Positions 1 to 64,000 of a stretch of 64,000 nucleotides of DNA are shown here, one piece after another. Position numbers and translations under genes: made by a program. The notes beneath the pieces are model-generated. The model searched no databases and had not been told where the DNA came from. It saw only the letters and a list, made by a program, of their open reading frames with translations. Every line of letters begins with the position of its first letter. The first letter of the stretch is position 1. The stretch is from Hydractinia symbiolongicarpus (Eukaryota; Cnidaria; Hydrozoa; Anthoathecata; Hydractiniidae), in NCBI RefSeq assembly GCF_029227915.1, contig NC_079876.1, positions 18,350,001 through 18,414,000 of the forward strand. Direction: 5' to 3'.

Positions 1-2362
1 TTGTGCTACTGCAACAGTTATTGACCACTTTCTAACAAATTGTGTTGGTAAAGTTTCTCAAAGTGGAGTTTTAAATGTTGGACTATCAGATCACCAAATG
101 ATTTTCTGCACCAGAAAAGTCAAAGAAGTCAAGTTTAATACCCACAAACATATCAAATTTCGATCTTTTAAAAACTACACAAAGGAACAGTATCAGGGTC
201 TCCTAAGGGATACAAACTTTCGAATTTTAATGAGTTCACGGACATTGATCTGGCCTACTCTGATTTTTTGACAAAACTAATGTCAGTAATAGATACTATA
301 GCACCTACTAAAGAGGCCAGAATTAAATGCAACTCCCAGGAATGGTTTGATGGTGAGATTGCAGACAAGGTTGCTACTAGAGATAAACTTTTTAAAAAGT
401 TTAAGAAGTCAAAATTACAAATTGATTCTGACCTCTGGAATGAAGCAAAGAGTAATGTGCAAAATTTGATCAATAAAAAGAAAAAAGAATACTATAAAAA
501 CAAAATAACAGAAAACACAGGCAAGTCTAAGGAACTATGGAAGACTCTAAAGTCTATGGGACTTGACAACTCAAAGAAGTCAGATCCGAACTACTGTCTA
601 AAGGATGAGGATGCCTTACATTTTGATACAAAATCAAAACTAGAGATATTTAAGAACTTTTTCTCTGGTCTAGCAGATGGGCTGCTTCAAAATCTTCCTA
701 AGCCCTCAAATAGATTTGGGATAAATGCTGTCTTCTCATATTACAAATCGCTAAACATTGGAAACAAGATATTCAATTTTCAGCAAGTCTTAGAAGAAGA
801 TGTGCTGAATTTGCTGAATGATACTAGTACAACAAAAGCACCAGGACTTGATACTATATCTGGAATTTTTTTGAAGGATGGTGCTGATGTTCTCTGCAGA
901 CCAATAACTCAATTATGTAATCTTTCTATCTCACTGTCATCTTTCCCTAGTGAATGTAAGATAGCTAAACTTAAGCCACTATATAAGAAGGGATCAAGAA
1001 CTGATCCAAAGAATTACCGCCCTATATCTTTGCTTTCTCTTTTTTCTAAAATTATTGAAAGAGTGGTCCATAACCAAACACAAGCTTTCTTAGACGAAAA
1101 CAATATATTATTTAAATTTCAGTCTGGCTTTAGAAGCTGTCATTCAACAGATTTTTGTCTATCATATATACATGACAAAATTTCAAAAGGTTTTGATGCA
1201 GGCTTGCTGTCTGGTATGATCCTCATTGACCTACAAAAAGCTTTCGATACCATCAACCACTCCATACTTTTGGAAAAATTAGGAGCTCTTGGATTTTCAA
1301 ATGAAGTAATTCTTTGGTTCAGGTCTTACCTTGCAAGCAGAACATTTTATGTGTCAATAGATAACTTATCATCTAATCCAGGTAAACTGGAATGTGGTGT
1401 TCCCCCAAGGTTCTATCTTGGGTCCACTTCTGTTCTTACTTTATGCACACGATATGCCACAAGCTTTAGTACAATGTGATCTTTTTCTCTACGCAGATGA
1501 TTCATGTCTCTTATTTCAACACAAAGACATAACTGAGATGGAAAATGCTCTTAATACAGACTTCAGTAATTTATGTGATTGGTTTGTGGACAACAAACTC
1601 AGCATACACTTTGGTGAAGATAAAACTAAGTCTATTCTTTTTGCCTCCAGGGGAAAAATTAAAAAAGCAGAAAAACTTAATATTTCCTACAATGGAGTAG
1701 AAATCAAGCAGCATACGAAAGTTGAATATCTTGGTTGCATCTTTGACCAATCACTGTCTGGTGAGTCAATGGCCTTACATGTGATTAACAAAATTAATGG
1801 CAAAATTAAATTTCTTTATCGTCAAAGCTCATTTTTGAACAAGGATCTGCGACGACTTCTTTGTAACTCTTTAATTCAATCACATTTCGACTATGTCAGT
1901 ACTGTGTGGTATCCAAACCTGACAAAAGTTTTAAAAAAGAAGCTCCAGGTTGCTCAAAACAAATGTGTTCGCTTCTGTTTACAAAAAAGTAGCAGATCAC
2001 ATGTAGGTGCTACGGATTTTAAGGAAATAAATTGGCTACCAGTTGGCAAAAGGTTTAAACTATGCGTAAACAATCATGCATATAAATTTTTTCAGAAAAA
2101 ATGTCCTCTGTACATGTCTGATGTATTTATTCCATCAAGTCATAGAAGAACTTCGACTCGTTCATCATTCCAGAGGCTTGAACAATCTTGTGTAAAAACA
2201 TCTCAAGGTCAACAGTGTCTTTCCTACCTTGGACCCTCCTTATGGAATACTCTTCCTGAGGGTCTTAAAAGATCTAGTACTACAAACAGTTTTAAACACA
2301 ACCTAAAAAAGCACTATTTTGATGTTATAACGAGAAGGGACTCAGATGATTTTGTGAATTAA
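1..2362 (+). pseudogene. LINE ORF2: endonuclease (C-terminal part) and reverse transcriptase, frameshifted
   Basis: Reverse transcriptase that would copy the LINE RNA at a nicked target. Bases 2-220 encode the end of an APE endonuclease, with the conserved SDH box (LSDHQMIFC). The frame then shifts near 225. From about 230 to 1400 the RT fingers and palm are readable: KNYRPISLLS, QSGFR, then LIDLQKAFDTINH, which holds the first catalytic Asp. A second frameshift near 1400-1410 moves the frame, after which QGSILGPLLFLLY and FLYADDSCLLF (the YADD catalytic box) follow. The thumb and C-terminal region run to the stop at 2360-2362. The two shifts rule out a working protein. Confidence 0.92.
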
Positions 2363-2638
2363 ATTCATATGATCTTTTGACAACCCTTTCGTTTTCGTTT
2401 TGCTTATCTTTTTTTTCTATAAGGGAAGAAATGGACCACAATGGAGATCTCGCCTTGGCTTGTTTTGTGTTATCCAGCCATCAAACATATCAACACTCAG
2501 GAAAATTGCATTTAATTTTATTTTATATTTTTTATGATACATTTTAATATTATATATAGTTTATTATTTTATTTATTTGTTTTCAATTTCTTTTTCTCTG
2601 TAAATATTTTTAACGATATTATAATGATGGCAAATATA

Positions 2639-2656
2639 ACTTACTTACTTACTTAT
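2639..2656 (+). repeat. (CTTA)n tail of the LINE
   Basis: Four tandem ACTT/CTTA units close the LINE 3' end, as is usual for LINEs that prime on a microsatellite tail. This marks the exact 3' junction with the Maverick. Confidence 0.8.
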
Positions 2657-2657
2657 A

Positions 2658-3714
2658 CGACACGTACGATCGTGTCACACATAGGCAAATCCCTGGTGAA
2701 GAATCTACGTATTACCCTGAATAACAAGGAGGTTCAAAATTTAACAATATTTTGGCATTGTAGCGAGATCTCTGGCTATCTAAGTTTGAGCGCAACAACA
2801 ATCTCATATTGGAGGGAATTAACCCTAATGACGGCACAATCAGGGCCCTACAGGTCAAGGAAACTGGTCATGTGGGATCAGATGAGGAAAAGGCCATCAT
2901 TAAGGTCTATGGGATTACCTTTTGCATCCCATTGGGGAAGATGTTCGAGCTGACGAAATATTTACCCCTATATCCGGCAGGCCTGTACGACAGATTGCAA
3001 TTCATTATCAATTTCGCACCTTACAGCGACGTCATCAAGGATGCAGGAACGGCAGCCTCGGGGTCTACAGCAGCCTAGCCGGTTGATGCTACGTATAAAA
3101 TTACAAATATAAGACTTGAATTCGATAAGATTACTTAAGAGGGCCTGGCAAGCGCAATGATGTCCCGATATTCAAGACTTGCCCTACCTTATAAATGAGT
3201 ACTCAGGATGAAGGTACTTACCATGAAAAAAGCTGGTACCAACGAGATCATCCAAATCCACTCGCTATCAAGATCGTTCAAAGGTGTCCTGCCACTGTTT
3301 TTAGACTCCGGAAAAGTAAAGGCTTATGCCGGTGTTAATGAAACGTTTTACAACCTAAAAATTGAGAAGATCAACGTGATGAAGGAAGGTGAACCGAACG
3401 AATTGTACAGTCATCCCATGCTTCCCAAGGATTATCTCGAGCAAAACGTCAATATCTTCGGCAGGCGTGGGAACTCCAACGTGGCGATTGGGCAATTCTT
3501 TAATGAAAGGTATGCCCTATTTATAGACTTCCGTAGCTCCCCTGATGACGTGCTACATGGTAGTGGTAGACCGCTGCAACGCTTGAGTGACGGAATCACT
3601 CTGCATATTACCAAAGAAGCCGATGGAACAGGTGATTTTAAATGTTACGTCTACCTGTTACAGGATGCACAGCTTAATATTTTGGATGGTAGGTTCGATC
3701 GTGTTGAATATTAA
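2658..3714 (+). pseudogene. Maverick major capsid protein, N-terminus lost, frameshifted
   Basis: Remains of the double-jelly-roll capsid protein. The frame is broken into pieces: 2658-2790, about 2770-3078, 3090-3150 and 3208-3714. Typical landmarks are FCIPLGKMFELTKYLPLYP, then ITNIRLEFD, an AYAGVNETFYNLKIEK stretch, and a C-terminal YLLQDAQLNILDGRF box. The start is cut off by the LINE. The piece from 3208 to 3714 is the longest intact stretch (168 codons). The assignment rests on these family-like motifs and on its place beside the integrase; a structure-based search would confirm it. Confidence 0.7.
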
Positions 3715-3720
3715 ATAAAG

Positions 3721-4093
3721 ATGGCTACTCTTATGATCATGGCGCGGTGGGTGCATTAATAAACGTCCTCGCATTTTCAGGGACTAATTATCTATTTAGC
3801 AAGCTCTCAGGGCATGGGGCGGCCAAACGTAAACGGCATGACCTTGCGGTTGAAAAGCTCAATACGGCTCAGGCTAAATGGATCAGGGACCGGCAAGCCA
3901 AACTCGATTGGCTTGCGACAGAAAGGGAGAAACAAATAACGATAGCATATACCAATTTTATAATTCCTCCGACAAAAAAGCTCCGCAATTGAAAGATTTC
4001 TACACACCCTCCAAGCAGCAACAAGACGGTGAGTTAACGTTCGTTGTTGCCTCGCTGGCTCTGTTAGGCTTTGTAGCCTACAAATTTTTGTAA
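3721..4093 (+). pseudogene. Small conserved Maverick protein with C-terminal hydrophobic segment
   Basis: A small charged protein found beside the capsid gene in cnidarian Mavericks; its function is not known to me. An ATG at 3721 begins the gene, but the frame moves near 3740. The main block follows (3747-3992: KRKRHDLAVEKLNTAQAKW, helical and basic). A second shift near 3960 leads into an FYTPSKQQQDGEL stretch and a hydrophobic end, LTFVVASLALLGFVAYKFL, which looks like a single membrane segment. A virion or membrane role is inference only. Confidence 0.55.
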
Positions 4094-4127
4094 AAACGTG
4101 CGTTTTAACATGTATAAATAAAGGAAC

Positions 4128-5132
4128 ATGTCAAAAGCATTACATGTCGTTACGGATGAGGAGGCAGATAAAATGAGTAATATCTACTGTACCCCAGAAC
4201 ATCTGCGGGTCGGACGCAAAGCCGTCAAATTACTCGCAAAGGAGAGCGGTATCTCAAAAAAAGGTAATTCATTGGCTTAGTAGGCAACTCTTGTGGCTAC
4301 GACATATCGAGGCCCAAAACGTATTGACTATCCACACTTCAGCATTACGACACCGAATAAGATGAACCAACTGGGTTTATTGTACATGCCCCATGATCGG
4401 TTGTATGAAAGCATCTATAAATATATTCTTACCGGCTTTGACGTGACTTCACGTTACAAAGTAGCAAGACCTCTGCGTACCAAAAAGGCTAGCGAGGTTG
4501 CGGAGATGATCAAGGACATTTATAAGGCTGGACCCCTACGATACCCAAAGACCTTCCAATGTGACAATGGCTCCGAGTTTAAATCGGATGCAACGAAGAT
4601 GCTGGAAGGCAAAGGGATTAAGATCAATCGGGCCACCACGAGATATCGGCACACGTCCACGGCCTTTGTCGAACGTTACAACAATGTCCTTGCCGAAAGA
4701 CTCTTTAAGCCCCAAGATGCCCAGGAATTGGTTTCTTAGGAGGCCAGCAATACATGGGTCAAGCACTTGTATACTATAGTGAAGGGTCTCAATAATACAA
4801 AGACCGCTATGATAAACATGAAACCTAGCAAAGCAATCAAGCTCGAAGATATCCCACTTGCAAAAGGCAAGGGGTATCCCGAAGAGAAACCCCTGCCCGA
4901 GGATGGGTTCTACCTCTATATGTTACAACCCGGAGAGGAGCATGGTGATGCGAAACGACGTGCAACTGATGCCCGGTGGAGTATAAGGATGTATAGGCTG
5001 GACAGGATCGTGACAGGTAGCCGCATGCTATACTATTTGAAAGACGGCCCTGAAAGAAGCTTCGTTTCGGAAGAACTCATGCTTAATCCTGAAGATGTCG
5101 AATTTCCGCCAGATCATGTAAAGGAGTGGTAG
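4128..5132 (+). pseudogene. Maverick integrase (rve/retroviral-type DDE), broken
   Basis: Integrase that would insert the element. The N-terminal part (4128-4280) ends in a premature stop; the catalytic core continues at 4293-4739 and the C-terminal domain at 4767-5132. Core landmarks are YKYILTGFDVTSRYKVARPL (first catalytic Asp region) and FQCDNGSEFKSD (second Asp). They are followed by TAFVERYN, which holds the Glu. The C-terminal part has GEEHGDAKRRATDARWS and LYYLKDGPERSF, which resemble the chromodomain-like end of Maverick integrases. A TAG at 4737-4739 and a small shift near 4740 split core from C-terminus. All key DDE residues remain readable, so decay is recent relative to insertion. 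Confidence 0.88.
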
Positions 5133-5142
5133 GGCCCATAAT

Positions 5143-5174
5143 TTTTAATACTACCCGTGGGAGTAGTATTAAAA
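5143..5174. terminator. Hairpin between convergent Maverick genes
   Basis: A perfect 12-bp inverted repeat (5143-5154 with 5163-5174) and an 8-nt loop, flanked by T- and A-runs. It lies in the 120-bp gap between the + integrase and the - BRO-like gene, so it could mark the 3' ends of both transcripts. The role is inference. Confidence 0.5.
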
Positions 5175-5252
5175 TTAGTGCCTGCTTACGACATATCAAT
5201 ATCAAACATACATTACCATCGTCGCTATCATCGTCGGGTAGCGTGAAATGAT

Positions 5253-5986
5253 TTAAGTAACAATTATCGGTACCAAGGCATGTACAGCTTTGGGATCATA
5301 ACATTCCGGTTTTCTCACCGTCACATCGGGATACATTGTTTTTAACATACTTACCTTTTTGCTGAGCTGCTTGCGTTGGCATCGTATCATGTAATGCTCA
5401 TGTATACCCTTTCTTCCATGCTCGTTGGGGTCGTTTTTATCAACTACGCTATCATATTGATATCGGCGCGGGGCATGTGCCTGCCGTAGCTCCGAGTTGT
5501 CTTGCTTAAGGGCACTAAGATGCTCATCCCTCTCCGCGAGCTCATCACCGAATGCCAGGAGCTGACTATCCCTGCTGTCTAGATCATCCTCAAGTATGGT
5601 GCCGGCAATATTCCTGTCATCGAGGGCTTGGCACTGCTTCTCAAGTTCGTCTTGTAGTTTTTTCACGCCTGCCCGGGTTAGCCATTTGATAAGCCTCATA
5701 GACTTAGGCTTTCGGAAACGACGGATGATTTCCAATGCTTGATTCAATGTGACAAAGACGTCATGTGGATTTTTCCCTCTTCCAAAGGGGGCGGTGGCAC
5801 CGACCCCTCCCTCAACCCCACAATTTCCTGTCTTGTTTTGGTTTCCCCGGCCAAATATTGAAAATTAGACTTGATATTGGCAATACCAAGATAACGACCA
5901 ACATCTGCCCTTTTAAAAAAGGGTTGATTTTCATTGCTGGTTAGGGTTTCAAGGGACTATGTGTTGAACAAAACTTGTGACAACAT
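5253..5986 (-). pseudogene. BRO/antirepressor-like Maverick protein
   Basis: A DNA-binding type protein of the BRO/KilA family style. Reading from the ATG at 5986, an in-frame TAG appears early. Then comes a block like a Bro-N domain (QPFFKRADVGRYLGIANIKS). After a frameshift near 5755 come DVFVTLNQALEIIRRFRKP and KSMRLIKWLTRAGVKKL. The middle (about 5450-5650) is a charged coiled coil. The C-terminus has HYMIRCQRKQLSKKVSMLK and ends with a PECYDPKAVHA stretch, which resembles the DUF3627-type tail of viral BRO proteins. The 164-codon piece 5253-5747 is open. The family call is from motif memory and is moderately secure. Confidence 0.6.
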
Positions 5987-5994
5987 CTTTTTTA

Positions 5995-6480
5995 TTATAT
6001 CAATGCCTGGTCGGAGGTTTTCATTTTGCTTAATTCAAAATTTTGCTTGGAAGAGCGGTATATGACTGCGTTAGGAGCCAAAGGCTGTGATTACGATGCC
6101 TTCCCGAAATAGCCAGGTCAAGTAGGGATTGTCGACGTCTATTGAGGCTCTCGTCGGCAATAATGTCATCAACCACAAACAACGTATCCTCGCCCGCGAG
6201 TAAGGACGACAATTTCGCTATCCATTCGAACACCTCATTTCCGGGGTCTATCAGAAATACATAGCTATCCCTTTAAAGTGAGGCCCTTTCCATCACTATA
6301 TTGTGATACCTTGCCCTATACTCATGCTCAAGCAGGTCCAAAACACGTTGTGTCTTACCACAACTTGTGGGCCCTGTGAAAATTGCTGTATGCGCCTCTT
6401 TCAAAGCATCCAATATTTTATTTCAGTAAGACCACCTTCGATTATTAATTTTGCGGTACACGGCACAACAGCTCGAACAT
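5995..6480 (-). pseudogene. Maverick packaging ATPase (A32/FtsK-HerA type), broken
   Basis: ATPase that would pump the element's DNA into a capsid. From the ATG at 6480 the frame shifts at once, but AHTAIFTGPTSCGKTQRVL (Walker A, GPTSCGKT) is readable at about 6345-6405. After two more breaks near 6275 comes the Walker B region: TLFVVDDIIADE, with RRRQSLLDLAISGRHRNHS and WLLTQSYTALP behind it (6030-6200). The spacing between Walker A and B is shorter than normal, so some sequence is missing. The start overlaps the end of the upstream zinc-motif gene in another frame. Confidence 0.82.
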
Positions 6481-6919
6481 ATTAATATACCCCCGTGTTT
6501 ATTCACCAATAATCCTCGACAGGCAGGGCAGAGCTTAGTCTCCCGAGCCTTGAATTCGGGGGTGGTGTAGTACACCTTAATTTTCCTTGCAAGCACCGCA
6601 ATGCCTTGCGATACTTTTCAACTAGCCTTGCCTTCTCCGGGCTATCCTCGATAAGTTCGGTATATTGACTTATAATGTTGTATGTGAGTAGGTAATACAG
6701 GGTGAGGCAATTCCCATCCTGTTAAACACCCCGAATATCTGCATCAATGGCAATGGGGTCTATTTCAATTTCTTCAATGACCCTATTCTTAGGAGTCGCC
6801 CGCCTTTCCTTCGCCTTAGCCAGGCAGGCCAAGAAGGTCTTGGTCCGGCTATTGCGTCTTACCTTGACCTTGTGCAAGGGTAATTGCTGTTTACATACAC
6901 GACAACATTTGAACAACAT
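6423..6919 (-). pseudogene. Two-part zinc-motif Maverick protein
   Basis: Reads from 6919 as one polypeptide broken by a TAA at 6722-6724 and a frameshift near 6575. The first part has CCRVCKQQLPLHK and a further Cys, flanked by basic residues. The second has a helical stretch (LYYLLTYNIISQYTELIED), then VYYTTPEFKARETKLCPACR and a closing CSSC. CPACRG with GILICSSC makes a classic four-Cys zinc ribbon. The frame continues across the stop, which is why I treat it as one gene rather than two. It ends at 6423, inside the start of the ATPase gene. A transcription-factor role is only a guess. Confidence 0.5.
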
Positions 6920-6958
6920 TGTTTCTGGCGGCTATTCCGAGATATATTTTAGCTTACA

Positions 6959-7318
6959 CTACTGATTCCCGGATGTTATAGCATTCTGTGCCTTTTGTAA
7001 TGCATTAGTGACGTCAGCAAGTGTTGGAGAATTAAAAGTTTCTTCGTATCTGAAGCGTACCCTATTATTCACGTGCGTTTCATAATTCTCCCAGGTATAG
7101 CCCTCATTAAACTGGGCTTTAATATGGTCTTGTAACAGAATTATTAGTTCGTATAAGGGTTGCATATAGATGCGGCGTTTGGCATTGCCTTTTGATACCC
7201 TAATAAGATCAAGGCAGGGAATGCAACTTTTTGTTAATTGCCCCTTGCTCTTTGGCTTGCACTGGCTTAAGAGTAGGGTTTTTAGGCATTTATAACACTC
7301 TTTGGTCTCCTCTTCCAT
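6959..7318 (-). CDS. Small Maverick zinc-motif protein, open frame
   Basis: An intact 119-codon frame starting at an ATG (7318). The N-terminus carries a CxxC...CxxC pair (ECYKCLKTLL and KSCIPCLDLI), typical of a small zinc-binding fold. The rest is polar and helical, ending in TNALQKAQNAITSGNQ. It resembles the neighbour at 6423-6919 in having a Cys-pair head, and may be a paralogue. It lies just downstream of the Penelope insertion. Function not recognised. Of the Maverick genes this one shows least damage. Confidence 0.55.
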   Translation of the reverse strand: MEEETKECYKCLKTLLLSQCKPKSKGQLTKSCIPCLDLIRVSKGNAKRRIYMQPLYELIILLQDHIKAQFNEGYTWENYETHVNNRVRFRYEETFNSPTLADVTNALQKAQNAITSGNQ

Positions 7319-7361
7319 ATTTTCTGTTTGTCTCTATGACAAATAGAAAATTTCATCGATC

Positions 7362-7373
7362 ATTTATTATGGA
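7362..7373. repeat. Target-site duplication, left copy (Penelope)
   Basis: ATTTATTATGGA, repeated exactly at 9152-9163. The length fits Penelope elements. The right copy partly overlaps the arm end, so the precise border is uncertain by a few bases. Confidence 0.6.
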
Positions 7374-7386
7374 AAATCAGCCAACA

Positions 7387-7850
7387 AATAAATAAGAAAA
7401 GTTTTAAAAACACATGTTAAAATTTTATATTTAATTTATAAAGTAGCACGAAGCTTTTCGTAACTGAGTTACATTTTCAAGTGATAAAAATATCCTAAGC
7501 TAAAAACCTTTATACAAAATATCTACAATAAAATAATTAATTGATTTAATTAAAATGTTCTACCCAAGGGAATACAAGCAAAAATCATGGACAAGCGAAA
7601 CAAAAGAAAGAAAATGCGCAAAATCACCATGTGTAAAAATAAAATAAAAGAAACAAAAACTAATTGCCCACGGGAATAGAGAATGAAAACAGGCGATTGT
7701 GTAGATAAAAAGCTATGTAACTCCATTCTAAATAACAAAAGTGATTTGGTCTCTTTTTGATCATTCAAGAGGGCCTTATGGGAACAAATGAAAAATGCCT
7801 CCAAAATCTTTCTTTTTCTAGTGTCTCTTGGCGCCTTAGACAAGATGGAC
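7387..7850 (-). repeat. Left inverted arm of the Penelope-like element
   Basis: Inverted copy of 8694-9158. On - it encodes the same endonuclease tail as the right arm (ILSKAPRDTRKRKILEAF against ILSKAPRNTRKRNILEVF), with a handful of substitutions. Confidence 0.9.
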
Positions 7851-7859
7851 ATTATCGGT

Positions 7860-8832
7860 TATCGGTTGTATTCACAGGTTGTTTCATGAACAAAATTGAA
7901 AGAGAAATAGTAGTTCCGAGAAATCCTAAATATTATAAACGATATGTTGATGACACCTATCACCGCCGTAAGAAAGGAATACCAGATGAACTCTTTGAAG
8001 CTCTTAACACTTACCATCCCAATATCAAGCTGACCATAGAAGAGAATCCGTCTAAGTTCCTCGATACCCAGATTTTAAGAAATGAGAACGGCACTTATAC
8101 ATATAGTGTGTATAAGAAAGAGTCAAAGTTACCCTTCCATTGGTCATCTTAAGTTCCCACACAATTCAAACGTAGTATAATCAAAGGTGAACCCCACAGA
8201 GCCGAAAAAATCGGAAGTTCTTTCAATCTTGAGCTCCCAAGAATCCGCAAAAGTTCAAAGCTGTAGGTTATCCGGTTCGTTTTATTGAAGCTCAAATAAA
8301 CGCTTTCAAGCCTAATCTGTCTGACGAAATGATAATCCCAGACTGGTTGTTCAAAGAAGATAAAAAGAAGGTTTTTATCCTAATACCATTCTGTCCCAAG
8401 AATGAGGCGTCAATTAGAAAAGTTGTCAAAAACATAGAATCGTTTACGAATGGGGAAAACATAGTTGTTGATACGTGGAAAACTACTAAAGTCAGGTCTC
8501 TTTTCCTATTAAAGGATAAAGTTAACCACCATAACAAAGTCATTTACAAGGACGAATGCGCGACGTGTAACACTATCTACATAGGAAAAACAATGAGAAA
8601 TGCTATTGTGAGATGGAAAGAACATTACTCCAACAGTGAGAAATCCGAACCTTCTAAGCACTTAGTCAGAAATCCCGATCACGCCGTTAATTGGTCCATC
8701 TTGTCTAAGGCGCCAAGAAACACTAGAAAAAGAAATATTTTGGAGGTATTTTTCATTTGTTCCCATAAGGCCCTCTTAAATGATCGAAAAGAGACCAATT
8801 CACTTTTGTTATTTAGGAATGGAGTTACATAG
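7860..8832 (+). pseudogene. Penelope reverse transcriptase (C-terminal part) with GIY-YIG endonuclease
   Basis: Single-ORF product of Penelope-like elements. 7860-8152 carries the end of the RT palm, with the catalytic YVDD in NPKYYKRYVDDTYHRRKKG and then LTIEENPSKFLDTQIL. A stop and shifts interrupt 8152-8330. 8329-8832 is open. It holds a linker and then the GIY-YIG nuclease: CATCNTIYIGKTMRNAIVRW with the Arg of the active site, then EHYSN and SEPSKHLVRNPDHAVNW. The RT N-terminal two thirds are absent. The last residues run into the 3' arm, which is why the inverted left arm encodes them again. Confidence 0.85.
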
Positions 8833-9158
8833 CTTTTTATCTACACAATCACCTGTTTTTATTCTCTATTCCCGTGGGCAATTAGTTTTTGTTTCTTTTA
8901 TTTTATTTTTACACATGGTGATTTTGCGCATTTTCTTTCTTTTGTTCCGCTTGTCCATGATTTTTACTTGTATTCCCTTGGGTAGAACATTTTAATTAAA
9001 TCAATTAATTATTTTATTGTAGATATTTTGTATAAAGGTTTTTAGCTTAGGATATTTTTATCACTTGAAAATGTAACTCAGTTACGAAAAGCTTCGTGCT
9101 ACTTTATAAATTAAAAATAAAATTTTAACATGTGTTTTTAAAACTTTTCTTATTTATT
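8694..9158 (+). repeat. Right inverted arm of the Penelope-like element
   Basis: Pairs with 7387-7850. It covers the end of the GIY-YIG frame and the 3' UTR to the element's 3' boundary at CTTATTTATT. Confidence 0.9.
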
Positions 9159-9163
9159 ATGGA
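9152..9163. repeat. Target-site duplication, right copy (Penelope)
   Basis: Second copy of ATTTATTATGGA. It includes the stop codon (9157-9159 on -) of the Maverick gene to its right. Confidence 0.6.
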
Positions 9164-9416
9164 GCTATTAATGATTTTTTGTACCAACCTTGTTTTATCG
9201 CATATTCGTCGAACAGTATCGCCGCACTCATATACCCGGCTAGTTTAAGACTAACTTCCAAATCCATTTTAGCCCTGGGCCTGGAAACTTCCAAGGCCTT
9301 TTTTTCACCCATAGCGATTAGAATTGTGTACGATACCAGCCTGACAGACTCCCATAGGGATCGATTATCATGGTCTCTTTTGGTCCCATGTTTTCATCAT
9401 GTTTGTTTGTTGCCAT
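9157..9416 (-). pseudogene. Small Maverick protein, one frameshift
   Basis: An ATG at 9416 opens a frame that shifts near 9355. From there an open stretch reads ESVRLVSYTILIAMGEKKAL, then MDLEVSLKLAGYMSAAILF and ends KQGWYKKSLIAP before a TAA at 9157-9159. I do not recognise a domain. It is mostly helical with a weakly hydrophobic middle. The stop codon lies inside the Penelope target duplication, so the retroelement entered at the very end of this gene and spared it. Confidence 0.45.
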
Positions 9417-9443
9417 TTATTAGTATCATTTTTTTAGCAAAGT

Positions 9444-9784
9444 TTATTGCATGCTTGGGATAGAATGGGGTTTGCCCTGTTGAGGCTCCGGATTAGCCGC
9501 AGGCTTGTTGGTTTCATTTTTGCCTCTGCCAAGCATATACCAGGCACCCAGTCCCACAGCAATCACAGCTATCGCCCCGACTCTATAGATGTGTACACTG
9601 CCCATCGACTGTACGGTACTGGTCTCGAGGATGTGACTGCAGGCTCTATAGTACCCTCTTGTTGCTTCATTTCTTCCTTCCTCCTCTTCATCAGTGCCGC
9701 CAACCTTTGTCCCTGTGCAACTCTTCCCGTATGCTTTGGGGGATTTGTAATGGTCCTCTCCTCTTTTTGAACTTCTTCACTCAT
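9444..9784 (-). pseudogene. Small single-pass membrane protein of the Maverick
   Basis: From the ATG at 9784 comes a polar, basic N-terminus (GRVAQGQRLAALMKRRKEEM). After a shift near 9600 the alternative frame carries a clear membrane helix, VGAIAVIAVGLGAWYML. A polar tail rich in Pro, Gln and Asn follows, ending at TAA 9444. The layout (short basic head, one helix, polar tail) fits a minor virion or membrane protein. Function is not known. Confidence 0.5.
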
Positions 9785-9844
9785 TTTATTTATAGTGCCG
9801 TCTCCGCTGCATCTGCCTCCTTCACCATCTCCTCCGGTTTCCTT

Positions 9845-10292
9845 TTACCCATATGCCGGGCTGTATGACCCATCACAAGCAAGCGGGGCCAAACACCTCC
9901 CGATGCTACAGTATACGTGAATTCCCGGATCGGTTATGGAGTCTCGGATAATAGGGTTGTCCTCAATATCTCTCCTTAACTCTTCAACACTGGCAATATC
10001 GACAAAATTCCCTATCCTGCTGGCATATAGGATTATAAAATGGGTGGATAGGGCTTTTGCTGTCTTTTCTTCCCTCTCCTGGAGTTCCCGCTGCATATAC
10101 TCTGTATGTACATTATCGATAGCCTTCTCAGGAGCCTTGTCCACAAACCCCTCTGTGCATTTTTTTGGGCAGAAGGTACCCTTTACCTTTGCGTAGGGCC
10201 TCCTTTAAAATTTGACGTTTATTGAAAGGTTTCTCAATATTTTCTTATTTTGCAGAGGTGGCTGTGTCGAATACTTGTGCAATGTCAGACAT
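9845..10292 (-). pseudogene. Unrecognised Maverick protein
   Basis: Begins at an ATG at 10292 (MSDIAQVFDTATSAK), meets an in-frame TAA, and continues IEKPFNKRQILKEALRKGKG. A frameshift near 10150 leads to the open 99-codon stretch 9845-10144. Visible in it are a coiled helical region (HTEYMQRELQEREEKTAKAL), then THFIILYASRIGNFVDIASV and NPIIRDSITDPG. Sits directly downstream of the polymerase on the same strand, as unnamed small genes do in Mavericks. Confidence 0.45.
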
Positions 10293-10356
10293 TCCTTTTA
10301 TTATGCGTCAATATTAAAAAATATGTAGGCCATTATGGTATACGGCAGGAGTAAGG

Positions 10357-13300
10357 CTATATACATACATGCCTCCATTTTATTTCCCCGTAGCCTCTGG
10401 AAAGCGTCGTAATTTGATCGGATTGTACAATCCGCTTTTCGTCTGCCCTGTTGAGTGCCAGCTTATTCACCTCCTGCGTATATACATTATGGTCCTTGTT
10501 TTGTATCAAGACCTGGCTCTTATAGACGTCAAACCCTCTTCCAGGCATTTTCGGTAATTGCCAAAGGTGATGGATTTCTTGGTTACACACCTCTTTACGC
10601 CCTTGGCTTTTCGATCCTCACCCTCCGGTGTAAGGCTCTTATAGGCGTATGCCTTAGCCCTCAACGTAATGTACTCGGTCATCATTTTGCCACCCAATTC
10701 ATCCTTCATCAAGCCCACGACCTTCTTGTTCTTGCCTATGGGGAGGGGCCTATTATCATCTGCATTATAGGCACTTGTATCAAAGCGTGCTTCAACTTCG
10801 TTCGCTATATCCTTGTAAAAGTCGTGTGTCTTGATATGGTAAACGAAGTTGTCCGTGTCCATGTAACAGATTTGGAGCTTTCTACCGTATTTGGGCTGCA
10901 TGTAATCGTAATGGACTTATTCATTTTCACCTCTGTTTTACCCATCTCAACACCCAGTAGGTTTTTACTGAACCTACTTCCACTCTTGAAATTAGGCTTC
11001 ATTACAAGCTTCATATACTTGTCTTCATTGGTGACCAGCTGGATGTTGCGGTGATTTCTGATATTCTTCATAGTCTTCCCAAACACAAAAAGGTTCATGA
11101 GTTTGTAAAAATCCTTCTCGAACTCGTTCCTGGCAACCGTTCTCAACCTTGTGTTGTGATCAATGTACCCCGCCAGCCAGGGCTTCTGGTTGAACCTAAT
11201 GACCCTATGCACCTTATTGAGCTCAAGGCCATATTTTATAGCCTCGTAAAGGGGTCTGATGTGTACAACATATTTACGCTTATGCTCTAGATTTGGTATT
11301 AGTTTTTCGACCTTATGGACCTTCCTTCGTTCGGGCAGAAACGCCAGCTCGTTATGCTTCTCATGCAGCTCCTCGGGGTAATCAATATCAACCTCCAATA
11401 TACACCCATGCTTGTTTTCCTCAACAAGTTTTCTGATCCGCTTTTCGGTGAATGCCTCGACATTCCGCACCCATTTGAAGCCATTCTTGGGCAGATCCTG
11501 CCTCATGGCCCAGCCGTATAGGTTGTTGGCATCGAGGTATTGCAAATAGGAGGATTCAACCTCCGGATCGTACTGCTCTCCCATGTACTTATTATTAGCC
11601 TTGGAATATCGCTGTAGGGCTTGTGTTATACCTCCTCTTATACTCTTTTTGAACATGAGCAGCATGTTGGGGTCTGTAAGGAGTTCTAGCCTTATACCCG
11701 TAAATTTTAGGGCTGCCTTCCAGGCCAAGCCAGGTGCACTGTAAAAATGGGTGGGATCAAGGCTGTAGTTGTCTAGGCAAACGCCTTGAAATGTCTAGAA
11801 GACGTCGGCCAACAGCAGGACGTCTATAGTCAAGTATATGTCGTGATAGTCTCCCATAGTATCGTTATCGCCCCGGGTAATGATCTTCTATACCTCTTTT
11901 GTGTATGCATAGTCCCTGTCGCTGATGCCCTTCATATTCAACTTGCTATAGAAGGCCTTCTTCGAAGGTAGTTCCGGCTCCTCGAATCGATGCCATCCAT
12001 TCATGTACTCATACGGATACACGCCTTTTCTCAGCATTAGCCTGAAAGCATCATCTTTGTCGATGAAATTTGCCATGGATGGTACATTTGCCTTTACCTT
12101 GTCTCGATTAAGCTGCTTCGTGGTACTCGTTGATTAACAATTTTTACACCAAAAAGATGCTATGTACCCGGCGTCTATGCTCTGGAATTCAAGGCGGGGA
12201 TCTGCACACTGCTTACATTTTATACCGGCAGTATTTATGCCAATGAGATTGCCTGCCAATTTCTCCAAGGAGGATGCCATAATCAACAGAAATCTATGAA
12301 CCTGATTTCGATTGTCTTGTACTTTCCGCCATCACCATACTCCATCCCCCCTAGGGTTACCTTAATTTTAACGCCGAAGCTTATATATTTCTCCGTGTTC
12401 TCAACGATGCATCTAATGTCCTATCATATTTTTCGCTCAGTTCCCAGATAAACAGGTGGGCGTCATACCCCAATAAGTTGTGGAAGATGACAGGGATATG
12501 GTTTGGTATCTTATATTTGAGGTTACAGCTGTTATGCGCTGCGCCCCTATATAACCCCGTATAGTGACAATGGCCCCTGACCTTACGGTTATTCTTGCTG
12601 TCATCGAACGGCTTCATGCAGATATGGCATTTAGATACCTCATCATGTTCTCTTTCCAGGACCTCTGTTAGGGGCAACATGTCCTGCTTGCATATTGATT
12701 ATATAATCTTTTAACCTCATCCTCCAGATGGTTGACAAAGCGAGTAACGCATTTCTCGCATCTGTATACAGTTAAGGGGTCCGATACATCCGCATAGGCA
12801 AAGGTGCTCTAGGTGCACTATCCAGATGGTACATGCTTGCTCAGTTTTTTAGTCTTGGTCTCTCTGGCATCCTCTTCCATTGGTATTAATAAGCTTTCAA
12901 AGTCTGCATAGATGGCAAATGTCACCTTGAATTGTTGTAGTATGGCCATTTTTCGGCCTCCGTTGACATTGTAATTTTAACTGACTCGTGATCGGTGCAG
13001 TACCTGTAATGCTTGTCTCTCGATTTAATTGTCGGAAAAGCGTGTTGGCAGTTTAGGCAGAAGTGCATTTATGCGGTATTTTTGAGGTCTCAATACCCAA
13101 AAGCCTCGATAGACTTTTGACGACCGTATAGTGAGTCTTTTTGTCATCTGTGATAAGCAATAGGGTCACCACCTTGGTACGTCCGTTGTGCACCGATCAA
13201 CGTAGGATGTTGATCTTTTTTTCCGTTATGTATAGGACGTTCACCGAAATGTTTGGCTTATTCGCCTCGAATTTGTAAATGGATTTGATACTTGTTGGGT

Positions 13301-14427
13301 ACTCTATACCCTCCAAATTATAAAGGTCCACGTAGGGTTTCACTTGCCTATTCTTTGTGTGTCTTTTTCAATTTCCTCATGATGCAGGGATGCTATAACA
13401 GCCGATTTGAAGCACTCCTCATCTTTATTTTTTGGATTATTAATTGCCTTCTTCGAAGCTATCCATTTAGGTAGTTTGATGTGCGATGAGCCCCTTGTCA
13501 GGCGTAGCTTGTGGAAGTCTACGTCGAGGTATAGGATTTGAGATATTGTCAAGCCGCTTTGGGTAACGCCAGATTTTCCACATGTGCTTTAACCTGGGCA
13601 AACATGCTGGATAGGATGTCATCTACGTCGTTACCATGAAATACTGAGGCCATATTGCTATGGAAGACCTTTTTCACTTCGATATACTCCTTACCATTAG
13701 CCCCCTCTATATTTGTTGGTTTTTTCCACATTATCCATAGCGACAGCTACCTTCACTGATCCCATATCTTCTACCCGCCCCTCAACTAAGGTTATAACGT
13801 TTGGCCGCATCATCCCGAAATAGCCATCAACATCGGCATTTCCTATACCGGTAATTCGGAAACTCCTAAAAGTCCTGTGAAGAGCATGCTTATGCTCTTG
13901 TGGTGTAAAATCCTTCCCCGGCCGTTCATGTGGATAGCCCTCGTTAGCCTCCTGTTCTTCTTCATCATGGAGCGTAGGTCTTGTGTTTGCTACCCTGTTA
14001 TAGAGCTCCCTCACTCTGCGTTTGAATGCTGCATAAGTATTCTTGACCCCTTCTTTTATAGGATTTGGGACGGCATCAACTATCCAGTTGTACCATTTCT
14101 GCATCTTATCCCTTACAAGGGAACGATTTTTCGACAGTTCCTGTTTCTCAAAGGCGTCCATCTGAGGTGGGGGCAATACCCAGTTGTACCATTCCCCGAT
14201 TTTACCCTCGATAGTTGGACGGGTCTTGGCCATCTCCTGTTTCTCAAAGATATCCATATCCCCGCTACTATGGGATTAGCCGGTTGTTTAGGTGGTCCCG
14301 GGGCGTATTGTGGTATATTCCCCTTCTCCAACAAGGCAACCAGTTCAGCTTTACGTGGCTTATAATACCCTGTTAATCAACGACTTTTTGCAATATCTCG
14401 TAATTTTTTGACTGTTCTGGATTCCAT
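10357..14427 (-). pseudogene. Maverick protein-primed DNA polymerase B, multiply broken
   Basis: Replicates the element using a terminal protein primer. An ATG at 14427 starts a SAP-like head (KKLRDIAKSR, YYKPRKAELVALLEKGN). Next come two roughly 38-residue repeats built on a FEKQE...R.....W.NWV pattern (14040-14257). Beyond a frame break come GSSHIKLPKWIASKKA (13450-13500), a Cys/His finger near 13030-13070, and a CHICMKPF...HCHY treble-clef region. HIPVIFHNLLGYDAHLFI (12430-12500) marks the exonuclease. Polymerase motifs are YLDANNLYGWAM (motif A), NLFVFGKTMKNIRNHRNI (motif B) and CYMDTDNFVYHIKT (motif C, DTD). At least eight stops or shifts were counted. Confidence 0.9.
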
Positions 14428-14430
14428 TCT

Positions 14431-15809
14431 CTCTTTATTATATAGAATTTTTTGTTTGTCAGAGGATTTCATTCTGCTCGACCTAGCGTGGTTATTTTCC
14501 TTGGGGGAATTCCCTATCATGCAACAAATGAGTCAAAGGGGAAATTCCCTATATGTGCGTGATTATTTGATTATTAGGGAATTGCACTAAAATCTTGATG
14601 ACGTCAATATGGTGAAAACTAGGTCTTATGTAGATTAATATGGGATGGTATCGGATGGTCCTGGATTACTAGGTCTTATGTAGATAAATATGGGATGGTC
14701 TTGGAATGATGCGGTAACTATTGGGGGATTGTCGGTGACTTTGCTGTGGGTTCCTATGGGTTGCTGTGTCGTCACTGTTGTACGCGCACGCGACTGCGCC
14801 AGAACATACATTTTCCTATCTCTAGGCGTGCTGAAATAACACGAGCTGGTGCGGCAGCACACACACCTTCCAAATGTAAATACTTTTTACAGTTCCCCTA
14901 AAGAAAACTGATAAGTAAAAAAACATATAGTAATGTTACTATGCCGTCTCCTTTATCAGTCAGAGGTGAAGAAATGTTAAGCCCATGTTCGTGTCTTTCA
15001 GAAACTCAATAGGAAAAGTTAGAATGAATGTAGCTCGATTAAACCTCTTCCAAAAAACCACGATAAAATAAAGGTAGTCAAGGCAGTTAACTACCCTGTT
15101 GTCTTTGAATGACGACCCGTTTATTAATGAGTACCTTACTAATTTTAGAATAAGAGCATTACAGCAGTTAGAAATCTCAGTTTTAATAGTACCGTCTTAG
15201 AAAGACGAACACTGGGGACAAGACCTCTTATCGCTGCCCAAGAGTTGCGGTGGTTGTAAAAATGCTCTGCGCAGTCTGTTATCGAGTTGCACATAGGCTT
15301 TGTTAATGCGGATTCTTTCTGTTGTCTTTAAGATGAAAAAACAGTGGTTGCACGATGTTGCTGTGGTTAGCGTTACAAATAAAAAGTCGTACACCATAAG
15401 GGACGACCCAATGAACAATTGCAATAAATACTGCAATATCGTTTTTGCACAAATGCCAAAATACCAGATTACTTGATTACAAAGGCTAGTATATAATATG
15501 TGATAAAAGGCAAGCCGGTCCGAGATCTTGCTTCTATTAAAAGATTTCTAATGAAAAGTGAATTGCAATCAGATGAGAAACGACCCAGCCCGGTTTGCCG
15601 AGATCCCGCTTTGTTGAACCGAGATTTCGGTTGACGGGCTGGAAATTTCTCAGGCTGATTTTTTAGCTCGTACACATGCCTAAACTTTTAGAAGATCAAT
15701 ATGACATGCAATACTTTGGCTGGTCCTTCTGGAGCAAAGAAAGAACTTTCATTGGTAACCTGAATTCATTAACGATTTTTTGTCTTGCCTCCTGGAATTC
15801 AAGACTAAT
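14431..15809. other. No clear gene; probable Maverick right margin
   Basis: Contains two 32-bp near-identical direct repeats 50 bp apart (14618-14649, 14668-14699) and two related short A-T-rich motifs at 14505-14585. On - at 15197-15436 a 79-codon open frame (RRAFLQPPQLLGSDKRSCPQ) looks faintly coding but matches nothing I know. 15500-15660 holds repeated CCGAGATC motifs on both strands, a decayed palindromic repeat. The Maverick terminus should lie here but cannot be placed. Confidence 0.4.
14618..14699. repeat. Direct repeat, 50-bp period
   Basis: ACTAGGTCTTATGTAGAT, continuing into AATATGGGATGGT, occurs at 14618 and again at 14668 with one difference. It lies just outside the polymerase start, where subterminal repeats of a Maverick would be expected. 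Confidence 0.6.
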
Positions 15810-16493
15810 ATGATTTTTATGTGTCAAGATTTCGATGCTAATAAGCCAAGATTATATTCAGAAATCCGTTTATCAATGGCTAAACTGTTTAGCAATGGTG
15901 ATAAACCTTTTGGCCCAGTGGAAGTTTCTGTCATGCCAACAGATTTATTAACTGAGGATGAAATAAATAAATGTAGTACAAGGATCAAACAGGAAAAGGC
16001 AATCATAAATAAAAGGCGAAAAAGAGTCATGACAAAAAATAAAGACACGAGACAAAAATTTTCCAAAGCTGTAGTAAGTGCTATACGATCTGGTAGTTGC
16101 AGAATAGTTTATGAAAACTATGATAGACTGGCTGAAATCTGAGGTGGTTCAGCCAATACTGTGCCACTTCCATTTGCTGTTAGTGCTGAAGATATTAAAG
16201 GGGAAACTAGTAGTAGTGTTAACAATGAATATTATGATGACAATGATGCAGCAAATGAAACTTATGATGAAGAAAACCGTAGCTGTGTACACACAAACCT
16301 TTCGCCATTAAGTCACCAAATTGAATGTGATGCTTTAACATCCTCGACCTCGGGTTCTTCATCAACTAGTTGTGAGAAGCGAAAGACTTGTGCATCTCGC
16401 TTGTTAGACAATAAACGGAAAATTTGCAGAAAAATTTATCTGCAGCTCAGAAGGATAAGTTATGTTTTTTATATAATCTATCTCAAGCAATGA
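15810..16493 (+). pseudogene. Unrecognised decayed ORF, one TGA
   Basis: A frame from an ATG at 15810 reads through 16139, meets TGA (16140-16142), and stays open in the same frame to 16493. The TGA could be a mutated TGG. The first half is basic and helical (INKRRKRVMTKNKDTRQKF, then VVSAIRSGSCRIVYENYDRL). The second is acidic and Ser/Asn-rich. A 73-bp tandem duplication begins at 16448, so the natural C-terminus has been overwritten. It may derive from a repeated transposon gene; function unknown. Confidence 0.4.
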
Positions 16494-16593
16494 GAGAATC
16501 GACCAAATGTTTCTCTGAATCAGAAGGATAAGTTATGTTTTTTATATAATCTATCTCAAGCAATGAGAGAATCGACCAAATGTTTCTCTGAAT
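16448..16593. repeat. Tandem duplication, 2 x 73 bp
   Basis: The 73 bp from CAGAAGGATAAGTTATG to GTTTCTCTGAAT is repeated exactly at 16521, followed by a few bases of a third copy. The copies look identical, so the event is recent. Confidence 0.92.
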
Positions 16594-16599
16594 CAGTGA

Positions 16600-19500
16600 C
16601 TGCACTGAGTACTGGTATGTTGCAGATGCATTGACTTTGCAAAGCTAACCGCAACAGCAAACAAACTTTGTTTTCCCTCCCCAAGGATACTTTACAAGCA
16701 TGCTACAAAATCAAAATTATCCTGATGGATCGAATACACACTCGTATATATATATTTTAGTGCTAAAATTGACATGAAATGAACTGTTAGATTGATTGTT
16801 GTTGTTTTAACATGACTCATTATGACTCAAACTTTTTTTTTTACATTTCTAATTTGACTAATTAGCCAAAAAGAATTTGCCAATTTTTTTTGCAATCTGT
16901 TAATTTTAATATATATTTTATGTGAACATTTGTGACAGAATACTATGTGAGGTTCGAAATTTGGTGTGAGACTTATTGATGGTAAAACAGCATGCAAGTT
17001 TATTAATTTTGGGTTTAAAAACCGTTGTTTTTTTGTTTTTGCTTTTTGACATTTTGTCTAAAGTTTAGTAAGGATATATTTTATATATTCAATACATAAA
17101 AATACATAAAAAACGTTTTCTGACATTATAATTACAAGCTCGTGAGCTTGTATTAAAACGCAAATGTGTCCTACAAGAATGGAAATTTTTGCCTCTCTGA
17201 GCACCGACACGGGAGTCGTCGTGTGTTCGAATCTCATCTTGGTAACTATTTTTACTTTTTTTTTTCTTTTTTCTTTTTTAAAAAGATAAGACAAGTGTTC
17301 AAAACACTTATTTAACTAGCTAGTAAATAAAGGTGTTTCCACCAAACTTTTTAAAAGTGAATGTAGGCAGAATTAAGTGAATTAATGACTTTCGCAAATT
17401 TTGGGGTTTGTGGGTTTGTGGTCTTTCTTCTTCCTGTCAGTCGGTTCACCCAAGACGGACCCATCGAAAATTAAAATTTCGAGGAATTTTCCGTTCAGGA
17501 AGATCTCACAAATTAATTTTGAAAAATAACTGCGTAGTGTGTAACAAATATTATTGCGTATCTGAATAGGAAAATATGTCGTGTCTAACTTCGTAACAAA
17601 AATCCCAATTTGATAGACAACATTTTGTAAACCTTATTCGCGAGGTTGTTTGCGTATATCATACGTCTTGTTGATCCTTGCATTCCATTTTTTTACACCT
17701 AAATAAACATTTATTTTCACATTTTGTGTCAAACTTTGGCAGGGTTTGTAGTAAACTAACTGATCTTAACATATACATTGACAAAGATTTGTTTTTGACA
17801 TTGATCAGCTTTGTTTGTATGTGACATTTTGAATGATTTAGATTTTATGGAGGAAATGTAGTTTAAAACGCTTTGGTAAAGTTTTTTCCGAATCATTTTT
17901 GCATTGTCAGAGGGTCGGAGCAAAAAATTTTAGTAGATTTGAATTATAAATGCCAAATTATACTGCAGTTGTTGGATACCTTCAATTTTTTAGTCATTTT
18001 TATAATAATGCAAATTGTAAGCTTCGCACTGCTGTATCTTTTGTTTCTTGATGTTTTTTGATCTGCTATACATGAATTAAATGAGAAATCCGTGGGAAGC
18101 AGCTAGTTGAATATTATTTTACTACTTTAAATGAAAATGTAACTTTTTACCGCGATCAATCAACAAATTGCCTATAACATACGAAAACGTTTGATACGCA
18201 TTTTATTAGAACGTTGCGTTTATTTAATTTTTGATGAGAAGATACCTTTTACCGCCTTTTAAAGAAATAAATAATTTGATGCGAAGTCAAACTCACAAAA
18301 ACCTGAAAAAATCAAAAAAAATGTAAAGGAGAGCAACGTTAAACAAGTATTAACCCTCGGGACATAATATATTTTTTTGAAGGAAAGAACGTAAAGTGTG
18401 TGAACCAATTATAACGTGCAAGTTTTAAATATATCACTTTTATGAAAAAAGGGTAATATCTCGACAAATTCAAAATATATGGGATGCAAATTTTAAAAAT
18501 GGGTGTTTTTTAAATAATTTTTTTAGCCTTTCAATATCAAAATTATAGAAAAAATCTACCAAAATTTTCAGGCTCTCGTGGTGGTGGTCAACATTTGAAT
18601 TGTTATTAACAGAAGTATGCTCGTTATGGAATTTCCTGACATAAACATGGTTAAGGTATTTTCAACGGTGACAATAGTGGTACACGCGAAAGTAGCGAGC
18701 ATTAAAATCGCCAATTTTTATTTATGTTATCATCTGCAGGTGTTCTAACTTTTAAAAGTTATTTCACGCGCACACACACAAATGTAAACTTCTAATTGCT
18801 TGAATAACATGCATTTGTTTAGAACAGCTTTGGTATAGTGGTGCAGGTTCAGGTGCGGTTTTGTTTTTGTTGTTGAATAGCTTGGGTGGTCAGTATATAA
18901 ATGTTTCTATCGCTAGGTAAAAAATGTTTTTATGGCAAATAAACAAATAAATAACAAATAACAAATATTTTCTATGTACACAGATATTGATAAAAATGTT
19001 GTTGAGAAAGCTATTCGCTTCAATATTGTTTTTGTCAGTAACCCATTTTATTATTGTTCGGGCATTGATTTATATGAAGGAGGATATCGTGTTCTTTTTT
19101 AATCCTTAATTAGATCATTTTTGGAATTCTATATTCAATCCATAGGGTGTAGAATGTTTTTTTTCTGTTTTTTGTTAATAATTTGTTTAAGCAATTTTTC
19201 ACAAAACATACCTTTCTTATGTAATTATATGCCAGATGATAACATATTCAAAAGTTTTATACAACAATGAAGACCTAACATGTTTGGGCCACCTTATATC
19301 ATTCCAACGTAGTATTTGTACCTCAAGCAAAGATCCGGGGAGAATTTTAACCGTTCAAACAGATAGATTTTTCATTCAGTTTAGTATCAATACGAACTTT
19401 CTTTGTAACTTCCGGAGATTATTGATTTTCCGGCACATTGTGGCAGTTTTGTTCGATTTTTTTTATTTTCTTAGTCAGTGGATATACTTAATTATTAATA

Positions 19501-22500
19501 TGCAATAAAGAAGAACAGAAGTAGCTTTCACGAGTTTTAACGTTTTACAACATGCGTTTTCATTAGCTTCTGTTGTAAAACAAACCTTGGGTGTATCAAA
19601 AGGGTGTTAGCGAAAAACTTTTGTTTTTTTATAAGTTTCTCACAATAACTTTATGCTTCTTTTTTATAATTTTCTCACAATAGCCTTATATTTCTTTTGA
19701 AGGAAGTATCATTCTGCACCAATATTCGAAGCTGTGTGATTTACAAAGTTCGTGTTAAAGTTTTAAAGAGAAACGAAAATGCTATCAGATGTTAGATCTT
19801 TCAAGGGAAGGCCCTGTAGCGATCCGAGTATTTTTTACTTTATACACCATCTTTGTTGTTATTAACGTTTCTAAATTCTTTCTGTAAAATTTGACAAGCT
19901 ATATTTGACAGAATTTATAATTAATCACGACATTTGAATTTTTGATTACTGCTACCTTTAGGAAAAGCTTAGACAGGTTTACATGCAACGGGATCCGAGG
20001 ATCTGATTTGGAGAATAAAACATTGATTTCGCTAACTTTGAGAATATCAAAATATACCGTTTGAAAACCATAAATAATTGTCCAATAATAAAGAGCGATT
20101 GAAGTGCACAGGGATGAAACGTCATCCTGCCTGAATCGTGTAAACTTTGTGAGAATTTATTAATAGAGACAGGGCTGAACTCGTCCTGGGATGAGATTTT
20201 ACATGTAAACAGCCTCTTAGGAAATACTATTCATAATATTAAAACAAAATGTTCAAAATAAGAACAAAGTACAAGGCAGACCTGTTATTTAATGCACGTT
20301 AAAAAAGCATATTGTGTAAAATCGTTTTAAGGACTGATGAAAGTGCAGCGCAATATAAATTATACTTCGTTTTTAAGCTTATGTTCAAATACCATCTCGA
20401 TTTGCTAAGGCTTTGGCGTTACAATCAAGCCAGTCAATGCCAAGAACTCATGGTCGCTACAGGTGGTGCTTTAAAAAGTATGTTTCGCAAGATAAAATCT
20501 GAGTAAGTATTATGAATTCAGCAGGAGATTTAAAATCAAGTTTTTCCCCTTTAATAACTACATTATTTCAAACACTAGACTTGATCCTAAATGAACCTAA
20601 TGGCATAAAAAAACACCAACAGCACCACTGTTAATTCACGAGATAACAAGATCTGCGCTGTTCACTACCAGAGAAAAAAATAGATATACTTTCTTTCCCA
20701 AGGCATGGCATTTTGTTGTGCATAAAAATATTCTAATACAAGTAGTTGAAACTACGTGAATTGAGATTTGGATTTTCTTGCCCAATTTGGAATTACATGC
20801 GCTTATTGTATAAAAGGATTTAATTAGCAATATCTTCATGAGGCACGTTTCAGGCAGCAGTTTTTGAATTAATTAATCTCTCCAATGAACTAAATTTCGG
20901 TTCTCAAGATGTTTTATAAAATATCAAAGAAACTGTCTGTTTCTTCAAATGTTAAATGTTAGATGATAAAAGGAGAACGAAAATAAAATCAAACGCATAT
21001 ATATGTTACTTTTTGAAAAATGCGTACAACAATATTTGATAATCTCCTGATATTTTTTTCAAGAATTCCATGCAACAGAACCGTCTGGCAAATTTACTTA
21101 CTTAGCAACTTGTAAAAAAATGTTTTTAGGCAATGTGAGGTTTCCCAAAATTTTTTCCTCAATTGGAATGTCAAACGTTTTTCCAACAAATTTGATGATT
21201 TTAATACTTATAAAGAGATAAGAAGGCATATTTCTATCTTATAAACCGACCAACACATGATCAAATCACTTGTGTAGGTGTGAATAATTTCTGTGAGTTT
21301 ATTTATTCATTATAAAACTGGCAATAGTGAGAGCAATGAGACATTAAATATGCATTTTAAAGAGTCTGGGAACGAATTTTGTATAAATTTCATTTCAGTG
21401 AAAAAACACGTACGAAAGTGACCAATCTCCCCGATTTTTTTTTTTTATCAGGTATTAGTTATAAAAATACCTCAAAAGTAACAAGGAACATAACTTTTAT
21501 TCACATTACACGTTTTTGAAGTTGAAGATGTGAAGCACCGTACGCGCCTGTAATGTGTCCACTATTTTACCGCCGGTTCATTATGCGTGTGTTGTATCTC
21601 TCGGAAACAAGTTATTTATCAACTGAAAAAAGGAAATGAAGCGAAGAAGATTGTTTCTTTTGTACTATTTACCTCAAAATTAAACGGAGATTCATAGTTA
21701 TTTTTAGTAAAATTTATTTTGTGTACAATTTCTGATCTATACATTTCTACGTTTTAGGGTAATACCAGTATTAGGGTAATTAATTTAAAGGTACCAGTAT
21801 ATGTTAATAAGTCGGTGGGGGGGGGGCGTGAAATAAGTCATGTGTTTTGTTATCGGTATAACAACGCCATTTTCACGTTAATCCAACAAGTTTGTAGAGA
21901 ATGCAGAACGTAGTTATTGGGAAGAATGTCTGTTAACATTAATTGAAATTTTATCTTTTATGATCTTTTTGTTACTTATTTTAAAAGTTGTTTTTTCTTT
22001 TAAATTATTTACAAATGCACCTGCGATATATTGTGATACCAATTTCAAATATGTTGGTTTTCATTCAATGTGGCAGACATTATTTTAATTAATTTTTTTA
22101 CGAATTGTATAAAGTGCTTTTGGCCATAACAGTTCCTTGATCTTATCAATACTTTGTTTACACAGAAAATAATTTCTGCGCACGATTGTCATAAGAAATT
22201 AAGGAAACGGGCGTTAATTTCTCAAGTCTTTTAAAATTTGTTTAAAAAAGTTTCTTAACTTTATGAGATCTGATAGTTATTTGATCAACCAACATAATTC
22301 TGACAGAACACAGAGACCGGCTTTTTTTCACACAAGAAAAAATGAAATACTGCGCTTTAGGCTTTTTATATATAGTCTAAATCTATTCTGTTAAAATATT
22401 TAATTAATCTCTTGATTTGTCAAGATAACCTGCTCCACGTTAATCTAATTTCTTGCCAAGTCTTATTACCTAAATGGCATTTAAATACTATTGATTAAGA

Positions 22501-24070
22501 GGCATATGTAAATAGAGTTTCCTATTTAAAATTCTACATTTTTCATCTAGTAAACATTTCCTAATTTTTGGGAAGGCGTCTAGTCAGTTTTTTATGAAGC
22601 AGTGAAGTGAACGCTAAAACAGACGCCTTACTGAGTTTAAAATTTAAGATAAATCTTAAAAACAAAATTTAAAACAAAAACTTTTAATAAAAAGAAAATT
22701 TAATCCTGTTTATTGGTTATTTTTAAAACAGAATATTGAAACAAAAAAATCTTACAAAACTTTCTATACTTTCGTTTCCTGAAAAGTAATTCTCATGAAT
22801 TTTTCATTACGCAGATTTTCATCTATTGACTAAAAAGTACGCGGTTTTTTGATCTTGTAAAAAAATTTCCTGCCTCTAGAAGGTTGTCGAATGAATTGAA
22901 ATGGGGAGAATGATATTTAAACAAAATCCTTGCTGCTTCTATTTTTAAGAAAGAATTAAGCACATTTATTTAAAATATTGCAGGATAAAAGTTATATTAA
23001 GGCAGCCATATTTTGTCAAATAATCAACAGCAGCGAATAATTGGCATTCTCTGCACATATGCAACTCCCTGGACACAAGCCATTTCATACTGCATTTTTA
23101 GTTAGGTTGCTGTTTATAACGTTTTGTAACATGCAGCTAAAGTCCCCCATAAAGTATTTCATTTTTAATGTTCTTCTCAGCAAGAGATTATATAGGCGAA
23201 TTCTATACAAATTCACGCAATTTAAACTTATTAAAGCTAACTTGCCGATGTCCGCTTACGCTTACAACCGAGTTGGGACGTCGATGTTAGATTCCTTGGC
23301 TAGTTACCCTAACTCTCAAAATGTGTTAAATGTTGCTGACGTCAGCACGGCATTTTTTCTCAAATTTCGAAGCTTTTTTGGGCCCTGTTGTGAGTTATTC
23401 TTTAAATCAGATGTGTTAAAAGGACGAATATCGCAGATTACACGCCACCATATAACGCATCTGTAAAATGTAGCTCTTCCCCAGCCTCCAGCTGCGGAGG
23501 ACCGTATTGCTGGCATTATAAGTTTACCAGGTTTGATTCAATTTGGACAAGCCCCTGAAATATTGAAAGCCCTGACCGAAAAGGGTTACACTTCAAAGTT
23601 TAAAACAGAGCGATGATGTGAGTGCAGTTGTGACGGAGACTAAACTAACTAAATATAAACAGTTTTTGTACAAAATATTTGCGTTTTATTAATGATTTCC
23701 GTAGCCTAGGAAAATATTGACATTCATCAATTTCGGAATGTGAAGTGTTTCATATTTTATAATTCTTTAGTTTATTGGCGGCCTGTAGACGAGGTTACCG
23801 CGGAGTCACACAATTGGTTATGGCCACGTGACTTCTTTGTTAAATGTTCATATTATTCTTCCCATCAGTTCTTAAAGTCTTTTGAAGAACCACGCTTTAT
23901 AGCTACTTTCATTACTGGATTTTCTTTTACGAAAATTTACAACAAGATTCTAAAAACTTTTATCTAATCTATTTAATCTGTTTACATTCTTTGGCGCTGT
24001 AAATGTCAAGTGCTTGTTAAAGAGTTTGTTCAATGTAATGTAAAAGTCTTCAAGTCCAGTGTGCATTGAA
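16600..24070. other. Gene-poor, AT-rich stretch upstream of the receptor gene
   Basis: About 7.4 kb where no convincing gene was found. A tRNA-like B box (GTGTTCGAATCTC) lies near 17215, a likely SINE relic. A roughly 45-bp imperfect tandem pair occurs at 19628-19710. A fragment of the local Helitron family lies at 21568-21660. A 64-codon frame at 20312-20506 ends at a good splice donor but has no partner exon. The other frames are short and low in complexity. Confidence 0.6.
21568..21660 (+). repeat. Helitron family fragment
   Basis: Matches the segment at 43780-43880 (GGAAACAAGTT...AACTGAAAAA, then GAAGCGAAGAAG). It is an isolated piece of the same non-coding Helitron family described at 43506-49973 and 52666-54666. 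Confidence 0.65.
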
Positions 24071-24125
24071 ATGTTTTTGCAAGCGTTTTTGTGTGTGGCT
24101 GGAGTTCTGTTTCTTCCAAAAAGAG
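24071..24125 (+). CDS. RTK exon 1: signal peptide
   Basis: ATG followed by [18 protein letters not shown] and the donor GTATGT. It has the length and hydrophobic core of a secretory signal. It leaves one base (phase 1), which joins to AT at 29607 to make Asp. It is the only nearby exon that supplies both a start and a signal peptide in phase. cDNA would settle it. Confidence 0.65.
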
Positions 24126-27100
24126 GTATGTCGTTGTTGTTTTTAAATTTTTTAATTATTCCATTTTAGTGTGTAAATTTTAAATTTATTCTTATGATAA
24201 AGACCTCTGAGTTAATGAAAACAAAAAAATTTGAAAATTTTATTACTGCGGGACAGGGAAATAAATTTTAGTGTGTCTTAATATTTGTGAGTATAACGCT
24301 GTTTGAAGATTATCACGGGGGACATTTTAAAGAACCACAATTTCGGTAGTCAAGATATAATCTCGACGTGTAAAAGCATATTTCAATCAATTTCTGTTGT
24401 ACATCAAAAATCGTGCCTATTTTTACGCAACCATGTAAACATGCCAAATATCCGATGTTAGACTGATTTAGGCGCCAAGTGAAGGGTTGCTGAGTCCATA
24501 CGAGAGTATAAAATAAAGAATTGCGCAATTTTACTAATCTTTAACCTTACTCGGTCCGGTGATTTTCGGACATATTATGACCGGGGGGGGGGGGGGGGGG
24601 GCGGAATCCTCCCCCCACCCCTTAATGATTTTCCACAGACTTGTCCAAATTGAACCAAACTTAGCACACTTATAGTACTTCACAAAAGGAACAAAATAAC
24701 AGCAATAATTTTTGCTTGCGTCAGAACATTCTCTGTAACGTCATAAATAGCTTGAAATTTCTTTAAAATGCTACTATCTGCTTAAAATTCAATTACTTTA
24801 GTTATAGAGCGAATTTTTACATTCTGTTTAAAGATTCTGACAGCTAAGTAAATGTTACTTAACATATTTCCGATTTTTACACGAATTGCATTAAAAAGTG
24901 GCAAAAAATGCACGAAATTCCTTTTTCTCGATTTTCGGGTTAAACCCAAACAAATGGGGAAATCGGATTAATCATGCGTCCAATAGATGTGGAATGATTC
25001 TTCCTGATAAAAAAAGTGGTGTTGTAAGTTTCAAGTTCTAAGAACAATCCTAACAAGAGTTATTATATTGTTTTTATTATAAGGGTTTCATAGAGATTTT
25101 TAGGGGTACTTTCGAGTAATAGCCAATATGAAAGCCTGTGAAAGGTATAGGACATAAATAGTCCAGGAGCTCATAACAGAACTTTAGGTGCCATTTTCTT
25201 CAAAAGGTTTGACCCTCCAAATAGGTTGGTAGTATCATGGACAATAAAAATCACATGGTCAGCTGACCAAATTTGGGGGCGTTTGGGTCCCAGGCCCCTA
25301 AAATTAACCTAATTTGAGACTCCTATTTGGTCCCACAATTCTCAAAGCTTAAAAGTTCGTAACGTGTGTAATTATATGAGAGAATCTGAAAAATGATAAA
25401 GCTTACCGAAAAATTGGGTCTTAAGACTGGGTCAGACCCCTGCAAAGACCATATTAAGGACCTTAATGTGTCTCCAAAAGCTACAAACTCCAACCTTTGC
25501 ACAAAAATTCTCGGAATTAATAGTGGAATGTCATTGGTCATAAAACTGACCAAAAATTTGGGTCTCTTGACCTAGTCAGACCGCGTCTCTACCCATATCC
25601 CTATTTTAAACAGCTTTTAGAGGGTGAAGAAAATCAGTGACTACAAAGCCCAAACTCAGTATTTGTGTTCTATACTAACTATGTAATACATAAATGGTCG
25701 AGCTTACCAAAAAATGCGGTCCTATCAGCAGGTCAGACAAAGATCTGAACAGAAACTCAAATTGGACCTCATAAGGTACAAAGACTATTCCTTTGTTGTA
25801 AGACTATTCCTCATCATTCAGGATTAGACATAGAGCCGTACAGATAAAAACCTAAGAAGTTAACAAGAATAATGCTTCCACTAGATGACAAGAGAGGAGT
25901 ACAGAACCAATCTCATATATCAAAGCACGCATGTACGATACCTTGTGAATGATGGGTTTTATTTTCCACCCGACACTGCACCAACGTAGGTTGGCTGAAA
26001 TTCTATAATTTTTCCAAATACCAACAATATGCAAAAGAGTTTGGTACCTGCCACAAATTAATCAGTTCCCAACTTCTATAGCTGTAGTAGCAGAATCATT
26101 GAGACGTGCACAGGTGATTGCAAATAAATGTTGTAAGAAAAACATTTCGTAACATACGATCTTGCAATTGCCAAAGTGGCTATGGAACTTCAAGCAGAAG
26201 AATCTCAAACTACTAGAAAAAAAAAAGAAAGTGTACAAATTGTATTTAAACAGCTAGGAACAAATCTTGATGTCACAGATGACGCTTTTGCAACGTTGGG
26301 AAAACTTGTAGAAAAAGGAATATATCATCTGTATGTAAAGCTAGATTGGTAATGTTCTTGGAAAAGTACAAACCATGAGGAGAAAATGAAGCAATTCCAT
26401 GTGATAAGAAGTTTGATGGAAGTTCTCTGCCACCTTGTTTATGAGTGTTGCGTCAAAAGATTTATCGCACAAAGTATGTTGCACAGTTATGGATGTCATC
26501 AATAACAACGGAGCCTCCAAATCACCTTTCTGAAGACACAGGTTGGCTCCTGAAAGATAAAAGCTATAACACACTTGGTTTTCTTTCGCTTTCCCAGTAG
26601 TAGCTAACGTTCTCTGGATAAAAGTTCAATCAGTTTTTTACTTCGATTACTAAACTTCGCTTCATACCAAAGAAAACAAATGGAAAATGTATAGCTAGCT
26701 ACAATTGGCTGATATATTTCATCGTCGTACGTTTTTCTTCTTTATAACATATATTTCTGACAACAAAATAAACTTTTTGTACTCGCTCGACAACAAAAGC
26801 CGCTCTACAACAACATTTTTGTTTTTTACATTTCAGATTCAAATTACATTCATATTCAAATCCGATAGAATTTTTATGAAAGGAAGCAACCTCGGTCCCA
26901 GAACACAAAAATGGAAAATATAGAAAAACAAAAATAAGCTTTAAATTAACCTTATGATGAGTAAACATTGTTTGAAATAACTTTTTCCAGGATTACTTTG
27001 AAAAACAGACAACCTTCTTTGATTCGGTTTTCTTTTTTCAGTCGATAAACAACTTGTTTCCCTTAGATACGGCGTGCACATTAATCCGGGGGTAAAATCA

Positions 27101-30100
27101 AATTATTCTATCTATAACGACCAACAGGACTTTTAAAACAAAAAATAAACAAATAGAAACATTTAGAAATAAAAATAAAAATTTATTGTTAATATAATAA
27201 AAAAATGAGTTTTATTTTTTAAAATAACGAAAAAAAAGAATTAAAAGTTTAAATAGTAACCCCCTGATTTGCGTTTTTTTAACTTGGTAAATTTTAGCGT
27301 AACGCCATCTCGTAACTTTGCGTGTCGTGGACTCACATGGTTACTCACACAAGCGTATTATTATATAGATAGCACTTCAGGCATATGGCCTCACATCAAT
27401 AAATGAAAGCGCCATTTTTAAAGAAATAAATTTACCGTAACTTTTGTTTAATTACAAAGACCAGGGTCAAAGTTACATATCGCATTTCTTTTATTTCGTG
27501 AAAGACGTTCCTTTGGATAATACAAATTACTAAGCGATGTTCAATGAATACAGGTACAGATAGGTAGTTAATACAGATACACCATGCCACTTGCTTATCT
27601 AGTGCATCGCTTAGTACAGGTATTTAGGCCTATCATATATCCATAGAGCGCCCTTATCAAAAACATAACCTTCGTTTAACTTTGACTCACCATACCTTTA
27701 TCGAACAGACACGACAATTTCCATGTTCTAAATTTTAATTGTGGATATAAAAAGAGTTAAAGTATTTCATAGGTAGCTAGCTGCATTTAAACATTAAAAA
27801 TTGTATGAAAAATTTGCCTGCCTTTTCACTAACACATCATGCCTGGCAGATTGCTAAAGCTATACATACTAGAATAAAACAATTGTGGAAAAAAATATAA
27901 TTATAGGCATAATATAATTAACTAAAAATATCATGCAAAGAGTTTCCTCCCCATTATGGATACGTGTTTATGTAGCCAAAATCTTTTCAAAATTAGTTTT
28001 TTTAAGAATTGAAACTACAAACAACTTGAGACAATGGAATTTTCTTGGGCATTTTTCGGAGTTAGCAAAGATAATAAGCTCGCCTATACTTTTCAGCCGA
28101 TATGTTGCTACTTCAGCATATTTGAGGACCGCTAAGCAGCGTTTAAAATGGTCTAGTCGCATTTCATAGCATGAAGAAATTACGGAATGAACCACGTAAG
28201 GTTCCACGAAGTGTCGAAATATGGTAAAAACTACCCATGCTGACCTCAGCAACAAGTAGCACAGGTTAAGAGTTTGGATTTAACCAAATAACCGAAATGC
28301 TAAGTCGTCCGCTGTAAAGATTGGCAAGTTCAAATTGTGTTAGCGTGATATAGAAACAGCCGAAATAACCACTTCTGGCAACAGAATTCAAACCTTGCAG
28401 TCATGCACCAACATTTTTCCCACTAATTGTAGCTAACTATTAAGAAAAAGTAATTTTATTAACCTGTAGAAACGAATAATAGAAACAAATTTCTGAATAC
28501 AAACTTATTAGCAAAGACAGAGACATTTTCGAGATGCATGAGCGTAGCTACTGTTTGTTTAAAAAAATCTGGCTTTGCGATTGATTTAGTAAACTTGTGG
28601 AAAAGTGATAGACGATGTGCAGTGCCGAAATTTTAGTACCCGTGGCGTGCTGACGTGTTCGAAAAACATCTGACGAAGATGGTTAAAAAGCATCGCGTAT
28701 ACATGATTGAATGAGATAATAACTATTCGAGATAATAACTATTCGGTCCCCCTATGTATGTTTTGATTGAGAAAAGCTAATGACTTCAAATTTTGTAGGG
28801 AGATAGTATTTAATAAGTAGAATCTATTTTATTAAAAGAAATCACGATGACGTCATCATTTTTAAGATGGCGTCATCAGAAATCCCCAAAATTGGACTTT
28901 TTGATGTAATCAAATGACGAAATTCATTTTAGTAGTTACTGCTTTATTTTTCACATTTTTTTAAACAATTCATAAACATTTTTTTGGCGATGTCACGCAT
29001 ATTATAACGTCATTGTCTTCGTTCAGAAGAACGGAATTTCCCTTTACAGCAAATCAACATAAGTTGATAAAAAGATAATTATTTGACAGTTTATTATTTC
29101 TCTTTTATTTCTTTCATCTATTATTTCTATTTTATTTTTATATCAACTATTTGGTTTTTTCCATGATGACATATGACAATAGATTAGTGAATGAGTGAAA
29201 ATGAGTAAATGTCATATTTGTGTATGTCTTTTCTATTCTCTATTTAAAAACAATAGTAAAAGTATTGAAACTAAGTTATTTTAGTCAAAATAGAAATATA
29301 TATTTTTGGGGGGATTTTGACACCTTTAATAAATTGAACGAATGAGGAAGGTGAGGTTCAAAAAAAATTGCGGCAAAGTATTGCTAAATAAATTTTAAGA
29401 AAAGTCAGAAAATTTCAGGGTCATATCACAATTTATAACAAGTTATGCAAAAAAAAAAACTCGTAGGTGGGGACCATTTGGTTCCCCTGGTTGGAATACG
29501 GTTAAACTAATATGTCACTCTGTATTTAATATTTATTCTGATAATTAATGGCTGATATACTTTGCTCCATTTAATATTAATCATAGTTCATTACTGTTTC
29601 ACGTAGATTGTACCAAATGTAATGTGCAAAAGAAGTATGATTCCACCATGAAGAGCAATTTCACCCTAATTGATGTTAACGATCTTACAATCGCCAACCA
29701 CACATATTGGCTTTTTAATATCGAACGTATTTATGGCATTCCAATATTGAAGAAATGTTTCCAATACATTGACAATGGTCTCTTTGTAAGTCATTTTTTA
29801 AAAATTAAATTTATAGGAAGATAGAAAAAACAGTAAGTAGATTTAACGTCATCTAAGCATGCTTTAATTTGTTCATATATTCACCACAAAACGAAGGAAA
29901 TAATTTGTTGGTATGATATTGCAGCCGCTATTATGGCTTTTGAAAATCGGTTTAATGAAGGACTGTCACCAGGGCCATTGGATATTTTGAGGTGATGGAA
30001 GTAGTAAGCATGCGAAATTAACCTGTTGCACCAGCGATCTTTTAGTGGGAATAGCACTGAAAATATTGGAATATTCTCTCTCATAAAGTCATGTGAAATA

Positions 30101-33100
30101 ATTCTTCGCTTTTTTAAATGAGACTTGGATCATTCTTGCTTGTTTTTGGTATTAGATGGTATTTTTATCGATTTTTGGAGGGTAATTCTTGTTAGTTTTT
30201 GGTATTAAGTGGGCTTTTTTTAACGATGTTTGCAAGAGAGTTCATGTTAAATTTTGGTGTTAAGTGGTATTTTAACGATATTTAAATGGGTATTTTTGTT
30301 ACGTTTTGGTAATTAGTGGTATCTTGAACAATATTTAGATGAGAATTCTTGTTTGTTCGCGGTACTAAGTGGTTATTTTAACGATATTTAGATGGGAATT
30401 TTTGGTTTGGGATACTATCAAACAACAACATACCATCTCATTATACATGCTATCGAGTACAACAAAACATGCAACCGGACTTCTCCACACAATACAAGAG
30501 ATGATGAATTCACGGCCGACGAAACCACTATCGTCACATACAGTATCACAGCATCCGGTTTTGTTAATGCTGATAAATTCCAACTTGTTTTTGTATCAAA
30601 TGAAAGCATCACATACGTCAAGTCAACAGCATGTAATGTTGGATACAGTATTATAACAGGATTTAGACCATTTTTAGTAGCTGTTGGTTACTACAAGTAT
30701 TGTTTATTTTATATCCATTGCCGTAGTGACGGAGCAATTGCCAAGATAGAACACAACCTTTGCACAAGGAGGCCAGGTAATAATCATTTGTCAAGTTTTT
30801 TTATGCTCAAGAAAAGAATTTAAAGATTTAACAAAACAATTATGTTTTAGTTATCTACCCACCATCATCTGAGAAAATCTACATACAAGAAAATATAAGA
30901 ATACTGCAAAAACCTTTTTTGTTTTTCTCCAGTTTCACAAATTACGTCATGGTAAGTCATTTACTTTTTTATCTGTAAAAATTTTTCTTGATATTACTTT
31001 ATGCTAACTGGCAGCAAGGACACACGGAAAAACAATTTGCAAACTTTGTACGATGGGCGAAGCACTGTGGAATTTTCCACAGGAGACAGTATTATTAATA
31101 CTCGTTCTCTGCTTGATTACACCAAAAAAAAGGTTTTACATATATATTTATATTAATATACCATAAATGTAATCAGAGACTTCCGAATATATGATTGAGT
31201 GAATTTTGACATTTTTAACCGTGGCACTCACTTCTTTAATATACCTACCAAAACAATGTATAAAAAAAGAATGCAATACCATCAGTATTGCATTCTTTTT
31301 TTATACATTGTTTATCATTAGTATCCATCTTGAACGTCTTCGTCCTACAAAGTAAAACCATACAATTTCTACATCAAAAGTACACATCCTTTTGATTAAT
31401 ATATGTATCTGATCCATGATGTGGTTGCTTTTCGTGTTTTGTATCTCCAGAGTGCTTTTTGATTGAGGTACAAATAATGATAGGGTTACAATTATTATTA
31501 AGCATTTACTGGGTGCCATAATTTAGAAGCGGTGGTATCCCTGATAAATAAAATTCAAACTACAAAAAATAACTTCAAAAAATACTACATATTTTTTCAA
31601 TCATTGTCATTAAATAACGTAGATATTATCATGTCATGAACAAGCACGTTTGCTTTTAGGCTACAGCTACAATGACAACAGTTGTAGCTGTCGAAAGGTT
31701 GCCTAAAGTAAGTTAGCTTTAGGTGTGGCAAAACTAAAGTTTAACAAAAGTTTTTTCGAAATCTAAGTGTCGTGTTTCTTTTGTTTTTGCATTGCGCATA
31801 AAGATATAGGTTTGATTAATTCTAGACAACACATGCGAGAGGTTTCATGCCATATAAAGAAAAACTTTAAAATTGCAGAGAAGAAAAACAAATCATTTTC
31901 TCCCTACTCTAGCATTGGAAACCTCAAAATAGCCCAGCACGAACAGAGTTAAAATCACGAAGCTATCGAGTTTTTCCTTGTGTTTTGAAAATTTGAAAAT
32001 ATCTTTATTTCTAAAATTTGACAAATTACTAATTTTGCTTCTACTAAAATTACTGAATCCTCAGTACCCACAAAATTATTTCCAGGATTTCCGGAAAAAA
32101 GTGCAAAATAAACGATATCGGTTCCTCTCTTCCACCAAAATAAGTTTCAAGGTAGATTTTTCTTCAAGTTACTTGTTTAATTAAGCTACTGGGTATTAAG
32201 TTATTTGAAAGTATCCGTTTTTTCTAGAGAGCAATGACAGGTGCATATTATATGAACTATAGACCTTAAAAAAGTTGTAGGATTCTCGCGAATGGTTATG
32301 CTTTGGCCTGATGGCGAATGGCTTTGCCTTGGCCGGATCGTTTTAACTTTCCTTACTTCACCAAAGCTAAATGCATCTACCAGCTAGAGCATGCACTATT
32401 TACGTGTGTTTATTCTACGTGCGAAGTAAAACAAATCGTTGAAATAATTTCCATAAGAGTCTTAGAAGTGCTCCTAACCACCAGAAAACGTGTTAGACAA
32501 GCGCCTACAATTATTACGATGTTTTATTTAGATAAGTCGCAATGGAGTCCTGTCACTTTCATCGGTTCATAATGGCTACACAAGCATACCAAACAAAGAC
32601 ACTGTATTTGTAATGAATAACAACAGTAAATCAAATTTTCTAAAACTAACACGTTTGGAATATCAAACAAGTCCCCTATTTTTAAGCGTTGCCGGTAATG
32701 ACATATCTAAAATTACTCAAAGTCCATTCAACGCTACACAGCTTCTAATCTTTACCAGTTATTATGATGACGAACTCACAAACCAGGCAATCTTCGCTAC
32801 AGACAACAACTCAACGTACGAGATATTAAACTACCGAAGATTTGATGATTACAGTGTGATTGGCTATTCAGAGCGCTCTTGTGGAAGTAAAATTCTGTTT
32901 GGAAATAACTCAAGTCAAATGGTGCACACATCAAATGTAGGAGTACCAGGTCGACATGTGTTTCGACTGACCCAAAAATGCAGAGTTGCAGGTAATGTAA
33001 CATCTGTTGTAATTTCGGTCTTTGTAAATTGACATGTGTCAACAAAATAGATTTTTTAGCTTGTTATTACCAGATCGATACAAAAAACCGTTTCTAAGAA

Positions 33101-36100
33101 AAAAACATGATTTGATTGGCTTACGGCGTATTAAAACAAGGCTTTGTATGGAACCATACTTACCTGTTTGGAAAGCCATGAATAAAACGGTACCATAAGA
33201 AGGTAAATACTTTAGATAAAGTTTCAATTCACATAAGCAATCTATATTATAATACCCGTATACGTCTGTCTGTCACGCAAAATGGTCGCTTAGCGGCGCA
33301 AGTAGCGAGAAGCACGCAATGCAGTATAAAAAAGACGGGCGAACCCGTGGATTCTTCCACTGGCTAACGACTAGTTATTCAAATTTGTTCTGTGTACTTA
33401 CAAAAGTTCAAAATCAAGAATTCTTCAGCATTAAAGTTCGCAGAGCTATTCGCGATAAACATCAAAAAACATTTTCTTATCATATTATCAAAAACAGAAA
33501 CATCAAGAACAATGTACACATTCACCGCAATGCCACTTCTTCGGATTTGATAAACTTTTAAAACGGATAAACATCATTTTAAGTTTGATTTCTTTGTTAT
33601 TTTTTCGTTAGAAAACGCCAACCGCATTAAACTACCCTGCGTGCGTTGACTGTTGACAGTTATCTATCAATACAGTAAAAATGGCGTTTTATTCTTTTGT
33701 TTGCTTGACTAAGTTAAATTAAAGAAAGGGTACAAGACAACATATTTAAAGCATATTTAAACTTTCTCTAAACTAAAAATATCTATTACTATCGTCATCG
33801 TTTTGTAGGTACTGGTTGAGTAATCTAAAATATTAAAGACATGGTTTTATTGCAGTGTAAATTAAATAAAACAGGTTCGGAAGTTTGTTGTATAAAATTA
33901 TTAGTTGGCTATATAAGAGATAAATTAAAAAAGAATTACTTCTTCACCAAAGAAAGTTAAAGTAATGTCGTTACAAACCTGAGTTCATTTCTTCCTTTTC
34001 CATATCTGAGGCACAGACTGTTTCTCTGTAAAATTAATTCAAGGAGTCATCATAAAACATTACAAAATAATAAACTGTATTAATATTTTTTTATTTCCCT
34101 CTGATAACGTAACAAAACTACAGCAGAAGTTTTTATTGTTTTCGTTTTTTTCCTCTTTTCTTATCTAAAAGAAGAAATTTTGAACGTCGTTATCGATTTC
34201 CAATTTTGTTTTGCACATTTCGCGCCGAAAATTCACTTCAAACCCAGTACGCAGAAAAATATCTTACGCCAGTAGGTAAAATACTTTTTAACCTGGAGTT
34301 CATAAAGAAAACTGGACTAAAGGTCACAAGTTGGACACCTGACTAACTTTTCAAAAAAATTTCCTTGGGAAGAAATATTTTCGCTTGCTTAAATGGCATA
34401 TGGGCTTCGCTGGATGGTTTAGCGCCGCAAAAAGTATTGAAATCAAACAAGTATTTTTTGTCATCCTTAGTTGCTTGGGAAGCACAATTTAAACAGAAAT
34501 TGTGTCCTTTATTTAATTTAATTCTTAAAGTTATTTTTCATATGAAAAGCAGTCGCGTAATAAAACGGATACTAACATGCTTTGATGTTGCACTATAAAA
34601 CATAAGGCCGATATGTACTTTTTACCTCGGCTTTCTATTTTCCACTACAAAATCAAACTGTCAGTATTCATTTATTAAAAACCCATTCTCCACTTCTATG
34701 TTGCCGTAAGTAAAAACGAGGCCGTGTTTTTAAAACGACGCAAAGCTTTAATGTGGTTTAACTTCCTTTTCATTAAAATTGATTGATAGTTTTGTTGATC
34801 TTTGTATAAGTGATATAAAAAGAAGGTACAATGACAGAAAAACGGGAAATATTTATTTTAGAAGAAGAAAAACATAACTAGCTAGCTAAATATGTTCAAC
34901 GGAAATTTACAATTGATTGACTCTGGGTTCTTTACAAGTCGAGACACTTGACTCTTTTCCCACAAACATGTAGAAAATCTTTCATTACATTTTAATTGCC
35001 AATTTTAATTCGAATTGATGGTGAAAATAAAAAACTCTATAAATTTGGTTACTACACAGTTACGTACATGAGCCTACATTTTGCGTCATTTACAACTGCT
35101 GCAAAATTCCTTTATAAACAGTTGTAAACAATTGTTGCCATGAACTGTAGCATTTGTAGTAACAGAGAATTAATGTAAATAACAGCCTGCTATTGTGTTT
35201 TTTCAATATATCGGTACTATATTTAACGGAAATGGTTGTTTTCATAGCCCGTATATTTATAAAAGACATATTGTTGCAAAAGATAAAAAGCAAATTATGC
35301 TTAAATGTAAATTACGGTCAAACGTAATTAATAAGCCAACAACATCAGCCTTGCTTGCATATATGTGTCGGTAAAACTTTCCATAAAATATAAAACACCA
35401 AATTTCTGATCAAGATGATCCGTCTCCCATGCCATACTTGGCATCTGTATATTCAAAAGGGAATATGCAGTTTAAAATTTCTTCGATAAGAACCACAAAA
35501 AATAAAAGTTGGATGTAAGGTAGTTGAATTAGAATTGCTAAGTACACAAGCTTTCGGCATCTTTATTTGTCTATGAAATTTCTTCGATAGAGTAAACTTT
35601 CAGTACTACACAAGCATTATTTGTTTTGTCCAATGATTTGTCTTTACTCCTATTAGACGTGGTTATTTTTCATTAGGTCAGAAATGCTGCCAGGGTCCAA
35701 AAGTCTAATACGCTCAATATCCATTACATTAAGGATGGCATCGTATTTAATTTTTTATTTCGCTTTAAAGTTGATTCATTTTAGCGTCAACAGCGGCCAA
35801 CATAGACGGCATCGCGGCTAAAACAAATTTTAATGCTGATGCCAATACAATAAACGCTGAAAGCTACGACCAAGAACGCGTGAATGATAATCGGCCCGCT
35901 AGTTGGTTGTACATCCGGTTTAATCCGAGCGCTTGAATTTTCTACCGAACAGAGCAGAAAAATTATTCCTCTGCTTTAAATTTAGAGAATCAGTAAGAGA
36001 AATCAGCAGGAGCAGTCAGAATAGTCAAAAATATACAAACTTCCGTTGGTTACTAATTACGTCAGGTTTACGTTCGAGGGCAATCCTAATAGTAATTCTC

Positions 36101-39100
36101 TACATTTTAGCTCTTTATCCGTATGGAGAAGAAAATGGTGACCAATTGTTGCCAAAAGGAGACAATCTTGTGGAGAAGTTGCAACTTCAATCACCATTAA
36201 AATTGAACACAGAAACTATTCACGATATCTTCGTAAGATAAATTTTGTGTTACTACTTTACTCTGCTAATTTTCGCGTCTATTAACGAAGTTTTAATTTG
36301 GACCAAATTATCGAAACTGGATTATAAAAAAATGAAATTTACGAATAACAATTGTTTCATTTATTCTTTTGTTGACTTATTATTAAATCGAAGTCTAAGA
36401 AAGTTGGGCGGGAATTTCTACCCGCAATTTTTAATCAAATTTATCATTGTAACCAATAATTGGATGAAAATAAGTGTTTTCACAATACGATAACACTTTT
36501 AAAATATATATCGACTAAAATACTTACTGTAGCACATAGTCAACAAAAACGACAGCATTTCACTTTGTTTTAAAACGGGAAAGTTTTTTTAAATGCTGCC
36601 TCTTTTTCTACAATTCAAGTCAAATCAAATCGTGCGCAGTTTTGTAAAAAAAAAAATTCTGTAACCTTATATAATAAGAAGTAACTTTGTCTCGATAGTT
36701 GATATTCTTGGAATTTGACGCACTACTGCCTGCCTGTTCTTTTTTTTCTTCATCGCTGTTTCAATATTTTTTTCAGATAAGCACCAATGCTTTGATATCC
36801 ACAGAGAGACTTTCATCTTCAACGGATTACCATCTGTATGTACAGTATCCATATACAATCATTGCACCACATAATCTAGATTATGATACAAGAAATAGCG
36901 GTAACATATATTACAGAGAAACTAAGGATGAAAATACGTTGAAGCTAGCTTCTATGGACATCAAGTCTGTGTTTGGATTTGTTGTCAATATAACATCTGC
37001 AATTATTGTCACTTATCTTGATATTGCTGGCAAAACTGCACCGTATCAAAAAGATACATTTCAGGTTGTTATTGCACATAACAACAGCAAGGCTTTTCTT
37101 ATTTTGATTTTCAAGCAACTAAAAAATTCAAATGGATTGGTAATGTTCTCGGAAAAGTCTTGTTGCAGCATCAATGTGAGCAAATCATTTAATTATGGTG
37201 ACACAAGATTTTTGTCTGGTCATACAAACAGTGGGAAGTTGGGACTTGGGAAGTTTGTTATTGATTTAAAACGTAATTTAAAAGGTAGGAGTGTAAGTAA
37301 CTTAACATTTCTTTCTTCTACACAATCTGTTTTAAAAAATTTTTATCAAACGTACCTTCCCCCATGAAGAGACTTGCAGATTTGAACAACAAAAAATCAC
37401 TAGGACTGATTGTTTTAATAAATTGAAATTTTTAAGTTGAAAAAATAATTTTGCTGTTTTCCAAACCGCTGACGGTGTCAGTAAAAGATCTTTTAACGAG
37501 TTTTTGTTTTTTAGATTTTAATCCGAGAACATACAAACGGAAAGAGATCTCCAATACAACTGGATATGATTTTATCAAAATCTCTTGGAAATTCGAACCA
37601 AATAATTCAGCTATAGTTACGTTCAATGTCGTTGGTGAATGGGAAACAAAATGGTTATATTTGCCGTTTGATGCAATTGCAATTCATTTTCACAACTTGC
37701 TGCAGAACCAGACGTACCGTTTTGAACTGCTGGATACTAACGGGAACTTACCTGCGGTTGTTTCGTTTTCACCTGAAAAAATAGGTAGGCCACCTTAAAA
37801 AGTTTATTTTGGCTAACTGAATGGCTAACATCTTACTATCCTATTAACTTAGAATGATGTTTGAAGAAACACTATATATTTTGGTGAAGAGTTCTTTTTT
37901 TTATTCTGACAGCTTAGCCATGCTTAAATATGTCCAAGAAAATTGAAAAAAGGGGGCTTGTGTTTAGGACGTCTCTAGCCATAAGACGACCTTCCCTTGA
38001 TACTAACTGGTAGCCTTGTGAGGGCATTCGCTTGCAGTGCGGGGGTCTTCATCGCTCCGCATGAGAATGGATTTGATACCTTAGGCGGTTGACTAGTTGA
38101 GCGATTGCTTCGTAAACAATTTCAATAATAATAGAATATTTGAATTAAGGTTCGTCTTTTGTTAGCAGAGACTGCTCTTTCTATCAAGTAGCAAAGTGTG
38201 AAAACAAAGTCGCAACATTCATATAGAGCTATTTTACTTAAATAATTAACTTGTTGGCGAAGTTATCCGAGTTCAAATTGAAACAAAGTCAAGGTAAATT
38301 TAATTTTTAACACAGGTGCTGTTACAGACGTTTCCATCAGACAGAATGGAAATAAAGCGTCCTTGTATTGGAAAACGCCATTGGTAAAGTTTGGAAATCG
38401 GACAGTCGCTAGGACCTTGATTAAACACACTGTGATAGAATCTGGCAGGGTAGTCCATTCCTTAATTTCGTCCTTCATTTATAAGAGTCCATACAGGTTT
38501 TGTGGAGTAATAGGATCAGAACACACTTTTGTTATAACCCTGGCTATAAAAGATCAACTTAGTCCTCCGGAAACAATCACACACACATTTGTAGGTAGGT
38601 ATTGCTCTAGTTACGTGCTTTCAAGAATGTTAAAGTTGTTTTTATACGAACACTTAGGTTGAGACTGTGCCAAAAATTAGGAACATATAAATAATGAACT
38701 TATCCTGAATTCCTTTACAAAAACAGAATAATAAAACAATTGTGTAACTCGACAATAACTTTATAATATCTCCTTTCACTTGGAGACTTGTTATCACTTT
38801 GTTATTGTTACAAATAAACGTGTTTTTTTATAACTAGCCGATAAATCGGTCGTTTTACGCCCAGTGTAGCACAGCACATAAGGTAAAGCGTGTTGTGCCC
38901 TTTTGGTGTGTTTTGTTTTCTTTTTTCTACAACATGTGCACCAAATGTCCAAAATGTGTTTGGGGAGTTACATTGAAACGTCGTTCGCGACCATCCTTTA
39001 AAGCGGATATTTTCCTCAGAAATATAATGCAACATGGCAAGTCTCTACGTATCGGTCGGTCAAATTGCTCTACAGAGGTTTAAAATAATGCCGAAAAATG

Positions 39101-42100
39101 AAGGTGTTCGGCTCTTTCTAATCAATTATGTAAGACTACCCGGTATCCAGTGGATAAATTCACGGTTTGCCCGTCCTTTACATATCACATTTCGTGTTTT
39201 CGTATCACATTTCGTGTTTTCGACCTTTTTCGCGCAGATATAAACAGACAACGGCTATTATTGAAAAGACTTTTAATACTAACAATAATAATCTTATTGT
39301 ACATTTAAACCAGATATTTGTCGGTGTCAGTGCCAGAATCTTTACTTTCCTTGTATTCGCCAGACTAAAACTTAATTATCGACAACATGATCAAATTTAG
39401 AAACTGCGGAAAGTTTATGGAAGAATGTCATTATCATTGCGTCAACTTGTGGCAGTGTTCTTCTGCTTGTTTTCCTCGCCATGGTGTCCTATCACAGAAA
39501 GAAAATGAAAAAAAGAAATAAATTTCTGTTTACCCAAACAGCTTACAAGGTATGCGGTTAATAACTTTACTTTATGTGCGAAAATCTAATTTTAGACAAT
39601 ATTGACCGAAATATTGTAATTTTAGTCATTCATGACTTCAAAGCATGTGTGGTCTGGCAACTTGTAAATCCTTCCTTTCTTTTAATGTTCTCCTAGTTGG
39701 ATCCTGATCGAAGCATTCTTGAACAATGCAATGACTTGACCTACGATACAAAGTTTGAATTTCCAAGAAAACGCATCTCGTTGTTTCGAGTACTGGGCGA
39801 AGGCGCGTTTGCGCAAGTGTGGATGGCTTCAGCTAAACAAATGGAGCACTTTAAACCCAGGCAAACTAAGAACAAGGCTGGTCTGTGGGAAAGATACGGA
39901 GCAAAGAAAAAAACCTTTGTTGCAGTCAAGACACTTAAAGGTAATTGGAGATAATTTTTGTATCTGTCTTTTCTAATCGCGCGTAACTGACTTTTCAAAG
40001 TTCAAATATCTTAACATACTTTAACATTCCCAGATATCTCCGAATCAGTGATCTGCATCGTTCGATATAACAATACCTGTTCCTGAAATCTTTTATCAAT
40101 TGAATTCATTCATCTAATACAAATTGCTGCCTTAATAAGTAGATTTGCAGCTCTGTTATTAGAGCAAACGTACGGCAAACAAGATGTCGCGGGTTCAATT
40201 GCCTAACTATCTGTTATCTTTGAGCTGCATTTGTTCTCCCAAACAAAACAAAACTAAAGAAATTATTCCGATGTTTCTTTTCTCTAATGTTGGCATGATT
40301 CCACACCACCTGCAACAAAAAAATTTCAGAGAATGGCTATAACTAAATAAATAATAAAAAAAAACAGTTTTGCTTATATATACTTAAAAACTTCCATCAC
40401 TTACCCACTTATTAATCACAACAGCTAATCCAAATTTATTTGCTTTGACTTTAGGAACATTGAGCTCTTTATAATCAGCCCAAAGAGGCCACCGTAGTGA
40501 AGTAGTGCTTAGTGAAGTAGTGCTCAAAATTCATCAGAAATGGTTTTAAGAAATGACTCTATAAAATACATGTTTTTTATAAGGTCAGCTTTAAGTATAA
40601 GAACTTCAGCTCTAAGTGAATCTGTTTTTCACGCCATCTCCGGCCGGTTTTTTCTTTAGTAACTCTTCTATGCTACATCATACTTAATAAGTTTTTGTAT
40701 TTTTCTATAAAACACCTTTATGCCAGATTTTCAGGTCCAATAGGTTCTTTATGTATTAGCCATTACTTGAAACTACGTCTTAAATTATTAGAAAATCTAA
40801 TAACTTTTGTTCAGATAGAGACTAACTCGTTTGTCAAGAATTTAATTTCGTAATTTAAAGAGGCAATTGTTTTTTCTCGCATCAGTTTCTGACGTTAAAG
40901 AAACAAAGTGCAGAAAATATTTAAAAAATATTCGTGACTTGTTGACACGAAATCATAAGTAGCTGACTAACTTTTAAGATACGCTCCCTTTAAAATTCAA
41001 ATGGGTTTTACTTTGCAACAAGTCTTCTAATTTATCCTTACTGTTTTTAAATGTGATCTTCCAGATTTTACCTTTTAATTTTTTCTTTTTAGCTGGTGCC
41101 ACAGAATCAGATTATAAGGATCTAGCAAACGAGCTTAAACTTTTAATACACCTCGGAGAACATCGAAACATTGTCAATCTGCTTGGTGCATGCACTCGCG
41201 GTGAGAATTTGTTGGTGATTCTTGAATATTGTTCAAATGGAGCTGTGTTGAATTACCTACGATTAAATCGTTATGATTTTGAAGCTTCTTGGCACAAACA
41301 GAACAACGAGATCTTCAATCTTTATCAAATAACTTGGATAGCGGTTCAAATTGCTGATGGGATGAACTTCTTGGGAGAGAAAAAAGTAACACACATTTTG
41401 TTGGTTTTGTGTGTGTGGGTTTTCGTATTTCTGGCCGGTACTGTTTACGCTTTTGAGCTGTAAAAAAATTTTCGCTCGAGTAATTCTCAATAAAAAGCTC
41501 GGTGTCATCTCCTTAATGTAGATTGCAGAAGTTTTTCCCAGAGTATATTTCTGTTGTTCGTCGAAACGACATGATGTAAAGAGAGTTTATATTCTAACTC
41601 ACAGGCTCAGACGAAAATAACTTTATATATCTACTAATTCTCTTTGTATAGTAAGATCAGTCTAGCAATAGTAAGGTCAATCTAGCAAGATGTGTAAACC
41701 AGGATGTCAAAAAATACAACAGTGAATTATGTTCTTTAACGATAAATTACTAACGCAATTAAATTATACCGTTTAAAAGAAAAGTGAGGTACCTGTGTTA
41801 TTTTGGGGATTGTAATGTTAAAGAATTGTTACAAGAATTTGGAATGTATCGACTTTTTCACCTTGTAAGGGTGGGCGGGTGGGACCCAAGTTGCTATCGA
41901 CGTGTAAGGATTTCTTGCGTTACTTCTCATTTAAAAGCTATGTCACGTGATAATTATTGCATAATTATCGGCAACACAGAACAACTCGTAATCGTAAATA
42001 AATTTATTTTGTCAGTGCATTTTCCTCTTTTGTTTGGCATATTTTTATGTTTTAATTTCTAGTGTGTACACCGCGATTTAGCAGCAAGAAATGTTCTTTT

Positions 42101-45100
42101 GACAGAGAAAATGTACGCAAAGATCGCTGATTTTGGCCTTTCAAGAAACACTGGTGGGAAAGGCTATTACCATAAAGAAACGGAAGGAAATCTTCCTCTG
42201 AAATGGATGGCCCCGGAAGCTATAACGCATCAAAAGTACACCACCAAAAGTGATGTGTAAGATACTTTGTTTCTTGACTATGTGCTTGAATTTTTACAAT
42301 CATAGTAAGTGTAAGTGAAGTGGAATGGACGGACGGACGGACGGACTCACCAGCATTATAAGGATTCACGTCGCCGCTTTTTTAATTTTTTAGTTGGTCG
42401 TTCGGCATTTTGCTATGGGAAATTTACTCACTCGGGTCCACACCTTACCCAGGTGTTAAAAATAATGAAATGTTAAAATACGTAAGGAGAGGAACAAGAA
42501 TGGCAAAACCAACGCATTGTAAAGAACAAATATATCAGCTAATGTTGCAATGTTGGTCAGGACCGCCCGAACTGAGACCTTCGTTCATTGATTTGCGCAA
42601 CAATATCGATCAAGTTTTGGTTAATAATGTAGGTATTGATTATTTTATAAGTTATCCTTACTAGTACCAAAAGAAAAATAATCGATTAAGTCAACAATGA
42701 AACGATTTTAGAATCTTAAGAATTAGAGAAGCTAGTCATATTTTTCACTCCTTATTTGCGCTGACCTTTACATTAATTATATTCTGTGGAGACAATTTTG
42801 GTACTTGGCACGTGCTACAGATAAGAATTCGTCTTACATATATTTGCACACGTCTAGAATAATTTTTTAATTAGGTATTGGTACATCTTGAAAAGTCCTT
42901 TTATCTGTGAAATTGAAGTCTCTACATTTTCTACTATGCGCACCAAATCGGTCCAGCTATGCGTGGACAAACGCTATAGCCGGTAGATGACACAACAATA
43001 AGCTGAAGCGTGTGATAACGTTCAAAAGATTTCTTGTCAATTCTTTTACTTACTGCACAGGAACAAGGTTTCTACAGTGGGCAGTCGTTGGCGAATGTTT
43101 ACAAAATAACTTCATCGAAATCTTCGGAATCAAAAGGGTAAGACACTGTTTTGAATTTTCCGCAAACATTGAAACAATACCATTAGAAAAGGATTTAAGT
43201 GCAAAACATCGAACTAAACTCCCCCTAATTCGATCAAATTCACTGTCAAAAAAAATTAATTCGATCTAGATATAAGGAAAAATTCTCTCTTTAATATGAT
43301 TTTCATGAGTGTAAAAAGGCCCTAACCACAGTTTGAACCATATTTCAAGTTTCGAATTTCCGTTCATTCGAATGTTTTGAAATTGAAATTCCCTTCTGTA
43401 TTTCGATTTTTTCCACTTTGCCGCCTAAAAATTCGAATTAGAGAGAATCGATTGTATCCTTAAATTCCCTTGTATTTCAATATATATATATCGCATCATA
43501 TTTCATCTTATATATTAACTCCCTTGCGTGAGTAAAACTGTGAGTCCACGACACGGAAATCACGGGTCACTTTCTTATGACGTGGCGTTACGCTAAAATT
43601 TACCAATTTAAAAAAACCCGCAAAACAGGGGGTTACTATTTAAACATCTTTTCTTATTACTTTAAAAAATAAAACTCTTTTTATTATCTTACAAAAACTG
43701 ATTTTTAATTTATTTTTAAATGTTTTTATATGTTTTTTTGTTTTAAAAGCCCCCTTGGTCGTTATAAATAGAATAATTTAATTCTACCGGTTTACAATGT
43801 GGGCGCCGTATCTAACGGAAACAAGTTGTTTATTAACTGAAAAAGGCAACCGAAGCGAAGAAGGTTGTCTTGTTTTTAAAGTAATCCTGAAAAAAGTTAT
43901 TTCAAACAATGTTTACTCATCAGAAGGCTAGCTTAAACCTCATTTTTGTGTTCTGGGACCGAGGTTGCTTCCTTTTATAAAAAATCTATCGAATTCGAAT
44001 ATGAATGTAATTCGAATCTAAAATGTAAAAGAAGAAACTGTTGTTGTCGAACGAAGTTGGTGTTGTTAGTTAGAAATACTTTTTTTTTAAAAATAAAAAA
44101 TGTACGATGATATAACATCACAAAGAGAATACTCCTTTTTATAAATTATTGCGCAATATCCAGCCTCATCTTGAAACTGAGACACTCGTTGTGAATTTTC
44201 CTCACATTTTTTCCGCTTTGAGGCGGGGGATTTTATAATAACAACTAATCATCAGTATTATAGAGATAATCATTCTCAATAATAAGTTTCGCTAATTAAT
44301 AATCAAGTTCCGGAACAAAAAGAATTATCTCCATTATTTTTTGCTGCGTTTCAGTGATAAACATTAGAAATAAACATTCGTTGGCAAGAAGGTGTCTAAG
44401 AAGGTTTATCTGGTATTCACAAAACAAACTACAGCTATTTTTTCAAACTAAAATCATCAAAAACTGCTATTTTAATAGCAACAATACATCACACGAGGCT
44501 CACGCTTCGAAGTACTTTATTATATATGTTTTATACAACAAAAATGGACAAGGAAGATCAACATGAAATTGAACTGGAGGTTGAAGATTTTCAAGAGTTC
44601 TTTAATGATATCTCAGTAGGTAAGTGATAGCAGATAGATACATGGACCTTCAAAAAGTTAGACAGGAAAAACACAAAAATTATTATTCACTATACATTTG
44701 CTAAAAATTCTTTTATAATTGCATTAAGACAGACATATTTTCTTATATTTTCAGATCCAGCCAGCATTATTCTAACCGAGGATGATATATCTGACCCTCA
44801 TGTCAAAATTGATATTGAAAAGCTGCCAAAGTACAAAGTCGAACACCTGAAAAGCTGGCTAATATTTCGTGGCGATACATTACATGGGATTGACACACTC
44901 AAGGATGCACAAGTACGAGTTTTGCACTATATTGAAAGTAAAACCAGCAGTAGGATTGTAGATCCAACTCCAGAAAAAGTTTGGCTTAGGATAAAAGCAG
45001 AAAATGGGGATATTACTAAAACCTTTGTGGAAAGAAGGAACTATGCCAGCTGTGCCTGTTGAACTGAAGGCAGATATATTAAATCCATTAGACTTAACAG

Positions 45101-48100
45101 GATGGTCAAAATCGTTGACAGAAATGCCCAGCTTCACTGTAGAAAATATAAACATTTACAATAAAAAAGTCAACGAAACATATTGTAAAAATTCTACTGC
45201 AATAAAAAAACATTTCATACGTGGTGATCAATTTATTGAAGAAAATTTTCTTGATTCGACCAACATATATGCGAAACACAGTGACTCATTATTTTTTTTG
45301 AAAAGTGTGGCAGCTGCTAGTTTAAAGAAAGCAAACAGATGGGTATTTTTAGCTTTAAACAAAATTACAAGTGAAATTTGACATGAAATGGAACATGCTC
45401 CCATGCTTATCCTCTCATGAAAACTTTAGCTAAATGGGTGGTAGATAGACTATCAATGATTCCCGATGCAAAAGTTTGTACCTCGAAGCCTTGTGTTTGG
45501 AATGTACCACAGTCTAGAGACAAAATTGAGAAAATACCTGTGATGAAATTGACAATAAAGTCACCTAATGCAAAAAAAATTAAAATGGAGAAAAATAATG
45601 ATACTAACTGTACACCAAAAGAAAAAAAAGGAATTGTTTCGTCCTTATACGAGTCACGTGTTTCTTCACATACTGCTGATGAGGATTTGACGTTCCTATT
45701 ATCGCACATGAAAAATACAAAAACCAACATTTGTGCCACAAAACTGATTAACCTAAATCCTGTTCACTTTAAACAAACTCAGTTTGGAAATGTACCATCA
45801 GGTTCATTGCTAAGCTACCAATGCCCTATGATGCCTCCTGATTTTAAAGTTTATTGTTCTATTCCTAATTCATCATCAGTATGTCAAGATGGTTTTAGTT
45901 TTCAACAATATCCACCGTTTCCATTTCAGCAAGTACAAAATAATATTGACGAATATATACAAAGAATTCACATTGTTGAAATAAAAAAAATGCAAAAGCT
46001 CGAAACTATGAAGGGTCATGCAAACAATATTGAAAAAATCGAATCAAGTACAAAAAACCAAGCTGATGATCCAAACTGGTTTACGTATCGTAAAAATAGA
46101 TTCACCGCCTCGTTATGCAACAAACTTGGAAAAACTGCACCAAAAACAGAAAGAGGGTCAAAAACTTTAGCTCGTAATATTGTAGCTGGTGATCCAGCAA
46201 AGCTCAATAAGATTGTAAAAATGAAAATGGCGTATGGGCGGTTTTATGAACCAATAGCAATTCAACATTATGAAAGATACACGACACTTCAAGACTTCAA
46301 TATAACGGTTGAACAATGTGGCTTGGTCATTGACAGAGTTAATTACGTGTTAGGTGCTACACCTGATGGCAAAGTAACCTGTGATGGTTCATTTGGCATA
46401 TTAGAAGTAAAGTGTAGCGAACAGTATAAGAATATTGATCCCAAGACAATTTGTCACATATCACCCAATCCCTGTGTTGTTCTTGATGAAGATAGTGGTT
46501 TAATCAATATTAACAAAAAGCGTTCATACTATCGGCAGGTGCAAATGCAGTTGGCTATCACTTGTCGTACTTGGTGTGATTTTGTATTTTGCACATCGAT
46601 AGAGTTTTGTTTGATGAGAAATTTTGGGAACAATTGCAGAAAAATATTCTAGATTTCTATTTCAAGTACATGCTTCCAGAAATTGTTGAATATGACAAAG
46701 ATTGAGTTAGAATCAAGACACAATATGTCATGTATATACTATATGTGAACAATATATATTTTATATTACTTTTTTATTTAATTATATAGCGTTGTGAAAA
46801 GCATTTAGAAAGCTAAAGTTTCTTTTTTTAAAGTTATTCTCTCTCCAGGGTCTAACAGTCACATTGTTAATATATAAACAATAAAGTTTGTATCTTATTT
46901 TAAAATAGGCTGTTAAAAGTTAGTCAACATTGCACAAACTGATATTATTTGATTCAGTGACCCTGGCATATTTACTGGAATCACTCTATCAAAAATATGA
47001 AAACACTTTAGTCTTTGGATCATACGTTCGACATGAATTCTTTCTGCGGCTATTTGTTGACTACGAACAACTTCACTATTCACTTCAATAAGAAACTTTC
47101 TAATGGTGATAAAGTACGAGGTCTACCTCTTGATGAATCCCCCTTGATTTGTTGGTTGTTATATAATACAATGTTCTCGCCATTCTCACCAGCATTTAAA
47201 AATATTAATATTCCCCGGAAAATATCAACCGATGGCAAACCAGTGTAGTGATTGCATCCTTGATCTGATAACAGCACTTGTTCAACAAATTTACATTTAA
47301 CTGTACTTGTATTTGCTTTCAAGGTCTTATTTTCTTCTATTAACATAGAAATTTGCTTTTGTAAATCTGCTGATTTTTCTGTTTGAGTAAAAGAATCTAT
47401 GGTAAAAAAATTATCTTCAAATACATCCATTTCAGGTTCAGGTTGTGCAATTTCTGACACCGAATTTCTGATTTTTTTTCGTGGAGATGGTCGGTCAACT
47501 GGTGGCCTTCTCCTACTCAAATCATCTTTTACCATTGTCTCCAAAAGTACAGGTCTTGCACCCTTCTTTAGACGTCTCAAAGTACCGCCGGGAGGTCGAA
47601 TAATGTCCGTTTTAGAAAAGTGTTTTTCACACAGAACAGTGTGGTTAGTTACACGAAAGTTGTCCTTTCCATCAACACGTTTAATTCTACTACACCACAC
47701 TTTTCTCTCACCAACATCTTTTGGAAACGTGAAAAAACTTGTTGCTGTTAAAATACGTTCACCTTCAAACTCTACTAAACCAGTATTGTCACAACCCCAG
47801 GCTGCACATTGCTTTCCAAGACTTTATGTTCTTTGTTTACGTTTTTTTGACACACTATCCGCCATTGCGATTTTTATTGTGAAGAAAGTACACAACGGCT
47901 ACCTCGTTTTCGTGTTAACGCGATTACGTCATCGCGAATTTATGAAAAGGAGTATTGATTGAAAATGTATCAAATAATTGTAATCCAATTTATGAAGCGA
48001 AGTTTAGTAGTCGAAGTAAAAAACTGATTGAACTTTCATCAAGACAACACTAGCAAGCTACCTACTGAGAAAGCGGAAGGAAAGCAGGTGTGTTGTTTAG

Positions 48101-50424
48101 ATTATTTAGGAGAGAATTGAATTTGGGTGTATAACGATATTTTTGCCGTTTCTTTCAGACCTAAATTTTTCCTTAAATATTAAGTTTGTTGTTGTGTCTT
48201 GCGCCGGAAAATATTTTCTTGAAACCCTTATTTTGCAAGATATACTCTGAAAAATGGGTGAGAAGTTCAGAATATCCTAGGACTATGTGTAAGCTTGATA
48301 GTTTGTTTTAAATATGAACAATTGTATGACCCACAAAATTAATTAGAAGTTTACTTTTTTATTGTATATCAAACGAACTGAACTTTTTTGTGTCCAAGCA
48401 ATAGGCCGTTATATGTAGTAGAAATTGCCATTAGCTAGCTATAATAATTATAGCATGCTTTATTTTATTAAGGCATTATATATTTTCAGGTCATAGCCAT
48501 GCTAAGAACATATTGAGAATAATGAGGATAGCATTTGTCAAAAAAGTTAAGAACATCAGGCTGAAACTAAAACGCACTATTCTTATAAACAGAGTGTGTC
48601 TATCCTAGAGAAGAATTTACATAAACTGTAAAAAGTAATATTTCCGTTGTTACTGTTTTTAACACTACAGACTGCGTAATTCAGTGTTAATGTCGTTATG
48701 AAAAACCTAAACCTAAAACCTAAACTTAACTCAATGTTTACATCTGTTACATTGCCGTTTGAAATATATTCGATTCTTAAATTCGAAAACGCTGCATTGT
48801 TATCTCCTTTGATATTATGCGTGATTATCTTGATTATAAGTTTGGGTCTGTCCTTTTAATATTTTGGATTAAAATATTTCGGTAGATAAACAATATACCA
48901 AATGATTCAAGTTTTTATATTTCTCTTTTACGTGTTTTTAACTATTAATTTCTTATATTTTAAGTATAACTTTTGACTGAATAGCTGATTTTGTATGACT
49001 TTACGAAAAATGTTTGATTTCTTATTAATGTTTGGTATTCCTTTTTCCCTGGTGTACTTCTGGAATGGCAAAACAAGTATATAGTTTTAGTGTATTTCGC
49101 TTTTTACGTAACGGTTGTTAGACACCTTTGATATTTTTGGACATTTTCCATTTTTATTTTAAAATTTTTTTTTGTTGCACATGCTTATATTTTTAGACGT
49201 TTTGTTTCAGCGGTTCTAAACATAGAATAAGGCATATTGTGAGCAACCTCGATCCCAGGGCTTTTTTCTCTTTTTGCCATCCCGTTATAAAAGAGACAGA
49301 GAGCCAGGGTTCGAGGATGAAATGTGCGTTTTGAAAATTAAAATTATTGTGATTTATGTTTTTGTTTGGTATTCCTTACATCGGTTTAATGAGTGATTCA
49401 ATGGATTTTTCACGGGAATTCAGATAACTGTTAATTTCTTATATTTTGTGTAAAACTTTGAAAGGGTTGCTGTATGCAATAGACTGAATATTTGATTTTG
49501 GTATGACGTGTTACAAACTTTACAGTGTGGAAATTTTGTAAAAACTTTTTTTGTATAACTTGGCAAAATATGATAGACTTTTTAAATGTCTGATATACTT
49601 TTTTCCCTGGTCTACTTACGGCATGGCAAAGCAAGTATAAATTTTAGTAGATTTCGCTTTTTTGAGACGGTTGTTAGACGCCTTTGATTTTGTTGGACAT
49701 GTTGCCTTTTTTGTTGTTGTTGTTGTACCTGCTTATATTTTCAACGTTTTAGTTTCAACGGGTAGAAATATAAAGTAATGCAGACTGTGAGCAACCTCGA
49801 TCCCAGGGCTTTTTCTCTCTCTTTTCTGTTCCGTTATAAAAAGAGACAAAGAGCCGAGGTTGGGTTATAAGTTTTAAAAATTAAAATTACCATATGTTGT
49901 ATGTTTTTGTTTGGTATCCCTTACATCGGTTTAATGAGAGATTCAGTGGATTCTCCCACGGGTACTCAGCTAGTATTCTATTTTTTGTTTTAACCTACAT
50001 GTCTTGTTTTCCATGCGAAGTTGCTTACGCGACGTTTAATATTAAAATCTAACTCAAAATTAAACAAAATTCAATATTTTTTAGTGAAAAACTTGCTGTT
50101 TATGATGAAGTTGGACAAAACGATGAAAAGGCCTATAATGAAACCTACAACATCGACGGCTATCTCACATTGGAAGAAAATGGCTTTCAAGAGGAAAACG
50201 AAGAAGGAGCAGATGAAGATAATTTGGGATTTCAGGGAGATTATGTTGTAGAAAAAAGCAAGAGAAGTTACACCATTCATGATAGTTATATCAGCTTGGC
50301 AAAAATTGACGAAAGTCCTGACGGGAATAAACATGTTGAAACACCAGAAGGAAACAAGGAAATAGGAGATGCGCTTCAAAGCAGAAATGGAGACGAAGAA
50401 AGTTTAAATGATATAGATATATGA
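24071..50424 (+). CDS. Receptor tyrosine kinase with two NIDO-like and two FN3-like domains (17 exons)
   Basis: A single-pass receptor kinase of the plasma membrane. Exons: 24071-24125, 29607-29785, 30392-30776, 30851-30951, 31019-31132, 32532-32991, 36111-36232, 36777-37284, 37515-37784, 38316-38594, 39401-39549, 39697-39940, 41093-41385, 42063-42256, 42394-42628, 43061-43137, 50085-50424. All have AG/GT borders and matching phases; the total is 4005 nt (1334 aa). Order: signal peptide 1-18; unrecognised Cys-containing region to 240; NIDO-like 241-431 and 432-641; FN3-like 642-731 and 732-824; membrane helix about 832-855; kinase about 905-1200; tail. Kinase motifs [23 protein letters not shown] and WMAPEA are all present, so it should be active. 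The ligand is unknown. Exon 1 is the least certain link, 5.5 kb upstream but in phase. Confidence 0.88.
24583..24601 (+). repeat. Poly-G run (19 G)
   Basis: Nineteen G in a row in an AT-rich intron, followed by a C-rich stretch (CCTCCCCCCACCCC) that could pair with it. Confidence 0.95.
25250..25745 (+). repeat. Degenerate tandem repeat, period about 148 bp
   Basis: Blocks shaped like GGTC...CTGACC/CTTACC-AAAAATT-GGGTC...GGTCAGACC recur near 25253, 25400, 25545 and 25695, with the text between also loosely alike. The period is close to a nucleosome core length. It lies in intron 1 of the receptor gene. Confidence 0.6.
26160..26580 (+). pseudogene. Decayed transposon-type ORF
   Basis: Starts with an open stretch from an ATG at 26180 ([20 protein letters not shown] ... 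[18 protein letters not shown]). Changing frame near 26350 it continues [22 protein letters not shown] and [19 protein letters not shown], with TGA stops inside. The PPC...KI.RT.YVA.LW pattern recalls a repeated gene type in cnidarian genomes that I cannot name. It lies in intron 1 of the receptor gene. Confidence 0.4.
26575..27369 (-). mobile_element. Helitron copy 3, 3' end missing
   Basis: Same family as 52666-54666. The 5' end TC (27369-27368 on -) is preceded by A, followed by TATATAATAATACGC and TGTGAGTCCACGACACGC. Similarity runs to about 26575, where it stops without a hairpin-CTAG terminus. Confidence 0.65.
28730..29500. other. Intron sequence, no gene
   Basis: Part of intron 1. Shows a 21-bp doublet (GAGATAATAACTATTCG at 28710-28747) and paired TGACGTCATC / TGGCGTCATC motifs near 28850-28880, otherwise AT-rich text. 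No coding signal. Confidence 0.5.
29607..30951 (+). CDS. RTK exons 2-4: N-terminal extracellular region
   Basis: Exons 29607-29785, 30392-30776 and 30851-30951. The mature N-terminus begins [19 protein letters not shown]. Exon 3 has five Cys, including [16 protein letters not shown] and [13 protein letters not shown], plus several N-glycosylation sites (NKTC, NESI, NRTS). I do not recognise a domain. Exon 3's acceptor (ATTTAG) lies in the last unit of a 53-bp minisatellite, so similar decoy acceptors precede it. Confidence 0.75.
30133..30410 (+). repeat. Minisatellite, about 53-bp units
   Basis: Units start near 30133, 30186, 30241, 30294, 30346 and 30399, each with a TTGTT..TTTTGGTATTAAGTGG..TTTTAACGATATTTA core. 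The last unit runs straight into RTK exon 3, and its ATTTAG supplies the acceptor. Confidence 0.75.
31019..37284 (+). CDS. RTK exons 5-8: two NIDO-like domains
   Basis: Each domain uses a short exon and a long exon split at the same point, phase 0 then phase 1: 31019-31132 with 32532-32991, and 36111-36232 with 36777-37284. Both long exons start at AG followed by ATAAG. Domain 2 is the clearer: [61 protein letters not shown] and GHTNSG. Domain 1 has [51 protein letters not shown] and [14 protein letters not shown]. These follow the NIDO pattern (LYPxG start, FQxxxxTD, NxGxPG end). The repeated exon split points to an internal duplication. Confidence 0.72.
31251..31313. repeat. Perfect 29-bp inverted repeat, 5-nt loop
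   Basis: 31251-31279 and 31285-31313 pair without mismatch around the loop CATCA. It lies in RTK intron 5, 118 bp past the donor. It would form a strong RNA hairpin. Confidence 0.95.
31654..31708. repeat. Compound inverted repeat
   Basis: Inner stem ACAGCTACAA (31663-31672) pairs with 31682-31691; outer stem CTTTAGGC (31654-31661) pairs with 31701-31708. A further CTTTAGG copy follows at 31717. RTK intron 5. Confidence 0.7.
33241..33374 (+). mobile_element. Mini-Helitron (134 bp)
   Basis: Starts TCTATATTATAATACCC after an A and ends CTAG before a T. The 3' hairpin GTGGATTCTTCCAC lies 10 bp before CTAG. TC at the 5' end, a hairpin then CTRR at the 3' end, and insertion between A and T are the Helitron rules. 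It has no coding capacity and sits in RTK intron 6. Confidence 0.85.
37515..38594 (+). CDS. RTK exons 9-10: two FN3-like domains
   Basis: Exons 37515-37784 and 38316-38594, each about 90 codons and each flanked by phase-1 introns, as is classic for shuffled FN3 modules. The first has [13 protein letters not shown] with the core Trp, and [18 protein letters not shown]. The second has [14 protein letters not shown] and [17 protein letters not shown]. Similarity is weak in detail, so FN3 is the best fit rather than a certain call. Confidence 0.6.
37995..38140 (+). mobile_element. tRNA-derived SINE, degraded copy
   Basis: Has an A box (TAGCCTTGTG), then GCATTCGCTTGCAGTGCGG. The B box is deleted. 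Next comes GCATGAGAATGGATTTGATA and CTTAGGCGGTTGACTAGTTG, and it ends in AATAATAATAG. Clear homology to the copy at 51730-52028. Intron 9 of the receptor gene. Confidence 0.75.
38826..39250 (-). mobile_element. Possible decayed Helitron pieces
   Basis: On - a hairpin CCGATTTATCGG abuts CTAG and T at 38830. Near 39148 a degenerate match to the mini-Helitron 3' end occurs (CCAGTGGATAAATTCACGG). A 20-bp exact tandem pair lies at 39183-39222. Boundaries cannot be fixed. Confidence 0.3.
39401..39549 (+). CDS. RTK exon 11: transmembrane segment
   Basis: Encodes a helix [20 protein letters not shown] followed by the stop-transfer run [10 protein letters not shown]. This places exons 1-10 outside the cell and exons 12-17 inside. 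Confidence 0.9.
39697..42628 (+). CDS. RTK exons 12-15: tyrosine kinase domain
   Basis: Exons 39697-39940, 41093-41385, 42063-42256 and 42394-42628. Seen in order: GEGAFAQVW (glycine loop), FVAVKTLK (Lys, residue about 952), [20 protein letters not shown] (helix-C Glu), [12 protein letters not shown] (Asp about 1058), ADFGLSRN (about 1076), [20 protein letters not shown] (paired activation-loop Tyr), [17 protein letters not shown] and [16 protein letters not shown] is the receptor-type tyrosine kinase form. Closest in style to the FGFR/VEGFR/Ret group, with a short kinase insert. All catalytic residues are present. Confidence 0.95.
40140..40225 (+). mobile_element. tRNA-like SINE relic
   Basis: GCAGCTCTGTTATTAGAGC followed 30 bp on by GCGGGTTCAATTGCC, matching the A-box/B-box layout of a tRNA head. 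The stems are too degraded for a working tRNA. RTK intron 12. Confidence 0.4.
42327..42346 (+). repeat. (GGAC)5 microsatellite
   Basis: Five exact GGAC units in RTK intron 14, about 50 bp before exon 15. Confidence 0.95.
43061..50424 (+). CDS. RTK exons 16-17: cytoplasmic tail
   Basis: Exon 16 (43061-43137) has 25 codons, [20 protein letters not shown] onward, and ends in phase 2. Exon 17 (50085-50424) opens in phase 2 and runs to TGA. The tail is acidic with tyrosines in docking-type settings: FYSG, VYKI, VYDEV, AYNETYN, GYLTL, SYISL. YxxL-type motifs can bind SH2 adaptors or phosphatases when phosphorylated. The 6.9-kb intron between them contains a Helitron with a nested DNA transposon. 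Confidence 0.85.
44131..44147 (+). repeat. Left terminal inverted repeat (ISL2EU-like)
   Basis: ACTCCTTTTTATAAATT; matches the reverse complement of 47937-47953 at 16 of 17 positions. Confidence 0.85.
44544..46705 (+). pseudogene. SAP/YqaJ nuclease of the ISL2EU-like element
   Basis: Accessory nuclease of the element. Exon 1 is 44544-44619 ([19 protein letters not shown]); the intron has GTAAG and TTTTCAG; exon 2 starts at 44755 in matching phase. A SAP-like motif follows ([20 protein letters not shown]). The frame shifts near 45020, stops at 45379-45381, and resumes from 45417. The YqaJ/lambda-exonuclease core is complete: [44 protein letters not shown] (the ExK pair) and [13 protein letters not shown] last shift near 46600 is needed to reach [14 protein letters not shown] and the TGA at 46705. 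Broken, but the catalytic residues survive. Confidence 0.82.
46913..47865 (-). pseudogene. THAP-DDE transposase, internally deleted
   Basis: From the ATG at 47865 ([13 protein letters not shown]) an in-frame TAA follows. Then comes a THAP zinc finger: [24 protein letters not shown] and [21 protein letters not shown] coiled coil follows ([17 protein letters not shown]). The frame then jumps, after [10 protein letters not shown], to the end of a DDE_Tnp_4 domain: [20 protein letters not shown], with the catalytic Glu, then [20 protein letters not shown] and TAA at 46913. The two Asp-bearing segments of the DDE domain are missing, so a deletion removed the catalytic centre. Confidence 0.85.
47937..47953 (-). 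repeat. Right terminal inverted repeat (ISL2EU-like)
   Basis: On - reads ACTCCTTTTCATAAATT. The flanking ATTGATTG continues the Helitron sequence. Confidence 0.85.
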
Positions 50425-51729
50425 TGATATAGAAAAAATATAAATTAAATAAGAAAAATTCATCACCAATAATGTGGATTAAGTTAAAGTAATATAATAA
50501 TATATTGTAAAGGGAGAAATATATATAATGATAAATCGGACTTGTTTTTAACGCACATATCATTATTACAATCTACGGTAGTTGATCCATTTTGCAGATA
50601 ACACTTCAAGACAAGACACAATTCATTAAAATAATAGTGCGCAGTGCTAACAAGGCATGAAAAGAATTAACAATATATAAATTAATTGAGAAAGGTTTTA
50701 AGGATGATATCCCTAGCCTCGATCCCAGAACCTGCACGGTTCTTTTCTAGCGTGCACTAAGTTCCAAGGCCTAATGCCAAAACGCAAGGACCAGATGGAC
50801 TGAGATTCACAGTCGAGGTGCTATAAAGGAAAAAACGAAACGAAGGTCAATGATGCCTTTTAAATTTTTCCCTGAATGGTTATTTCAATACTTTTCTTCG
50901 GGAATTTGTTTTTCGAGTGCCATGAGTGTTGATTATTATATGTTCAAGGAGGTCCTGAAATAAACGTATAAAGTTACCTTAAATTACTAACAATAATAAA
51001 AAAACTAAGATTTTGAATCGATTTTAAGAGTTAGTAAGCAATCATGATACTTTAAACAGGAAGGATGAAAGTGATGAAAAGAAATTTTTCTACATCACAA
51101 AAGAAATTCCAGAAAGAGCGAATAGCATGTTTCAATATATTATGAGGAAATAGCCAATTCGCAATTAAGCCTTTTCAAACTTTTTTGCAGGGCCAAAAAT
51201 CGCGAAATCGTGAAAGGTTTTTTTAATTAGGCTTTTTGCCAGCGTTGGTCAAAAGATTATGACAAAATATAACCATCCCGTACTAAAACGCACTTCTCGA
51301 TACGCCTCTCCCGCTCCCCTCTACATTAAAGTCTTATTACAGGAGTATCTGTTATCGAGCTTCACGCATACAGCCTGTTGGGAAAATATAATTACACACA
51401 AAATGAAACTTTTATAGATTTAAAGATTGAACTTAATAGAATAATTTGTCTGGACACACCTTTCGCAGGTTTAAATTGCAAACAGAGCAAATTTTTTTAA
51501 AAAAACACCTGGGTATTTTACGTTAAGTGCAATCGGTCAACTTTAGAAGTAAAGATCACATTTTCCTAAAGCTTAAAATCATCCGCACTGTCCACACACG
51601 GTGTGAACTAATATTTTTGAACTAATATTTTGTGATTGGTGTATAACACAATATTAATTTAAATTAATAATTAACAGCTCTTTGATTTGAAAGAAGAGCC
51701 AGAATACCTTCATCACGTCACCTGGATAG
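50425..51729. other. 3' flank of the receptor gene, no gene seen
   Basis: Contains the 3' UTR of the receptor gene. AATAAA-type signals occur (for example near 50959), so the transcript end is not fixed. Otherwise AT-rich without a coding pattern. Confidence 0.5.
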
Positions 51730-52028
51730 TTATTATTATTATTTACCCAGGATAGCCTCATCAGTTCCTATTGGTACTGCTATCAACGAGGGTCCTGCGA
51801 AGGGGGTCCTAGCGCATTTAAAGCTCCCATTTGAGCTACGAAAGTCGTGCAAGCACAGCAATCGCTCAACTAGACAACCGCCTAAGATATCAATCCTATT
51901 CTCATGCTGAGCGCTAAGCAGAAAGGATAGATTCACACTTTTATAGTCTCTGGCATGACTCGGCCGGGGTTTGAACCCAAGACCTCCCGCACTGAAAGCG
52001 AACGCTCTACCACAAGGCTATCAGCCGA
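51730..52028 (-). mobile_element. tRNA-derived SINE, near complete
   Basis: On - the head carries an A box (TAGCCTTGTGG) and a perfect B box (GGTTCAAACCC) in tRNA-like order. A unique body of about 200 bp follows, with GCATGAGAATAGGATTGATA and CTTAGGCGGTTGTCTAGTTG. The tail is (ATA/AAT)n at 51730-51744. It would have been transcribed by RNA polymerase III from its internal promoter. A second copy lies at 37995-38140. Confidence 0.85.
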
Positions 52029-52665
52029 CACAGTAAAATGACAAGTCTAAAAGTAAAGCTTATATACGAATTGAAACGTATTAGATAATTGCTTGTTACA
52101 CAAGGGATAACAGAATAAGCAGTATTGAAAGAAGTTGTGCAAACAGTTAAAAACAATTTTAATTCCCTCGATGCCATGATTCTGTCATTAAGAATGGGTT
52201 GCTTTTCTTTTATATAAAACGCCTCTTTGAACAGAAGAACGTTCCAATTATCCGAGGTGTCAACAACGCGTTTATTCTCCCGCACTAAGTTCAATTTGAA
52301 TTTTACTACGTCAACATCGTTAGAAAATATATTGTTAATGCAGAATAAATGCTCAAACCGGGGACAATTCTCAATATGTGTTTTTGACTATATATAGTTT
52401 CATAGTTATTAAGTGTGCATGTACTTAAAATACAGATGAACCACAAGTAGATGCAAAAAATGGATCAGACAAAAACAAACCTTCAGAAAATTTGTCATTA
52501 AAAAAACATATTAACGATAATACGCTAAAGGCCACACTGCTATAATTGAAATTCCCAAAAATGAAACATGTTTGATTTTACATGCAATTTAAGCTATAGA
52601 TAGTTGTACCAAAAATGTTACGTCAAGAATTTTATCTAATTGTTCAAATGCTTTTATTATCAACA

Positions 52666-54666
52666 CTAGCCGAATTCCCGTGGAAGAATCCACTGAATCT
52701 CTCCTTAAACCAATGTAAGGGATACCATACAAAAACATACAACACAGTAGTTTGAAAACACATTTCGACCTCGACCCCAAACTTACAATCGGCATTATTT
52801 TATGTTTATAATCGCTGAAGCAAAAAAATCTAAGTATGCGAAACAACAAAAAATAATAAAAAAATTATGAAATAAAAATGGAAAATGTCCAAAAAAGTCA
52901 AAGGCGTATAACAACCGTTACGTAAAAAGCGGAATACGCTAAAACTATATACTTGCTTTGCCATTCCAGAAGTACACGAGGAAAAAAAAGGATACTAAAC
53001 ATTAAAAAAAAATCCAACATTTTTTGTTAAATCATACAAAATCAGCTATTCAGTCTGTTGCATACGGCAAACCTTCCAAAATTATACTCAAAATATAAGA
53101 AATTAATAGTTGAAAACACATGAAAAAGAGAAATATAAAAACTTGAATCATTTGGTATATTGTATATCTGCCGAAATATTTCAATCCAAAGTATTAAAAG
53201 AACAGTTTGCTTTAACAAACCCAAACTTATAATTAAGAAAATCACGCATAAAATCAAAGAAAATAACAATCAGCGTTTTCGAATTTAAGAATCGAATAAA
53301 ATTCAAACAAGCGTAAATTAAGAGATGTAAACAGTGATTTAAGTTTAGGTATTAGGTTTAGGTTTTTTATAACGGCATCAACCATGAATCACGCAGTCTG
53401 TAGTATTAAAAAAGTAACCACGGAAAAATTATTTTTACAGTTTATGTAAATTTTACTCTAGGATATACACGCTGTTTCCATAAGAATAATGTGTTTTAGT
53501 TTCAGCCTGATGTTCTTAACTTTTTTGACAAATGCTATCCTCATTACTCCCAATATGTCTTAACATGACTATGCCCTGAAAATATATAATGCGTTAATAA
53601 AATAAAGCATGCTATAAGTTACTATAGCTAGCTAATGGCAATTCTACTACATGTAACGGCCCATTGCTTGGACACAAAAAAGTTCAGTTCGTTTAATATA
53701 CAATAAAAAAAGTAAACTTCTAATCAATTTTGTGCGTCATACAAATGTTCATATTTAAAACAAACTATCATGCTTAGAAATATTCTTAGAATATTCTAAA
53801 CTTCTGACCTATTTTTCAGAGTATATTCTTACAAAATAGGTACTTAAAGAAAATATTTTTTGGCTCAAGACACAACAACAAACTTAATATTTAAGGAAAA
53901 TTCAGCTCTGAAAGAAACGGCTACAAACTTGTTATACACCCAAATTCAATTCTCTATCAAATAATTTAGAGAACACACCCGCATTTCTTTCGCTTTCTAA
54001 GCAGTCCAATCGGTTTTCTACTTTGATAACTAAATTTCGCATCATCCCAAAGAGAACGAATTAAAAATGTATAGCTACAATTTTCTGATGCATTTCCAAT
54101 CAATTCTTTTTGTGGTGTTATATCATCGTACGTTTTTCTTCGTTTTAAAAAATATTTCTGACAACAACATTATTAATTTTGTTCGACAACAACAGTTTGT
54201 TTTTCACAGTATAAATTCGAATTACAGTACAGTCATATTCGAATGCGACACAACCTCGGTCTCAGAACACAAAAATGTAAAATATAGAAAAAAATATAAG
54301 CTTTAAGCTAACCTCATGATGAGTAAACATTGGCATACTTTGTTTGAAGTAATTTTTTTCAGGATTAACATGAAAAACAGACAACCTTTTTCGCTTCGGT
54401 TTTCTTTTTTTAATTGATAAACAACTTGTTTCCATGAGATACGGCGCGCACATGGTAAACCGGGGGTAAAATGAATTTATTTCAACCGTAACTACCAAGA
54501 ACGGCGCTATAGCATAAATAACAAATGGACCCCCTGTTTTTTCATTTAGCTGTTTACTTATTTTTTTAGTAAACTTTAGCTTACGGCCACGCCATAAGAA
54601 AGTGACCCGTTAGTTGCGTGTCGTGGACTCACAATTTTACTCACACAAGGGAATTAATATATAAGA
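52666..54666 (-). mobile_element. Helitron copy 2, full length (2001 bp)
   Basis: On - starts TCTTATATATTAATTCCC (54666) after an A and ends with hairpin GTGGATTCTTCCAC, GGGAATTCGG, CTAG (52669-52666) and T. Co-linear with copy 1 in reverse, so copies 1 and 2 form a large inverted repeat around the last exon of the receptor gene. No Rep/helicase was seen; it is non-autonomous. It preserves the empty site of the ISL2EU-like insertion at 54103-54104. Confidence 0.87.
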
Positions 54667-56160
54667 TGGAAGAAAGCTGTTTAACACCAATATAGAAAGA
54701 AAAATGGTTGGGAATGTTTATTTACACAAGAGATGAAAAACTTCTTTCCCTGCAGAAAACACTGTTAAACTTTTTAATAACATTCAAAACATTAAACCAC
54801 AAACGTTAGCCAAACAATTGGCTCGGATATCTGGTCAGCGGGCTGCTCAAAACGAGACAACTCTATAAAGAGATTGAAAATCGAGTGACGTAGCACGAAA
54901 CTTTTTCATTAAGTAAAGGCTCTGTTAAAGATCTTAATATTGTGGCTTTAAACATAAACTTACTCAATTATCTGGCAGTCAAACCAAAACCAACAACTTC
55001 AAAAATAGATTTTAAAAAGATACGGTGGTTTTTTTGCTGAACGTCAAAGTAAAGTTGCATGCGACTGTTTATGAAGCTTCGGCTCTAACCTTGCCAAGTG
55101 TTAAAGTAAACGTTCATAACCTCAGTGCATGTAGAATCTTTCTGTAGGCGGCTCAAAACAACACTTACAAACACTTGCATTGGATATTTTTAAACACTGA
55201 TTAAAATTCAACATTAAACTTCAACCTTAATGGATCCAAGGGAGCCATTGCTATAATGATTTGAATGTTGGGTCAGTAGATTTAAATAGTTTTAACAGAA
55301 TATTAGAAACAATCCATCAATATTATTTAAAATTTAATCGTGACATAGGACTTAGCAGTCAGCACAGTAATCGTGCTGCACATGCGCATAGGGGTAATAC
55401 AATTTTCCAAAAAAACCTTCTGTCAAATTCGGTTCAAAAAGAATACATGAAACAGCCGTCGTTACTCAGCAATTTTGTTTCGCAAAATAATGACAAGGTG
55501 CAGCTACCTAACTACATTTAGTATAGAATTATTAAGAGTTTTGTTGTAGCCAAACTGCATTTTTCTATTTTGCCTTCATTGGTAGCAAAAACTTAGTATA
55601 TAGCCACAGCCACAAATACAAATAAATAAAAACATACCAAACTGGAAAAAAAATATAAAAAAATAATAGGAATTTATAACATCGCAATGCCAGTAAAAAA
55701 CAGGGTTTGCCAGGATCCAAAATAAATTTACAGGGCTGCAAGGATATTCCGTGAGTCTTGCTACTTGTGGTACCATTGTGACAGACAGGCTTAAACGGGC
55801 ATTATAATACAGATTTCGAAGACTTGTAAAAAGTTTGTAATTTTTTTTATATATCATGAGTGCCACCTCTTTTCAAATAGTGCTCCATTATATGAACACG
55901 CATTCCTTGAAGCCCCAACATGTAGAAGGCGCTCTAGGCGACTATTTAAGTGAATACGATATAACGAGTCATATTTTAGAAGAAAAAAGTTATAAACAAA
56001 TTTTTTCTTTTGCTTCTTATTTAAATTTTTTTTACATCCTATAACTAATTAAGATAGCGAAGTTTGCCAATAAAACGACAGCAAATGTACCTAGCAACTA
56101 CAAATACGATGGCCTGAAGAATGACACATCGATTTGCTACTCTTTAATGTTACTTCTCTA
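54667..56160. other. Intergenic, two short open frames of doubtful meaning
   Basis: An 86-codon frame at 55261-55521 without an ATG start (LNSFNRILETIHQYYLKFNR) and a 62-codon ATG frame at 55856-56044 show no domain and no clear splice partners. Either could be an exon of an unseen gene; neither is supported. Confidence 0.3.
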
Positions 56161-56187
56161 CAGGTATTAACACCTGTAAGCTATATA
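56161..56187 (+). promoter_or_regulatory. Possible promoter of the secreted-peptide gene
   Basis: An inverted pair CAGGT-ATTAAC-ACCTG (56161-56176), the right half of which is an E box (CACCTG), is followed by TATATA at 56182. The ATG is 100 bp downstream. Spacing fits a TATA promoter, but this is pattern only. Confidence 0.35.
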
Positions 56188-56287
56188 TTCGTGTTTTTTC
56201 ATTCATTTTAGCTCTTGTTGTACATATGCACTCAGTCAATATTTCTTTCTGTTTTATTACTTTGTTATTTTATTTAATGAGGATAAT

Positions 56288-57025
56288 ATGAAGGCTTTAG
56301 CAGCATTCATATTTGTTGTTGTTTTGGCGTTGGTTGCGGCTGACCACTCAGAAAAACTGCAAGAAAGATTGGAGGTATTTATCCTTTGGTAAATAGTGTT
56401 AGTGTAATATCTCCCATATTAATGAACTTTTTTCGTTAAAAATGGTAGCCGAATCGAATTTTGCACTGAAGCTGAAAGTACGATGCACGGAAAATCTGAG
56501 GATCGGAATGTCACAGAAGGCTAAAGACTATTCCATGCTTTAATATTTGAATTTCCGTTTGTAATTCAAAGACGCTAGCTGCGATTAGTAACGGGCATAT
56601 TCCTGTGTATATATTTTCACAGGTTGGAAACTATTTAAATGGAATTGTTGTAAAACGTTTCTTTTTATAACACGCAAGGATAAAATTGTTTCTTGTACCA
56701 AACAGAATAATTAAGTTTATAATGTAGGCTTGCTTCTTGGATTTTTCCAACTGACATAATATTATTTACGTGTAACTGCTAACTATAAAGAACTTTTAAT
56801 TTCATTTCTTCTTAGTGTATACAAACTGCAAAGGAATGTCGAGCAAAAACACCAAAGGAGAATGTAAGCCGAAAAGAAGTGTCAAGTCAATTAACGAAGG
56901 ACCGTCCACTTAAAGCAACTATGAGGACAATACTTCGTAACGCGCGACCGACTTTAACAGGAGAATGGAGGCCGAAAGATTGTGACGATTGCTGTGAAGA
57001 GTTCTTAAAATGTATGAAATTTTAA
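56288..57025 (+). CDS. Small secreted six-cysteine peptide, two exons
   Basis: Exon 1 (56288-56374, 29 codons) encodes a signal peptide, MKALAAFIFVVVLALVAA, and DHSEKLQERLE. Exon 2 (56816-57025) starts in phase 0 after TTCTTCTTAG and ends at TAA. The product has 98 residues. The mature part begins near Asp19 or Asp-His. Cysteines follow C-x6-C...C-x2-C-C-x6-C (CIQTAKEC and DCDDCCEEFLKC), separated by a basic linker (RKEVSSQLTKDRPLK). A polyadenylation signal AATAAA lies at 57046. Six Cys suggest three disulfides. I do not recognise the family; it could be a hormone-like, defence or venom-type peptide. No evidence favours one. Confidence 0.75.
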
Positions 57026-57045
57026 TTTGCAAGATATGCTTGCAT

Positions 57046-57051
57046 AATAAA
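57046..57051 (+). terminator. Polyadenylation signal AATAAA
   Basis: Canonical hexamer 21 bases after the stop codon of the secreted-peptide gene. Confidence 0.6.
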
Positions 57052-57059
57052 ACCGCAGA

Positions 57060-59113
57060 TGTTAAAGAAATAATTTTTATTTACTTCATGTTTATTACGA
57101 GTTTACCTTACCTTCCAATAAAGATAGAATAAATCAAAATACAAATCTTGAGTCACACACACGCACACGAACTAACGTGAATACGTTATAAATGTATGGC
57201 CTAGCAGGAGAGCCAGTATCATTTATCTTACCACCGAGAAACTGAAATAGTTAAGGTGAGAAAAATTAACTTTTCTGCTGTCAGAGTACTGACAGCCCTT
57301 TTTGATTGGCCACTTCTGTTATTTATTGCTAATGTGATTGTTATATTTTTCAACGTTCTGAGCGAGGATGGTGTCACTCATAAGAACGCACATGGCTATT
57401 TCCCCATTTTTTGGAGAGGGTAGGATGTGACCACATTTGGTTTTAGGTTCAATGGTTGAATTTTAATTCAGGGTTTGCTTTGAGAAATTATTTTATGTTT
57501 ATTAGTGATTTAAATTAAGGCTTTCTCTGACACATTTGTTGACATCTAAGATTTCTTTTGATGGAAACTCATTTTAATTTTATCGAAGACAGCTTACCGG
57601 CCATTAATATGCAAAATAAAAAAAGTCAGATTTTTCAATTTTTGAATGAAGTTTTTCGCTGTTTAGCAGTTGTCTTTTAACGTATTTGAGACCTTGGAAA
57701 TAAAGATTAACCTTTAAAGAAGTTCCAAATGCATATTGTGACCAAAATTATTTGGGTACACACGCTAAACAACACCAACACATAAGCTTTTTATCACTCA
57801 TACAGAAATGACAATAAAATAAATTGAGAACGTATCTGAATTACCAATTTAACCATCTGAAAGTTATGCTACTATGTACAAATATCCTGTCAAAGCATTT
57901 ATAATACCCTTAAATGCTTATCTATTGAAAAAAAGCTAAAAACACCACATAAATATTATAATTTTGTAAAAAAAATTGATTTCTTTTCCGTTCTTGCCAA
58001 ATTTACTAGAACCATAACGTCGGATCGATAAATGGGGTTCGTAGAAAAAAGGAGAGAAAAAAGGTTCTAATTGTTATTTTCGAACCATCGTTTTTGCCAC
58101 ACTTGGAAAGCGAACATGCAGACACACTATAATCCCAATGTTTTATTTGCTTTTTGTACGTAATAAAGAAGTGGGGTTTTTCACATTTGAAATCAGAATG
58201 CAATGTTGCACAGGTTAACTGTTAAAAAGTTGGCACGAAGCCGGCTACTCTTTGTAAAAAGTTAAAAAAACGGCTTCAAATATTTATTGTTACTACCATT
58301 ATAATTCAAAGATAGGAATTTTTAAAGCTGGATGGACTGATGAATGTTAAAGTTGAATGGAAACTGTTTTATTCAAGCGATGTTTGTGTTGTATTTGCTT
58401 AAGTTGGTACATTTATACTGGAGTTCAAGTGTAACAGAACTAGCGACCCCTGAATATGCAAAACTTTGATTTACACATGGTTATATGAAGCGGCAGTTTT
58501 TAGACACCTCACGGCTGTTTTAAATCGAGCAAATCGGAAATTAGGCGTTTCGAAGAGGTCTTGAGCGAGTTCGGAAAATATGTAAACAAAAACATTATGA
58601 AAATTTACACGTAACTTAGTCTTTTTTGCTTGCATTTCTTATCTCTGATGAATAGGATAGTTTGAATTTGCTTTAATAGGGACCTGACTACTTGTGTATT
58701 TAATTTTTAAACCACAAAACTTTCAAACGCGCGGGAAATAGCTAGCTGAACTGAGGGTACTTGTAAAATTGTATATTTTCACGTATCACTCAAGAACGTG
58801 TACAAGCCAATCAGGAGTTTTTCGAAGGTCTCTACTGCTAGCCACAGTTTATTAAATAGTTGCTTGTGCTTTGTGTATAATACCAATATCACTTCGTTTT
58901 TTTGTTATGAAGATGTATTCCCCTAAACTTAGTGATTTTTGTTTATAAAAATGGCTGACCTTGTAGAGTATGTGGATGTACACTGACTGGAAAAAGTACT
59001 TATAACGTGGTTGAAATTAACTTTGGTACAGATGTGTCAGTTATACCTACCAAAATCTTGCAATAAGTACTATTGCTGCGTACAAAATGTCAAAAACCGA
59101 AGAAAAACAATGA
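57060..59113. other. Intergenic, no gene seen
   Basis: About 2 kb of AT-rich DNA. Open frames are short and simple in composition. No repeat family from this window was recognised in it. Confidence 0.55.
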
Positions 59114-59326
59114 AAATGTGTAGAGTGGACTCCACATTTTCTTGAAAATTGTAAGTCATGCCAGAGAATTTTACAGCAAGCAAAGGGTGGGAGACTTTCT
59201 AAAAAAGTACATTCAGACAGACTGCGAAAATGTTTGCATGAAAAAAGCGACGACAACATTATTAAAGCCGTAGAAATCCTACAACTAACCCCTTTAAAAA
59301 CAACTCTTCCAATGTTGAAAGACTGA
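59114..59326 (+). pseudogene. Unrecognised coding-like fragment
   Basis: An open frame without an ATG encodes VEWTPHFLENCKSCQRILQQ, then SKKVHSDRLRKCLHEKSDDN and ends LPMLKD before TGA. Codon use and Cys spacing look protein-like, more so than neighbouring frames. It may be the last exon of a host gene or a transposon relic. The region upstream (58960-59110) shows no acceptor I trust. Confidence 0.35.
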
Positions 59327-59589
59327 TGACACACGTAGTTGATATTAAGATGAAACAGTCTACACTGAAAAATAATATTTCAGGATATTAACAGTGTTTC
59401 CCAACTCCAATTTTGAAATTAAACAAACTATAACATAATGCCTCGTAAAATGTGAAATATATATTTGTAGTAAGTTTAGTTATATATAATTATTTCTTAT
59501 TCACTTTGTTGACCCGAAATAAGAGCCTTATTGTCTACGTAATCTCTTCCAGACTTAAGACGCTATTCGAGAAATAAAATTTAGGGAGT

Positions 59590-60197
59590 GGACTCATCTT
59601 AGGATTTCTGTGTCAAAGAAAATGATGTCATATCGACTTAAGTTCACAATTTCATTGAATCTTAACAAGCCACTAAATCCTATCAAGCATATCACTAGTG
59701 TCCTTCAATTCTTCAAATCGGCATTTTCACCTCCCAAATAATTAAAAGTCGAATTAAGGTGGTCTACTGTTATAGGATCTTTCTTCTTCACTCGTTGCTT
59801 TTTTATTCTCTTTGCCGCCTCAAGCATTTTTTTTAACGATAGGAGCTTCGCAAGGATCATGACATGAAATGATGTTGTGGTGAAATTTTATGGCATAGAA
59901 ACAGCTTTCGATTATACTAACAGACGCATCACCTGGAATTAAGCTCAAAAGAAATAATGCCACCTGAAATTCGTCGGCTGGGAAACATTTTAATGGCTAC
60001 CGCTCAGCCCAATCTTTCCAAAGGTTAAAATAACAAGTATACTTCTTTAAAGTAGTTAGACATTTGTCCAAAACATTTGAAATTTGATCAGCTAGTACTT
60101 TAAGCTTTTTATTCACATTTCCAGAAGTTTGTTTTTCAACATAAAATTTTACAAAGTCTAAATTCACAGGATAAATATAATTATTAATCATTTGCAC
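59590..60197 (-). pseudogene. DIRS tyrosine recombinase, C-terminus lost
   Basis: The core-binding domain is readable: FVKFYVEKQTSGNVNKKLKV, KCLTTLKKYTCYFNLWKDW, FQVALFLLSLIPGDASV. Past a small shift the catalytic domain starts: KRIKKQRVKKKDPIT, then LVICLIGFSGLLRFNEIVNL with the first catalytic Arg. The HxxR and Tyr boxes are not seen. A run of about 90-bp imperfect repeats (GCAATCCTGCT at 60256, 60339, 60434) lies just before it. Confidence 0.7.
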
Positions 60198-60249
60198 TCA
60201 TCTTTTAGTACAACACCTGTTTTTTGAATTCTGCTATCCTACTTTCTTA

Positions 60250-60450
60250 ACCTGAGCAATCCTGCTAATTTTACTTCGTCTTGTACAACCGGCAACATAT
60301 AATCCTAATACAGTCGTTTCAATGACCAGTAGACATCTGCAATCCTGCTGATTCTACCTTCCTCTTAAACTGGGGCTTGACTGCCCGTCTGTTTACACTT
60401 TTCACGATTAAGTTTCCACACCAGTAGGGATTTGCAATCCTGCTGACCTA
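60250..60450. repeat. Imperfect tandem repeat within the DIRS element
   Basis: CCAGTAG..TTTGCAATCCTGCTGA..TAC recurs at 60256, 60339 and 60434, a spacing of 83 and 95 bp. It interrupts the space between the RNase H and recombinase regions. Confidence 0.55.
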
Positions 60451-61059
60451 CATATTTCGTAACAATTCATGATGTAAAATTTTGTATCCATCATAAAATT
60501 ACAGTCTCGGTTTTACGAAAATGCTATTCTTAGTGCAATTATTGGGCTTTTAAAAGCAGTAGAACCAATAAAAGCATCACGGTTATTTCCCAATCTAACA
60601 TAATCGCTGCTGATTTTAAAAACACGGTATTCTTTAACGTCTTAACTTTCGAATCTCATTTTATTAATAACGGCCAAGATTTTGCAGATTTTTAGTATGG
60701 AACAACTAGCACACCTATGGCTTTCGACGCTTCCATGTGACTTAAAGTTCTGCTAACTAATGAAGTAAGCGGGGCTAAGTAATTATTTTAATTTCCCCAC
60801 GCGACACTAAACGCACCAGGGGCCCCCATAATCTATTCAGTGTATTGAAACACTTTTCTGTAGTTTGCCAGTCTTTATAGTCAAAATATTTACTTATTTT
60901 ATCTGCGAAGCGATTTTCTTTTCTAGGTATCCATGATATATTGATATCGATAGAATAATCGAAACCGATTTTGAAAATACGCTGGGATTTTACAGTACCT
61001 GAATGTGTTATTATAGCAGCCGCGAAATTGTCTGATTTCCAATTAATAATTTTGCATTT

Positions 61060-62330
61060 TCATGTAGTTTTGAATGTTTTTAATGTGAACAGAATTGCGT
61101 ATAATTCCCGCCATGTGGAACTAAAGTTTTCCTCATGAACTTTAAAATTCTTAAAACAAGTGTATGTTTTACTGTCCGTTTTTACGTGCGCTCCTATAGC
61201 GTGATCACTGACGTCCGAATAAACATCTATTTGTGGAATTCTGTAGGGAATGGTTTCTCTTTTGTTAAACATTTTAAAATTATCACGCCACAAGATAATT
61301 TCCTTGATAGACTGATCTTTTTGTTTCAGATTAATTCGAGGACCCAAGACATTTCTGCATCAATAATTTTGTATAAGTTTCTAGTTTTTAATTGAATTAA
61401 TTCTTTCACGACGAATTTTGTAGAAACAATTTTGCCACACAGCCTTGTTAAATTTCTCGTTGTTGAATACGGTAAGTTTTGAATGACCTTATTAATACAA
61501 TCTATGGAGTCAACTCGTATTTGAGGGATAGTGAAAACATTTCTATGCAAATCTGCTTTAACGCCTAACCAGATTACTTCTTTTTGTGGCTTCCAGACAC
61601 TCTTACCGTTGTTAATAGTGAATCCGCTTTTAAAAACAGTCTGAACAAATTCCGACTGTTTCAAACATGTTTCGTATGAGCTTGCGACTCCTAAACCATC
61701 ATCCAGTACACAGAAATACAAATCGCGCCCTCCCTCCAATATTTAACAAGAAAACACATAAAAATTAATAGGGCAGAAGTTAAGCCAAAAGGTAGAACAG
61801 TGAAACGAAATATTTTGTTATCCTTTCAAATTTCCAAGAATATTCAGGATAAGTTTGATGTTCTTCGAACATATCAATATGGGGATAACCTTGCTTCAGA
61901 TTAAACTGAAACATGAAGCTATCCCTCTTTAAGTATTTTTCCTTGGCTCTCCAGTCATCGAATTTTACTTTGTCTTTATATATATGCTTATTTACATGCT
62001 CAATTACAAGATCAGGCGTTTTTTACTATTAACTTGAGTTGAAGCGGATAATGGGTTTACCACGAGAGGAGTGAATTAAATTTCCCGAATCCTTCCACTC
62101 TCAAGCAGTTCTTTTATTGAAGCAGTAACGAATTCTTTTTCCGTGAGAGCTGATCTATTATTTTCAAAATGCGCTTTTTTCGGGGTTGAGAAAAATGGAA
62201 TTTTATAGCCATGTTTTAGGATGTATATAATTGTTCTGTTCGCTTTTATGGTTTCCCAAAAAGGAATTTTGTTTTTTAAATTGCCGTTTACACTTTCATC
62301 ATTGTTTGATTGTGATTTACAGTTTCAGAC
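61060..62330 (-). pseudogene. DIRS reverse transcriptase and RNase H
   Basis: RT pieces in order: EKEFVTASIKELLESGRI, QVNSKKRLIL, VKFDDWRAKEKYLKRDSFMF, EEHQTYPEYSWKFE, then LYFCVLDDGLGVASSYETC (catalytic LDDG) and SGFTINNGKSVWKPQKEVIW, WLGVKADL. RNase H follows from 61347: QIDVYSDVSDHAIGAHV (catalytic Asp) and STWRELYAILFTLKTF (Glu). At least three breaks occur between 61740 and 62100. The stretch 61326-61739 is open for 137 codons. Confidence 0.8.
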
Positions 62331-62804
62331 GAAATTAAAGGAAATATTGACTTATCTTTAAATGTACTTTTATCTATTAGCTTCGCTCGTCTGCGAAGTC
62401 GCTAGCCAGGTCATCTTAGATGTAATCTTCGACGGTACTCCACCCTACAATAGATCTTTCAGCAATTTTAATTAATTTGTTCCTTTTTTCAATATTCGAA
62501 ACTATCTCCTGAAACATTTTTGTAGATCTGTGCTTTGAGCCTTGTGCCATCAGACCTCCCAACGTCTCAAGGTCACGTCGAATAGATCCATTAAACTCGT
62601 ATTGTTTTTTATTTCCCTACCACTTAAAAGAAAGTTCTGGTTCCTTTTTGAATTTCTTTGCTAGTTTGTGATTATCCTTTTCAAACTTTGTTTGGATATC
62701 TTCAAACTTTTTGTCAAAGTAATTTTTAATACTAGACTTTCCTGAGCAGATCTGTTTTCTCTCCGTCTTTTCTGTCCTCTTGATACACGTCCGCCACTAG
62801 ACAT
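62330..62804 (-). pseudogene. DIRS Gag-like protein
   Basis: From an ATG at 62804 (MSSGGRVSRGQKRRREN) the frame shifts. It then reads IKNYFDKKFEDIQTKFEKDN, RRDLETLGGLMAQGSKHRST and IVGWSTVEDYI with DDLASDFADE, where TAG and TAA stops interrupt. The WSTVEDY..DDLASD motif is typical of the first ORF in cnidarian DIRS-like elements. Confidence 0.65.
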
Positions 62805-63378
62805 GACTTCTTCTCTGTGAATCGTCTAACCGTACGAATGGAATTGACTTGAGAGTAAAATGGGTGGTAAAGTCCTGTTTCAGCATGCGCGATTATAAGA
62901 ATTTGCAAAACCTTAACCAGGTTGGCCTAATTCTTATTTCTTGATTGTCTTAAACAGTTATTATTTTTAACCTGAAATCCCAATAAAGATATTCTTATAG
63001 AAAACAACGTGAAAACTTGGTTATCATAAAGTAATGGTGTAGACCTTTACACTTCAGTGAGGCATACAAACGAATTGCTTTAGATGAGATATTCCTGTAT
63101 ATTAGAAACAGTGTTTGCCCCTTACCAAAAGTCTACCTGATTTTTTTTCCATAAAAAGTTTTTTAACTTAAAGGTAAGAAAAAAAAACGTGCATTTAAAA
63201 TTTGAAAATTTTAAACGTTTTTCATAACACATGGTTTTGATGTATTCGTCTGGTTGTCGAATACGCAAAGCTTTTCGATTCATTGTACTTGGGTCAGTCG
63301 AACGACGAAGACAAACCTTAGTTTTTAAAATTGTTATATATTAAAACATCAACGTTATGTTTTAATACAAACCAAAAT
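62805..63378. other. Intergenic between DIRS element and sulfotransferase
   Basis: AT-rich with no open frame of interest. It should contain the sulfotransferase 3' UTR; a likely polyadenylation region (TTAATACAAACC, ATATATTAAAACATC) precedes 63379. Confidence 0.4.
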
Positions 63379-63978
63379 TTAATTTCGCATCGAAACTTTA
63401 TAAAACATATAGATTGCAATTGGAATTGATACAAGCTCATACAAAAGTATCATGGAACGTCTGTGATTCCTACCTTCAGTTTGTTGAAACGATTGACTGT
63501 CATTGGTGTGTGGGAAAGGCTGATCAGGGATTGGAACATTCAGAAATTTACACAGCGGTTCCCAGCCTTCTTTAACACTATACACGAGTAACTTCTCTTC
63601 AGGTACGTTTCGCTTAACTCCTTCAACCCATCTGTCGTAATACGCTACACCGTTACCGCTCTTTACGGAAGATATCATATCTCGAAAGTGCTCATTTTTG
63701 AATAAGCTTTCTTCCAACAGCTTAGAATGCATAAGATAGGATTTGAAGAGGCCCAGACTTAAAAAAATACTTTCTGGAAAGTGGACGTTACCAGCCAATG
63801 CTTTAAGAATAGTTTCATTCATTGATTGCTCCCAGGACTTCGGTTCTCGTACATTTAATAGCACTTTGGCATTTGGAAATACTCTCATCAATCTCTCATA
63901 AACTAAGTTAACAGGGGCATCAACCCCAGCAACGTATCCATTTGAAAGAAAAAAATCTTTAAACTCGTCGTCGGACAT
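63379..63978 (-). CDS. Sulfotransferase (Sulfotransfer_4 type), last exon, partial
   Basis: PAPS-dependent sulfotransferase of the Sulfotransfer_4 group, probably in the secretory membranes. The frame stays open beyond 63978 to the window edge, so the ATG at 63978 is unlikely to be the true start; the P-loop for PAPS lies further upstream. Seen: YVAGVDAPVNLVYERLMRVF, FPNAKVLLNVREPKSWEQSM (the conserved Arg of the 3'-phosphate site), YYDRWVEGVKRNVPEEKLLV and GWEPLCKFLNVPIPDQPFPH. The C-terminus ends in a hydrophobic segment, MILLYELVSIPIAIYMFYKV, and a short basic tail, like a C-terminal membrane anchor. No damage seen. Confidence 0.85.
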   Translation of the reverse strand: MSDDEFKDFFLSNGYVAGVDAPVNLVYERLMRVFPNAKVLLNVREPKSWEQSMNETILKALAGNVHFPESIFLSLGLFKSYLMHSKLLEESLFKNEHFRDMISSVKSGNGVAYYDRWVEGVKRNVPEEKLLVYSVKEGWEPLCKFLNVPIPDQPFPHTNDSQSFQQTEGRNHRRSMILLYELVSIPIAIYMFYKVSMRN

Positions 63979-64000
63979 TTTATCATTTAGGATACGTATC

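Follow-up and report, generated by a model that had tools for sequence, protein, structure and literature searches.

A family of Hydractinia receptor tyrosine kinases with NIDO modules in the ectodomain

LOC130629817 of Hydractinia symbiolongicarpus, which RefSeq names an "uncharacterized protein", encodes a receptor tyrosine kinase (RTK) that has NIDO modules in its ectodomain. We are nearly certain of the order of its parts: a hydrophobic leader, a degenerate NIDO, two further NIDO modules, two FN3 domains, a membrane helix, an FGFR/VEGFR-type kinase, and a tyrosine-rich tail. Receptors of this type (NIDO-RTKs) are apparently an undescribed class of RTK, and the family is apparently limited to one lineage. 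We think it fairly probable that LOC130629817 is a single-pass RTK of this separate class, with an exon-shuffled ectodomain and an adhesive or matrix-sensing role.

We rebuilt the exon chain from the raw sequence of a 64-kb stretch of genomic DNA (the window). The receptor gene occupies 24071-50424 on the forward strand and has 16 exons (3,891 nt, or 1,296 amino acids plus the stop codon), which replace the 17 exons and 4005 nt that an earlier note on this DNA had claimed. All internal exon borders are AG..GT, and the exons join in phase. Residues 1-1,184 are identical to P0001, which is isoform X2 of LOC130629817 in RefSeq (1,190 amino acids) and has the same start codon. A 48-nt exon at 31660-31707 was dropped; it would split the core of NIDO1, and it is not in isoform X2. 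Elsewhere in the window, a search with eight proteins found no second copy of the gene (tblastn, E <= 1e-3). Upstream, at 172-2359, lies a reverse transcriptase (RVT_1) read over two overlapping frames, which is a decayed or frameshifted retroelement. Intron 1 contains a run of 19 G at 24583-24601.

Could the gene model have fused the gene for a NIDO protein to a kinase gene? The span does hold large introns and a transposon-like insert, but we consider this artefact very improbable. The exon phases are consistent, and the combination recurs in the RefSeq model, in an intronless 4.1-kb contig, and in eight other proteins with both NIDO and a tyrosine kinase. So the NIDO-NIDO-FN3-FN3-TM-kinase receptor that the earlier note proposed is real and not two joined genes. 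The contig (P0002; 4,135 nt) has a 1,269-aa frame with its parts in the same order as in LOC130629817, including the tail from exon 16, and is 83% identical to LOC130629817 over the ectodomain query. Because LOC130629817 spans 26 kb, P0002 is best read as a transcript, either of a related gene or of an allele.

The exon structure of the ectodomain is regular. Exon 1 (24071-24125) carries the start codon and an 18-residue hydrophobic leader, and it ends in phase 1. Each NIDO module is then a two-exon unit with phases 1-0-1: exons 2 and 3 (29607-29785 and 30392-30776) encode the two parts of the degenerate NIDO (N0, residues 19-206), exons 4 and 5 (30851-30951 and 32532-32991) encode NIDO1 (residues 207-393), and exons 6 and 7 (36111-36232 and 36777-37284) encode NIDO2 (residues 394-603). 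Each FN3 is a single 1-1 exon: exon 8 (37515-37784) for FN3a (residues 604-693) and exon 9 (38316-38594) for FN3b (residues 694-786). Phase-1 module exons are the pattern expected of shuffled modules, so the ectodomain looks exon-shuffled. Exon 10 (39401-39549) encodes the membrane helix and the juxtamembrane region. As had been proposed, there is one membrane helix: the Kyte-Doolittle profile of the whole protein peaks at 2.6 at residue 797, where the helix approximately begins. (A weaker hydrophobic stretch, 1.85 at residue 499, lies within NIDO2.) The leader is hydrophobic but stays under our hydropathy threshold of 1.7, which the leaders of P0003 and P0012 exceed.

The earlier note had suggested a search against Pfam NIDO (PF06119), and this bears out the NIDO assignment. 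NIDO2 scores 64.9 bits (E = 1.3e-17) and the whole protein scores 70.2 bits, with a cut-off of 25; NIDO1 by itself is at 24.6 bits. With a strict family NIDO profile (see below), NIDO1 and NIDO2 score 102 and 178 bits. Among solved structures, no relative of NIDO was found by sequence (there was one chance-level match, E = 1.3), and no NIDO match could be read from the fold-comparison lists, which are occupied by FN3 and kinase chains. For the two FN3-like domains, the fold stands by fold comparison, but Pfam fn3 (PF00041) does not reach its cut-off of 25 on the FN3a-FN3b segment (14.1 bits, E = 0.057), nor does it in three relatives (17.2, 17.8, and 13.0 bits). FN3a, where the pLDDT of the model is about 51-72, was matched solely within the FN3a-FN3b tandem. 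The structure model of the full receptor is poor (mean pLDDT 50.7, pTM 0.32), and its kinase part, built with 9 sequences, is unreliable, with Foldseek matches at an rmsd of about 22. A Pfam scan found no Ig domain in the LOC130629817 product or in the other eight NIDO-kinase members, and no EGF module in the LOC130629817 product.

The N-terminal 220 residues were previously said to match nothing. We found instead that residues 19-206 are a diverged NIDO. N0 by itself has no match in Pfam. As a guard against profile drift, we made the strict NIDO profile from 21 strong copies in P0010-P0015 only, and as controls we took 16 segments and scored each one reversed and in 20 shuffled versions. N0 of LOC130629817 scores 12.7 bits, and the best shuffled or reversed control scores 7.9. 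N0-like segments of relatives score up to 31.0 bits (P0013), with 26.1 for P0002, 23.8 for the second copy in P0003, 20.9 for P0014, 13.9 for the first copy in P0003, and 13.1 for the first copy in P0011. (P0010 and P0011 each have a second N0-like segment; at 5.8 and 4.5 bits, these do no better than shuffles.) When five N0 copies were compared to the family NIDO profile with hhalign, the probability was 94.5% (E = 7.7e-8, 68 columns), while the controls (FN3, juxtamembrane, and ten column-shuffled profiles) reached at most 1.3%. Also, the introns within N0, NIDO1, and NIDO2 share column 88 of an alignment that was blind to introns. Taken together, the scores of the relatives, the hhalign result, and the intron position indicate that N0 is a third, degenerate NIDO module, which is new here.

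Exons 11-14 (39697-39940, 41093-41385, 42063-42256, and 42394-42628) encode the tyrosine kinase (residues about 855-1158). It is a full kinase, as the earlier note had it (PK_Tyr_Ser-Thr, E = 1.8e-88). Lys914, HRD, DFG, and APE are all present, so catalysis would be expected. In the glycine loop (GEGAFAQV), the third glycine is an alanine in LOC130629817 but a glycine in P0002 and P0003, and this alanine may lower the kinase activity. In the top 60 of 2,434 solved sequences, FGFR1-3 and VEGFR2 are the relatives whose match covers the whole domain, and one EGFR-labelled chain, matched in two stretches (residues 42-292), ranks first. NCBIfam gave only matches below the cut-offs, mostly to bacterial kinases, and a search of a phage collection matched the kinase part only weakly, which has no bearing here. 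Two relatives depart from the catalytic pattern: P0011 (LOC130628517) and P0010 have HRDLAART/HRDLGART and DLG instead of HRDLAARN and DFG and sit on a long branch in the kinase tree. From these motifs, both are probably pseudokinase receptors, whose activity may be weak or absent.

The C-terminal tail begins in exon 15 (43061-43137), which is present in P0001 and P0002. Exon 16 (50085-50424) encodes the tyrosine-rich part and the stop codon; P0002 matches this tail, and exon 16 is not in isoform X2. From residue 1159 on, the tail has nine tyrosines, including those in YDEV, YNET, YLTL, and YISL, which we take to be possible docking sites for SH2/PTB proteins. The end of isoform X2 (...GFRLCNF*) fits an alternative terminal coding stretch at 47436-47457 (forward strand), with its last six residues readable at 47437-47454 behind a splice-like AG. 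This ending would give a receptor without the tyrosine-rich tail. It lies within a transposon-like insert in intron 15 (45387-47823) that also contains a YqaJ-exonuclease ORF (45387-46649, forward strand) and a THAP-domain ORF (47083-47823, reverse strand).

LOC130629817 is one of at least seven NIDO-kinase loci. Using residues 590-1140 of P0002 as the query, we scored 7,973 proteins, of which 4,644 reached E <= 1e-20. NIDO and a tyrosine kinase occur together in nine clusters among the 120 matches listed. Seven of these are loci of H. symbiolongicarpus (LOC130629817, LOC130646248, LOC130628517, LOC130630320, LOC130625556, LOC130625370, and LOC130654766), and the others are P0002 and P0010. 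By Pfam, every one of the nine members has between two and six NIDO copies, and with the family profile the module count goes up to six. None of the NIDO-kinase proteins among the 120 matches listed names another genus (seven of the nine carry H. symbiolongicarpus names). Among the same matches, the proteins that bear names from stony corals, Hydra, Clytia, Podocoryna, Nematostella, and Rhopilema have Ig domains instead, and there is also an Eph receptor from Paramuricea (P0055). P0006-P0009 and others, which have neither NIDO nor Ig, are placed above the Ig RTKs when scores are summed, but the score of P0006 is inflated by its six kinase stretches, and P0006-P0009 are 31-38% identical to the query, whereas the first cnidarian Ig RTKs reach 44-47%. 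A search with the ectodomain returned just three proteins (two named Hydractinia and one further), and an ectodomain profile returned only P0001, P0002, and two shark SNED1 proteins. These searches can only reach proteins that share five-residue words with the query, and they are limited by length and to the best 120 matches, so absence beyond Hydractinia is likely but unproven.

A kinase tree with 29 rows has a 100/100 branch that separates the nine NIDO kinases from 18 Ig RTKs. Thirty-five rows were chosen from 122 proteins, and the 29 used were 9 NIDO, 18 labelled Ig, and 2 unlabelled vertebrate VEGFRs; P0020, P0028, P0055, P0070, P0075, and P0101 were left out (matched span of at least 450 residues). 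The row for P0003 is half-length (the listed isoform ends inside the kinase). As the tree includes best hits only and its root is for drawing, it leaves the class unplaced among all RTKs. The claim that no described class of kinase receptor carries NIDO is consistent with these proteins and with the literature we searched. In searches for NIDO with RTK, for Hydractinia RTKs, and for two of the locus names (mostly in open papers), we found no description of a NIDO-bearing tyrosine kinase receptor. The accessible part of PMC8662651 does not mention "nido", and that of PMC8260672 names NIDO only as an extracellular domain.

The number of modules differs between family members. P0003, a paralog of LOC130629817, and P0011 each have six modules in the same order, and five of the six P0003 modules best match the P0011 module at the equal position (the third is closer to the sixth). 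The modules of LOC130629817 match modules 1 (61%), 2 (58%), and 6 (79%) of P0003, so three consecutive central modules may have been lost from LOC130629817. Alternatively, its relatives might have gained modules. We searched intron 5 (32992-36110) for remains of the three missing modules with five module queries, and no match was below E = 0.048. At the start of the last, membrane-proximal NIDO, six of the nine members (P0010-P0015) have RGDN, which is possibly an integrin-type contact. LOC130629817 and its two closest relatives, P0002 and P0003, have KGDN instead, and there is no RGD in the LOC130629817 receptor.

What might such a receptor do? An adhesive or matrix-sensing function seems most likely. 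The ectodomain would have been put together by exon shuffling, with phase-1 modules (three NIDO and two FN3) placed above an FGFR/VEGFR-type kinase. We infer that the membrane-distal NIDO array would bind an extracellular protein, most likely a component of the matrix or the surface coat or another NIDO protein, with the two FN3 units serving as a stalk. Clustering of the receptor on its ligand would lead to trans-phosphorylation, and the tail tyrosines would recruit SH2/PTB adaptors. Paralogs with two to six NIDO modules would then make up a set of adhesive-signalling receptors that differ in reach or specificity. A TECTA paper gives matrix assembly as the predicted role of NIDO (PMC4016231). 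Adhesion by SNED1 is reported to run through RGD-binding integrins (PMC11828466), but this parallel is loose because the LOC130629817 receptor has no RGD. Other observations also count against our preferred explanation: the alanine in the glycine loop, the FN3 scores below the Pfam cut-off, the weak leader by hydropathy, and divergence that is not concentrated at the distal end.

This last point also bears on another proposal, that these are cell-cell or self/non-self (allorecognition- or immune-like) receptors in which the NIDO array of one cell would bind to variable ligands, or to another NIDO array, on the cell next to it. A multi-gene family that is apparently lineage-limited, with variable module number and module gain or loss (such as the correspondence of LOC130629817 to modules 1, 2, and 6 of P0003), is what this proposal would lead one to expect. 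Between P0001 and P0002, N0 is the least conserved part (135/173 identical), as the proposal would also have it. But FN3b (76/93) is about as diverged as NIDO1 (154/188), so divergence extends past the distal end; NIDO2 (195/209) and the kinase (286/303) are the best kept. This comparison does not pick out the ligand-distal part. Between P0010 and P0011, the second N0-like module is the least conserved (144/178), and here the kinase (277/304) is less conserved than NIDO1 (181/192) and FN3 (174/185). Also, the seven H. symbiolongicarpus loci are spread over contigs of five different lengths and do not form one complex. Overall, we view a recognition role as unlikely. A more conventional proposal is a relative of cnidarian FGFR/VEGFR in which NIDO replaced Ig and the ligand is still a soluble growth factor. 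The nearest full-domain solved kinases are of this type (among the best 60 of 2,434), the matches listed include Ig RTKs of cnidarians close behind the family, and FN3 stalks occur in cytokine receptors and Tie2 too. Yet no Ig domain is left in any of the nine members, and the proteins in which NIDO is known are of matrix and mucin type (PMC11828466), so we view an ordinary growth-factor receptor as unlikely.

Hydractinia is an animal in which colony growth and allorecognition are studied. A bolder proposal is that the NIDO-RTKs are an undescribed, hydractiniid-only class, in which an array of two to six NIDO modules is the ligand-binding part of an FGFR/VEGFR-type kinase and cells read the matrix or the surfaces of neighbouring colonies by NIDO-NIDO contact. 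We hold this to be possible but doubtful. If it were true, then tyrosine phosphorylation upon NIDO contact would be a direct surface read-out. More broadly, within one genus, phase-1 exon modules seem to have been shuffled, multiplied, and lost to give a new receptor class. A 2025 paper states that the function of the NIDO domain is unknown (PMC11828466); arrays of NIDO coupled to a kinase read-out would offer a direct route to finding what NIDO binds.

How do NIDO-RTKs compare to known proteins? The earlier note had named nidogen, mucin-4, and sushi-type matrix proteins as those from which NIDO is known. Mucin-4 is a membrane mucin, so the matrix label does not suit it, and to our knowledge neither it nor nidogen-1, nidogen-2, or alpha-tectorin is a kinase. 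The occurrence itself stands: nidogen-1 and -2, alpha-tectorin, and mucin-4 contain NIDO, and SNED1 (sushi, nidogen and EGF-like domain protein 1) is described as a protein of the matrix that contains EGF and sushi modules (both PMC11828466). The shark SNED1 proteins (P0004 and P0005) share the NIDO start YPFG..GD...DD and the YRET core with NIDO-RTKs and have FN3 too; their listed domains do not include a kinase. In contrast to nidogen and SNED1, the NIDO-RTK has no EGF match but does have a membrane helix and a kinase, so it is not a secreted matrix protein.

The kinase is closest to that of the FGFR/VEGFR/PDGFR class (full-domain solved matches, best 60 of 2,434). RTKs of this type from Hydractinia (P0023), Hydra (P0035), and Nematostella (P0033) match 62-64% of the FN3-to-kinase query from P0002, with identities of 45-47%. 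These RTKs carry Ig domains, whereas NIDO-RTKs carry NIDO and FN3, and their kinases part at 100/100. The Hydra receptor Sweet tooth is a C-type lectin RTK, with a lectin ectodomain. Sweet tooth and the venus kinase receptors are, like NIDO-RTKs, invertebrate RTKs with a non-canonical ectodomain, but the venus kinase receptors join a Venus flytrap ectodomain to an insulin-receptor-like kinase.
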